DNA of 64,000 nucleotides from Dioscorea cayenensis subsp. rotundata (lineage: Eukaryota > Streptophyta > Magnoliopsida > Dioscoreales > Dioscoreaceae), in assembly GCF_009730915.1 (NCBI RefSeq), contig NC_052475.1:23745016-23809015 (forward strand), read 5' to 3'. This document shows positions 1-64,000 of the stretch, one piece after another. Within the stretch, counting starts at the first letter, position 1; each line of letters opens with the position of its first letter. A program made the translations under genes and the position numbers. The notes below the pieces were generated by a model. It did not search any database, was not told where the DNA came from, and saw only the letters and a list, made by a program, of their open reading frames with translations.

Positions 1-3000
1 TTAAACTTTAAATAAAATTCACCAAATATTTTAAACTAATAAAACATCAAAAACAGAGAATCTACATTTTCTAAATAAATAAATAAATTATTAATTTATT
101 AAAAAAAAGAGACGTGTACAAAACATGCACGATGATTGAAAAGACCAAACTAAGAATGATATAAATTAGAAAAAAAAAATAATAATAATAAAAACAATAT
201 CCACTATAAGATGAAAACAAACATCAGAAGAGGATCTCCTCCCAAAGTTAATAACAGGATTCAGAAAGGCATTTTTTCACCAAATAATAAATGCAAAATC
301 TTAGTATTCATTATTTTTCTCTCAATATAACAACTACTAAAAAGAATAATTGATCAATATAAGCATTAATAACAATCATATTATGTAACTCACATAGCTC
401 ATACTATTTGGAATTAAAAATATATATATTTAAATCATTCTTCAAACCCAAAAATTCTAAACCAATAAATTCTTATCACCTAGTGCAATCATACCAATGT
501 GATGTCACTTGTCAAACTTTATAAGAAAATTAATGACTCCAGGTACAATACAACATGTGTCGAAAAATAATGCATGAGCATTGCTTATTATTGTGAGTAT
601 AAAAAAGCAATAAAAAGTAGGAGTGGATTCAATAAAGGATTCTGAATCAAGAAAAGGGGCCACATATTGAATGCATTAATTAACATCTAGATCAATGTCA
701 CTGATTGACTCAACTGTGCCCATGTGGTCATTCATTTTCTATTGTTCATGCTTCCAATTATCAAACCTAACATGTTTTCTTTCACCTAAAACTTTTGTAA
801 ATATTTTCTTGGATTACTTTTTCCTAAAAAAAGTTAATTAATATGAAAATTATAAGTTACAAAACATGATAAAAAGGCAAGTTGAAAGGGTGTGTGTATA
901 TATTTTGAAGCTGGTGAACAAAATACATTTTTAAATCTGAAATCTACATATGTTTATATTATAATCATTAGATTTTAATTTAACAACTATTATATATAAC
1001 TTTTTGCTTTTATGTGTAAGTATTTTTTATATTATATAAAAAATTTAATTATAATAAAAAGTGGAGTCACATTAATTGAAATTATTAGATGATAATAATG
1101 GAGAGAATTAATAAATGGAAAGAATAATGATGGCTACAAAGATAGTGGGAGACGAAGCCATGATGGTGACAATATAATAGTCCAAATAAAGTTTTTTTAA
1201 AAAAATTTCGACTTTGATTTGGTGTATATTTATTTATTAATAAAAAGAAATTATATTTTTAAAAATATGCTCTTATATTTTAATATTAGGAGCAAATATT
1301 ATGTATAGAGTGAAAATTTTAAAAAAAAAACAGAAGAAAAATTTATGTGATGAAAAAATAAAAACTATGAAATTTATTTGACCGGGATAACTATGAAAAA
1401 AAATAAAAACTATGAAATAAAATAAATTTATTTGGAAAAAAAATAAATTTATGTGATGATGATAAGAACATCCACATCATATACATGTGTATGGATAAGA
1501 ACAAGAAGCTATCATAATTCATCAAAACCGAGCAAGAAATAAATATATTTTAAAAATGAGAAAAAAAGTTATATTTTTCGTCTCCCACACACTCAACAAT
1601 CAACAATTCAATTGATTTTGTTTTTAAAACGGTGATATGTAACATCATCTAAACTTTGTGGGCTTCTTCATTAAATTCCATGTCATAATGACTCATATGG
1701 CTTACCAACTTAAATTATTTTTATTATTTAAATAAAAGTGATTGGTTATAGCTAAAATCTCGCTAATCACTCTTGTTTTATTTATTTTTTCAAAGATTGC
1801 TTATCTCAAGGGTTCAAAAATTCCAAAACTTAGGGCACTTATCAGAATGAAGAAAGTGACCACCACCTCCGTTCACCTTCAAACAATTATTACGTCTTGA
1901 AAGAAACCTTCCAAGAGGATCATGGAGAATCTTTTCATCATTAATTTTCTAAAACATCCAAAACTCATACTATTTTTTTTCTTTTTTATAATAAAATTTT
2001 TGGTAATTATATATGTATCTGCACTTATTTTTGCATGTAATTTTTTTTCAATGTTGTTTTTTTTAATTAATAGACAACAAATACCCTCTATTTTAAAGAA
2101 TTATTAAAACCACAATAAGATATAGAACATAAATAATATATAAATAGATTTGTTGAGAGAATAATTTAAACATTTGTTTTTTCTTTTACATTTTTATGTC
2201 ATATTATTTGAAGATTCAAATTGGCTTTTTAATGTTGTTTTTATTTAATTTTTTTATCTTGAATTTTATAACTAAGATTATATAAAACTATTCAAATTTG
2301 TGATCTCAATTTAATTTAGATATAATCCAAAGAGCTCAATAGCATGGATTTATATAAAAAATTTAAATAATCAAATTACAAAATAGTCGTCTACTATGAT
2401 TAGTCACTTCAATAATCCAATTGTAATCCATATATATTGGCAAAATATTTGCTCTCATCATTGTACTCAATTTTTCATTAGAGTAAAATCTCTATTTTTT
2501 TACCAGTGATTTTTCATGATTTTGAATTTTTCATATAAATAATTGTGTTATTTATTTATTTTTATTTATTTTTGGTAACTATCGTTCGTTATTTCTCAAA
2601 GAGACATTTAATTTGTTTGTTCATATTGCTGATAGGATATACATTTTATACTTTTGTCATTTATCATAAATTTTTCACAAAAACTTTTTACACGAAAAAC
2701 CTGCTACATTATTTACTTTGTGTTTTTAAATATAGTTTTAAAATTATGATTTAGTTATTACCGTAAAAAAAATTATTACATAAATAAAATAGTCCTTAGT
2801 GGTTTTTCACCTTTTAGACATGCCATAAATTACGGAGCGCCACCTTGTCATGGCCCATAAATGTCACGTGAAAAAAACAAGTGCCACAAAAAATTTAAAA
2901 ATATGAATAAAAAAATTATATGTTAAATTAATAACAAGTCCATATTCTGAGAATAAGAGTCACATATGCACACAAAATATAAAATATTAGTAACTATTTA

Positions 3001-3010
3001 GCATTTAATA
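1..3010. other. AT-rich intergenic DNA, no gene seen
   Basis: Very AT-rich sequence with many poly-A and poly-T runs. The short open frames here have low-complexity, hydrophobic translations with no family resemblance, as expected of random AT-rich DNA. I see no RNA gene and no bounded repeat. Confidence 0.7.
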
Positions 3011-3719
3011 TTTGAAAATAACTTCGCAATAATAAATCTTAAATAGAGTTGCATATCAAATTTGGTTCTGATTACTTGAATGACTTCTCTACCCTCGCTA
3101 TCACCCATTGACTATTCAAAAGCTTATTTTTCCACGTGCCGATCACGTGCTGGCTGCTTGACGAATCTAATTGTTTGGTTTTATATTGTGACCGTTCTGT
3201 CCTTGCTTCTAGATCGCCGATTTTTCAATAAATCTCTGTCGTACACTAGCGGGCCCCATTGTTTTTAGAAAATTACCAAATTATCCCCGCTGTTGTTGTG
3301 AAACATTTATTTATTAAATTGTTTTATGATGTATTCTTTTTTAGAAATTATTTTTATATTTATTTTATCTGTAGATGATACATTTATATTCAGAAAAAAA
3401 AATATGGCAATTTTTTTTTGTATTTAATAGATGTATCTATATATAGAAAATTATTATAAATTATAAATAATTTATAATATAGATATTTTTATGCTAAAAA
3501 AATGTTATGACAATATGCTGTATAATGTATGAAATTAAAAATTATTTTTATTATATTCGTAATGCAAAATTTTTAGATTTATCATTCCGTTGTAGTTGCC
3601 ATTTTATATGTCCTGATTTTTGTTGAATGAATATAATTTTTTTTTTTTTTGCAAAAAAACAAATGTTAGAATCCTCCATCTAATCAAGTTACAAAATAGT
3701 ACGTTGATATCTTTGAAAA
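3011..3719 (+). repeat. Direct repeat, copy 1 (left flank of the Mutator-like element)
   Basis: About 709 bp nearly identical to 6144-6856; the few differences are mostly run lengths. Both copies begin and end with the 8-mer tttgaaaa (3011-3018 and 3712-3719 here). Each contains two CACGTG cores near its start, in the stretch around 3134-3150. A 62-residue open frame (3080-3268) is kept in both copies, but that is expected from recent duplication and matches no family I know. Confidence 0.85.
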
Positions 3720-3949
3720 GTGGAAATTGCCAAAAACACTCAGAAGTTTCATAATATCGCTAAAAACACCCTTTAGTTTTTGACCCTCAAAAACCCCTTC
3801 CTTTTCAATTCAATGATTTTTTTAAACCCCCAAACATCTAATAGTGATTGATAGAATTAATTTGGAATTTTTTTGGGACGAAATTGTCCCTCAAGTGGGA
3901 AGTTGTGGCAAGTGTGACGAGATTTCGACTATAATGCCCTTGGGTGCAA

Positions 3950-4220
3950 TGAGTTTCTATTTAAAAAATGAAGCTTCTATTTAAAAATATGAGGTATGAG
4001 GTTCTGTTTAAAAAATGAGTTTCCTGTTTAAAAAATGAGTTTTCTATTTAAAAAAATGAGTTTTTCGTTTAAAAAAATGAGTTTTCTGTTTAAGAAATGA
4101 GTTTTTTGTATAAGAAATGAGATTTGCTTTAAAAAATGAGGGCTCTGCTTTAAGAAATGAGTTTTCTGCTTAAGAAATGAGGTTTTTGTTTAAAAATGAG
4201 GTCTCGTTTAAGAAATGAGT
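3950..4220 (+). repeat. Minisatellite array, TTTAARAAATGAG-type units
   Basis: An irregular array of roughly 18-20 bp units around 'gttttctgtttaagaaatga'. The same unit recurs at about 4845-4915, 5520-5575 and 5755-5950, so arrays bracket both GC-rich blocks of the Mutator-like element. Units differ by substitutions and A-run length. Confidence 0.8.
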
Positions 4221-4348
4221 TTTTGTGGTGTATTTATCACCCCAAAAATCTCTTTATGCAGTTAGCTTTGGGCAGATGAGACAAAAGCACGCGCTCACAA
4301 TCACAGTCACGTTGCATGAAAAATGGGATTTCAAGTTCAGAGAAAAAG

Positions 4349-5022
4349 GTGCAACCTTTCGATGCCTTCGCTCGACGACGAGGAGCATGCGGTCTTCCCC
4401 GAGGTCGACGACGAAGAAGATGAAAGAGATGAGGTCGACGGCGTGGGAAGGCGATGAAAAACGAAGACGAAGATCGGCGAGATCGAACCCTCATCGGCGC
4501 CGCCTCCCTCCGCTCCTCGTCACCGACTTAGGCACCATGGATCCAAACCCCGGGAATGATCCCTAACCCTAACCCTATTGCTATCCATGTTGCGGTCTCC
4601 GCGATCGAGAATGGTTCCGCTTCGAGTTCAACTCGTCTTATCCGACGTCACCACCGAAGACCTCACCACTCCGACCGCACGAGGAACGTCGCCAACCGGA
4701 TCGCCAACGCCGATAAAGATTTTCTCCTTTAAGACCCCACACGAGCGAGGCACCTCCGAGATCGCTCGCCGATCTCGAGCTCGAGACTCAAGCGTTCGCG
4801 CGAGATCAACGACGATGAGATACTCAATGTCCCTACTCAATGAGGTCTTTGTTTAAAAAATAAGCTCTCTGTTTAAGAAATGAGTTCTCCGCTTTAAGAA
4901 ATGAGTTCTCTGTTTATATGCTTGTTTGTCTTTGTTTAACTATCAATGTTTCGCTTTAATATATTGCGCTTACGTTTAAAAAAAGTGCTTAAATATCGTT
5001 GTTTCTATTTAAATATGTACGA
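4349..5022 (+). repeat. Tandem block A: captured GC-rich gene fragment plus array
   Basis: The first of two tandem copies of about 674 bp; the second starts at 5023. The GC-rich, CpG-rich part (about 4356-4830) contrasts sharply with the AT-rich surroundings. It reads like plant coding sequence: an acidic start (MPSLDDEEHAVFPEVDDEED), an Asn-Pro-rich stretch over a ccctaaccctaaccc run, then a segment containing NVANRIANA and FSFKTPH. No single open frame spans it. I do not recognise the donor gene. Confidence 0.65.
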
Positions 5023-5686
5023 GTGCAACCTTTCGATGCCTTCGCTCGACGACGAGGGAGCATGCGGTCTTCCCCGAGGTCGACGACGAAGAAGATGAAA
5101 AGAGATGAGGGTCGACGCAGTGGGAAGACGATGAAGGCGAAGACGAAGACGGCGAGATCGAACCCTCATCGGCGCCGCTTCCTCCCTCCGTTCCGCCACG
5201 CGACTTAGGCACCATGGATCCAAACCCCGGAATGATCCCTAACCCTAACCCTATCAGCTATCCATGTTGCGGTCTCCGCGATCGAGAATGGTTCCGTTCA
5301 GTTCGACTTTCGCCTTATCCGACGTCGCCATCGAAGACCTCACCACTCCGATGCCGAGGAACGTCGCCAACCGGATCGCCAACGCCAATAAAGATTTCTC
5401 CTTTAAGACCCCACACGAGCAGCTACCTCGAGATCGCTCGCCCGGATCTCGGAGCTCGACGACTCAGCGTTCGCGCGAGATCAGCGACGATGAGATACTC
5501 AATGTCCCTACTCAATGAGGGTCTCGCTTTAAAAAAATAAAGCTCTCTGTTTAAGAAATGAGTTCTCTGCTTTATATGCTTGTTTGTCTTTGTTTAACTA
5601 TCGATGTTTCGCTTTTAATATATTGCGTTTACGCTTTAAAAAAAGTGCTTAAATATCGTTGTTTCTATTTAAATATGTACGAGTGG
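5023..5686 (+). repeat. Tandem block B: second copy of the captured fragment
   Basis: A repeat of the 4349-5022 block with scattered substitutions and small indels. It has the same order: acidic segment, Asn-Pro-rich stretch, NVANRIANAN-containing segment, then minisatellite units and the tail 'gtttctatttaaatatgtac'. The two blocks have diverged more from each other than the two 0.7-kb flanks have. The internal duplication is therefore probably older than the flank duplication (inference). Confidence 0.7.
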
Positions 5687-6143
5687 CCAAGATTAATTGG
5701 TTTTTTTATATCCAGGATTAATTTATCACGTAAATATTTATTTTTCCGTTTAAATATTAATGTTTTTGTTTAAAAAATGAGTTTTATGTTTAAAAAAATG
5801 AGGTTTCTGTTTAAGAAATGAGTTTTTTTGTTTAAGAAATAGGGTTTCGCATTTTAAGAAATGAGGTTTCTCGTTTAAGAAATGACTCTCTGTTTAAGAA
5901 ATGAACTCTCTGTTTAAAAATGAGATCTCTGCTTTAAGAAATGAGTACGTGGAAAAAGGAATGTAAAAAGAATGAAAAATATATCGCAAAAAGGTTTAAG
6001 AACGATGATGGAATTTCATAACGCAGGGGTAAAAAGGGTGAAACAATAAAGGAAGGGTTGTCGAGGGATGCAAAAACTCACGAGTAAATGTTTGGGAAGT
6101 TTTGAAATTATCGAGGGGTAAACAGTAATTTTAAATAGAGTAA

Positions 6144-6856
6144 TTTGAAAATAACTTCGCAATAATAAATCTTAAATAGAGTTGCATATCAAATTTGGTT
6201 CTGATTACTTGAATGACTTCTCTACCCTCGCTATCACCCATTGACTATTCAAAAAGCTTATTTTTTTCCACGTGCCGATCACGTGCTGGCTGCTTGACGA
6301 ATCTAATTGTTTGGTTTTATATTGTGACCGTTCTGTCCTTGCTTCTAGATCGCCGATTTTTCAATAAATCTCTGTCGTACACTAGCGGGCCCCATTGTTT
6401 TTAGAAAATTACCAAATTATCCCCGCTGTTGTTGTGAAACATTTATTTATTAAATTGTTTTATGATGTATTCTTTTTTAGAAATTATTTTTATATTTATT
6501 TTATCTGTAGATGATACATTTATATTCAGAAAAAAAAAATATGGCAATTTTTTTTTGTATTTAATAGATGTATCTATATATAGAAAATTATTATAAATTA
6601 TAAATAATTTATAATATAGATATTTTTATGCTAAAAAAATGTTATGACAATATGCTGTATAATGTATGAAATTAAAAATTATTTTTATTATATTCGTAAT
6701 GCAAAATTTTTAGATTTATCATTCCGTTGTAGTTGCCATTTTATATGTCCTGATTTTTGTTGAATGAATATAATTTTTTTTTTTTTTGCAAAAAAACAAA
6801 TGTTAGAATCCTCCATCTAATCAAGTTACAAAATAGTACGTTGATATCTTTGAAAA
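6144..6856 (+). repeat. Direct repeat, copy 2 (right flank)
   Basis: Nearly identical to 3011-3719 and again bounded by tttgaaaa (6144-6151 and 6849-6856). Beyond 6856 the sequence (caactaaattg...) differs from what follows copy 1, so the duplicated unit ends here. Confidence 0.85.
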
Positions 6857-8780
6857 CAACTAAATTGCTGAATAATGCATGCACTTTATATTAATAAAAG
6901 TATAATTATAAAAAATTGAGAATCTAATAAGTCATTGTTATATAAAGGAGTATGTTTGTGAAAAGCATATGTGTGTTTTCAAAGTCATAAGTTGGTTTTA
7001 CTCCCAAAGTCAAATAAAACAATGATATAACGTTTGGTAATCTAATCAAGAAATTGCAAAATTTACTGACCCACTACCAACTTTGTTTTTTCTACACTAA
7101 ATTTAAAATGTAATAATGTTTGATGGTTCAATTAACCAAATGACAATTAAATTGAAGAGATATGGCATTCTTACCAAACATCTAATTTAAGTTTGGTTTG
7201 ATAAAAAAAATTTGTTTGGTGCTAAGAGTACAAATGGATAATACAAGCAAGGAACAATCTAATATATGAGAATTAGGCAAATTTATTTGTTATTAATATG
7301 ATGTTTAATAGTGCACTAGATTCATATTTTTCTAAATAAGACAATGTTTGATAGTCCATTTCAGAAACAAACATTTTTTAGTAAATTTTGGATAGATATT
7401 TAATATAGTGTTCTTTACTTATTTATGACTCTATCTATACATGGATAAGAATATATATATAGTGGCAAACTTTCTTGAATTCATGTTCTTTTATTTTCAA
7501 GACAAGTATAGCACTAATTTTGAAGCTGGATAAATCTGAAATTACAGGTGTGTACCCCATAGTAAATCATTTTTAATGCATGCATGAAAGATTGAGAATT
7601 TTAGATATATACACAAGTATATAAAACTTTAAATCCAATTAACTGTATATTATTATTTAATAATAAGTTTTATACATGGAAAAAAGACTCAAGTCGGAGA
7701 GAAATTTGGCCATCATTATCAGGTGTAACCTGAACTTTATGGTTTCATCATTAAGATGAGAAGGATGACACATAATCTTAGTCATAGATAAAAATTTATT
7801 ACCTCTTTCCTTTGTCAATGTCACTTATGATAGATGATTTATCTCCTCAATTACATCTACTTTAGAGTTGATGTTTGCCTTTGCTTATTTTTTACTATAT
7901 TATGTTTTTATTGTTATGTTGGTTTGATATCAAATAACTTTTATTTTCAATAAACCAATAGTTTATTTATTTATATAAAAAATTTCGAGTTATTATTAAT
8001 TGCAAATAAGCTTATATTTAAAACATTTTTTTTTATAATTATTATATCTATACATTTGAAACTATTTAAAAAATAAAAATTACAAAATACTTAAGCGAGT
8101 GCAAAAATATATATATATATATATACTTCATCCGTTTCTTTTTTTGTCAAATTTATCCTGCTTCACACTCATTAAGAAAATTGGTTGAAATTAGTTAACA
8201 ATCTAAATTTTATAATAAATTTTATTACTTTTCAGGACTAACCCTATTTAAAATTCCACTAAGTGAAGTATATATTTAATACTTAGTTGATTGTAACTTA
8301 TTAAAAATTGTACAACTACATTAAATTAAAAGGTAAATTTAAAGAAAAAATTATTTAATGCTACAAATTTTTTTTTAAAGTGACAAATAAAAAAAACACA
8401 AATAAAAGCTCAAGAATGTGATAAGTAAAAAAAAACCGGAGGAGCATAAAAAGAAATTTTATGGAATACCTCATACTAAACTATAATACAGAAACACATA
8501 CACAAATATCTAAATTGTTCTCAGGAACTGCACAAAAAGCGTACATAATTCTGATTTTTTTAAAGGTATATAGCCTTTTAAAAAAATTAGATAAGTTTTA
8601 TAAAAAAATGCATGTATTTAATTATTTAAATACACTTATAAAAATAATATATTTATCTATTTAATTATTTATATAGACTCCACAAGTTCAACATAGGCAT
8701 AAAAGTCACACAAAAAAAATTTATTTCTTTCTTAATTGATTTTAATTAAAAACATTATATAAATAATTAAAAATGTATGA
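6857..8780. other. AT-rich intergenic DNA, no gene seen
   Basis: AT-rich sequence with a (TA)n run near 8107-8125. No splice-supported coding potential. The open frame at 8461-8664 is Lys/Ile/Leu-rich low complexity. The last part, up to 9328, probably contains the promoter and leader of the TauE gene and becomes more GC-rich from about 8830. Confidence 0.65.
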
Positions 8781-9328
8781 TGCAAGCAAAGAGTCCTAAC
8801 ATCTAATCTCAAGCATATTAAACACATTAAAACCGGGCTTAACCGGGCCGAACCCATTAACGGAACTGGTTAGAAACTCGTACGGTTCTTTGAAAAACAG
8901 TACAAGCCCGACTTCCATTTGGATCCGGACCGAAAGGATCCGATGCCCACGCAGTCGTGCGGAAACTACCACACACGTCAAAGGGAAACGGTGTGAGGGA
9001 CGTGTATTAAACGTTTCGGAAACGCATTGTGGAAACGAATTCTTGATACTTGGGGTTTAAATTGCTTTCCAGGCATTAACACGAGCTTTCCGTAATTGTG
9101 TTGAAGGACGAGGGGTATTTTCGGTACCATCGCATCAATATAAACATTGGGCTGGTGTCTCCCCGCCAAGCTCCCCTTCTCAACCAGAGATCTCGTCGGA
9201 GTGCGAATCCCGAGGCACTGGTCGTCGGCGGCGGCGGAGGAGTTCTCCTTTCCCCTTCTTCTTTGTCTCCGGGTGCGCCCGGTGATCTCTGGAGATCAAA
9301 CCCAACGAAATCGTTGTGGGAAAGTGAA

Positions 9329-12300
9329 ATGGAAGGGAAATGGTGCGTGGTTCTCGTCTTGGCGCTGTTGGCCGCGGCGGCTCTTGTTTCTGCGGATCGG
9401 GGCTTGAAGATCGGAAGCTCGACGGAGAGCGGCGGCGGCGGCGACGAAGGAGGTGGAGTGAGGACGTACTTGTTGCAGGTCGTGGAGTTCTTGTGGCAGC
9501 CGGATGAGTCGTCGTATCAGCATGTCTGGCCGGTAAGAGAGAGAGAGAGATGAGATCTTTTTTTGAGGTTTTTTTTTTTAGGGTTTTTTAGACTTTGGGT
9601 TTTGTGGTTTGGTTGATTGATCTTGTTGTTGGAGCAGGAGATGAGATTTGGGTGGGAGATCGTTGTGGGATCGTTCATTGGGTTCTTGGGTGCGGCGTTC
9701 GGGAGCGTTGGTGGTGTCGGCGGTGGGGGGATTTTCGTCCCCATGCTCACGTTGATCATCGGTTTTGATCCCAAATCCTCCACCGCCATCTCCAAATGTA
9801 AGCCTTTTTTCCTTTTTCTTTTTGTGCATTTGTTTTTGCCTGTAATCTAGGGGTCTGGTTGCTGGTTTTCTTGTACTGGATTCATTTTATTATTATTATA
9901 TATATTTTTTTCAATGGAAATATTCATAGTGTTGACCTTGCGGTGAATGGAGGAAGGTAAACTGGTAAAGTAACTGGCTTTGAGTTAACATATTATATAG
10001 GCCTTGTGAAAGTTGTAATTGTTTTGTGTGCCCCTTCAAAATTTTGGTTTTGAAGACGTATTCATGTAATTATAAATTTTGCAGGGTTGTATATGCAATT
10101 ATCAGTCTCTAGTCTCTACAAATACAATGGTTATTTTGTATGCAAGAATGAAAAAGACACCGGTTTTTTTCCGTATAGATGCTCGTCACATGACTGTCAA
10201 TTTTTTATGCCAAAGAAATTGAATTTTGTAGGGATACACAAAATGGATACACAAAATATGAATTGTTTGAGGGGTGTTTATGGAAAAAGCAAAACAAAGC
10301 TTACAATAACACTGGCAATAAGATTATCTGTTGAAAACTTTGTTTCCTTCTGTGGATGATAAAAGGACAGGCTAGTGAACAACGTTCGATGGATATGACT
10401 GACGAAACATGAGCTCTTTGTGACAAATGAGTTGGCGTGTATAGCTGACTTTCTTATCTTATTAACTAGAAAAAGATATCCTCAAACAGTATTAATTGTT
10501 TCTTTGTTTATTTTCAATTATGTTATTCTGTTTTTGTTTTTGTCAATTTGTTTGTTTGTATCCTTATATAATGCAGAACTTGCAGAGGGTAGAATCAATT
10601 TATGCTTTAGTTATTTAGATGATGCAACTTGTCAGTTAACATTCTTTTTTTCCCTGCAATTTTAAGAAAATTTTTTTTATCATGAAACTATGATTTGTTA
10701 ACATTGTTTGATCATGGTTATCTGGAACCAAGTACTGAATTCCAAGCATTTTGAACAGGTATGATCATGGGTGCAGCAGGGTCTACCGTCTACTATAATC
10801 TTAAGCTGAGACATCCAACTCTAGACATGCCTATTATAGACTATGATCTAGCTTTGCTTTTCCAACCTATGCTCATGCTGGGGATTAGTATCGGAGTCAT
10901 TTTCAATGTGATTTTTGCTGACTGGATGGTTACTGTTCTTCTAATAATTTTGTTCTTGGGTAAGTTCATGTCTCTTTTGTCTTCCCTTAAGTTGATAAAT
11001 GTTCTCTTTTTAATGTGTTTATTTGTTTTTTTTTCTTTTGACAGGCACATCAACCAAAGGCATTTCTTAGAGGTGTTGATACATGGAAGAAAGAGACCAT
11101 TGCTAAGAAGGTAAACTTCAGGGCCCATCATTTTATTCTTGGATGGTGTGTGATTGAATCTACTTGAAATCCTTGTTCACTTGTACACTTTTGGTCTTAT
11201 CTCAGGAGGCTGCTAAACAGATAGCATCATCTGGTAAGATGGTTTTTCATTTCTAAGGTATCATATTGTTTGTAATGGCAGAAGCTTAGTTCTCATTTTG
11301 ATGTGGTGCAGGAAGTGAAGAAATAGAATACAAAGCAATTCCTAGTGGTCCTGGAAATCATAAAGAAGCTAAGAAGACTGCAGAAACAGAGGTAAGTAAG
11401 AAATTTGAGCTTCTGCTTTAGTCTTCAAGGCAGTTGAATCTCACAGTAGCTAGAATTTTAGGTTCCAGTTCTTCAGAATGTCTGCTGGAAAGAGCTTGGC
11501 CTTCTTGTCTTTGTGTGGGTTGCATTTCTTATACTACAGATCACGAAGGTCAGTTTAATGCTTTTATCTGCTGTAATTTATCTACACCTCAATTAACTTT
11601 TTGATTTATCTTGATTTTACTTGTGTCATGCAGAATTATACAGAATCTTGTTCAGAATGGTATTGGATCTTAAATGCGCTGCAGGTCCCATTTCTTCCTT
11701 TATTTGTGCCTCAGACTAAATTTAGTGGAGTTGGTTTAGCACTTCAACTTCAGCACGTAAGATGTCTTCCAATGATATATTGCAGATCCCTGTCTCTGTT
11801 GGGGTGACTTCGTATGAAGCTGTGAACTTATACACAGGAAAGAGAGTGATTGCATCCAAGGGAGATGAAGGAACAAGCTGGAAAGTTCTTCAGTTAGTTA
11901 TGTACTGCTTAACTGGCATTCTGGCCGGCATCGTTGGAGGATTGCTTGGTTTGGGTGGAGGGTTTATCTTAGGTCCTCTTTTCTTGGAGCTTGGTGTGCC
12001 ACCTCAGGTCTGTGTTCTGTCGATTTTAAATGCTTTTTTTTAGTGATCACATACCAATTTCAATGTTCAGTGAATTTAGTCCTGAGTTGTTAATACACTA
12101 GATATTGAACTTTTGAAGCACACATGTCATGTCATACTCTTTGATGTCGTAATCAACAACTCTTGTGCATTTAACTTGCAGGAGTGATCACAAAGTTATA
12201 AGTGTTGACAGTGATTGAATAACATGTCATTAATTTTGGTTACGGTTGGGAAGTCAAATATCATATCATAATTAAAACTCAATAGCATGCAAGGCATTGC

Positions 12301-12973
12301 AGATAATTCTAAGCTTTTATACAACTTCATTTACTGGGTATAATAATCTGCTTTGTGTCTTAATGCAGGTCTCAAGTGCTACGGCCACCTTTGCCATGAC
12401 ATTCTCAGCATCAATGTCTGTTATTGAGTACTATCTACTAAAACGATTCCCTGTTCCATATGGTATCAGAACTTCACCTCTCATTCTCTTATCTTGTTTC
12501 ACATGATCAAACACTGAAAATTCACACCCATGATTAGAGAAATATTCTATTTCTCATCTATTTCCTCAAACCAAACATGCTTATAATTCTCATTTGAATT
12601 GGTTTACAGCTCTCTACTTCGTTGCTGTGGCCACGTTTGCTGCGTTTATTGGACAACATGCCGTCAGGAAGTTGATCAATATATTAGGGAGAGCATCAAT
12701 CATCATTTTTATCTTAGCATTAACAATATTTGTCAGTGCTATCTCTTTGGGTATGCGTAAAACATAACATATTCTCCTATCTCTTTAACCATTGATCTGT
12801 GGTGTACCATTTAGCAAGCTTTTTTTAGTGTTATCTTTTTTCGTTTGTGTCAAGTATCTAATCTAACAATTCTGTGATCCTCAACAGGTGGAGTTGGCAT
12901 CTCAAACATGGTAGTGAAGATCCAGAGGAAAGAATACATGGGTTTTGATAACCTCTGCAAATACCAAGTCTGA
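9329..12973 (+). CDS. Sulfite exporter TauE/SafE family membrane protein
   Basis: Twelve coding exons: 9329-9532, 9638-9797, 10759-10959, 11045-11110, 11206-11233, 11312-11391, 11462-11548, 11634-11684, 11786-12007, 12369-12462, 12610-12750 and 12888-12973. The product is about 472 residues, usual for the plant family. An N-terminal signal-like segment ([20 protein letters not shown]) precedes two TauE half-repeats with their glycine-rich helices: [16 protein letters not shown] in exon 2 and [16 protein letters not shown] in exon 9. Several further hydrophobic helices follow, and the end is DNLCKYQV. Family members are multi-pass anion exporters; substrate and compartment are not known here. 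All junctions keep phase, but exon 4 has one extra base in the 'ccaaaggcattt' context: the expected [14 protein letters not shown] reading is shifted. This may be an assembly error. The ATG chosen is the first in-frame one before the signal segment. Confidence 0.9.
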
Positions 12974-14106
12974 ACTTGAAAGGATTTTGTTTCGCTGAAA
13001 AAAAAAAATCAGTGATGATTAATACTTAATTTGTTTTTGTTTTGTTTTTATTTAGTTGTTATTTATTATTTTTGGAATCTCAAGCTTGGTCCCCCCAACT
13101 CATGTATCAATCTGTCATTTGTAACAGTGAATAAAAGAAGTTTTTTTTCTTCTTTTGTTTATGTTTGCATTATAGTTAATTATTCATTTCATTCTTGTCC
13201 ATTGCTATGTTCTCTAGTTTATGGTAAGCTTGAAATGGTCCACGTTGAAATTGACATTCCTAATAATGATCCTCTATTGGGGACAAAACATGCCCATGCC
13301 GAGTCATTGGTACTTTTTTCTGTAGTGATTTGACTGTTTCTTTAATTTAGTGTAAATGCATCTGTTGGGCGTCTTTTTACGTATATACCCTCGGCCCCGG
13401 GTTATTTATATGCAATCCTTGTTTGGCCTTGTTGGTATAAAAATATAAAATTAATTGTTTCCATAGAATTTCAAAATTGTATTGTATGTTTTAATTATTG
13501 ATTGTGTTTATTAATATTATCTGATAAAATATATTTATTTAATCAGTTAAATCTTATAAAGTAATCCTGGTCCACAATCAAACATCAGTACACCAATATT
13601 TTATCTAATGATCAATATAATTTATTATTTTACAAAAAATTTTAAAAATTACATCATAAATCTCTTGATAATGTTATTCAAAAGTTAATTCAACACCATT
13701 TATATAATTATATATATGTAAAACTTTGCATGTTAGCATGTATGAATGTATGTGTGCTTGCGTGAAACACTTATTTTTTCTTTCTCAAACAATGCAGAGA
13801 GCCCGAGAGAGGTACATTATGGTCATTTCATTCGACATTTATGTAATGGAAATAAACATAAAAAAAAGGAAAATTATTTCCTTTTCTCTTTCTATTTTTC
13901 CCCCAACTGAAAACACAATTAATGAAGAAATGTTTGCAAGAGAATTCATGGTCACACAAATCACTGGAGGAAAAAGAAAGGTGCAACCTCTCAATCAAAC
14001 AAGCACCATCTTTCAAAACAAAACCAACCTGACACTCAGAAACATTCACAAAATACAATGAGAAACCTTTTCACTCTTGTAACTGTTAAACTGAAACAAC
14101 AAAAGC
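12974..14106. other. 3' region of TauE and convergent spacer
   Basis: About 1.1 kb between two converging genes, AT-rich after 13440. It should hold both 3' UTRs. The open frames at 13031-13333 and 13726-14061 have no family resemblance or splice support. No other feature seen. Confidence 0.6.
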
Positions 14107-15837
14107 TCAGAAAGATTCATAGGCACAAGCATTCCAGGAAAACTTGATGGGTTTCACCTTACTTGATTCTATCACAACTGGGCATGAGACATGCTTGTGG
14201 TGTTTGACCCTTACCAGCCTCCCGACTACATTACCTCGCGATAAAACATCGAAATCTAGTGTCAAAGGAACTACACCACCAGTGCTTGATAGAGCCAAGC
14301 CTGCTCCAGCCCCATATAGAGGAACCTTCTCTCCTTGCAAGATCACAGTCACGGATCGATGACTTTTTCTTGGTTGGTAGTACTTCTTCAACTGCGGCGA
14401 TGTGCAAGAGACACAATTTCAGTAAAGCAATTTTAGAGTATTATTTATCATCTAACAAACCAGAATTGTACAATATATCTGAAAAACCGGTGCTAAATTA
14501 AGTTATCTTCGTCTCATGAGCTTTTCGGATATTTAACTGTTTGTCCTAAACCCATAAATTTGTTTCATTGCTACAACAATACCAGAAGTCAAGCACAATA
14601 TTTGTTAGTTAAAATTGTTGTTGAGCGTCGAACATGCTTTTAACCCAATAGACAACTTCTGGATCATCAACTAGAAAATAGAGTGGATGAAAACATCACC
14701 TGGCCTGTTGCGATCGTGATCTCAGAATAAATGAGATTAATGGGGCCGGATGTGACGTGAATTCCGAACATTGTAGCAGGATTATATACAGTTATTTTCA
14801 GAGAAAAGTTTGATGTTATCAACTTGGTTGGAACACCCGTATTATCTGAACCCTCACCAGCATAGAAATCATCCACAGAGAGGCTCTGCATCAAGATTGC
14901 TTGTAGTTAGATGAAAAAAACTTCAGCATGACACTGCCATTAGATACAAACAGTGAAGAACACATAGAACTTGCAACAATTTAGCCTGTATGTTTCTCCC
15001 TTTAAAGTATTAGAGGGTTATCACTCTTCCTACTAAAATACACTAATAATCACATAAAAATTGAGCAGGAGCAAGGAACCAATGTACCCATCACAGTATA
15101 AAGAAAACTAAAGAATGGCTGACAAAGATCTGCAGAATGCCATAAGAAACAAAATTTACCCAAGTCCTTATGGATCTATGATACCAAACTCATGAACCTC
15201 AAACATCCTCTCAATTTCATCTCTTCATTTAATAAATCAATTCAATCTTACACAGATCTGAATCAATCTGATAAATCATAAATTTGGTTTTTTTTTTCCC
15301 TAACAAACATTGATCACTCAAATGCAATTAGAAGATTGAACTGAGAGACAGATAAACATGGTAAAACGACAATGTACATACCTTCACAACAACCTTAGCT
15401 TTGTAAGGCCTTGCTGCACCCCATATTATGAGACAGAACACAGTGAAGAGCAGAACAAAGCCGAGAAGCCCAATGGCGATCTGGAACCGCTTCGACAAGC
15501 TCTTATCATCATCAAGGTCATCATAAGAACCCTCCTCTTCAATGACTTTACACTCAGGCCATCCTTTCTCATTAGACCTCTTCCTGCTTCCCTTCCGGCC
15601 AAAAGTACCAGAGAACCGACTGGATGATGAGGCTCTTGAATGGCGGCCATAGGAAGGATGAGAAGGAGACTCCATGGGACTATTATAAACAGGAGTAGCG
15701 TGCATTGACGATGACTTGTCCTCATCATGGGAGTCCCTGGAAGGGCTCTGGACATAGTACACAGCCCTTTTGGGAGATCTTGGTGGAGATGAAGCTGCTA
15801 AACTAGTGACATCGGAATCAGACTTATTGTGCATCAT
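14107..15837 (-). CDS. LEA_2 (NDR1/HIN1-like) membrane protein
   Basis: Three exons, read from the high coordinate: 15837-15382, 14885-14700 and 14391-14107, all in phase, giving 308 residues. The N-terminal half (about 1-120) is Ser/Pro/Arg-rich and basic, with SPPRSPKRAVYYVQSPSRDS, a motif shared by a plant subfamily of LEA_2 proteins. One membrane helix follows (about 124-146: IGLLGFVLLFTVFCLIIWGA). The C-terminal part is the LEA_2 beta-sandwich, with SNFSLKITVYNPATMFGIHV and YQPRKSHR, ending in NACAYESF. LEA_2 domains of this type sit outside the cytosol, tethered to plasma membrane or ER; specific function is unknown. The start is the first Met (MMHNKSDSD). No lesions seen. Confidence 0.9.
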
Positions 15838-15890
15838 ATTCTTGTTGAAAATTATGTAAAAATCCTAACTTTTTCACCTCTACACCAGCA

Positions 15891-16119
15891 ACAAGGCAGG
15901 GTTTTCAAATTCAAGCAAAGGAAAACAGAAAGATGAGGTTTTTGCAGCACCAAAAGAGATTTAAACCCAAAAAAAAAAAGAACACTAGCAGCAATGGCAG
16001 AAAGAACAAGGCAGGGTTTTCCAATTCAAGCAAAGGAAAACAGAAAGATGATGGTTTTGCAGCACCAAAAGAGATTTAAACCCTAAAAAAAAAGAACACA
16101 AACAACAATGGCAGAAGAG
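15891..16119 (-). repeat. About 125-bp tandem duplication in the LEA_2 leader region
   Basis: Two copies starting at acaaggcagg (15891 and 16016), each running through 'gcaaaggaaaacagaaagat' to a poly-A stretch and 'caatggcag'. They differ by a few substitutions and A-run length. They lie 50-280 bp upstream of the LEA_2 start codon, probably in its 5' UTR or a leader intron. Confidence 0.8.
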
Positions 16120-19100
16120 TTTCTATGAATAATACACAGATCAAACCAAAAACAAAAAAAAATGCAATAAATTCCAGCGATTAGCGTATCAAAAAGGAAA
16201 GAGAGGAAGGCTTCTGTGAAAAACCGGATTCAAAGGCGAGATCTTTTGGCTTCCTACAGCTGAGAATCAGAGAGCATTCGCCATTGGAGAGCAGAAATAT
16301 GAGTTTGAGAATTATAGAGAGAAAAAGAAAGAGATAAGTTTGTGAAATTAATATTAAAAAAAAAATACAGTATCGAATTCGGAGTGTCGGCTGAAGCTGT
16401 CTTTTTTTAATTTTAAAAAAACCTTTTTCTTTTTTTTTTCTTTTTTTAATTTCATTTCTATAACCATTGCTGTTGCTTTTGGTGAATGTGCTAAATAAAA
16501 TTAAGAAATGATTATAATAGTAATCAATGATTAGCTCATCATTTAAGAAAAGCTTAAAATATCAATATATTTTTGTTGGATTTCAAACAACTCAATGCAC
16601 AAGACTTGTAATTTGGAAGATCAGAAAAGCAGTTGAAAAAAATATTTCCTAAACTCCAACTTAAGGAATCCAGTGTCTTTTTCTGTTCTTCATGAACCAA
16701 AAGCTCACATGACAGCAATTTAATTAATTTTTATTTACACAAATAAAGTTATTCAGTTTCTTTTAACTCTGAATCATTCACACAAAATGGATACCATCTA
16801 TCAGAATAAAATAAATAAAATAAAATCAATAATATGGACAAGCTTTACTGCCTTGAATGGAGACATTGAGTCACAAAGAATCACAAGAAAGATGATAACC
16901 AGAGAAAAGAAAAGAGCTAAACCAAAAGTAAAGAAAGAAAATAATTCTATAATACAAAGGTAACAACATCATAACATTAAAAAAATTTTATACCAGCAAA
17001 GAATTACGAACATGTGGATTCCAATTGCCAAATTGATGATGAGCTGAGCAAGAACATGATCTTGAAAGGACACTATAACCACTCTGTTTGTCTGGATTTT
17101 GATGCATGATGTCATGGTAGGTTAACCAAAATCTTTGATTTTGCTGTACAGTGAGTGTGAGACCAGAGGACTTGGGCATGAGCTGGACCTGCAAGAAAAA
17201 TGGAAACTGGAACAAACAGGTCTTGTATCATCAATTTATTGGGCCCTCAACAACCACTGAATCATTTTAAGCTTGTCCTTGGCATCATCTGTATTACCAA
17301 ATGCTGAAAAATCTTGTTTACAAAGAATATTATGAGTACAGTAGGAAGACGGTGAGGAAAGAACAATGAGAGAATGAGCTTTTACCGAATAATGCGGTGT
17401 TGTAATGAATGCATGGAGGAGATCAAATCTTGATGTATGGTTATAAAGTGAAAAATCGCCACGGATCGGTGTATACAAATTTGCTTTGCAATATGCTGCT
17501 ACATATTACAGTGTCATAAATTTTGCGTGGTCTATTGGTAGCCGAATCCCCATTAGAACCCTTCACAAATGAGTAAGAGTTTGAATCATAGGTGAGGGCA
17601 CATTTATGGGAGTGTGAGTAGTGATTGTGTGCGGGTGGTCCCATGGCGTGCATGTGCAGTGCCCTCGCCTCGACTTGCTCCCCTGAGGCTATGCGATTCT
17701 CTACCTTTCTTAGCGGCCTAGCCACTTATTTTGAAAAACTTTGCCTGGGAATAAAATGTTGCTTGCTGCTGTTTGCATGGCAGATAAGAAATTCAGGATT
17801 GCAACAACCTGAAGCAGAGGGTTGTCAAATGCACCATGCTTTGATAGCTCAAAATGATAACACTGTTGGGAACAAAGGCAATTGTTTCCTAGTTCCTGTT
17901 ACCCAGGGTTCTTCCCAGTTGAATTTTGAATCCATATGAGGTCAAATTTGAGGCATTTACAGGTCCATAGAGACAATGATATCTGCATGTGAGAGTTAAG
18001 ATTAAATTCTTCAAATACATGAGGGACGGACATGATTGATAGCTAACAACTTGAGATCTATAAAATTTCATATTGAGCAGAAGACCAAGTACCTATTCAT
18101 TCACAGACAGGTGAGTTTGGGCTAAGCACAGATGCAAAGATTGCCAGTTGGCACATGGACAGCAGATCTCTTCCATGAATAATTCTGCAACAAATGGCAA
18201 CATGAGGTTGGTTAAAGGGAAATAGAAAGATGTGTACAAGTGTCTTTAAGCACAAATACTCAGGATATGGAAGTAACCTATGCAGAGGTAAATTGAAAAA
18301 GAATGCGCAAGCAGATAAATCCCTAATTTACAGGCCAGGCTCAAGAAACTACCTTTTAGTGAGATAGTTAATTGTGGAAATAAGTTTATGCAGTGAATTA
18401 CCACAGATAATAGATGACTGGAAACAAGTCAACAGAATGCTTGGCTTCCCACAAACGCCTAGTTGGCATGGTGTGGCAACAGCATAGGACATATGGCCTG
18501 GAAAGCAAAAGAAATGGAATATATTGCTAAGTAGAAGTTTTGGTGATTTTCAATTAAGCATTTTTCTTTTTCTTAATAAAGGTTAGCAAGCAACAATTCT
18601 TTAAGCAATTGGCATACAACAAAATGACATGCTAAAATTTGATTAGCACCGACGGTGATAATGACAGGGACTTGTATCTGCAGCTATATGCATGTTGGCC
18701 TTCATACAAAGGACAAGGCCAGTAGACACATCCAGAATCAGTGTGTCAACAGTCCATGGCAAGAACAAAGCATCAACTCTAGTTAAAGCAAGTATACCAG
18801 CTACCAAGGTCTTTCATAAGAAGTGATTAGAATGCAACCTTTTCCATTCTCAAAAGTAGCATCAAGCTAACTTGGGCAATCAACAAAGAATTACAAAGAG
18901 TTTGAAAAGTAAAATCCTGTGAGTGTGTACCACATAAAAAGCTATGGGCATATTGTGCCTAAGAAAGATATTACTACCAAAACAAAACTAGAAAACATCA
19001 AAAGTTATAAATTTAGAGTGTATATGACTAATATATGCCTGGTAGAAGATTTCACCCAGGGAATTCAGTCTCTTACAGCATTTCTTTGGATTAATTCTGA

Positions 19101-19801
19101 ACTGTATCTCTGACACCGCTACTCAAGCAAATTGTTCACAGTGCAACGTAGACTCAGCATTCTACCTTAGTAACTACACGTTTCACTTGAGACCTTCGAA
19201 TTTTTAACAACCACCATTCATCTTCCTTTTTCATCCAAACCCAATAAAAAATCATACTGAAATATAATGATCAATTAATCTTATAATACTAATTTCAATC
19301 TTCACTTTTAGAGCACAGTTTTAGATTTGTGGTAAAATTCCATTACTGATCCTACCTGCATTTCAGCAATGTAGTCCTAAATGAATTCCTCCTTACAGGG
19401 GCCACCAGTCTCTATGAGAATTTATAAATTCCACTACAATTGATTCCACAGTTAACAACGTTTTACGCCACTTTAGACAATAAAAAAAAACATGAAATTG
19501 TCAAATTAATTGTATGTAAAAATGTTGAAATCTGGTAAATAGAAGATGAGCAAGCACCTTCTAAGTATCAAGAAGACTGGAAAACCTTCTCACATGGTGA
19601 GGCCAGGATGCATGACATATCTATGATCCATCATTGAGATAATTGTAAATGACACTAAGCATTGCAAAGATTACCCCAATAGTTCCAGCCCAAGAATGAA
19701 GATTGCTCATTGACATAAACAAAAGCCCCAATGAGCCACCAAATTCTCAATGAAACAGGAGGCTTTCCGGGAGAAAAAAAGGCTCAAAGACACAAGCAAT
19801 G
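16120..19801. other. Intergenic or untranslated DNA downstream of the PPR gene
   Basis: About 3.7 kb, including a diverged SINE. The stretch from 17000 to 19800 is less AT-rich than the true intergenic DNA and could contain 3' UTR exons of the PPR gene read leftward. A 65-codon minus-strand frame at 16988-17180 follows a good acceptor, but I recognise no product in it. Nothing else here can be supported. Confidence 0.5.
17524..17735 (+). mobile_element. Diverged SINE copy
   Basis: Its right half aligns by eye with the well-preserved SINE at 36198-36427: shared order 'gagggcacattt.tgggag', 'gtgattgtgtgcgggtggt', 'cgcctcgacttg', then 'gaggct'. The left half keeps 'gtctattggta' and a weak box B-like 'gagtttgaatcat'. 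No target-site duplication could be seen. It appears much older than the other copy. Confidence 0.65.
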
Positions 19802-22072
19802 CTATGCAATCCCACTATCTACAGAGACAGCATCTGCTTCAGACACACTTCGAATGTCACCAAATTTCGGAAAACAGAAGCTGGAACATAGATTTGATTT
19901 ATCTGGAGAATTTCCTAGTTTCTGATACATCTTGTTTAGGGCAGTGCTCACATATGCATTCCTGTAGTAACCAGTTTTAATTATTTGACCATGAACCTGC
20001 TTTCCAGGTTCTTCTAGTAAAGAATCACCACAAACCGTCAGTAAACTAATAAAGCTTATATAGTCCGGAAATTGACCTAATTCAGTCATTTGGGAGTAAA
20101 GCTCAAATGCTTCCAATCCAGAACCATGTTTTGCATGTCCTGAAATCAGTGTATTCCATGAAACAACATTCTTCTGCGGCATCCTTTTGAAAATCTCCTT
20201 GGCTGCATCCCACATCCCATGTCTCACAAATCCACTCAGTAAAGCAGTCCAAGACACGACAGTAGGAACATGTATGTCAGAGAATGCTCGAGATGCAGCA
20301 TGCATATTCCCACATTTCCCATACAAGTCTACAAGGGCACTTCCAACCACAACATCAGATTCAAAACCCAACTTGTATGCCATAGCATGGACCTGCATCC
20401 CCCCAGGAAGAGAAAATAAACTTGAGCATGACTCAAGGATAAGAGAAAAACTAATGTTGTCTGGTTTTATTCTTGAAACAGCCATCAGCTGAAATGTGAG
20501 TATTGCTTCCGAATTCATGTTATTCAAGGCATACCCAGATATCATGGCATTCCATGAAACTAGGTTTGTTTTAGGAATTGCGTTAAATATATTTATAGCA
20601 GCTTCACAAACAAGAGAACTACTGTACATGTCTATGAGAGCGCTACTAACAAAAACAGAAGATTCAACCCCCATTTTTATTGTTTGTGAGTGAATTTGTT
20701 CACCATACCTACTACCTAAATTTTCAGAAACTAAAATGAGGCTCCCAAAAGTGAAATCATCACCGTTTATACCATCCATCTTCATTTGTCTAAAAGTTGC
20801 TAATGCCTCTTCATCCAATCCAAGATCAGCATAACCCCCAATCAGAGCATTCCACAAGGGGAGAGTCTTCGCCTCTGAACTCTCAAACAACTCATAAGCA
20901 CAGTCTATTCGACCATGCTTTGCATATTCCGAGATCAAAACACTCAACGAAAATTCATCAATATAATCCAAAGCATTAGCTACCCTTTTCGCACTGTCAA
21001 ACCACCCACATCTTGCATACAATGCCACAAGAACACTCCCAATAATTGCATCAGCCTGAAACCCAAATTTAAGAATCTGACCATGTATATTAAGCCCTTC
21101 TTCCAAATCCAACATCTGCACACATGCATTTAAAGCACTAACAAAGCACAGCTGATCTGGCCACAAGCCAGCTTCCTGCATCATGTGAAACAACTCAACA
21201 GCTTCTTCATTCATTTGATGTCGCGAGCAGCCAGAAATTAACATAGTCCATGAAACAACATCCTTTCCTTGCATTACACCAAAAAAGTGTAGTGCTTCGT
21301 TAATATTTGAGCACTCAATATAGCCTGCAAGCATTGAATTCCAAGTAAACTGCTCCCTAAAAACCATCCCTTCAAAAACCCTCACAGCATCCTCAATTAA
21401 TTGACACTTACCATACAATTCTACAAGAGCACTACCCACCTGAAGGTGTAAATCAAGCCCAACCTTATGTGACAACCCATGGATTTCTTTCCCATTATTC
21501 ATAAACCTAAGATTACAACAAGCACTAATGGCACTTGAAACACCGAAATGATCAACAACACACTCTGACTGCCTCATCCGAACAAAAAATTCCAATGCAA
21601 CCTCGCATGGTCCATGATGGTCATACCCTGAAATCATCGTGTTCCATGAAACTGCATCCCTTTGCGGCATTTCAACAAACAACTGCTGTGCCTTACTCAA
21701 AGATCCGAACTTGCAATAACAATCAATCAGAGTATTCCAAGAATGCAAATTTTTCCTGCTCATCAACCGAAAAACCGAATGTGCATCATCCAAGGAGCCA
21801 CATTTACCATACATAACGATCAAATAGTTCTGAACTAAAGTATCGTGATTGAAATCCGTGACAACCATATGAGCATGAAGTTGTTTACCGCACATCAAAG
21901 ATTTCGGAGAGGAGACGGATTTGAGGATGGCGACGAAGGAATCTGGGGGGACTGGGTCACCAAGGCTCCGACAGAGGATGAGGGAGCCGATGGCGGGCTT
22001 GATAAGGTCGGCGCGGGCGAGGGCATGAATGGATTTGGGGACTGAGACAAGCCGGCGGATAGAGGCCTTCAT
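19802..22072 (-). CDS. Pentatricopeptide repeat (PPR) protein, PLS-type
   Basis: A single exon of 756 residues, uninterrupted. The N-terminus (MKASIRRLVSVPKSIHALAR) is basic and Ser-rich, consistent with an organelle transit peptide. From about residue 45 the protein is tandem PPR units with PLS-class signatures: SWNTLIDCYCKFG, SWNTMISGYDHHG, SWTMLISGCSRHQ, LVDLYGKCGNM, and GKQLHAH / GKQVHGQ in the L and S units. Proteins of this class bind organellar RNA and act in editing, splicing or processing. The C-terminus stops soon after an HGQIIKTG unit with a non-repeat tail; there is no E, E+ or DYW domain. Any catalytic editing role would need a partner (inference). RNA target unknown. Confidence 0.93.
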   Translation of the reverse strand: MKASIRRLVSVPKSIHALARADLIKPAIGSLILCRSLGDPVPPDSFVAILKSVSSPKSLMCGKQLHAHMVVTDFNHDTLVQNYLIVMYGKCGSLDDAHSVFRLMSRKNLHSWNTLIDCYCKFGSLSKAQQLFVEMPQRDAVSWNTMISGYDHHGPCEVALEFFVRMRQSECVVDHFGVSSAISACCNLRFMNNGKEIHGLSHKVGLDLHLQVGSALVELYGKCQLIEDAVRVFEGMVFREQFTWNSMLAGYIECSNINEALHFFGVMQGKDVVSWTMLISGCSRHQMNEEAVELFHMMQEAGLWPDQLCFVSALNACVQMLDLEEGLNIHGQILKFGFQADAIIGSVLVALYARCGWFDSAKRVANALDYIDEFSLSVLISEYAKHGRIDCAYELFESSEAKTLPLWNALIGGYADLGLDEEALATFRQMKMDGINGDDFTFGSLILVSENLGSRYGEQIHSQTIKMGVESSVFVSSALIDMYSSSLVCEAAINIFNAIPKTNLVSWNAMISGYALNNMNSEAILTFQLMAVSRIKPDNISFSLILESCSSLFSLPGGMQVHAMAYKLGFESDVVVGSALVDLYGKCGNMHAASRAFSDIHVPTVVSWTALLSGFVRHGMWDAAKEIFKRMPQKNVVSWNTLISGHAKHGSGLEAFELYSQMTELGQFPDYISFISLLTVCGDSLLEEPGKQVHGQIIKTGYYRNAYVSTALNKMYQKLGNSPDKSNLCSSFCFPKFGDIRSVSEADAVSVDSGIA

Positions 22073-22442
22073 GTGACGGGTTTAGGAGAAAAGGGTGGGA
22101 GATCATGGGCATTTAGGATAGGATTGAGAGTTAATTGGATTGAAGCATTTGGATTTTCAGGGTTTGGGAATAAGAAGACAAGAGAAAGCTAGGGTTTTTT
22201 GAAGGCCAGAAGCAGCTCCATTGATGCGGCGAGTGACGAGCGAAGCTGAGGAAGAGCGATGGACATGATAAAAATGAGATTTTTAGAAAAAAAAAATGTT
22301 TAAATTAGCTTGAAAATCCGTATTTTGGCGAGCTTGTTCTTATTTATTCTAATGTACATAAAAATTTATAAAATATTTAGATTTTATTAAAATTTAAAAA
22401 ATTTGCAATTTAGAAGTTTAATTTGAAAACTTTAAATAAAGG
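22073..22442. other. Spacer upstream of the PPR gene
   Basis: Should include the PPR promoter and leader on the minus strand. AT-rich beyond 22270. No specific motif can be supported. Confidence 0.5.
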
Positions 22443-22450
22443 ATGGAAGC

Positions 22451-23032
22451 TAGGGATAGACACGGGATGAGGCCGGGACGGGGTGTATCTCCCCACTTAC
22501 TCCCCTCATTTCAGGGCAGGGATTCTCCGTCCCCGATCCAGTTGGGGAATCAGGGAGGAGGAAGCCTCCATGGGGACAGGGATCCTACTCAACACAATTT
22601 TTTTTTAAAAAAAATTCACTAATATAATGTTTGAATTCATGAACTTAGAATCTTAGATATAAGACCCATCTTTATTAATAACAAACATGATATTATATTA
22701 TATATTTTTTAATTTTTATTTTAACATATTTTTACAAAATTCCAATAATGTAAAGAAAAAAAAACCATAAAATTAGGTATTATTTGAGACTTATCATTAT
22801 TAATAACAAACATTGTATTATATTATATTTATTTTTTATTTTTTATTTTTTATTTTAATAAATATATTATTATATATATATACTTCCCGTCCCCGCTCCC
22901 GTCCCACTACGGTGACCGGGGAATTTTATTTCCCCACCTCGGTCCCTGCGGGGGAGAAAATCGAGGATTCCTCGTTCAAAACGAGGTGGATCCCTGTGGA
23001 GTGAGGGACTCCCTACCCCATGCCCATCCCTA
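22451..23032. mobile_element. Non-autonomous hAT-type MITE, 582 bp
   Basis: The ends form imperfect terminal inverted repeats: tagggatagacacggga at the left, and ccccatgcccatcccta (reverse complement tagggatgggcatgggg) at the right. They are flanked by a perfect 8-bp target-site duplication, atggaagc (22443-22450 and 23033-23040), the hAT hallmark. GC-rich G/C-tract subterminal regions surround an AT-rich core. No transposase. Confidence 0.92.
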
Positions 23033-23388
23033 ATGGAAGCTGCAATAAAATAAAATTTCATAAACTATATGATTTAAAAAAATTCAAAATTTTTAATTAC
23101 TAGAGTATATATTAGTAAGCAAAACTGATAATTCCAAATTCTAAGACAAAAATATGTATAAATCTAAAACTTTTTTCCAAAAAAAAAAAGAAAACAGTTT
23201 CCAAAAATTATTTATAAATCCTTACTAAACTCCAATTCAGACATCATCAGCACCCCTGACAATGAGACATCTGGGACACAAGTTTTGGAGTTTGTGCCAA
23301 AACCCACCACCTTGACAATGGATAAACATTAATACCTAGTAATTGAGATAAAGATGTTGAGAAAGAGAGATCAAGGTACTTCTCAAAG

Positions 23389-23762
23389 ATGTTGGAAGGG
23401 AAGGCATTGATCCAGGACACAGACATGCCTGTGAAGATGCAGCTCCAGGCCATGTCCTCAGCTTCTCAAGCTCTGGACCTTTATGATGTCAGTGATTGCA
23501 GGAGCATAGCAACTCACATCAAGAAGGTCTTCATTTCTAAACTCTTGTACCTTGAAATCATGTTTTTCAAGTTCTTCAATCTGAGTTTCTTGTTTTTGTT
23601 CTTCATTTTTTGTAGGAGTTTGACATGGTTTATGGCCCAGGGTGGCAGTGTGTAGTGGGGTCTAACTTTGGTTGCTTTTTCACTCACTGTAAGGGGACCT
23701 TCATCTACTTCTGCTTGGAAACCCTAAACTTTCTTATCTTCAAAGGTGCTGCTTCTGTGTAG
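23389..23762 (+). CDS. Dynein light chain, LC8 type
   Basis: Two exons, 23389-23526 and 23616-23762, in phase, giving 94 residues, the usual LC8 size. Diagnostic segments: MLEGKALIQDTDMP, MSSASQALDLYDV, IATHIKKEFD, YGPGWQCVVGSNFGCFFTH and TFIYFCLETLNFLIFKG. LC8 is a small dimeric hub that binds short linear motifs in many partners. Land plants lack dynein heavy chains, so the protein acts outside dynein motors here (established knowledge); partners unknown. The start is the only suitable Met and matches the family N-terminus. Confidence 0.95.
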
Positions 23763-24266
23763 CTTGAACTGGAGATTTGTGAGTCAGAGTTCATGGTTTT
23801 GGGTAGCTTGTGTGTGTGCGTGTGTTTTGGTTAGCAGAGGTTAATGTGATTGTATATAGTTTTCCATCTTTGTAGACTTGCTTCAATCTCCAAAATGGAT
23901 TATAAACTATGTTTGTAAAACATGGTTGTTAGTGATCATGAAGTATGTTGAGATTGATTGAATGAAAACTTACGAACAGAAAGGAAATGAAAAAGTTTAT
24001 CAATGTATCTTCTTTACCTTTTTCTGCATTTTTCCTAAATAATCCTGCTTTAGATCATGAATTAAATCACTGAATTATATACAAATCAATGTGTTATTAG
24101 CTGGAAAGTATTATACATCTGTTGGTATTTTGCTCAATGTCTGACAGCAAGCTCTTTAAACATGATTGTTTTTTAAAAATTGTATCACTCTAGTATATGT
24201 ATTGCTGTGAAATATTGTGTGTGTTGGCATTTGCTCAATATACACTATTAATAAACTTCAGAAATC
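23763..24266. other. Convergent spacer between LC8 and the DUF4378 gene
   Basis: About 500 bp of AT-rich DNA expected to hold both 3' UTRs. Nothing else seen. Confidence 0.6.
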
Positions 24267-26784
24267 TTAAGAGCAACAAGAAAACAGTAGTATTTCTTTA
24301 GCAATTTCTTCAATAAGCCAGAACAAGATAAACTCCCCGACTATGTGGACCACTTGCTGTACTTCTTCTATGCAAACACAATAAGACCAGCCAACATCCC
24401 ACATAGAATTTATCAGTATGTCTTTGCATTTGAGATCTTTCTCTAACCGCACGTAAAGAGTATCTTCATAAGTTGCATCAGCATCAATTGCATTGTAAGT
24501 TGTAAGCTTTTCAAATGCTCTGCTAATCTCTGACAACAATGGATCTAGAGAGTGATAGAACTATGGGGGGCCTGGACATAGGCTCTGAACATTGATAGGT
24601 TTGCAAGCTCCTTCTGGTGGCTTTTCCGTGCCATTAACTCAATTGCACAATCCAAGAAAAGCTTAGCGTCTCTTGCTCCTGCTGCCTCGATGTTTTTCCT
24701 TCTGTATATTGGTTGGTGTCCATTAGGACTAATGAACTTCTGTGCATCCTTGAGGAATGTTTGGCTGCTCAAAAGAATGCCTTTCAAGTCCTCTCTGACT
24801 GTTGGTTTGTTTTCATACCATGGAGTAGCTTCGCCTGACAATGCTAAGCATCTTTCTTCTGAGATGATCTTTGGCAAAACTTCACCGACTGCTTTCTGTT
24901 CTTCTGTCAGAAAAAAAAGGATTTTTGAATTGAAACTGTTGGCAGTTCAGTCAAGAATGAAATTAGGCATTTGGATTGCGACTGGTTTACCAGTTCACAC
25001 TGAAGAACAGAATGAAGTATATGCATATTCATTTGTGGGAGATGGTAACATCTTTCAGAAATGTGAGAACTACGGAAAGAAATGCAAATGGATTACCTTT
25101 GCTGCAGGGTGTTTGGTTCACCTCTGCTTGTTTAGTTTCACCAGTTGCAGACAAATCGCTACTCACCAATGTTGAAATTGCAGCAGTTTCACATAATGGT
25201 TTGATCACTTTGCCATCATCTTTACTCTTTGTGCTATCTTTCTGCGCAAGTGATGATCAGAAAACCAAATCAAGGAACTGTTATTTAATTTATTTTTTCT
25301 CTAGCTGAATTGAACAATAAATCTTTTTCATGCAAATCTTTCTTATGTCTGCTCCTTCAAATATAGTGAATAAACATGAACAAGATGTATGTGACCAAGA
25401 AACTAATGAATGGAAACTCACAATTGCAGCATTGATTGCGGATGTTTTCACTGATTTAGCTTCAGCTGTCTTCTTTTTTCTTGACGAAGAGTTCTTTGTT
25501 GAATCTTTCATCAGATTGTTGGATTTATGTTTCTGCAAAGCAGATGCCTGTGCAGAAAGATTGCTCTTATCAAGTGAAGGTTTCTTCTCAAGCATGTGTG
25601 ACTGTTTAGAGGTATTTTCTTGAAACAAAGCCGCCGGCCTTCTGACCTTCACTTCCTTCTCCGCTGATTTTCTTCTGGTGAGCAATGGTTTTTGCCTGTC
25701 TACTGTCTTTTTGTGAGTCTTAAATTCTTCTTTTGCTTGTTCTTTTTGGGAATCCAAGGCTGTAAACTTTTTGGCATAATCCACTTTTGGCTTCTCAATA
25801 ATCTTCATACTTCCTATTGCAACAGTCTTGGTCTCTTTCTGCACATAATTTTTCTGCAAGTGAAATTCCTTATGAGCCTCTGGTCTTTCTTGATTAGGTG
25901 GCTTCAAAGGCTTCATGATAACTATAGGCAGGGTGTTCATCGTCGTAATGAAGGCGGCCACTTCTGTATCGTTCCAATGGCGAAGAATTAGGGGCCAATG
26001 GTTCAATTCTGAAATCTTCAGCTTGCCCATTCTTCAAAATTCCTTTGAATTGCATTTTCTCAATGATGTCTTGCAGTGTTTTTTTCTGCAGATCAGGACT
26101 TCTCTCCATCACCTGCTCTTTCCTAGCCTTAGGCATATGATCATCAAATGTCGGAGTTCTCAGAGGCTTTAAGCTCGACATCGTCTCATCCAAAGGTACT
26201 TCTTCAAGCCCCATAAGCTTCGCAATTAAATTTGGAGCTTTTACTTTCTTATTTGAACCAAATCCATCACGGCTTCGTTCACAATGCTCATCTCTCAATT
26301 CAGTTTCAGGATTAAACCTCATAGATCGGCTTGACAAAGCTCTTTCATCCTCCGGAGATCTAGACAACAGATTATGCTTCTGAAAGCTGTCTCTGATTAC
26401 TCTTCGGAGCTCGTCAATACAGTCCCTCGATGACGAACCATCAACAGAACGCCGTGCTTCTCTTTCACCATCAACTGCAGCCACATTCTTCTTTGTTGTC
26501 TTCGCCAATTGCTTCGACGCATCTTGGAGCTTCCCAAGCATCACCAACGACTCCTGAAGATCCATCGCACCTCTAAGAAGTTCTCTAGCTACATCCTTCA
26601 CCCGCCTATCAAGCTTCGAAGATTTAAACAATGAATCAATCATCTCTGTCAACCTATGAGCATCATTCGAAACCCGAACAAGCTGCAACTCAGTGTTCCT
26701 TTCCTCATGAGCCATTTGCAAAGAAGATGATGATTCTCTGAACTTTGATTCACAGACAGCTGATCTCATACTGTATTCATTCAT
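24267..26784 (-). CDS. DUF3741 / DUF4378 domain protein (TRM-like superfamily)
   Basis: Three exons, read leftward: 26784-25422, 25241-25097 and 24903-24267; about 713 residues. The N-terminal region has a helical block (ELLRGAMDLQESLVMLGKLQ), then the short motif APNLIAKLMGLEEVP typical of DUF3741-associated proteins. Next come a Lys/Ser-rich basic middle and a C-terminal DUF4378-like region (LFLDCAIELMARK ... PLLSEISRAFEKL ... WLIEEIAKEIL). Related proteins include TONNEAU1-recruiting-motif and LONGIFOLIA-like proteins tied to microtubules and cell shape; I cannot say which subgroup this is. The frame is interrupted near 25960 (one extra C in 'acaccctgcc') and near 24560, around a six-C run, where the net shift fits two extra bases. 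The start MNEYSMRSAV is preferred; a short upstream exon near 27000-27055 is possible but does not splice in phase. Confidence 0.8.
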
Positions 26785-27545
26785 ACTTTATTCAGCATTG
26801 AAAGAGACTACTAAAAATAAAAAAACTCAGCAGAATTACATCTTTTGGAGTTTAACAAAACAGTTGCATGCATTTGGATGAACAAAAAGACACAAACATG
26901 TCTGTCTTTTTGCATTCAAACCTGTTCATATTGAAACAAAACCAACAACAACAACAACAACAACAACAAATTACAAGCATTTTGGAGAAGAGATTGACCT
27001 GTAACTGTAGTAGTCTTGTGAGAACTGAGTAGCCATTGCTGTTACTTGAGCTCATGCATGATCTCATTATATTACACCATTGTTCATTGAATGTTTGTGG
27101 TCCTCTCTTAACTTTGCAGCTGGATTACTAAATGAACAAGCAAGGAACATCAATGGTCACCTTTTATAAAAAATTATTATTCTTGATAATTTTACCAAGT
27201 AAGCAGAGTGGTGCAGTTAATTATGAAATTAATTTTAGTAAATGTTGAATTTTAATTTATGGAAAGGTGAAAGTGAGAGACCAACCACTTGAAAAAGACT
27301 AGTGAGAGTTTTGGAAAAAGCTAGACTTCAGAGGATCATTTCTTTGCTTGCTTCCTTTCATTGAAGATGATCACATGCTTGTCAATGTTTTCTTTTCTTC
27401 CCCCCTAATTTCCTTTATGATTTTTTTTTTTGTTATAAATTTTAGAATTTTTTTTTAAGTTAGTAAATAAGAATAAGGTTTATATATTTATATCAATGTT
27501 TGTTTAATTAATCAAATTAAAAAAAAATTATTGCCATGGAACTAG

Positions 27546-27581
<36 letters not shown>

Positions 27582-29158
27582 TTTTTTTTTATAGTCCTGC
27601 AAAAGTATATATAAACAGTTACAACTTTATATTGGAGTACATTAGAAATAAGACATATGTCATTCTATGATTCCTTGATTTTCCTTTTTTTTTAATTGGT
27701 CAAATTTATCTTCTTGTTCCTTCATGAAGCTATTCTTGTCCATTGTTATAGCATAATACCTTATGCTTTATTCCCTTTTTATTCTCCTCTTGATTAAGTT
27801 CATGTTTTTTTGACCGTTTGTTTTTGTATTTCATGGTATTTATGTGGAAAAAAAATCTTTCTTATTGACTATAATTATACTAGTTTAGATCATTTATATT
27901 TGTATTCTTGTGATGATTAAAATACTTTTTTATATTAAAATGATTAAAATACTTTCCATGACTTTCTTGTTCATTATAAATATATATTATTCATTTTCTT
28001 TTTACTTGAATGTCAACATGTTTATATTATTATTGTAATTATCCGTTAATAAACTAATATAAACAAAAAGAAATAATTTTTGTTTTATTTAAAAATTTGA
28101 TAATAAATTTTTTTTTGAAAAAATGGATAAACCACGTGCATTAAAAGAAAACAGAAATGATAATAAATTTTTAAATTGATGAAAGAATTCATGTTTGTGT
28201 AGTATATAAATTCTGCCAAAAGCTTTGGTAACCAAAGACAATAAATGAGACAATTGGGATTAAGATTATAATTAATTAATTTAATTTCATGGATTTATTG
28301 TTAATTAGAAAAATATCTTTTTGTTGATAATGCTGAAAAGGAAGGGTTTAATTATTATTACAGACATTTATAAATGACATGTACGTTTTTTTCATATTAT
28401 TTTTAATGAATATTTATGTTTTATTAGGATTTAAAGTTAAAATATTTTTAAAAAATAACAATGAAGTAAAAAAAAAATTCCATTCTAAATTTAGCCAAAA
28501 TATTTATATAAACACACATATATATATATATAGATAACGCGTCATCAGCTACGAACCTCCATATATACAATATCTATACATGTTTTGAATTGTTAGATCT
28601 CAATCCGACAGTCAACACCATAGCCGGGTACAATAAAAATTAATTCTCATCCAAATTACACTATCTATAGTATAGACTGATTTTTAGCTTTTGAAAAAAT
28701 TGTAAGCCAATCTAACCCACAAACCCATTTAAGATCCCACTCGTCTCTCTACCAACAGACATTCCTATATATATATATATATATATATATGTATTTGTGA
28801 ATGTATGTATAGCCTTCAAATTAGACCCTTACAGATACAAGTTACAAACTTGGCAAGTGTGCCGTGTATGTGTGTGTACGTGTTCAAACTTCAAAGAGAA
28901 CAACTTCAGAAAAGGACAAAAGAGAGGCCATATATCAATTCAAAACAATAAATTAAACTTGACCAGCGTTTCCTCTTCCCATGAATGCTGACTCCATCCT
29001 CTCTCAGTCTCAGAATCACCAATATTGATTTCCGAAGAACAAAACTTAGCATTTCCCAGGGATCACATCATCCAAAAATGAAGTAGAACCTCCCTATAAA
29101 ATCCCTTTAATCTCCATTGAGCCATGCCAAAAACAAACTTGCAAGCATAACAAACAAC
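26785..29158. other. AT-rich intergenic DNA
   Basis: About 2.4 kb between divergent genes. It holds (CAA)n near 26939-26968, (TA)n at about 27548-27580, 28508-28532 and 28767-28790, and the small LINE insertion at 28113-28158. It should contain both promoters; no specific element can be assigned. Confidence 0.65.
28113..28158 (-). mobile_element. Tiny 5'-truncated LINE 3' end
   Basis: 46 bp between direct repeats of gataataaattttt (28099-28112 and 28159-28172). Read on the minus strand it contains 'gtggtttatccatttttt' followed by an A-rich tail. This matches the 3' end of the LINE remnant at 43230-43262 (gtggtttatccactttattt plus A tail). The structure fits target-primed insertion that aborted almost at once. 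Confidence 0.6.
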
Positions 29159-29392
29159 ATGGAAGCTAGCAAAAGTACTGGTGGCAGTGGTGCTCAAGGT
29201 GCTAAAACAGGTGGTGGACAGCAAGTGAAACAAGGAAGCGGTAGTACTGGTGGAGCTGGCCATGGAGGTGGAGATGGTATGATGAAAGCTCCGGGACGTG
29301 AAGGTTACATCAATAGACAAGAGTTTGAGAGTAACCCTAAAGCCCACTTTGATGACCTTCGCCAAGGCAGTGGCAAACCTGCAGGAAACTAA
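29159..29392 (+). CDS. Small glycine-rich plant protein, 77 residues
   Basis: An intronless frame from ATG at 29159 to TAA. Residues 1-45 are Gly/Ser/Gln-rich and probably disordered (TGGSGAQGAKTGGGQQ). The C-terminal third is less repetitive: APGREGYINRQEFESNPKAHFDDLRQ. No signal peptide or membrane segment. I recognise the layout as that of small uncharacterised plant proteins but cannot name a function. Codon use and the A-rich context before the ATG (acaaacaacatgg) support a real gene; an in-frame TTG 42 bp upstream is not needed. Confidence 0.75.
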   Translation: MEASKSTGGSGAQGAKTGGGQQVKQGSGSTGGAGHGGGDGMMKAPGREGYINRQEFESNPKAHFDDLRQGSGKPAGN

Positions 29393-30517
29393 TTAATGAA
29401 TGCCATGCATGCAGATGTAATGCTACTTTTAAGCTAGTATTAAATAAAAAGTATGTGAATGTGATCAAAAAATGAATGTTATCTTTATTTGTGATCAATG
29501 AACTAGCTACTTGCTTTTTCTTTAAGTTCTGCAATGAGTTTTTCCCATTTTTGTTTGAATAATCAGATGAACTAGGCAGTGTGCAATGGTCAAACATTAT
29601 TACGCTCATTAGGTCATTCTTATGACAGGAATATGCAGTTAATTATTTGATTAAACCATGAATATTGCATCTGTCTTCTGTAGTTGTGAATGCTGAAAAT
29701 GAGATTTATTTATTTATTTATTTATTTGTGATTGAGTGATGAATGCTATCTTTACATGCGCTCAATGCAACACCTGGCTTTAAGTTCCTAAATTACAAAC
29801 AATATAATGATAAATAAAGCTAGTGATGGTCAACATTATCATATTCATTCAGAATAACAACAAGAAGGAGTTATTCAATTTAATTAAACTTGAAGAACCT
29901 ATCTCTTTAGTAGTTGTGACCTTTGAAAGTTCCATTATGAATAAATTAAACCAATCTCTCTTGTCCTTCTTCTTCCATTATGACAATTAAAACAATGGAC
30001 TTTTGGAGCAGTGTTTGTCTATCTTTTTTAATTGGAAATAGAGGAGCTAGCATTTCAGTCCATTAATTGTTAGACATATTACTCCTATATTTCTTGCCAG
30101 CCTCACATTCAAACAATAACTAATTCTTTCCTTTTTGTTTAGAATAATACCTCAACCACCTCAACATGCACTCCACCCCCATCATTACATTAGACAAGCT
30201 AAAATTAAGAAAAAAAACTTTTCCACCCCTCATTCCCTCCACATTGCCATTGTTCCTTCATTCTCAAACAAGAACTAACTAGCTAGCTAGCTAGATCTCA
30301 TCTCTGGCACCTCCCTCCATTATTTCACCTCATTTGAGAGGGAGTTGCAAAGAATTCAAAGCTGCCACCTTTTGTCTCTCATATTAATTATCCTTTCCAC
30401 TCTATTTGCTGCTATACAAAGCTTCTTCAGCCTCATTATTCTTGGTTTCCCATATTTGCATGCATTCATTGATATCTTATATGGGCATCCTAAGTCCCTG
30501 CTCTGAAACATAATATC
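29393..30517. other. Intergenic DNA upstream of RopGEF-A
   Basis: About 1.1 kb, AT-rich, with a (TTTA)n run at about 29706-29728 and a short (GCTA)n near 30277-30292. It should contain the 3' UTR of the small protein and the promoter of RopGEF-A. No further feature seen. Confidence 0.6.
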
Positions 30518-32371
30518 ATGGTACGCATCTTTGACAGGAGACACAGCCTCCATAAGTCACTCAATCCCCAGTGGGACAATGTTTGATATCTCACCCAGAC
30601 AAGCACACAGCCTCATTCTTGATGGTCCATCCGTGACAACCTCTGTTGCAGAGATGAATAACTCGGTGTGCTCGAGAAATCTTAGCAGGGAACTGCCCGG
30701 CTGCCGTTTAGAGGACCAAGTAATCGGTTCAGCTCTGGACCGCCATAAACCTCTGAAATCTAAGCTGGAAAAGGATATTAATGCCAGTGATGGCATTGCC
30801 TCAGGTGAGAGCTTGCACCATTGTGATTAAGTATTATGATAAGTTTTTTTCTTGAATGTATGGCATGCATGTTTCTGAGATGATCATTGGATCATTAGCA
30901 ATCACTTGTGTTAATTTTGTTGTTTTAGAGATGGAGTTGATGAAGGAGAGGTTTGCAAAGCTGCTACTGGGAGAGGACATGTCAGGAGGTGGAAAAGGAG
31001 TTTCATCAGCTCTTGCTCTTTCCAATGCCATCACAAATCTCGCAGGTATGTATGCATATATATATATATATGTCATTATATATGTCATGGATTCTCAATG
31101 GATCACTTGTGATATATGTTTGTTTTGGATTTTGCTTCAGCTTCTGTTTTTGGGGAACAACGGAGGCTTGAACCCAATGTCTGTTGAGAGGAAGACAAGA
31201 TGGTGGAAAGAAATTGAGTGGCTTTTATCTGTAACTGATCACATTGTGGAATTGGTTCCTTCACAACAGGCAACTAAGGATGGAACAAATATGGAGGTGT
31301 GTATCTTTATTAATTTTCATTTTCCTGCATTTGAGATCCAGATTTGAATTTCATTCAACAGATAATCTTCAAAGAGAACTTACTTCTCTTGGTTGCATGC
31401 AGATAATGGTGACTCAACAGCGGAGAGATCTTCACATGAACATCCCTGCATTGCGAAAACTCGACACTATGCTCATTGTAAGCAACCAAAGTTCATCTCT
31501 AATGTAACAACAACAACAACATCATTTCATGTTTGATCTTAATTGTTTTGTGAAATTTAACCAGGGTTATCTAGACAACTTTAAAGACCAGAATGAGTTC
31601 TGGTATGCTTCAAGAGATGATAATGGTGATGCTCAAAACCAAAAGAACCAGAGGAGGGATGATAAATGGTGGCTGCCAACAGTGAAAGTTCCTCAAGAGG
31701 GGCTCTCAGAAAGTCACTAGAAAATGGCTGAAACATCAGAAAGAGTTGGTGAACCAAGTGTTTAAGGCTGCAATGACCATCAATGCTCAAGTTCTCGCCG
31801 AAATGTCGGTACCTGACACATACATTGAATCTCTTCCAAAGGTAACACATCCATTGCATTTATCAAGAGCAGAGAATATGAACTAAGTCACACTGTTATA
31901 AAAAATCTCATACAAATAAATAAACAGCATTGCAATTATGATACAACCATATAGATTTATAACACAGATGGTGGTTTTACATGACTCTTTATAACCATTG
32001 TGAATATCAATGACAGAACGGAAGATCAAGCCTTGGAGATGCATTATACAAGAGTATCAAAGCAGACATGTTCGACCCCGAGCAATTCTTTTCATCAATA
32101 GATTTATCGACAGAGCACAAAGTCCTTGATCTAAAGAACCGCATTGAAGCCTCCACTGTCATATGGAAGAAGAAGATGCACAACATGGATGGCAAGTCTT
32201 CATGGGGCTCAATTGTGAGCCTTGAGAAGAGGGAGCAGTTTGAGGAGAGAGCAGAGACAATCTTGCTTCTCCTTAAACAGAGGTTCCCTGGCATCCCCCA
32301 ATCAGTACTGGATATCAGCAAGATTCAATACAACAAAGTATGATGAAACAACAAAAAAACAATACATCTTC

Positions 32372-32402
<31 letters not shown>

Positions 32403-32852
32403 GTATACTAATATTCTGTTAATGTAAAACAGGATGTAGGACAGGCCATTCTGGAGAGCTACTCAAGAGTGCTGGAGAGCTTGGCATTCACAGTGATGTC
32501 AAGGATTGAAGATGTCCTCTATGCTGACTCTCTCACACAAGAACAAGCAAACAGTGGTTCTGCAAGAATGTCTTCTTCTTCTTACTGTTGTTCTACAAAG
32601 TCAGAGAGAACTTTAGAACCATTGAGGAAGCTGGATACTAAAGAGGAAATAGAGAAGCTCAGTGCTGGGGGGACACCAACAACAAATACTCTCTCAGAAT
32701 TCATGGGGTGGCAAGTTGATCAAGAGAAGGCAGAGCATGATGAGATGAAGTTCAAGTGCAAACCCCCAAGAATTATTGTTAATAAGAAGCTGACATACAT
32801 AGAGAAGCTAGAGAGCTTGGGAGGTGTGAGAAGCCCCATTTCAAGACATTGA
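30518..32852 (+). CDS. ROP guanine nucleotide exchange factor (PRONE domain), copy A
   Basis: Seven exons: 30518-30804, 30929-31045, 31141-31296, 31403-31477, 31565-31841, 32017-32337 and 32433-32852; about 549 residues. A variable N-terminus of about 95 residues leads into the PRONE domain, which activates plant ROP GTPases at the plasma membrane in polar growth. PRONE landmarks: [68 protein letters not shown] and [12 protein letters not shown]. The C-terminus ends KLESLGGVRSPISRH. Three single extra bases shift the frame: in the CCCC run near 30574, in the CCC run near 31175, and in the AAA run near 31711. Splice sites and the rest of the protein are intact, so consensus error is at least as likely as pseudogene status. 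Confidence 0.88.
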
Positions 32853-33611
32853 AAGAAAAAGGAGTTTGGGATCCAAATGAGTAGATAGCTTAGAAGAAAC
32901 ACAGACACACAGCAAACAGAGACACACAGTTATAGAGTGTGTATTGTTGTTTAGAGAGCTTTGTTACTTGTTGAATCCCTCTTGGGAGATGGGAAGAAGA
33001 ATTCAATGTGTAGGTTGATTAGGAGATGCAGTAGATGTTGCTTCTTCTTTTGAAGTGAAGACTTTGTACAAAAACAATCTCACACTTTGTGGTAACTTGT
33101 TGGTACTAACTTCATGTTGTTCCTAGGCAGCAGTGTGTGGTGGACAGATGAATCATATTTGTAAGATGGCAGCTTAAAATACATTTCTATTTGGTGCTTG
33201 AAAATTAAAATTTTCATTGAAATTTCTTCTCTGATGAGTAATGATAAATGTTTTTTTGTTTGGGATAGCAGAAATATTCTTAGAGGAACTTCTGTATACC
33301 TTAATGGTAGAAAGAATGTAAACTGGCAAGAAAGTAGAAACAAATTGACTTAATTGCCTTATTATCACTTAATGACAAGTATGAACTAGAACTAAGATTT
33401 ACAGATAAGCAGAAATATCTATATAGAAACATCTCTGCATACATTATTTTATATACAAATTAAAGCTTCACTCCAACATCAAGGAAGCATCCTACTTAAT
33501 CTCTTAATCACCCTACACTTTGAAGAATCATCTTCTTCATCATCATCATCATCAACAACAACTTTTCTTTCTTTCATTCTTCTTCTAAGCTATCAACCTT
33601 TCCTTCTCTTC
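32853..33611. other. Spacer between the convergent RopGEF genes
   Basis: 759 bp between two stop codons facing each other, holding both 3' UTRs. The two sides are not obviously inverted copies of each other, so by eye the recognisable inverted similarity stops at the coding ends. A CAT/CAA-type trinucleotide run lies near 33534-33560. Confidence 0.6.
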
Positions 33612-35430
33612 TTAGTGTCTTGCAATGGGACTTCTAATGCCTCCAAAGCTCTCCAACTTCTCTATATAAGTAACTTTCTTACTAAAACTAGCTCTTGAAG
33701 GCTTACACTTTAACTTCATATCCTCCAACTCCTCCTCCTCTTCCTCGGCTTCTTGTGAGTTCTCTTCATATACATTCCATCCAATGAAGTCCAAAAGTGT
33801 AGTTGATGTTGTTCTCTCCATAGCACTTAGTTTCTCCATCTCCTCTCTGACATCCAATTTCTTCAATGTCCCTGATACTCTCTCTGACTTTGTAGAATAA
33901 GAACAAGAAATTCTCTGACAATCTCCATTTGCTTGTTTTTGTGCAAGAGAATCAGCATAGAGAACATCATCTATCCTTGACACCAATGTGAATGCCAAAC
34001 TTTCCAGTACTCTTGAGTAACTCTCCAATATTGCCTGTCCTACATCCTGTTTGTCAATCAAGTTTCATTAGTATATATATATATATATAATTCATAGAAG
34101 ATGCACACTTTTTGAGTGGTGTTTCATCATACTTTGTTGTATTGAATCTTGCTGATGTCCAATGCTGATTGAGGAATGCCAGGGAACCTCTGTTTAAGGA
34201 TGTGCAAGATTGTCTCTGCTCTCTCTTCAAGCTGTTCTCTCTTCTCAAGGCTAACTGTTAAGCCCCATGATGATTTGCCATCCATGTTATTCATCTTCCT
34301 CTTCCATATGACAATGGATGCTTCAATACGGTTTTTGAGATCAAGGACTTTGTGCTCTGATGTTAAGTCTATCGATGAAAAGAATTGCTCGGGGTTGAAC
34401 ACATCTACTGTGATGCTCTTGTATATTGCATCTCCAAGGCTTGATCTTCCATTCTGTTAAGCAAACAATCATATGATATTATATCAATCTGGTCTATATA
34501 TTATTAGATTGTTAGTTTGTGTAGTTGTATTCTGACCTTTGGAAGTGATTCAATATATGTGTCTGGGACCGACATTTCGGTGAGAACTTGAGCATTGATG
34601 GCCATTGCAGCTTTGAGAACTTGGTTCACCAACTCTTTCTGATGTTTCATCCATTTTCTAGTTATTTCTGACAGCCCTTTTTCAGGAACTTTCACTGCTG
34701 GGAGCCACCATTTGTCATCCTTCCTCTGATTCTTTCGGTTTTGGTCTTCTTCGTTATCATTATCATTATTGTCTCTCGAAGCATACCAGAATTCATTCTG
34801 ACCTTTGAAGTTGTCTAGATAACCCTGGTTAATTTTCAGAAAACAATTAATATCAAAGCATGGGATAATGCTTTTTTCTTACATCAAAGAGATTAGCATG
34901 ATGTGGTTTCTTACAATGAGCATAGCATCAAGTTTTCGCAATGCCGGAATATTCATGTGAAGATCTTTGCGCTGTTGAGTCACCATTATCTGCACACAAA
35001 CATCAAAACAGAATGAACTTTGAATCTATCATATATATGTACTATATTACATTATACATCTTTGTTATACTAATCCAGTCTCTATATGAGATTGCTATTC
35101 ATATAATTAATATATCCTAACAAAGATGAGTATTGCCTTTTCCTCTTTCTCTTTTGTATCAATTACAAACTCTAACAATATGTAGAAAAATTCACAAGTT
35201 AGAGCAAAGATGAATACCTCCATGTTTGTTCCATCTTTTGATGTCTGTTGTGAAGGAACAAACTCCACAATATTATCAGTTACAGATAAAAGCCAATCAA
35301 TCTCTTTCCTCCATCTTGTCTTCCTCTCAACAGACATTGGTTCAAGCCTCCATTGTTCTCCAAAAACAGAGGCTGAACCAAACATCACAAGTGATCCATT
35401 AAGAAATCATGATAAATACAATGACATATA

Positions 35431-35463
<33 letters not shown>

Positions 35464-35939
35464 CTGCAAGATTGGTGATGGCATTGGAAAGAGCAAGAGC
35501 TGATGAAACTCCTTTGCCACCTCCAGACATGTCCTCTCCCAGTAGCAACTTTGCAAACCTCTCTTTCATCAACTCCATTTCTAAAACAACATAATAATCA
35601 TGAAATTAATAACAATTAGATACACCTATATAAAATAATGATCCAATATATAACATTTTCTTCACCTGCGGCAATGCCATCCTTCCCAAGTCTAGACTTG
35701 GGATCTTTATGGCGATCTAGAGCGGAACCGATCACCTGATCGGCTAAATGACGGTTAGATAGCCCTCCGCCAAGGCTTCTCGAGCCCGTGCTGTTATTCA
35801 TCGAGATGGCTTTAGAGCATTTTTCAGAGGGAACATCAAGAATAAGACTGTGTGCCTGTCTGCCTGATACCTCAAACATTTTCTCGCTGTGATTTAGTGG
35901 CTTTTGAAGGCTATGATTTCTGTCAATGAAGTGTACCAT
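33612..35939 (-). CDS. ROP guanine nucleotide exchange factor (PRONE domain), copy B
   Basis: Seven exons, read leftward: 35939-35666, 35580-35464, 35372-35218, 34989-34915, 34824-34537, 34453-34133 and 34046-33612. All are in phase, giving 554 residues with no lesion. Exons 2, 4 and 6 have exactly the same lengths as in copy A (117, 75, 321). Exon 5 adds four residues in an acidic Asn/Asp loop ([10 protein letters not shown]). The PRONE domain is complete ([44 protein letters not shown]) and the tail ends [11 protein letters not shown]. In exon 6 the two proteins differ at roughly 16 of 107 positions by eye, so the pair is not very recent. The start [11 protein letters not shown] matches copy A; an in-frame Met 15 bp upstream is possible. 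Confidence 0.93.
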
Positions 35940-36197
35940 GATACTATGTTTCAAAACAGAGAGTTATCATGCATGTTTGTAATCAATGCATGCAAATTAT
36001 ACTGCATGAAAAGGATAATGAAGGAACAATGTCAATGTATTGGAAAAGTTCTAAATTACTTAATTTAACATGTCTAATATATTGATGGAGGTGGTGGGAT
36101 GCATGTCCTGTTTGAGGATGTTGAGTTGTACATACTAAACAAAGGTATGAATCAGTTATTGTTTAAAAACTAACAAGTCTAACAATAGGCTGCTGCT

Positions 36198-36427
36198 GCC
36201 AACGACCTGCGGGTCTATTGGTACACGGGTCGCCGATAGAGCTCTCACCGAATGGTGAGAGTTCGATTCTCGGCTGAGGGCACATTTCTGGGAGTTGTGA
36301 ATAGTGGTTGTGTACGAGTGGTTCCAGCGCCCACGTGAGCGCGGTCTCGTCCCCACTTGTTCCACCGAGGCTTGTGCACGTCTCTGGGTCTCTAGTGGGT
36401 TCGCCCCGCTCCTCTTCCCCAATAAAA
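36198..36427 (+). mobile_element. SINE with intact target-site duplications
   Basis: 230 bp flanked by a perfect 17-bp duplication, aacaataggctgctgct (36181-36197 and 36428-36444). The 5' part is tRNA-like: a box A-like stretch around 36210-36225 and a box B-like gagttcgattctc (36266-36278). The body is GC-rich and the 3' end is ccccaataaaa. A second, diverged copy lies at 17524-17735. Perfect duplications point to a fairly young insertion. Confidence 0.9.
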
Positions 36428-36633
36428 AACAATAGGCTGCTGCTTCTCTGTTTTTTCATTAAAAATAGAAAAACACAACAACTTATCTTCTTAGTAATTA
36501 AAAAATATAAAACTTTTTTTTTCAACATTTATTAGCAATTTATTCCATTATGTATATGTTTGCCACTTGACACAAGGAAGCTCTGAAGTCTAAAATGATA
36601 GTATAATAATAACTTCGACCATTGTATATTATC

Positions 36634-36790
36634 GCTATGATAGTAATCAATAAACAAGTTTGGTCTGCAAAATCATAGCCAAGTATTCTTCTTGCTATGA
36701 TAGTAATCAATAAACAAGTTTGGTCTTTTTGCTATGATAGTAATCAATAAACAAGTTTGGTCTGCAAAATCATAGCCAAGTATTCTTTTT
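36634..36790 (+). repeat. Short tandem array, three units
   Basis: Three units begin with gctatgatagtaatcaata at 36634, 36694 and 36731. Units 1 and 3 are 60 bp; unit 2 is a 37-bp version lacking the 'gcaaaatcatagccaag' part. Confidence 0.85.
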
Positions 36791-37205
36791 GTACATCTAA
36801 AATATTTTTCCCATAACATCAAGATAATAACCGTTTCTAAAAATGAACTGTATTTTTAATATTTTATAGCTTTGACTTTTTAATTTCTAAACATGCAAAA
36901 TTAATTTTGTAGATGGGCATACAAAGGTTTTGTGTGATGAACCTTCTCCTTCAAAGAACATAAGGTCTTAGTAACCAGCTAATAAGACCACACCAAAATG
37001 TTCAGAATTTAGAAAGACCCAAAAGGAGTTTGTCAGTACTGAACACTTTTAATCCATGAATTTTATCTGCAAAACAAAATTGATTTTTAACACTTAATCC
37101 ACAGGTGCATTTCCAAACTACTTCGATGTCATATATACATTCTCAGTCACTAGATAAGAAAATCTTTACACAAAAGAACATGATGATCAAATTAGTCTTT
37201 TGCGG

Positions 37206-40200
37206 TTAGTTTGTCATCAAAGGACGACCCTCCTCGATGTAGTCATCAGGCCCATCTTCTTCATCAGAAGAAAGAAGAGAAGAACCCATCCATGCTTTGA
37301 ATCCTTCAGTCACACGCCTCTCCATATCCGGTGTCACTTCTAGGGCAGATTCAGACATCTCCAAACCAAGATTTCGGCCAGCAAAATCAGTCTCATCAAG
37401 GATGGCAGCAGCTTTTCTTCGCAGAAAGAAGGCAGTTCCACCATACATCATCACTAGACCCCAAGAGGCAATCTCGTAGCACCAGAACAGAGGGATTGAA
37501 CAGCTGCTCCCCAGTGTGAGGATGCTTGATCCAAGAAACAGTGCCATTAGACCGAAGATAACAGCAAACACGACATTGAGAATTGACAGGCAGCGTACCC
37601 CACCTGCATAAGTAAAGAGTCATGAACAAGAAGCCAGGTCAGGACAGGTAAGAGGCATCGCGCGGATGTCCAGGCTTTAATCTCAGCAGGCAGTAGAAGT
37701 GAAAGTTGGCTGAAGTCAGCTTGGCCAATTATCTTCGAAACAAATTCAGAATATAATTCAATTTGCAATCCCACATACAACGCAAGGGTATACTCTTTAA
37801 CTCCAGATAAAGAAATAATCATGGGCCCATAGTACAAGGAGATCAAAGGAAACAATTTTTTGGATGTCATTAGTTGACATGCTAAACAAAAATAGAAATA
37901 ATTGTTATGATGTTATCTATTATGAATGATACAAAATGTTACCATCGTGTAAACAACTTAACATCATTACTTAAGGAGTTTTTGCAGAGCTGGATTTGAC
38001 AAACTCCAAAAGAACAGTATTTTGTTGATCATTTATGAATACCTTGACTTCAAGCAACCATAACTTTTGATCAAGTTGTAAAATTCAAGGTGCTTTAGTG
38101 TGGCATCGGTAAACTCATTTGAAGCTCTAGGTCCTCATAGGCAAGTTTTCTAAAAAACAGTCAAGGGAGATCAAGTTCAAATTCTATCATTTTCCATATC
38201 CATATGAAGTTTGTAGCAAGTGTATTCAGTACAATTCTGTTAGTTTACATAGTAGCTTCTTTTACTGATGTCATTTTACCATGGTAGCAATAATAGGTGA
38301 GAACAACAACCAAATACCAACAAGGAGAATTTTTTTTACTCGGATGCTTGCAAATAACTACAAAAGACCCCCTTTTATCCATGCAACAAAAGCTCGCATT
38401 ATTGTGAGGGGAAAAATGGGTATTGCCTTGACAAATATACCATCAAAAGTTCATGACACAAGAGGCATACAATACATTTATACACATGCAGCGTAGAAAG
38501 AGAAACAAAGAGTGCCACCTAAAAAATAAGCACACGGCTCTCCCTTGTAAAATACCACCAATGACCTTTTAGGTTAAATTTTCATTATGCAAGTATAAAC
38601 TCAGAATATGAAATTTCTTCTCTAGAAAGCATTTTTCAAACGCCCTTTATTGTGCATTAGCCTTATACAAAGTTTTGAAGGAACGTGATTTCCAGATAGG
38701 GATATAAAATAAGTAAAAATTTTTTTTTTATTCATCATAATAAAAAGGCAGATGGATATACATGTCATGAACATCGGTATAGTTTTGCTCACAAAACATG
38801 TACATCACATTGATGCTGATCATGCTCAGTGGATTTATCATCCTGTCCTATGCACGCCCACTAAATGCAAAATGCCCTCCCTGTGAGCTACTTACCTACA
38901 ACTAGGGGTGGCAATTTTTGACACGACACGTTTACACAACACGACATGACACGGTCTTAGGAGGGTTTGGGTTTGGGTTAAACGGGTTAGTGTCATAAAC
39001 GGGTCGACTCGTTTATGACACGCCTAAATTAAGCGGGTTCGTGTCATAAACGGGTTGACACGTATATGACACGGTTAACCCGTTTAATATGAATAGGTAA
39101 ATGTGTCTGATAGTAAACTTGATAAATTAATTGAATTATTCTCACGGCAAATATGATGTTTAAGTATTTTATGTTTAATGTTAGTTTGGATTTTTAAAAA
39201 AATGTTTTGATTAAAAATTCGTGTCGCGTGTCGTGTCGTGTGGCGTGTTAAACGTGTCGTGTTGTGTCGTGTTTTAAACAGATAAACAGGTCGTATTGAC
39301 CTATTTAAGACTTAAACATGTTAAACGTGTCGTGTCGTGTAGCCACGGGTTTTAGACGTGTCGTGTTCGTGTTCTAAAAAATTACCCGTTTAATAATCGT
39401 GTCGTGTTCGTGTCAGGGTTAAACGTGTCAGATTCACAAGTCAACCCGACACGAACACGACCCGCTAACCCGTTTTGCCACCCCTACCTACAACCAGCAT
39501 CCTTGCACAATTAAATGCCCTCCCTGTGAGTTACTTATCTACAACCAGCATCCTTGCACAATTCTTCTCCCAGTGTATTCAAAGAATCAAGAACCAGTAA
39601 ATACTTACCAATCAACATAACTTCTATAAAAGAAAATGAGCAATCTTTTGCATCATCAAGACTATTATTTCTTACCAGATTGAGCAATACAAAATCAAGA
39701 GATTAGGAGGCCCAGCAGAAGGCATAATTAATATGTCAATTTCAGCAAAAGACACTGAAAGATACAACAAAAGAAGGAAATTGTTCTCAAAATACCTCTT
39801 TTCGATGCACAATAATTGTTTTCAACCACCTTAAGGAATGGGTGCCTTCTTGGAGCATAATATGCCACAATCATCCCTGCAGTTGAAACCATATAAGCGG
39901 ATAAACCTTTAGCATTTGGCAAAGAAAAGCCACGAGATGTTAATTTGTAAAATTGCAGTAAGCAGTACTGGAAATTGAATTACACATCAACTAATACCAA
40001 TTTCAATTCCCTCCTCTTTCAAAACCTAAGTTCCAAATTCCAACCCAATGTAATTTTCTTCCGAACACCTAATTACCAAAAGCACCAATACGTGAAAAAA
40101 TTAACCTCAACTCACCAATATCCACGTTTGCATCAAATGGCATGATCAACTATGGAGCACTGTTCCCCAAAGCAGAATCCTAGATTCATGCTCTTATATG

Positions 40201-40803
40201 CAAAGATAGAAACTTTGAAGTAAGTGACCTAAGTGAACTCAGTTCACTACGGTCGACATTGCAAAATCAGTATGATCACCTATAGAGCAAAGTCCCAAAA
40301 AGCACATTCCAAAACCCTAATTTGCTATACAACACTAACCATATTCATGCACTTAAAAAAAATCCAAACTTTTTCACAAAGTTGCACATCAGAACAAACA
40401 CAAAACAGAGGAACTCCAACTCACCTGCCAAGAGATACAAAGCCGATGCCAAAAAGACAATCGCCGAAGGCACGAAAACAACCATCCAATAGTAATCCGC
40501 GGCCTCCTCATCCGTCAAATAGAACGCGCCATGGTACCCGTAAAGATCAGGCTCCTGCGTGGCATTTACGGGCAGCGCCTGGATCCTCCTATGCTTACAG
40601 AAGGGCCGCCGATTCACATCCCGGGGAAAGACGATGCTGAGGCTAACGGAGACAGCGATGACGCTAGAAAAGGCGATAGCACCGGTCAGTGCTGCTACCA
40701 TTGGCCGCTGGAGACGGACCCAGGCCTTATCCTCGTCGCGAAGGGAGTCGTACTCGCGTTTCGGCATAAAAGCCTGGCGGAGAGCGTCGCCGAGGATGGC
40801 CAT
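37206..40803 (-). CDS. Plant four-helix membrane protein of unknown function
   Basis: Three exons, read leftward: 40803-40425, 39876-39796 and 37603-37206, in phase, giving 285 residues. The N-terminus (MAILGDALRQAFMPKREYDS) is followed by four hydrophobic helices at about 36-60, 108-135, 158-182 and 188-212. Between helices 1 and 2 is a hydrophilic loop with two Cys/His positions (RPFCKHRR). The C-terminal tail is acidic (SSDEEDGPDDYIEEG) and probably cytosolic. It resembles a conserved, unnamed plant transmembrane family; no reaction can be assigned. The 2.2-kb second intron contains a complete hAT MITE. The start is the first ATG after a GC-rich leader carrying telo-box repeats. Confidence 0.88.
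38870..39561. repeat. About 50-bp tandem duplication split by a MITE
   Basis: The unit 'aaatgccctccctgtgag...cagcatccttgcacaatt' occurs twice in tandem. Copy 1 is interrupted by the MITE (38870-38902 continuing at 39495-39512); copy 2 is whole (39513-39561). The duplication or the insertion could have come first. Confidence 0.8.
38903..39486. mobile_element. Non-autonomous hAT-type MITE in an intron, 584 bp
   Basis: Terminal inverted repeats: taggggtggcaa at the left and ttgccacccccta-like (ttgccacccct a) at the right. The flanking 8-bp target-site duplication cctacaac (38895-38902 and 39487-39494) is perfect. Subterminal regions are dense in cgtgtcgtg / cacgacac repeats, typical of hAT transposase-binding sites. 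No coding capacity. It lies in intron 2 of the four-helix membrane protein gene. Confidence 0.93.
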
Positions 40804-40850
40804 GGGAGGTGGAATCGGTGGGTGGAGTTAGGTATCGTGGCAGTGCCTTG

Positions 40851-40866
40851 GCCTAACCCTAACCCT
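40851..40866 (-). promoter_or_regulatory. Telo-box repeats in the leader of the membrane protein gene
   Basis: 'cctaaccctaacccta' lies about 50-65 bp upstream of the start codon at 40803; on the gene strand this is tagggttagggttagg. Short telomere-like boxes near transcription starts are common in plant housekeeping genes. The role here is inferred from position only. Confidence 0.45.
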
Positions 40867-41179
40867 AGTTTTGGAGAACACGATCATGGGAGAAAGAGTA
40901 CAGTTGAAGAAACCCTTGTTTGGAATTTTAACTAAATTTAGGGGGTTTGGCCTCAAAAACATTAGCTTTTTCGTAATGTTTAAAAAAACATGAACAAAAC
41001 CCTTCTTAACAACGAGAACACATTAAAAAAAATAAAATAAAATAAAATAAATAAATCTGAGATTTACAATACTTATACCCTCTGCTTGCATAAATTAGAA
41101 TTCAAACTCAACTCCTCGATAAAAATAATAACTTATGTAAGAAAAATAAAATTTCAAATTTTTAATTTTATTATAATAT

Positions 41180-41332
41180 ATTTTTTCCATTCATTACCTT
41201 TCAGGATCAGTCATGGTCTTATAGACTCTACCAATAGTCTAAACGAATTCGTTGCTTCATCCAAATGTGAAAAAAGATTATAGTCGCACTTAAAAGCCGA
41301 GTACTCTACCGTTGAGTTAGCAACCCGGATAA
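41180..41332 (-). other. Nuclear copy of plastid trnK-UUU 5' exon and intron start (NUPT)
   Basis: On the minus strand, 41326-41290 reads as the 37-nt plastid trnK-UUU 5' exon: gggttgctaactcaacggta, then gagtactcggcttttaa. It is followed directly by the start of its group II intron (gtgcgactataatc). The intron continues with the familiar plastid segments ggatgaagcaacgaattcg, gactattggtagagtc and tgatcctgaaaggtaatg. There is no 3' exon, so this is not a functional tRNA. The surrounding DNA is ordinary nuclear AT-rich sequence. The exact ends are uncertain by about 10 bp. Confidence 0.92.
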
Positions 41333-42039
41333 ATATGATCTTTGTGTTGGGTTAAAACTTTATTTTTTTTGTTTCATTTGATAATATTTTAAAAAAGAAC
41401 GAAAAAAAATAAACAATCAACATTAGGCTGATAAGACATTCTTTCCCATTCAGGGTATTAGGTGTTTATATGAACTTATAGTGAGCAATTTTTTTTTCAT
41501 TCTTATTTGGACCATCTTTAAATTTTATCATTTATTAAAAAAAAACTCTTGGATAATTTTTCCCATCATTTTCCAAACCTATATTTTGAATAACTAAAAT
41601 TTAATTGATAAATTATTTGTTTATTTTAACTCATTTATTTATTTATTAGCTATGCTAGTAGAGATTTGCTTGAGAATAAGATTTTAAATATCACGAAAAC
41701 TTCTTATTGCAAAAACAAATAAATTTTTTTGAGTAAAAACAAATAAAATTTAAAAAAAACTATTGAATAAGTTTTTCAAACAGTGACAATAATACATAAG
41801 AAGTAGTTAAAATATAAGAATGCTGATCCTTGAGTAGGCTTTAATTTTTAACATTTCAAGGGAACGTAGTCATGGTAAATTTGTTTGAAAAATTTTGTAT
41901 GGAGAAGCACTTCATGATATATATATATATATATATTATAAAAATAGGTAACTATAATTTAATTAAAAAAAATTGGTGAGTTACAAAAGAGAATTAGGGA
42001 GACACATCAGCTACAACACATTATTGACCATTAAGCCTA
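41333..42039. other. AT-rich intergenic DNA
   Basis: No gene or bounded repeat seen. A (TA)n run lies at about 41919-41936. Confidence 0.6.
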
Positions 42040-43262
42040 CTGAAAATTGGGAGTGAGGGTTGAAATAAATCATTTTTCTGGCCAGATATCACACCTCTTC
42101 TTCATTCTTTCAGAGCATGCTCTTCTATTATTGTGAAGAACGGGATTAATACGCTTCTATGGCACGATAAATAGTTGGATGGTAGAGCCCCTAAAGATTT
42201 CTAGCCCAACCTCTACATTGATTGTAGTGCTCTTTGGATTTCTTTAAGAGACTTTCTGTCTACTTTACATTCTCTAGAGATCTTTCACCTGTTTTGTTTT
42301 CAACTCTAGACATTCTAAGTAAGCAAGAGGATGTGAAAATTTGAAACTTGGAAAGTAATAGGATCTTCTCAGTTAGATCCTTTTTATCGTTTCCTGATGG
42401 ATGGTATTATTTGAATCCCTCTCTATCCAACCTTTTGAAAAGTGGGGTGTCTCAGCAAAATATCCCTTTTTTGCTGGCTAGCTTGGGATGATAAAATTCT
42501 TACCCTTTCCAACCTAGCCAAAAATGCTATAACACTCGTTGTGCTACTGGACACTTGTGTCCTACGTAACAAAAACACAGAGTCAGTGGACCATCTCTTG
42601 CTTAATTGTGACTTCTTAGATCAAATCTGGCATTTCTTTAAACAAAATTTCGGTCTTCACTCACACCCTCGGTCCATCTCAGATGTTTGGACCACTTGGA
42701 TCCTTTCCTTACAGGATTTTACAACGACTTTGCTGGGATCTTCTCTCAAGAGCTATTTTCTGGAATTTATGGCTTGAGAGAAATCATCACATCTTCGAAT
42801 TACATTCTCTTACCCCGCATTCAGTTATCTCTAAGATTACTTATATGCTTCTTGCTTGGATTTTTGCAGCTAGAGACCCGAGTCAACGATTTCTAGGTAA
42901 TTCCATTCAGAAAGCTAAGGCGCTCTATTGACTTCTTGAGCACATGTCTAAATGATCAGCCTGCCGCCATGACCACTTCTTTCCAAGAGTGATCAACTCC
43001 TTCCTTCAGCTATTAGAGGCCTTAGATGCCAGAGTGTGAACTTCACTTCTACAACTGCTTTGTTTCTTCTGTTTCTCCTGTTCTTTGGCTTTCTGCCTTT
43101 TTCCTGTTTTACTATTTCTCTTTTGGTTTTTTTGTGGAAGTATGACTTACCCCTAGAGACTGTTTCTCATTTTTTTGTTATTATTTTTTGTAATTCTATT
43201 TTGCTTGTTTTTTTATTTTTCATTTAATAAATCAGTGGTTTATCCACTTTATTTAAAAAAAA
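42040..43262 (+). mobile_element. LINE (L1-type) remnant, 3' part only
   Basis: Translated pieces match the end of plant L1-type ORF2: VKNGINTLLWHDK-like and DGRAPKD-like text near 42130-42200, then a zf-RVT-type segment near 42460-42640 (KISLFCWLAWDDKILT, then TESVDHLLLNCDFLDQIW). The element ends with a short non-coding tail and A-run (tttatttaaaaaaaaat at 43245-43262). Endonuclease and most of the reverse transcriptase are absent, and the remaining frame is broken by stops and shifts, so it is old and 5'-truncated. No target-site duplication found. Confidence 0.8.
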
Positions 43263-43906
43263 ATAATAATAACACCAATAATGAAAAAACACCAGTGATA
43301 TATAGAAGATGATACTGAGGATGAATTTTTTGTTCGAGTTCATGGTATAACTTCTATATCAAATACTGACAAATATCCCATTTCCACCATCAAGGTCATC
43401 TCATTTATTTATTTATTTATTTATTTTTACCTGATAAGAAAATATTGACAGACCTCGTAAAAAAAAAGGACTAAACCAATGCCACATTGTGTTTTTATTT
43501 ATTATTTTTAAAAATCTATTTAATTTGCCGTAATATATTATTGAAAACGAAGAGCATTGTATCCCATAAATTTGGATGATCAATAACTATATTCAAAAAG
43601 AAAAAAAACACACCATTAATTCATGTTCTCTAGGTCTACTCAGGAATTATTTTAACGTGAGCCACGTGGCACGCTTCCATTCATTATTTCATTTAAAGCA
43701 TTTCAGCATTTAGATACAAACAAATAATAATACGGACACATATACATAATTACTTACAATTTATACGTCATCATTTTGTACAACCTTTTTGACCGTTCGA
43801 TCAGATGAAGCACGAATCTCAAAGTACACAACATGACTCCGTTGGAGTTTATAAAAGCGACTGGGGTAATGAAAGTAGTTTGCCTGCGAGTTTACTGTTT
43901 TCATCG
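43263..43906. other. Upstream region of the class IV transaminase gene
   Basis: AT-rich, with an (ATTT)n run at about 43404-43426. It becomes gene-like near 43650. It should hold the promoter and leader; one G-box is visible. Confidence 0.6.
43661..43670. promoter_or_regulatory. G-box (gccacgtggc)
   Basis: A perfect 10-bp palindrome with a CACGTG core at 43663-43668, about 240 bp upstream of the start codon at 43907. G-boxes bind bZIP and bHLH factors in light and stress responses. Use here is inferred from position and the extended palindrome. Confidence 0.55.
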
Positions 43907-46351
43907 ATGGCCTCGTCCATGACGTTCCTCTGTGAAACCACACTGAGAAACGCGTTTCCAAGCAGGTCTTTTGCGTTTCCCAGCGGTTCACATGAAGATC
44001 AAAGGCCTTTGAGCTTCGGGTTTCATGGCGTCGCTCTTCGGAGAGCTAAGGCGGAGGTGAAATGGAGATCATCGAGGGAGGTGAGGGTCTGTGGAGAATT
44101 CCTCTTGGACTGGTGGGCATCTTGTTTCCCTTGTTTTTATTGTTCTTTTTATTTGATTGTGTTTTATTTATATATTTGTTTATTTATTTGTTTGTTTTTG
44201 CTTCTTTTGATTAGGGTTTGATTATTTTGGTTTTTGCCTGAAAGTTTTTTTGGTTAGGAAAAGCATAATTTATATATAAGTTTGGTTTTGGTTTCTTTTT
44301 ATAATTAGGTTTGAACCTTTGATTTGTGTATGAAGGTGGATGAGTGTTTGTTTGTTTTTGTTGGAAAAGAATCATTTTTTTTTAAAATCTCTTCCTGTTT
44401 CGTTTTATTAAAGGTTTTTTTAAAAAAATAAATAAATAATTTGTTAAAGTTTGATGTTTTGTTTTGTGTCTGAAGGTGTAAAGCTGTGTTTTTTTCTTAA
44501 ATCAAATAATAAATATTTACTTGATTTCTTCTTTCAAAGGTGTTTTGCTTCGGTTTCTGCTCCATTTCATTAGGTTTTGATGTTTTCATTTGTGCATTAA
44601 AGTATATATTGGTTTTTTTTTCCTTTGTTGAAAAAAAGTAATTTTATGTTTTTTTTTTCTAGTTCTTTTCCACGTTCCAAACATTTTTATTTACCTGATT
44701 AATTTCCTCTTTTATTTGATCTCTGTGATGATTTTGCTATGTGTTGGCAAGCTTGTAAATCTGGTGTTTCTGTTTGGAAAACTATTAAATTTGATTTTTT
44801 ATTATTTTTTCCCCACATCAAACAGGTGTTCAATGAATCACATAAATCATTCTTTTTCTTTTTCTTTTTTTCTTATCAGGCTCTGCAGATACAGATATCA
44901 ACAACCTCTTTGATGCACCTGTTCTCTCTAATACAGAGGTTTATTCTCAAACCTGAGAATTTTTCTCAATATATGCATATATTTGTAACTGTATTATTTC
45001 CACATTTATGTTATACTGTTTTCTTCTTAATTTATTGGATGAAATTAAACAAGCTTGATTTGATGAATTGCAAGGTTGCAGAAAGGCTAAGAACATACCA
45101 AGAACAGAACCAAAGCAATCAGCATTACATGGCCATGTTCTCCAGCATCTTTGGAGGAATTACAACTGATCCTGCAGCAATGGTCATTCCCATGGATGAT
45201 CATATGGTCCATAGAGGTCATGGCGTGTTCGATACAGCCGCAATAATGGACGGGTAAGTGACACAAATGTTCAATATATAGTTTCAGGTTTATATTCCCA
45301 ATCACTATGTTTGTGCAGTGCTTAATAATTTATATGCATTGCATGTTTATGTGATCTCAGACACCTGTATGAATTAGACCAACATTTAGACAGACTCTTA
45401 AGGTCTGCATCAATGGCAAAAATCGGTCTTCCTTTTGATCGTTCTACAATTAGGAACATCCTCATAAACACTGTATCTGCATCGAAATGTACTCAGGGTT
45501 CATTAAGATACTGGCTCTCGGTCGGACCAGGTGACTTTCAACTATCATCGTCTGGTTGTCCTAAGCCTGCTCTATATGCAATTGTCATTGAAGGCCGGTC
45601 TCTACCAGACCAAAAAGGTGTTAGAGTGATAACATCATCAATACCGATGAAATCTCCGGAATTTGCTATTATGAAGAATGTGAATTACTTGCCTAATGCT
45701 CTGTCCAAGGTGGAAGCTGAAGAGAATGGAGCATTTGTAGGCATTTGGTTAGATAATGAAGGCTATGTTGCTGAAGGTCCTAATATGAATGTTGCATTTG
45801 TAACAGCAGATAAAGAGTTAATGATGCCTCATTTCGATAAGATCTTAAGCGGTTGCACAGCGAAAAGAGTGTTGGTTCTCGCAGAAAAACTCATCGGCGA
45901 AGGCATGATTGATGGAATTAGACTTGGCAATGTGTCTGTAGAGCAAGGGAAAATGGCTGATGAAATGATGCTTATTGGGAGTGGAATCATTGTGAAGCCT
46001 GTTTTGCAGTGGGACAAACACATAATTGGTGATGGTATGATCTTTTAGTACAATTAGTTATATATCTGACTGTACATTAATACATCCAAAACTTGCACGA
46101 AAAACATTGTGTTAGTTAATATCTGAGTACGTTAATGCATCCAAGGCTTGCATGAATTGGAAAAGAAAATGTGGATTTTATCAGCAGTTTTGCTGACAAA
46201 AGATTGAAGAAAACTTTGAATGATTGTATTAATTTGGAATGCTGATGTTCTTGCAGGAAAAGAAGGTCCAGTGGCAAAAGCACTATTTGATTTGATTGTG
46301 GAGGATATGCAATCTGGTCCAGCTTCAGTTAGAGTGCCTGTTCCTTATTGA
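43907..46351 (+). CDS. DAAT: D-amino-acid transaminase / aminodeoxychorismate lyase, class IV PLP enzyme
   Basis: Exons: 43907 to about 44080, 44880-44938, 45075-45253, 45361-46034 and 46257-46351; about 396 residues. The protein follows Arabidopsis DAAT1 closely: ITTDPAAMVIPMDDHMVHRG, GVFDTAAIMDG, YELDQHLDRLLRSASMAKIG, SLRYWLSVGPGDF and SGCTAKR. The PLP lysine is expected in MKNVNYLPNALSKVEAE, with the active-site loop in EGPNMNVAF. The Arabidopsis enzyme is plastidic, interconverts D-amino acids and also makes p-aminobenzoate for folate. The first about 58 residues look like a transit peptide. The exon 1 to 2 join is unsettled: the best donor (44081) gives the wrong phase, while a weak donor at 44091 would restore it; an extra base is also possible. 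Exons 2-5 are in phase. Confidence 0.9.
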
Positions 46352-46854
46352 AAGTTAAAATTTTACTTGATTGTTGTATTCTCTTTTGTTTGTAAGCAAA
46401 GAACAAGCAGAGAAGAAACACTCTGTTTCTTCATGTTTTAATTAGTCATATGTTTAGTGGTTTATTATCATAAGACCACTGATTGATTGTAAAAGAATTC
46501 AGACATAATTATTAAAATAATTATTTTGAAATAGTATATATGAGAAGAGATTCATTAAAGTTCAAAGTGGTCTATGGTTTTTTTTTCCAGTTTGCAGTCC
46601 ACTTCCAGAATGTTAATGGAATCCAGCAGTACTTGGTCTACCACTATGAAGTATGAACTTTCTTAGCCCCAGCACCCATTTGACCTAAAAGATCATCAAA
46701 CTTTTTTTCTTTTTCTTTGATTTTTTTATTTTTTATTTTTAAATTTTTTATAATTTTTTTAATAGATAAATTCATTAAAAATAAGACAACTAAAATAAAT
46801 AAATAAATAACTAAACCAAAAAATGTGTTAAATCCCACGGTTCGTGTGTTTTTT

Positions 46855-47088
46855 ATTGGTAGAGCTAAACTCTTTTAACTTTTGATAACAAAATGATTAA
46901 CAAATTGAAGAGAGATATAAAATTTACAAAGGAGATCGAGAAATAGGAGTTGACATATGATGAAGAGATTATTGGTAGAGTCAAACTCTTTTAATTTTGG
47001 ATAACAAAATGATTAGCAAATCGAAGAGAGATATAAAACTTGAAAAGAAGGTCGAGAAATATAAGTTGACATATAATAAAGAGATATA
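46855..47088 (+). repeat. 116-bp tandem duplication
   Basis: Two units starting attggtagag (46855 and 46971), both running through 'taacaaaatgatta.caaat', 'gaagagagatataaaa' and 'gttgacatat'. Moderately diverged. Confidence 0.8.
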
Positions 47089-48409
47089 TGACCCAAAAAA
47101 GAGATCCAAAAACAGGAATAGACATACATAGACACAAAAAGATAATCAAACATTAAATCCAAAACTCAACTGGAAATCTGTAATACATAAAATATTGCTA
47201 ATTAATTTGTTTTAATTTGTTGCATGTTTCTTAAATATATAGAACTCTTACCTTTGGAAACATACTTTTCATCTTAGTTGTGTGTCATTCTTTTCATACA
47301 TTAAAGTTTGTAATAGTTTTTTTTTTTTAATAAATACAATTCGGTGAGTTATCTATTTTTTTTTTTTAAAAAAAACTTATGATAAAATATTCTAAAAAAG
47401 GAAATGTCAAGTTAATAACAAGAAACAAGGCAAGCTAATCCTTAATTTGACAAAATTTATGTTGTTAAATTATTAATACTGACCTTTATCTTGATGTTTT
47501 TTTTTCTCACACTCAATGATATGTTTTAATTAAAATATTATTGATTAAAAATTTTAAAATGACAATAAAAATCTTGATTTATTTTGTCAAATTATTTACT
47601 GAATTTTTTTGTATAAAGTGTTTGTGTCTTTACTGAAAACTAAATTCAAATATCAACTCATACATGATAAATGTACAGATTAATTAAGTTATTAACTTCT
47701 AATATATGCATGTTTTTGTGATTTGTGCTAGTGAGTAAGAAAATAAAATAAAAAAAATAAAAACAAAACTGATATGAATATAACATACGAAGTTTCCTCT
47801 ACATTTGAATTCCAATCAACCACACAATTATTTTATAATTTCAGCATGTCCACTGAGTTTGGTAACTCTCACCATCTTATTGGATGGTTTCCATCAAGAC
47901 AAAAAAGTTGCAATTCATTTGTAATTTTTTAAAAAATAATTTTATATGGATATGAATTTATATGTTTATGTATATATATATACATATCATATCAAAAAAA
48001 TGTAAGTATCTATTTGTTCCCATGTACTTAAGAGAATAATAAATGTCCAATTTGTTGACCAAAGTACAATAAAAATAATCATAGATAATGACAGGCCATT
48101 TCAAACAAACAATTACACCTCATTTATGTTTAACAAATGCATATGATAAAAGAAAAGAAAAGGAGAATTAAATAAATATGTTTTTGATTTTTTTTAAAAA
48201 GATATTTCCCAAGATTTAGCCATTATTTATGGCCCAATATATGAAAAATAATACTAAAACAAAATAAAACTATTTCATATTTATATTTATAACAATTAAT
48301 AACTGAAACTTGTTCAATGGATAGGATAAGAATGATATGATAAACAATTTATTTTTATCATTTTGTTTAGTGAGCATAGTTTTGTCCTATTAACTTAATT
48401 TATCCACTA

Positions 48410-48800
48410 ATTCAAGATAGAAATGGGTAGCGAAGATTAACTATTATTATTTTTTTTTTTACTATTTTATTTTGTTTCTCCCATTTTACAGTACCTTTTT
48501 AATTCGATCATCATCCAAACACGAGAACCCTATAATAATAAGACAAGTTAAAAAAAAAAAATAATGATAATTTTATTTATTTACTCATAATTCATATATA
48601 TTCTAATTCAAGATAGAAATGGGTAGCGAAGATTAACTGTTATTATTTTTTATTTTTTTACTATTTTATTTTGTTTCTCCCGTTTTACAGTTCCTTTTTA
48701 ATTCGATCATCATCCAAACACGAGAACCCTATAATAATAAGACAAGTTAAAAAAAATATAATGATAATTTTATTTATTTACACATAATTCATATATATTT
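48410..48800 (+). repeat. 196-bp tandem duplication
   Basis: Two units starting attcaagatagaaatggg (48410 and 48606), both ending near cataattcatatatatt. They differ by only a few substitutions and homopolymer lengths, so the event is recent. Confidence 0.9.
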
Positions 48801-50428
48801 GCTATAATGTGGCCCACATGTGGTTCCCTTTAAACATAAATGTTTTTAATCAGTTCTCATATTCTATCCACCTTAGTCTTGTCTTGTTCACTAACATGCC
48901 CTAAAATTCCATAATTTTTTTAAAAATTTCAATTCTCATGTTTTTTCGTGTGATATATATCCACAATAAAACAATTAGTGCAATGTTATTATATATGTAT
49001 ATAAAGTTGGCAAGTTACATAAAGGGTTTATATAAGTAAGTAGTTTATACTTTAATCTAGATGAGCTAAGTTTTGAATAAGACCCATATAACTATTCCAT
49101 TCATTGAGTTCCTATCCCATAAAAGTGGACACTAATTTTATCATTTATGTTAACGGGTTCGGGTGATGTGCAAACCCGACCCATTAATGGTCCTAAAAGA
49201 AGTAAAAGCAAAAGATTCTTATTAGCCGAAAGTAGAATAATAGCCATACGAGCTACGACACCCCACTTTTCTCTTAAATAAAATTAATCAAAATTAATAA
49301 TACGTGGGCCCTTCCAAATGGTCCAAACCTTTCCTTTCTTATTTATTTATTTATTAATTCTCATAAAAAAGGAATAAATTAAGGACTCACAAGTCACAAC
49401 GCCAAACATTCCAATAAAATTTCGCAACACCTCATGACACATATTATAAAACAAAAAACACTCATTTTTTTCATACATATAAAATTACATATACACCTTA
49501 TAAATTTATATATATATATATATATATATATTATGAATGGTCGCAGCTCAATAAAGGGGTGTTAAAGAGACAAATAAATACTGAATGGGCTGACTAGATT
49601 ACTGTAATAACATGCTTTAAAAAAATTTATTATATGGGGTGAACTTTAACATATAGTCAGATTAAGAGCACATTACGTCTGCAGAGATGATATATCAATG
49701 ATCACAACTCTTACAATGATAAATCCCCTGTTTTGTAATCATGGAGTGGAGAATACGGCTCCTCCTACTGAAGACCCCAATAAATAATATTTTAATAAAT
49801 ATTTATCGTATATTTGCATAATATTTTACAGTATTATGACATAGGAGATTTGACTTTGCACGACCGAGACTGACTTCCACTAAACTATTTAGTGATTGTC
49901 CATAAATTATAAAATTATATAAGGGGTACATATTTATAAAGGTTCTTGTTTTAATTATGTTATCTAATCTAAGGTAAAATTTTAAGTCGAATAAGTAATA
50001 AATAATAAATTAATAATATGCTTAAAAAAAAAGAAAACTTTACTAACATATTGACTTTTTTTTTGGGTTTATGTGCAGAAAACGGACCTTCAATTTCCAG
50101 CCACGTCATCAAAAGGGTAATCTAGTAAATTCGCTACATATCCTGGTCTTTGTGGTCTTTAACCAACTCCCAAGAGTAACGAATCCCACGGTCTCTTGCT
50201 CTAGAGATAACTATGTCTACCCTTTTAAACACTAATCTCAAATATTAGTATGCCACGTCATCATTAATATGGTTTAATGGTTCCGATTTGCTCTACTAAT
50301 TAAGATTAGTATAAGGAATCATACTAAAAGTGGTCTTAAATTTGTTAATTTTTTTGGGAGAATTTTTTATTACTTGGAAAAGTTTGAAAGAAAAAAAATC
50401 CGAGTTTTCTGAAGACTCTTGCGGGCGT

Positions 50429-50456
50429 GGAGAGAGAGAGAGAGAGAGAGAGAGAG
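50429..50456 (+). promoter_or_regulatory. (GA)n tract in the TOM1-like leader
   Basis: A run of about 13 GA repeats roughly 150 bp upstream of the start codon, at the switch from AT-rich upstream DNA to GC-richer leader. GA/CT tracts at plant transcription starts can bind GAGA-binding (BBR/BPC) proteins. Function is inferred from position only. Confidence 0.4.
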
Positions 50457-50602
50457 GAGGGTTTGGGGTTTTCTCGTGGATTTAGGGTTTGCTTTGGGGT
50501 TCGATTGGTGTCTATTTGATCGGTTTCTCGCCGGAGGAGTGTTGGATTTGAGTCCGATTTGGTGTTTTTGAAGTGGTTTTTGGAGGGATCGGTGTGGCAG
50601 CG

Positions 50603-53600
50603 ATGGCAGGGTTGGTGGAGCGGGCGACGAGTGATATGCTGATCGGGCCGGACTGGGCGATGAACATCGAGATCTGTGATATACTTAATCGTGACCCCGG
50701 GTGTGATCTTCTGTGGCTTTTGGATTTTTGTTTAGCTCTTTCTTTTCCTTTCTGTTTCCTTTTTTTTTAATTATGGTTTTTGATTTGGTTCTGGATATGA
50801 TTTTTTTTTTCCTTTTTTTTTCTTTTGCCTTGGTGGTAAACTTTTGCTGGTCGAGTTTTGTAGTTCTTTGAATTTTTAGTGGTTTTGTTGGGTTGATTAA
50901 TAATTAGAAGATGGGGAGGCTGGGGATTTAGAAGAAAGTATGGATTTTTGAGTGTGTGTGGTGGCCGATCGTGAAATTTATGAACTTTGGGTATAGTAAT
51001 TCTTACCCTTCTTTTTTTATGATTATCAATTCTGGAGTTGAATGCTTAAAAGCTTCTCTGATATTTGATTGCTGAGTGCAAGTGTTCAAGAAACAGCTAA
51101 GATTGGCATCGAGGTTTGTGTTATTTTAGTGAAAATTTTTAGTGATGTAGGTGGTGATAAGCTTAGTAGTTGTGGTCATTAGACGATGTTGATTTAAGAG
51201 GTAGTTATAGGGCCAAATTTTCGCCATAAGTGTGATGGAAGGAAGAGAGATATACGATATTGTTATATAATATTCTTTGATAGTGCTTGTAGCTTTGGGT
51301 AGAATGCATAAAGTGTCCAGGCAATTGAGATGTCAATTTTGATAATGGAAACTTTTAAATTTTTCACCCCATGTTTCTTAAAGCATCGTGAGCCCTTTTT
51401 TCCTTAAGTTTTTGTCTCCTGTACATTGAGGACAGTTGTAGAAAGTTTATTCTTTATTTCTGTGGTATGTGATTCGTGGTGATGGTGTGATTATGGATGC
51501 AAAACTAGTAAAACCATTTTTATCATTTCTCGTTAATTTGGTTTGGTAAATTGTAATATATCCACAATGAAACCTATATTTGTTTGTTTGATGGTTTCTG
51601 TATGATGACTATCACAAAATATGCATAAGTTCAAATTTTGATTAGTGTTGATATGCTGTTTGGCTTTTGGTTTTCAGACAAGCAAAGGATGTAGTAAAAG
51701 GTGTAAAAAAGCGTCTTGGGAACAAGAATTCGAAGGTCCAGCTACTTACACTAACAGTAAGCACCATAACTGTTATCTTTGACTCTATACAAATATTACT
51801 GATACTTGTTCTTCTAAATTACTGATATTTGTTGCTTGTTTGATTATTTGTTTATTTAATCTTTATGTGTTGGTAACCCTACCTAAGTGGCGCTCAACCA
51901 CTTTAATGTGTGTCTATTCAAGCACACTAGGTCTATAGTTTTCCTTGTGGGTTCTTGTGCCAATTAGTGGTGCTTGTCATTTGGCTTTCTGTGTTTTATG
52001 AGGAACATATGTAAACATAATTTCAGGTGTCTCGTGAATTTGAAGTTGGGGAGTCGGGACTCCGAATTTTTCATTTTTGATGACCAGTATATCATGTATA
52101 TAAATATGAAGTCAGGCATAAAGATTACTCTTGTTGGGGTGTATGGCTTTGTCATATGATACATGAAGTCCTCTGTCCAGTAAAAAGCTTATCACTTTTC
52201 TCTATTCGACAAATTGAGTTGGATTTCTTTCTCTTATTCTCTTTCTTCTTCTTAAGTGACATATAATGGAACACGGATCTCTAAGCGATGGTTTATCCTG
52301 TGTTAATTGACTAATCTGCATAGGATTGCCTTGTTATCCATTCTGCTTTCAGAAGACTAAGGACCTTCCTCTGTGCTTTTTCTTTTGGATTGAATGACTT
52401 TGGCCTCGTCATTATCATTAATTTTGCTCAATGCATCTATCAGAGTATACGACTTAGCTCATATGGTGACTCTCTCTTTATCATATTTCAGCTGCTGGAG
52501 ACCTTGATAAAAAATTGTGGTGATGTTGTCCACATGCATGTTGCAGAGAAAGATATTCTCCATGAGATGGTGAAGATGGTTAAAAAGAAGGTCATAATAA
52601 CTTTCCCTTGCTCAGTGTTCTTCTTCTTGTTTGATATTGAAAAATCTTAAAAGATCTTGTTACTGCAGCACCCTGATTTTCACGTGAAAGAAAAGATACT
52701 GATGTTAATAGATACTTGGCAAGAAGCATTTGGTGGTCCCCGTGCAAGATATCCACAATACTATGCAGCGTACCAGGAATTATTGGTAATGTTTTCAAAA
52801 CTTACTGTTATTTAATTGAAAGTTTGGCTATCTACCATTATCTGGAATCTTTGTTTTTTTTTTCTAGAAATTGTCTAAGATGATGTAGCATTAACTTCTG
52901 TTCCAAATAATGTTTTATTCAGTCTGACGACAATCGCTTGTCTTACATTCATTTTTCTCATAAGTGCAAGGTTTCTTTGAATGTCTGTGTTGAAGTTTTA
53001 TCTACCCTGCCTTGATGTTTCAGAGTTTGGGATAGAAAATTATAATTATTAACCAGTCTTTTCAAAGATGACTTATACTGTTTTTCCTTTTTCTTTTCCT
53101 TCTTCTAGCGGGCTGGGGCTGTATTTCCTCATAGATCTGAAAGCTCAGCACCTATATTTACTCCTCCTCAAACACAGCCTTTGTCAAACTATCCTCAATC
53201 AGTGAGAAGTCCTGATTATCAGCATGAAGCACCCGAGGCATCTGCTGGATCTGATTTTCCTATCTTAAGGTGCAGTGCATACCTCACTTTTTTATGTCGA
53301 TCCTGTCTTCTCTAATTATGTGAATCACTTTGTCTACCATGTTTTGTGACTTTTCCTTTGTTAATTTTGGTTGATTGATCTTTGTTTTTGATGTTCTCTT
53401 TTATAATTTTATTCATGTTTTTTGACAACCATGATTTCTTCTTTTTTGCTTTCTCTTTCATGGTGAATTTTGTGTGAGATTGTTCTGTCCACTGATGTTC
53501 ATGCAATGCAGAACTTTCTTCAGTTCTCTTTTTGTAAAAGTAACCAGGTTTCATTCAGTGAAATCAATGAACTGATCTGTGAGGGTTACCTGAGCTTGAT

Positions 53601-56600
53601 GAACACATTTACACTAGCAATTATTAGGCAATTATTGGCATGTGCATAACTATTTTGAAGTACAGCACCAATGAATGGGCAGGACAGGAATGGGTTACCT
53701 GTTAATTTTTTAAATACTATTACTAATGTCTTGTTTGAGGATAACGCTGTTGAATTGTTATGCTTTTCTTAAGTTGGTTGACTAGTGTTATTTTTATGCT
53801 GTTGAAGCATAATGTTTTTGTTCCTTATTGTGATTCATCAGCAATTTTATTCGTTTCTTTTGCTTTTATTTCTGGGTGTTAAAACTATACCCCTTTGTTC
53901 AGCCTTACAGAGATCCAGAATGCGCGTGGTATCATGGATGTTCTTGCGGAAATGCTAAATGCTTTAGATCCTGGAAATAGAGAGGTATCCTTAGTCTGCA
54001 TCTTTGATTATATTTGTCAACTATTAGATCAAATAAATAACTACGTGGAATTTATTTATGATTATAATTACTTTGGAGTCCGTACCAGAATAGTCAAATA
54101 AGGTTTAAATTTGAATTTCATTTTTGTCAACTATTACATCAAATAAATAACTAATTGGAATTTATCAATGATTATAATTACTCTGGAGTCTGTACCAGAA
54201 TAGTCAAATAAGGTTTAAACTGTGTTGTTACTAAAGGTCGGATGGGATGCACTTTCCCTTGCATGTTAGTCTGGCTAGTTAGTGCAATTTTTAGTATAAA
54301 TGCATAAATGCTGATCATGTTAGTTATATGTCACAGGGTTTGAGGCAGGAGGTAATTGTTGACCTAGTTGAACAGTGTCGATCTTACAAACAAAGGGTGG
54401 TACAACTTGTGAACACTACATCGTAAGACCTTGTAGCATAATTTCTGATGCTATTTACTTATTCTTTATATTATTAAAGTTGATTTTGTAACTTCATCAT
54501 GATGTAGCTTGTAATCATCTGTTTTTAGGATCATTTTAGCTATGAGATTTGAATGATTGCTAATCTCAGACCTTGATGCTCCTGGTTTCTGATTTACTAT
54601 TGAAGGTTAATAATATTTCTTTTAGTAACATATCTAAAACATATGATTTTATCTATGTTTGATCTATCACTTCTCTGGATGAGGGAAAAAATAGAAATTC
54701 CTGCTACCTAAATTTTATTAATTCAAAATTTTTTACTGGCTTAGATGCCCATTGCACTTGTCTTTAAACTTGTGCTTTTGTTGGAACTCTGTAGTTATGC
54801 ATCTTGGCTCACTGACCGGCTGTCTTGCTGATTTTCTTCTAATAACAGGGATGAGGATCTCCTTGGCCAAGGACTTGCTTTAAATGATGATTTGCAGCGG
54901 GTTCTTGCCAAGCATGATGCAATCGCTGCTGGTATTGCTGTGCGCCCAGAAAAACCAAAAACTTTACAAGCACTTGTAGATGATGATAATTCTGCCGCAA
55001 CTAATCATGTTGGTCATCCACCACCAGATCAAAGGTAAGTTACTTGATTTATTAATTTCTTCTTTGATATGCTGTTTATGAGAAATATTTAAGAAATTTT
55101 ATTTTTTTTGGTATTTGTACCTCCTGATAGATCTGTGCAATAGATGATATTGACTCTCTGATAATTATGAGATTAACTTTTTGTGAAGGCAAAAGGACTT
55201 TATTTTTCTTTTTCATTTTCTCTTTTTAACCAGCATCCTTCCTCAGTTTTAGTTGGCAGACAAGTAGTTATTTGTGCATGAGTCGTTCTTTGTGTTCTTA
55301 GAAATAGAAAAATATTATGTCACCCTGCCAGAAAAGTAGACATGAAAGGCTTTCTTTTTTCCTTTTTTTTTTCCGGTGAATCAAACTTTCAGATGCCAAT
55401 GAATGAAGTATATTCCTGTTAAAGTTTGCAAAAGCTCTTTGTGGAGCGAATGGAAATGTTTTGGTAGATTTATTTATGTAAATATAGGCAATACTAAGAT
55501 TTATGATCTGGTTCTTATGGTAAAATTATTTGTACTGCTCATATGATTGATGAATGAGTCATTTATTTGTTTTATTACTTCTAAAGTTACAAAGCTTTTT
55601 AAATCTATTTGATACTTTTCCATCTGACATGGCTAGGCATAAATGAATGTCCATTTGTAGGTCCCCTACAAGCACAAGCACAAATAACCAGCCACCTCTT
55701 CAGCAGTTGCTTCTACCGGCACCACCAACATCTAATGGATCTGCAAAACCTCCTGCAAGAGTTGATCCAAACATGGATCTTCTCAGTGGTGATGACTATA
55801 ATACACCTCCTGCTGAGAATCCGCTAGCCCTTGTCCCTGTCAATGCACCACTTACCAACCTCTCGGCATCTGACCAGAATGTTTTAGCTTTGGCAGACAT
55901 GTTTGCTGAAGCCAGTAATGCAAAGACTAGTAACAATCCTAACAGTACTTTTAGTTCTAACCCAGCATTCCCAGAACCACAGGTGTTTCCGGCTGCAACA
56001 CCTCAGCTTCAGCAGTCCCAACCTGGTCTTTATCCTAATGGGGGCAGCCAAAACTCAGGAACACTTCACTATCAACCAGCAGCTAATGGCCATGGGACCC
56101 AGCTGAATCACAATAAACCTGTATGGAATGGTGAAGTTTCCCAAGGCTTCAATCCTCAGCAGCAAACATTTGGATATGGTAAGCCCACTATTTTTTTGGC
56201 CTTAATTATGATTAATTTTGGAACATGTACTATGTATAGGAGTGTGTTTTAAATCCGTCCATTTTTCTCAAGCTTTGCGTTTACTTTTTAATGTCAAGTG
56301 GTTTATAATTTAAAAATTTAAGTGTGCCTTTTTCTTGACATTCCACCTGAAATGCTTGAAATCTTTTGTTATCCTCAAACTTTTCAATATTATTTGCTGA
56401 GCATCATCATCGAAACTAAATCTCTCTTAACAGGCCCAGATGATCAAGGCGGGGCCTTGCCTCCACCGCCATGGGAAACTCAAACAACTCAAAGCAATGA
56501 TGTGGATGGCTTGCAGCCTCAGCCAAGCCCCCAATTTGGAGTTACGCAGCCTCAGCTTGTGCAGGGCTCCCAGTTTGGAGTTATGCCACCTCAGCCAATT

Positions 56601-57149
56601 CAGGGAACCCAATTTGGAGGCATGCCTTACCAACCAATGCAGGGCACCCCGTTTGGTGGTATGCAACCTCAGCCGGTTCAGGGCAGCCAGTTCGGAGGCA
56701 TGTACCCTTCACCTATGCAGAACAATCAACTGGGCTTATATCCTTCACCTATGCAGAATAATCAGCCAGTGGGGTTATATTCTCAGCCAATTCTAGGTGT
56801 TCAGATTCCGGGAATGCATCAAACTCCAATGCAGATGCAGATGCAGATGCAGCTCACTGGATATGCGTACGGGCAACAACCCAAAACTCAGTTCTATGAT
56901 CCAAGGCAATCTGCCTACCCTTACTCGAACCCCAATGACGTCTCTCAGAGAATGTATGGGCTTTCCGTACAAGATAACGGTCAATACATGAATATGAATT
57001 CCTCTTATCAGATGTCGGCTTCCTCTTCTCTTTACACACAGCAGTCCAACAAACCGGCGAAGCCAGAAGATAAGCTCTTCGGTGATCTTGTTAATATGGC
57101 CAAATCAAAGCAAAGCAAACCTCCTGTCAATAAAGTTGGGAGCTCATGA
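50603..57149 (+). CDS. TOM1-like (TOL) VHS-GAT ubiquitin-sorting protein
   Basis: Ten exons: 50603-50700, 51678-51756, 52492-52590, 52669-52785, 53109-53269, 53903-53984, 54337-54422, 54849-55034, 55661-56178 and 56434-57149. All are in phase, giving 713 residues. Residues about 1-140 form a VHS domain ([56 protein letters not shown]). A GAT domain lies at about 180-275 ([39 protein letters not shown]). The long C-terminus is disordered and Pro/Gln-rich, with five 13-residue QGSQFGGM-type repeats near 520-590. TOL proteins bind ubiquitinated membrane cargo and pass it to ESCRT for vacuolar degradation, as for PIN auxin carriers in Arabidopsis. Start [13 protein letters not shown] is preferred over an in-frame Met 30 bp upstream, matching the family N-terminus. 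Confidence 0.95.
54016..54220 (+). repeat. 110-bp tandem duplication in intron 6 of the TOM1-like gene
   Basis: Units start gtcaactatta at 54016 and 54126 and end aatagtcaaataaggtttaaa. They differ by a handful of substitutions. Confidence 0.88.
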
Positions 57150-57369
57150 AATCTGAGTGAGCCTTTATTTTGTAGATTTTTTTTTCCTTTTCTCTTGGTG
57201 ATATTTGTAGTTCTTTTCAATATATATTTCTCATTTCATGCCTTATTTGTATGTTTGCGTTTGTTTTGATAATGTAAATCTTCAGCTAGACAGGAAAGGA
57301 TACATGAGGTTTTATTACAATGCTTATGAAACTCTGCTTTGTTGCCAATACTGATTTATCACTTATTTA

Positions 57370-57510
57370 GAATCATATTTCAGAGCCTGTATATGATTGT
57401 ATAAATTCTTAAGGAGAGCTTTCTTGTCTGTGAGATTGTAAGAATTATATTTCAGAGCTTGTATATGATTGTATAAATTCCATAGGAAAGTTTGCTTGTC
57501 TGTGAGATGG
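57370..57510 (+). repeat. About 71-bp tandem duplication downstream of the TOM1-like gene
   Basis: Units start agaatcatatttcag (57370) and agaattatatttcag (57441) and share gtatatgattgtataaatt and cttgtctgtgaga. They lie in or just past the 3' UTR. Confidence 0.85.
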
Positions 57511-57652
57511 TAAAATGCTGGGATGAAAGTTGCACATCTTTGGCACTCTGTTTCATGAATACAAGTATTATGATTGGGATTTTAGTGAAAGTATACATGG
57601 GAAAGAAATCAAAACAATGATTGTGAAAACAAGAATTTTAATGTGGTCCTTT

Positions 57653-60600
57653 TCAGATCTGGAAATCAATGACACATCCACAAAGCTTCTCGGCAGTCTC
57701 AATTCTACTGGTCATTGAATCAAGTTGTCTGAGTTTGCTACGATGCGAATTTTTGCCATTCTTCTTCGCAAGTTGGTGTTCAGCAGGCCGATGACATTGT
57801 TGGTTATGGTCATCAGATGAAAGTCCAGCTTCATTGCTGCCCTGTGAACCTGTTTCAAAAGAATTAAACATTTGATGACAAATACTTTGTTTTATTTCTC
57901 GACCTTTTTTTCTTTGTTCATAGTAAACATCTCAATTTGTGCCCTATGGTTGATACCAGTTTTGCAGAAAAAGAATCCAAGTGCCATCTAATGGAGTTTC
58001 AAAAGTTATACTTACATTCACCTCTTAAATTTTTATGTATAATAACATAAACAATTTTCATAAATCTCCTAAGATATGCTCTCTTTGTACAATTGGGTAT
58101 AGAACAAATCATTAAGGTTTGAGGCGGTATTTGTAATTAATCATGGCCTGTTTTACTAATAATGGTTCCTTGCAACCCTGAATACTGCAATTTATATAAC
58201 CAGGTATAATAAAGGAGGCCAATCCACAATAAACATCTAAATTAGTTATTGAAGAACAAAAATCTATTTATTGTTCTAAGCCTACTCATTCTGCAACACC
58301 AAAATGACCAGGCTAATGAAAATTAGAAAGAGAGCCAAAAACTCAGGATGTCTACCTTTCTGTGAAGATAATTTTGGTGTTGTCATGTCCCTTGTCACAC
58401 ATAACCAGGATATCTCTCCCATCATTCTTTGTTTTGGTGAAACAGGGATATGCCAGTGGCCTTGCTCAGACTCCTGAACATTTTAGGAAAAATTCAGGTT
58501 ACACAATCATGCTTCAAAATGAACTCTACTTACACTACAAATAAAAGAATTCTTCTGATTTATATTCAACTGAGTCTCTCTGACACTTTTTTGTTTCAAA
58601 TGAATTTGGAATACACTGCTATATTGTACCATCAAGGCTCTGTATTTAGATAAGTTCAGTATGACAAAGGATAAGAATTATATTCTTTGTGAACTTACGG
58701 AATATATATGATAGTTTGAGCATGTACTAAAGCTTGAGCAAACTAAGATGCAAACCTGGATAACAATCGAACAAGGAGGAGGCATGCGGAACTCAAATCT
58801 TCCATTACGGTAATTGAAATGTACCTATCACATGTATATGTATTTTTTCATTAGAGGTAGAGCATCGACAATAGTTAACAATTTTATTCATGCAAGCTTC
58901 TGGAACAACTACTACTTTGAATAAATTTGGAAACCACAAAGGCTATAGATGGTACTTCATCTAAAGTTTAACATGCTCAAATTTTTTAAATTCAGCATAT
59001 TGTTTTAACAAAACAGACCATTGATTATACAATCACCTATGCACTTCAAATGAATGTATACATATAGTCGCGATTGGATCATTGGATCAGAGATAAAACT
59101 AGGAAATAGATGATACTATCTGACTTAGTTAATACTTTATCTGGCAGTTGGGTATTCAAGATAAGAGATTTCTCTTGCATTATCAAGGCCTAAAACAAGC
59201 ATAAATTGCAAGCTTCACAGTACATTAAAATCTTCTATTTTTGTTAATGCTCAAGTACCTGATGCCTTTCTTTCCATTTGGGAAAGAAATCATTTCCCAA
59301 AAGCTGGAATAAATGGTCTCTCATCTCATCATTGGTAACGATCAAGCTTTTACATTTTATTGCTGCATACAACCAATACCTGAACCACATGTTATCACCT
59401 ACAGTGGTTTAAAGCAGAATATTAAAGCAATGTATAAAAACAAAAAACTTAAGGAAATATATTACCAGACTCTTAAAGGGACACTACATAAATCTCACAT
59501 CCCCTAAGAAAATAAGCAAATGAAAATAATAATAACAATAATGGGAGTCGAAAATGAGGCATATTTATGTTAACTCAGTTTCTCTAAAAGAACTCCAGTT
59601 GGGGAAGAGGATTAGCGTTGTTATGTTAAAACTCATCAATAGTTTGTCATGCATCCGTTTTGACAATGGCCTGTGTGCATAGAAAATGTGCTGTAGCACT
59701 AATTTGATACATCAGCTTGAGAAAAGCTAGGATAAATAAACTTCAAGCCAAACAAGTTTCCTATCCCCTTTTTCTCAATATTTTCATTCTGTAACACTAT
59801 GAATTCCTCTTTCATGTCCTCTGAGATTCAACTTGGCAAGAAACCAAGGTGATCAAGTGATACCAGAGGGAAACGTTGACAACAAAACATTTCATCTATT
59901 AATTTTTTTTTGGGTAGAGTTCTCCACATTGTTAATGTATGCTGCTAAGAATGATTCCAATCAACTTGAAGCCAATTTTTTTCTTGGAAATATGTAAACA
60001 TGAGTATAGAGAAAGGTACCACTCTGATTCTCGCAGATAGGGCATTGTCTTCCTCTGCCCAAACCATGGTACAGGTTCTGCATTAGCTTATGGCCTACTA
60101 AATACTAACTCTCTCCTGCTATGTGGCACTTAAAGAAAAAAGGGTACCGCATTCTGGGACTAACACTGAATGCCATAACAAATGCAAAATAATCCTGATT
60201 ATCCATAAGAAATTAGAAGGCAAACCACCCAGCTAGATTTCTGAAAACATGAAAAGATGACAGATAATTCCATATGTGATTGAAAAGTATATAGCATAAG
60301 CTTACCAATCATCATTAGACCCCGTAGGAGTTGCATAAATACAATCGGCGTTTTTCCATTTCTCTAGAAGCTTTTCATTTGCAGGTTCATCCATCCAGCC
60401 CCCAGTAAGACGCTTGTTATGGATTATGATAAGCGGCCATTTCTTTGATGGCAGTTTTTGCCGTATGGCATTAACAACAGTGTTGACCTATTTATTTATG
60501 AAAATGGTTCAATAGTGACAACCAGGATTTAATAATTCCATAACTCCACTGAAACAAACCTTGTTTATTGAAAGTTGCCTCTGGCTGAAAAGTCCCACAT

Positions 60601-62577
60601 TTGCGCCATCAACAACAGCTTCAAAAGGGCCATAATAGTCCAACCATTTCTGCATATAGTAAAAAAAAGAAGAAGGGAATATTAACTTATCAACCCTTCA
60701 AATCCATTAGGCTTCAAAAATTGATGACACTCAGAAGCTATAGTATTAAATTTGGATAGAGTCAAGGAAATGTCAAACTAGCATTTCCATAAATATTGAA
60801 GATGAGAAGATGGTTGGCAATAAAAGGGAAAGAAAATATTAAAAATATGGACCAAAAAGGGAGTTTTCTATCAGCTATTGTCAACGGTTCCATGAATATA
60901 TACACATAAATCACAAAAAAAAGGTATCTAGAGAGATTTCATGAATAGAATAGATGGGAATCTGCTAAAGGATACAAAACAGACAACACAGTGAGAAAGG
61001 CTAAGAATTCAAATGAATCAAGCTACTATACTTGAAATTTCTGAAAGCTCGAGTGTCTTTCCCTCTTGCAAGCTATTGAAGCTACAGATCTAGCAAAGTC
61101 TTCTGTCTCAATCGGATCAAGGTCTATGGTCAGCAATTTCTCACCACAGCCCAAGCAGATACCATCACAATCAATTTGCTCATGTTTAACGGTCCATTTT
61201 CCCTTCCCCAACCATCCTAAACCATGCCACCCCCCTCCGCCGTTCTCCATAGCCTGCTCGACTAACTTCCTATCCCATTTCCTCTTTCCCAATCTAGTAG
61301 CATTCTTACTCTTAAACCATTGCTCAATTAAACTAGCTGTGGACGGAGACACCTGCCTCACAGTAGTCCTAAGCTTATGCAGTATATAGTAAACCTTATC
61401 CCCTCGACATGCTACAACACTAGTTCTTAGAAGCGCCTCCAATTCAGGCTCTTCTGGGCAGACCCCAGACTTCAACATGTGTTCTTCTACTTCGAAAGCT
61501 TTCTCAATGTCGCCATTTTTGCAGTATACAAACAAAGCAGGACCATATGACCGCAACTTTGGGTTTATGCCCAAACTCTTCATCTGTTTGACAACCTCAA
61601 AAGCCATATCTCCATTGCCCATGGACAGTGCCATTCGTGCAACAGCTGTTAAAGCTGCCTCATTCATTGGAATTTCCTCCAAGCACATTCTTTCATATAT
61701 CTCAAACCCTCTTGTTCGGGCATAATCCCTGACGTCTTCACTAACCTGGATTGCAGTGCCCTGCTTCTCCCTGTGACTAATTTCATTCTCTTCATTGTAC
61801 CATTCGTCTGCTAGTCCATTTCCACTCATGTCTTCTGATTCGTCTTCACTGAAGTCACACACACTACTACTACTATTAGCACTGGTTCCACTACCACTTT
61901 TTGCTGGATGAACAACCCCAACCGCTGCAGAAGAGCACAAGTAGAGAAGCACATTATAATGATACTGCCCCAACTTGACACCATCCCTCACTGCGGAGTC
62001 ATACAAAGCTATAGATCCCATAACATCCCCCATTTTCGAGCACATATCCAGCCTCAATCGCAGCTCAACTTGAGCATGATGGTCCTTATCTTTCTTCCTC
62101 CTGTTACCCATCTTCCTCTTCTTCACTTTCTTCTCATTCAAAAAGCCACCAGCCACAAATTTTCTTCCTTTCTGATTTGCCCATCTCATCCTTCAGCCTC
62201 ATGGAACCATCCCTCTGCTTTCCACCTCTAACCCCAACCATTTCCTCACTACTCACTTGTCCACTCCCTTTATCTATAGACCTTAGAAAAGACATCGTAA
62301 AAGTGATACCTTTGTTTGCTTTGTCTCTTGGAGGCATTTCATCAGACACCTTGCAAGCAATGGGTTTGACAAGGGAAAAAGAAGGAAAGCCAAAGAGGAA
62401 GTGAGAAAGGGATTGGAACTTGAAGCCATTAGAGGATGAATAAGGGAAGTGGCTGGAGATTGGGAATGGGTCTGGTTGGAAGGGCTTGAGAGGGAGGAAA
62501 GAAGAAGCAGTAGTAGAAGAAGAAGAAGAAGCCATGGAGGGATGGCAGTTGGTGTGAGGAAGGGTCTGGGCTTCCAT
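57653..62577 (-). CDS. PRORP: Protein-only RNase P (PRORP), tRNA 5' processing enzyme
   Basis: Seven exons, read leftward: 62577-61032, 60649-60560, 60487-60306, 59379-59259, 58824-58756, 58473-58356 and 57849-57653; about 773 residues. A Ser-rich N-terminus (transit-like) leads to PPR repeats (LDMCSKMGDVMGSIALYDSA, SYGPALFVYCKNGD), then the bridging zinc domain (GICLGCGEKL; GHWHIP; SWLCV supply the two Cys, His and Cys). The NYN metallonuclease keeps its acidic residues (VVDGANVGLF, GSNDDWYWLYA, VTNDEMRDHLFQLLGN). It cleaves 5' leaders from pre-tRNAs in organelles or nucleus. Two additions stand out: an acidic Ser-rich insert (DFSEDESEDMSG) within the PPR part, and a C-terminal tail of about 65 residues. 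One extra A in a run near 62163 shifts exon 1; all other junctions are in phase. A second possible start is Met at 62535. Confidence 0.94.
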
Positions 62578-64000
62578 GGCTGTTGATGTTTGGAGGGAGA
62601 GACGGTTTCAGATAGGGAGGGTCAGAATGAAATTACCAACTTAGACATCTGGATGAGAATTATGATGCCATTGTGATTAAGGTCAAAATGGTCTTTGTGT
62701 TTTTCTTTTTATTTTTTTAAAAAAAAGTCTTTTAGCCCAGTGGCATTATCTCACTGAGAAATGATGGCCTTACAAAATTTTTATTACTTAAATTCAAGAT
62801 GCATGGGATACAGTGATGCTAAGGGTCTCCAGTTATGGGATTAGACTGGATGAGGTCGCATGTCGGACCATCATTACCTTCTATGTGCACATAAAATATA
62901 TAGCATCAATCATCCGTGCACGTTCATATATTTATAATCCTATAAACGTTGATGTAGATTGTTGGATTTCAATCCAATGGTTATGTACTGTTATATAAAT
63001 AGTAACACTAACACTGTTTTTATGACTAGTTGCACAATAAAAAGTGGGATGCACTGTATTTTCATCTCAACCATTCAATCAATATAAGCACTCGAAAACA
63101 ATCTCAATCATCGAAATCTATTTCTACTAAGTGTACAACGAAGAACACCAAAAATTAAATAAAACCCACAGAAAACCACATCAAATCGTTTGGAACAAGT
63201 ACTATAGTTGACTACTGTTTATTGCACTGTTCATCTATCAGATTGTTTCTATCTCTCTCCTCTCAATCTTCTCTTTATATATATATATATATATATATTC
63301 TCATGAGAAAATCATAAAATACATAATTTTATATTATTAATTATTTATTTTATTGTATTTTTTGAAAAATATTTGATAAGGTGTATCTGAAAATTTTTAT
63401 TCTCATTCGCATGTGTAATTATTTATAACTTTGTGATTGTTTATATATATATATATATATATATTTTGGTTAGATGTCAATATTTTAGGGTTTAAAATTT
63501 AAATAAAAACAACTTTTATTCGTTAAACATCATGATCCCACCAATTTTAGGGTGCATGTATAAAAACAACTTTTATTCGTTAAACATCATGATCCCACCA
63601 ATTTGTTTGCATGTATTTAATCTAAAAAAATTGGTAGATTGGTACTAATTTATTTCAATTCAATGAGTCTTTTTCAACAAGTTGGATTTCATAAGAAAAA
63701 TTATAAAATATATAATTGTGTATATTTTTTTTTAAAAAAAAAAATCACTAGTTTAGTGGTACTATCTCATTGCGAAATAATGGGCTTATCAGACATACGT
63801 TCATTGTTTAGGTTCAGGTTCAAAATGTCTCTGTCAAGATTTGTACTCCAATTGTTGTGTTGGCCAGATGAGATCTCATAAAATACATATCATAATAAAA
63901 AAACATAAAATACATAATTTTGTATTATTAATTATTTATTTAATTATATTTTTTAAAAATATTTGATAAAATATATATTAAAAGTTTTCATTCTCATTCA
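62578..64000. other. AT-rich intergenic DNA upstream of PRORP
   Basis: Apart from the first about 100 bp (PRORP leader), the region is AT-rich without a gene. It contains (TA)n runs at about 63277-63298 and 63443-63464. Two diverged copies of a roughly 100-bp repeat also occur (about 62715-62800 and 63735-63835; shared 'agtggyaytatctca.tg.gaaatratgg'). Confidence 0.6.
63503..63614 (+). repeat. 57-bp tandem duplication
   Basis: Two units begin ataaaaacaacttttattcg (63503 and 63560) and continue through catcatgatcccaccaattt. They are nearly identical. Confidence 0.88.

Follow-up and report, generated by a model that had tools for sequence, protein, structure and literature searches.

Residual insertions and deletions in long-read assemblies disrupt reading frames, so that intact genes resemble pseudogenes, and such assemblies are known to be weak in homopolymer tracts, as described in excerpts of two studies (Kastor, PMC12007338; PMC8495745). 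At the read level, raw PacBio data carried approximately 8% insertions and 3% deletions and corrected Nanopore data kept mostly deletions, according to an extract of a further study (PMC7671305). The locus described here shares with the cases in the first two excerpts the broken frames and, probably, intact genes that resemble pseudogenes; it differs from them in that its checkable errors are all insertions. Two of its genes also have described plant counterparts, the PRONE-containing RopGEF family with AtRopGEF8 and the ribonuclease P protein PRORP1.

The window analyzed is a stretch of 64,000 nucleotides (G000:C5:23745016-23809015) from a yam assembly of 584,211,761 bases. Four of its genes, a TauE-like gene, a TRM-like gene with a VARLMGL motif, RopGEF-A and PRORP, change reading frame, as judged from their own stop codons and the phases of adjacent exons. 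A sequence-only reading of the window had placed seven break sites in these four genes; all seven are present, with some of the coordinates shifting by up to ~30 nt.

Results

RopGEF-A and its inverted paralog

The two RopGEF genes, A and B, are arranged as an inverted tandem pair (30518-35939) with a dS of ~0.56, and parts of their introns can still be aligned.

RopGEF-B (33612..35939, minus strand) is intact, with a 554-residue open frame, GT-AG introns and a match to AtRopGEF8 (PDB 2ntx, E = 3.5e-170), and was used as the control for its neighbor. As in the family, RopGEF-B is an open-frame member, whereas RopGEF-A (30518..32852, plus strand; seven exons) has PRONE matches in three frames and, as assembled, cannot encode a complete PRONE domain in a single frame. 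Three single extra bases account for this. One falls in a C4 run at 30566-30569, next to the GGG run that contains the previously given position 30574; another is in a C3 run at 31173-31175, and the last, at ~31713, is beside AAA and outside a run. When the coding regions of A and B were compared exon by exon, eight gaps were found, five of which were multiples of three and went in both directions; the other three were the single bases extra in A. Because AtRopGEF8 aligns gap-free with B at both PRONE sites, the bases there are extra in A and not lost from B.

In the codon comparison, 540 of 555 RopGEF-B codons were gap-free, or 539 once the terminal stop pair was dropped, and RopGEF-A showed no premature stop in these 539 aligned codons. 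Overall, dN/dS between the two was 0.21, with 0.13 for the PRONE core and 0.29 for the ends. With AtRopGEF8 as the outgroup, 13 replacements fell on the A lineage and 12 on the B lineage (349 columns, with 10 of 359 dropped). RopGEF-A is constrained about equally to RopGEF-B, and purifying selection on it has continued. Among the four broken genes, relaxed selection was sought in RopGEF-A alone, where no sign of it was found. Splice damage by substitution was likewise not found in the introns inspected in RopGEF-A and in the TauE-like, TRM-like and PRORP genes, all of which are GT-AG.

TauE-like and TRM-like genes

The TauE/SafE-like gene (9329..12973, plus strand) comprises 12 exons with GT-AG boundaries, and its read-through, with an X placed at the break, scores 79 bits against Pfam TauE. 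With exon 3 ending in phase 1 and exon 5 continuing in phase 0, exon 4 (11045-11110) should be 65 nt long. It has 66 nt, compared to 65 nt (hand count) in the paralog L002 (contig C2217), and the difference lies in AAAGG at 11056-11060. In L002, compared over the counterpart of exon 4, the matching exon is unbroken and GTSTKAF is intact.

The TRM-like gene (24267..26784, minus strand; three exons) had been called a DUF4378 gene. That name is tentative, because Pfam detected VARLMGL but no DUF4378, also when the C-terminal pieces were searched in joined form. Breaks are located near 25931 and at ~24555-24570, and the paralog L025 (contig C17) is open in one frame over both. A listing of genome matches shows one TAG in the L025 match; none was seen in the matched part of the L025 translation. 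Stop codons alone confine the first break to 25894-26033, within which one extra base fits best, likeliest in CCC at 25931-25933 as opposed to the 25960 given before. For the second break, two extra bases at 24560 had been proposed, and this agrees with the paralog: two conserved codon pairs are separated by 56 nt in the window and by 54 nt in L025 (hand count). Considering the frame alone, a single missing base would likewise close the TRM-like gene here; that solution leaves the window one residue longer than L025, and two extra bases therefore fit better.

PRORP

PRORP (58356..62577, minus strand; 3′ end of the gene provisional) was joined from six exons with GT-AG introns, over which the full downstream frame is kept. 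This frame encodes the PPR and nuclease parts, and the upstream frame encodes a serine-rich N-terminal stretch. The product matches AtPRORP1 (PDB 4g23) at 1.7e-96 and Pfam PPR_long and PRORP; it resembles the plant protein in its PPR part, and its nuclease exons fit the Pfam model for PRORP, whereas the frame change between the N-terminal stretch and the remainder sets it apart. As the two frames overlap over 62134-62192, upstream of the part aligned with AtPRORP1, neither the place nor the sign of the break can be fixed.

Direction and context of the extra bases

The earlier proposal that each gene loses frame through extra bases thus stands for the seven bases checked against paralogs at six of the seven sites, PRORP being the exception. 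None of the seven fits as a missing base, in line with the earlier statement that no clear single-base loss was seen. The two-sided sign test for extra versus missing gives P = 0.016, or 0.031 when counted by the six sites (hand-computed). At these six sites, the corresponding paralogs of the same genome, RopGEF-B, L002 (TauE) and L025 (TRM-like), are unbroken. The additional suggestion that the bases are mostly in runs holds for five of the seven, which lie in runs of at least three, and fails for two, which lie outside such runs. Runs of this length make up 16.5% of 12,027 coding bases; the enrichment is soft because the base placements were chosen by the analyst. The spread of the breaks over genes is compatible with a uniform one (P for four or fewer genes, 0.22), in a test with little power and with partly estimated gene lengths.

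Neighboring genes and flank

Breaks were absent from RopGEF-B, the PPR open frame and LC8, the last read by eye. The description of the neighbors as intact applies to these three; LEA_2 and TOL, also named as intact, were seen as separate open exons and not as joined frames, as was a membrane-protein gene. This latter, a probable gene at 37206-40827 on the minus strand whose exons are open frames only, was absent from the sequence-only reading. So was a class-IV aminotransferase (43907..46349, plus strand; five exons; Pfam Aminotran_4, 128.9 bits), the joined frame of which is open with a splice donor for exon 1 at 44090 and broken with one at 44080. If 44080 were the real donor, the gene would add an eighth site, with one missing or two extra bases.

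A zf-RVT match of 44 bits at 42439-42774 is probably the remnant of a LINE-type element. The left flank (L004-L013; C5:23645016-23745015) contains four runs of exactly 1000 N, which may be scaffold gaps. Scanning 264 kb for frame switches by hexamers gave a very long list; most of the switches listed were meaningless, frequently with opposite signs at the same position, and the scan was discarded.

Non-coding repeats

Typical LTRs have TG...CA ends. Two direct copies of ~710 bp in the window (3010-6856) flank ~2.4 kb with 20-bp tandem repeats, and their ends are without TG...CA.

These copies, at 3010..3719 and 6143..6856 (both plus strand), are free of substitutions over 714 aligned columns and differ in run length at three places. 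At the other end of the window, a three-copy tandem repeat starts at 63869..64000 (plus strand) and continues beyond the window to 64558 in window numbering; its three-copy alignment contains six substituted columns and five indels, one of which is the end column. Pooling these two youngest families, indels make up 8 of 14 differences, with one of the eight an end column, corresponding to P values of 0.0024, 0.010 and 0.054 at assumed indel shares of 0.2, 0.25 and 0.33, respectively. Repeat pairs were collected from 264 kb including the window (≥150 bp, ≥90% identity), giving ten rows, of which nine were counted and one, being nested, was dropped. Across the seven older pairs, 101 mismatches were counted along with 40 gaps (P = 0.011 for an assumed indel share of 1/5 and 0.20 for 1/4). 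The excess of run-length differences in the young repeats leans toward leftover run-length error, in a way that is suggestive rather than strong. The fitted non-coding floor is half of 0.0076 per base of pair, a value that counts the middle tandem copy twice and leans on one pair. The coding break rate of ~5e-4 (8 in ~16.7 kb, partly estimated) is far below that floor.

Discussion

We consider it most likely, with a probability of roughly 0.85, that the extra bases are errors left in the assembled sequence and that the plant carries all four genes intact. Run lengths would mainly have been written one base too long. Against the unbroken paralogs, the length differences are one base at five sites and two bases at a sixth. 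The DNA of the plant would then be without the extra bases, the PRORP break probably arose by the same process as the other sites, and the source would be long-read consensus. The insertion excess resembles the raw PacBio profile more than the corrected Nanopore profile in the extract cited above (PMC7671305), a comparison made at read level that identifies no technology here. Several observations weigh against assembly error. Slippage in run length also occurs as natural mutation, and the repeats do not show which copy is wrong; the fitted non-coding indel floor far exceeds the coding rate; and two of the seven checked bases are outside runs of at least three. Moreover, the aminotransferase could hide a break of opposite sign, one TAG is listed in the L025 match and the evidence from selection comes from RopGEF-A alone.

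The insertions could instead be real and very recent, null alleles in the plant that are too young for relaxed selection to have become visible. The bases do stand in the assembly, dN/dS would stay low after a young loss and the paralogs RopGEF-B, L025 and L002 might tolerate it. This reading is nevertheless unlikely: it has to affect four unrelated adjoining genes, all seven checked bases are extra with none missing, and many run-length differences occur in the young non-coding repeats too, so that error is likelier than four coincident recent lesions. Were the lesions real and young, they would mark a haplotype with several one-base insertions in adjoining genes and hint at a local insertion-prone process, which we regard as very doubtful. 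Older pseudogene decay, old enough to be visible, would account for frame breaks in four genes and for the three within RopGEF-A. It is poorly supported where it can be tested and contradicted for RopGEF-A, the one gene to which this evidence applies, which has GT-AG introns, no replacement excess and aligned codons free of premature stops; the probability of such decay is close to negligible.

Some breaks might also be bypassed by another splice site or start codon, in which case the sequence may be right at those places. The TauE-like gene offers two acceptors that would keep the frame, at 11073 and 11094, the former skipping approximately nine residues that are present in L002. In PRORP, an ATG lies at 62189 in the main frame, and the frames could be joined by any of 349 formal introns; exon 1 of the TRM-like gene has 753 such introns, and exon 1 of RopGEF-A has 16 together with an in-frame ATG just 3′ of the break. 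Counts this large indicate that formal introns are plentiful by chance. TRM-like exon 3 has none, and every option listed for exons 3 and 5 of RopGEF-A (listing 7 of 7 and 12 of 17 options, respectively) removes at least 21 PRONE-core codons that are kept by RopGEF-B and AtRopGEF8. Bypass is a highly improbable explanation.

Under assembly error, the breaks are an ordinary artefact that is useful as a warning. Since sister copies are unbroken at most sites, the genes need checking before they are called dead; the caution against pseudogene calls already given by the sequence-only reading is backed by the unbroken paralogs and by purifying selection on RopGEF-A and, more weakly, by the young repeats. 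Paralogs from the same genome offer a cheap, read-free check for frame breaks of this kind. Automatic annotation of this assembly might fragment or drop four or more genes, an RNase P gene among them, and such breaks could mislead work on gene loss in this genome.
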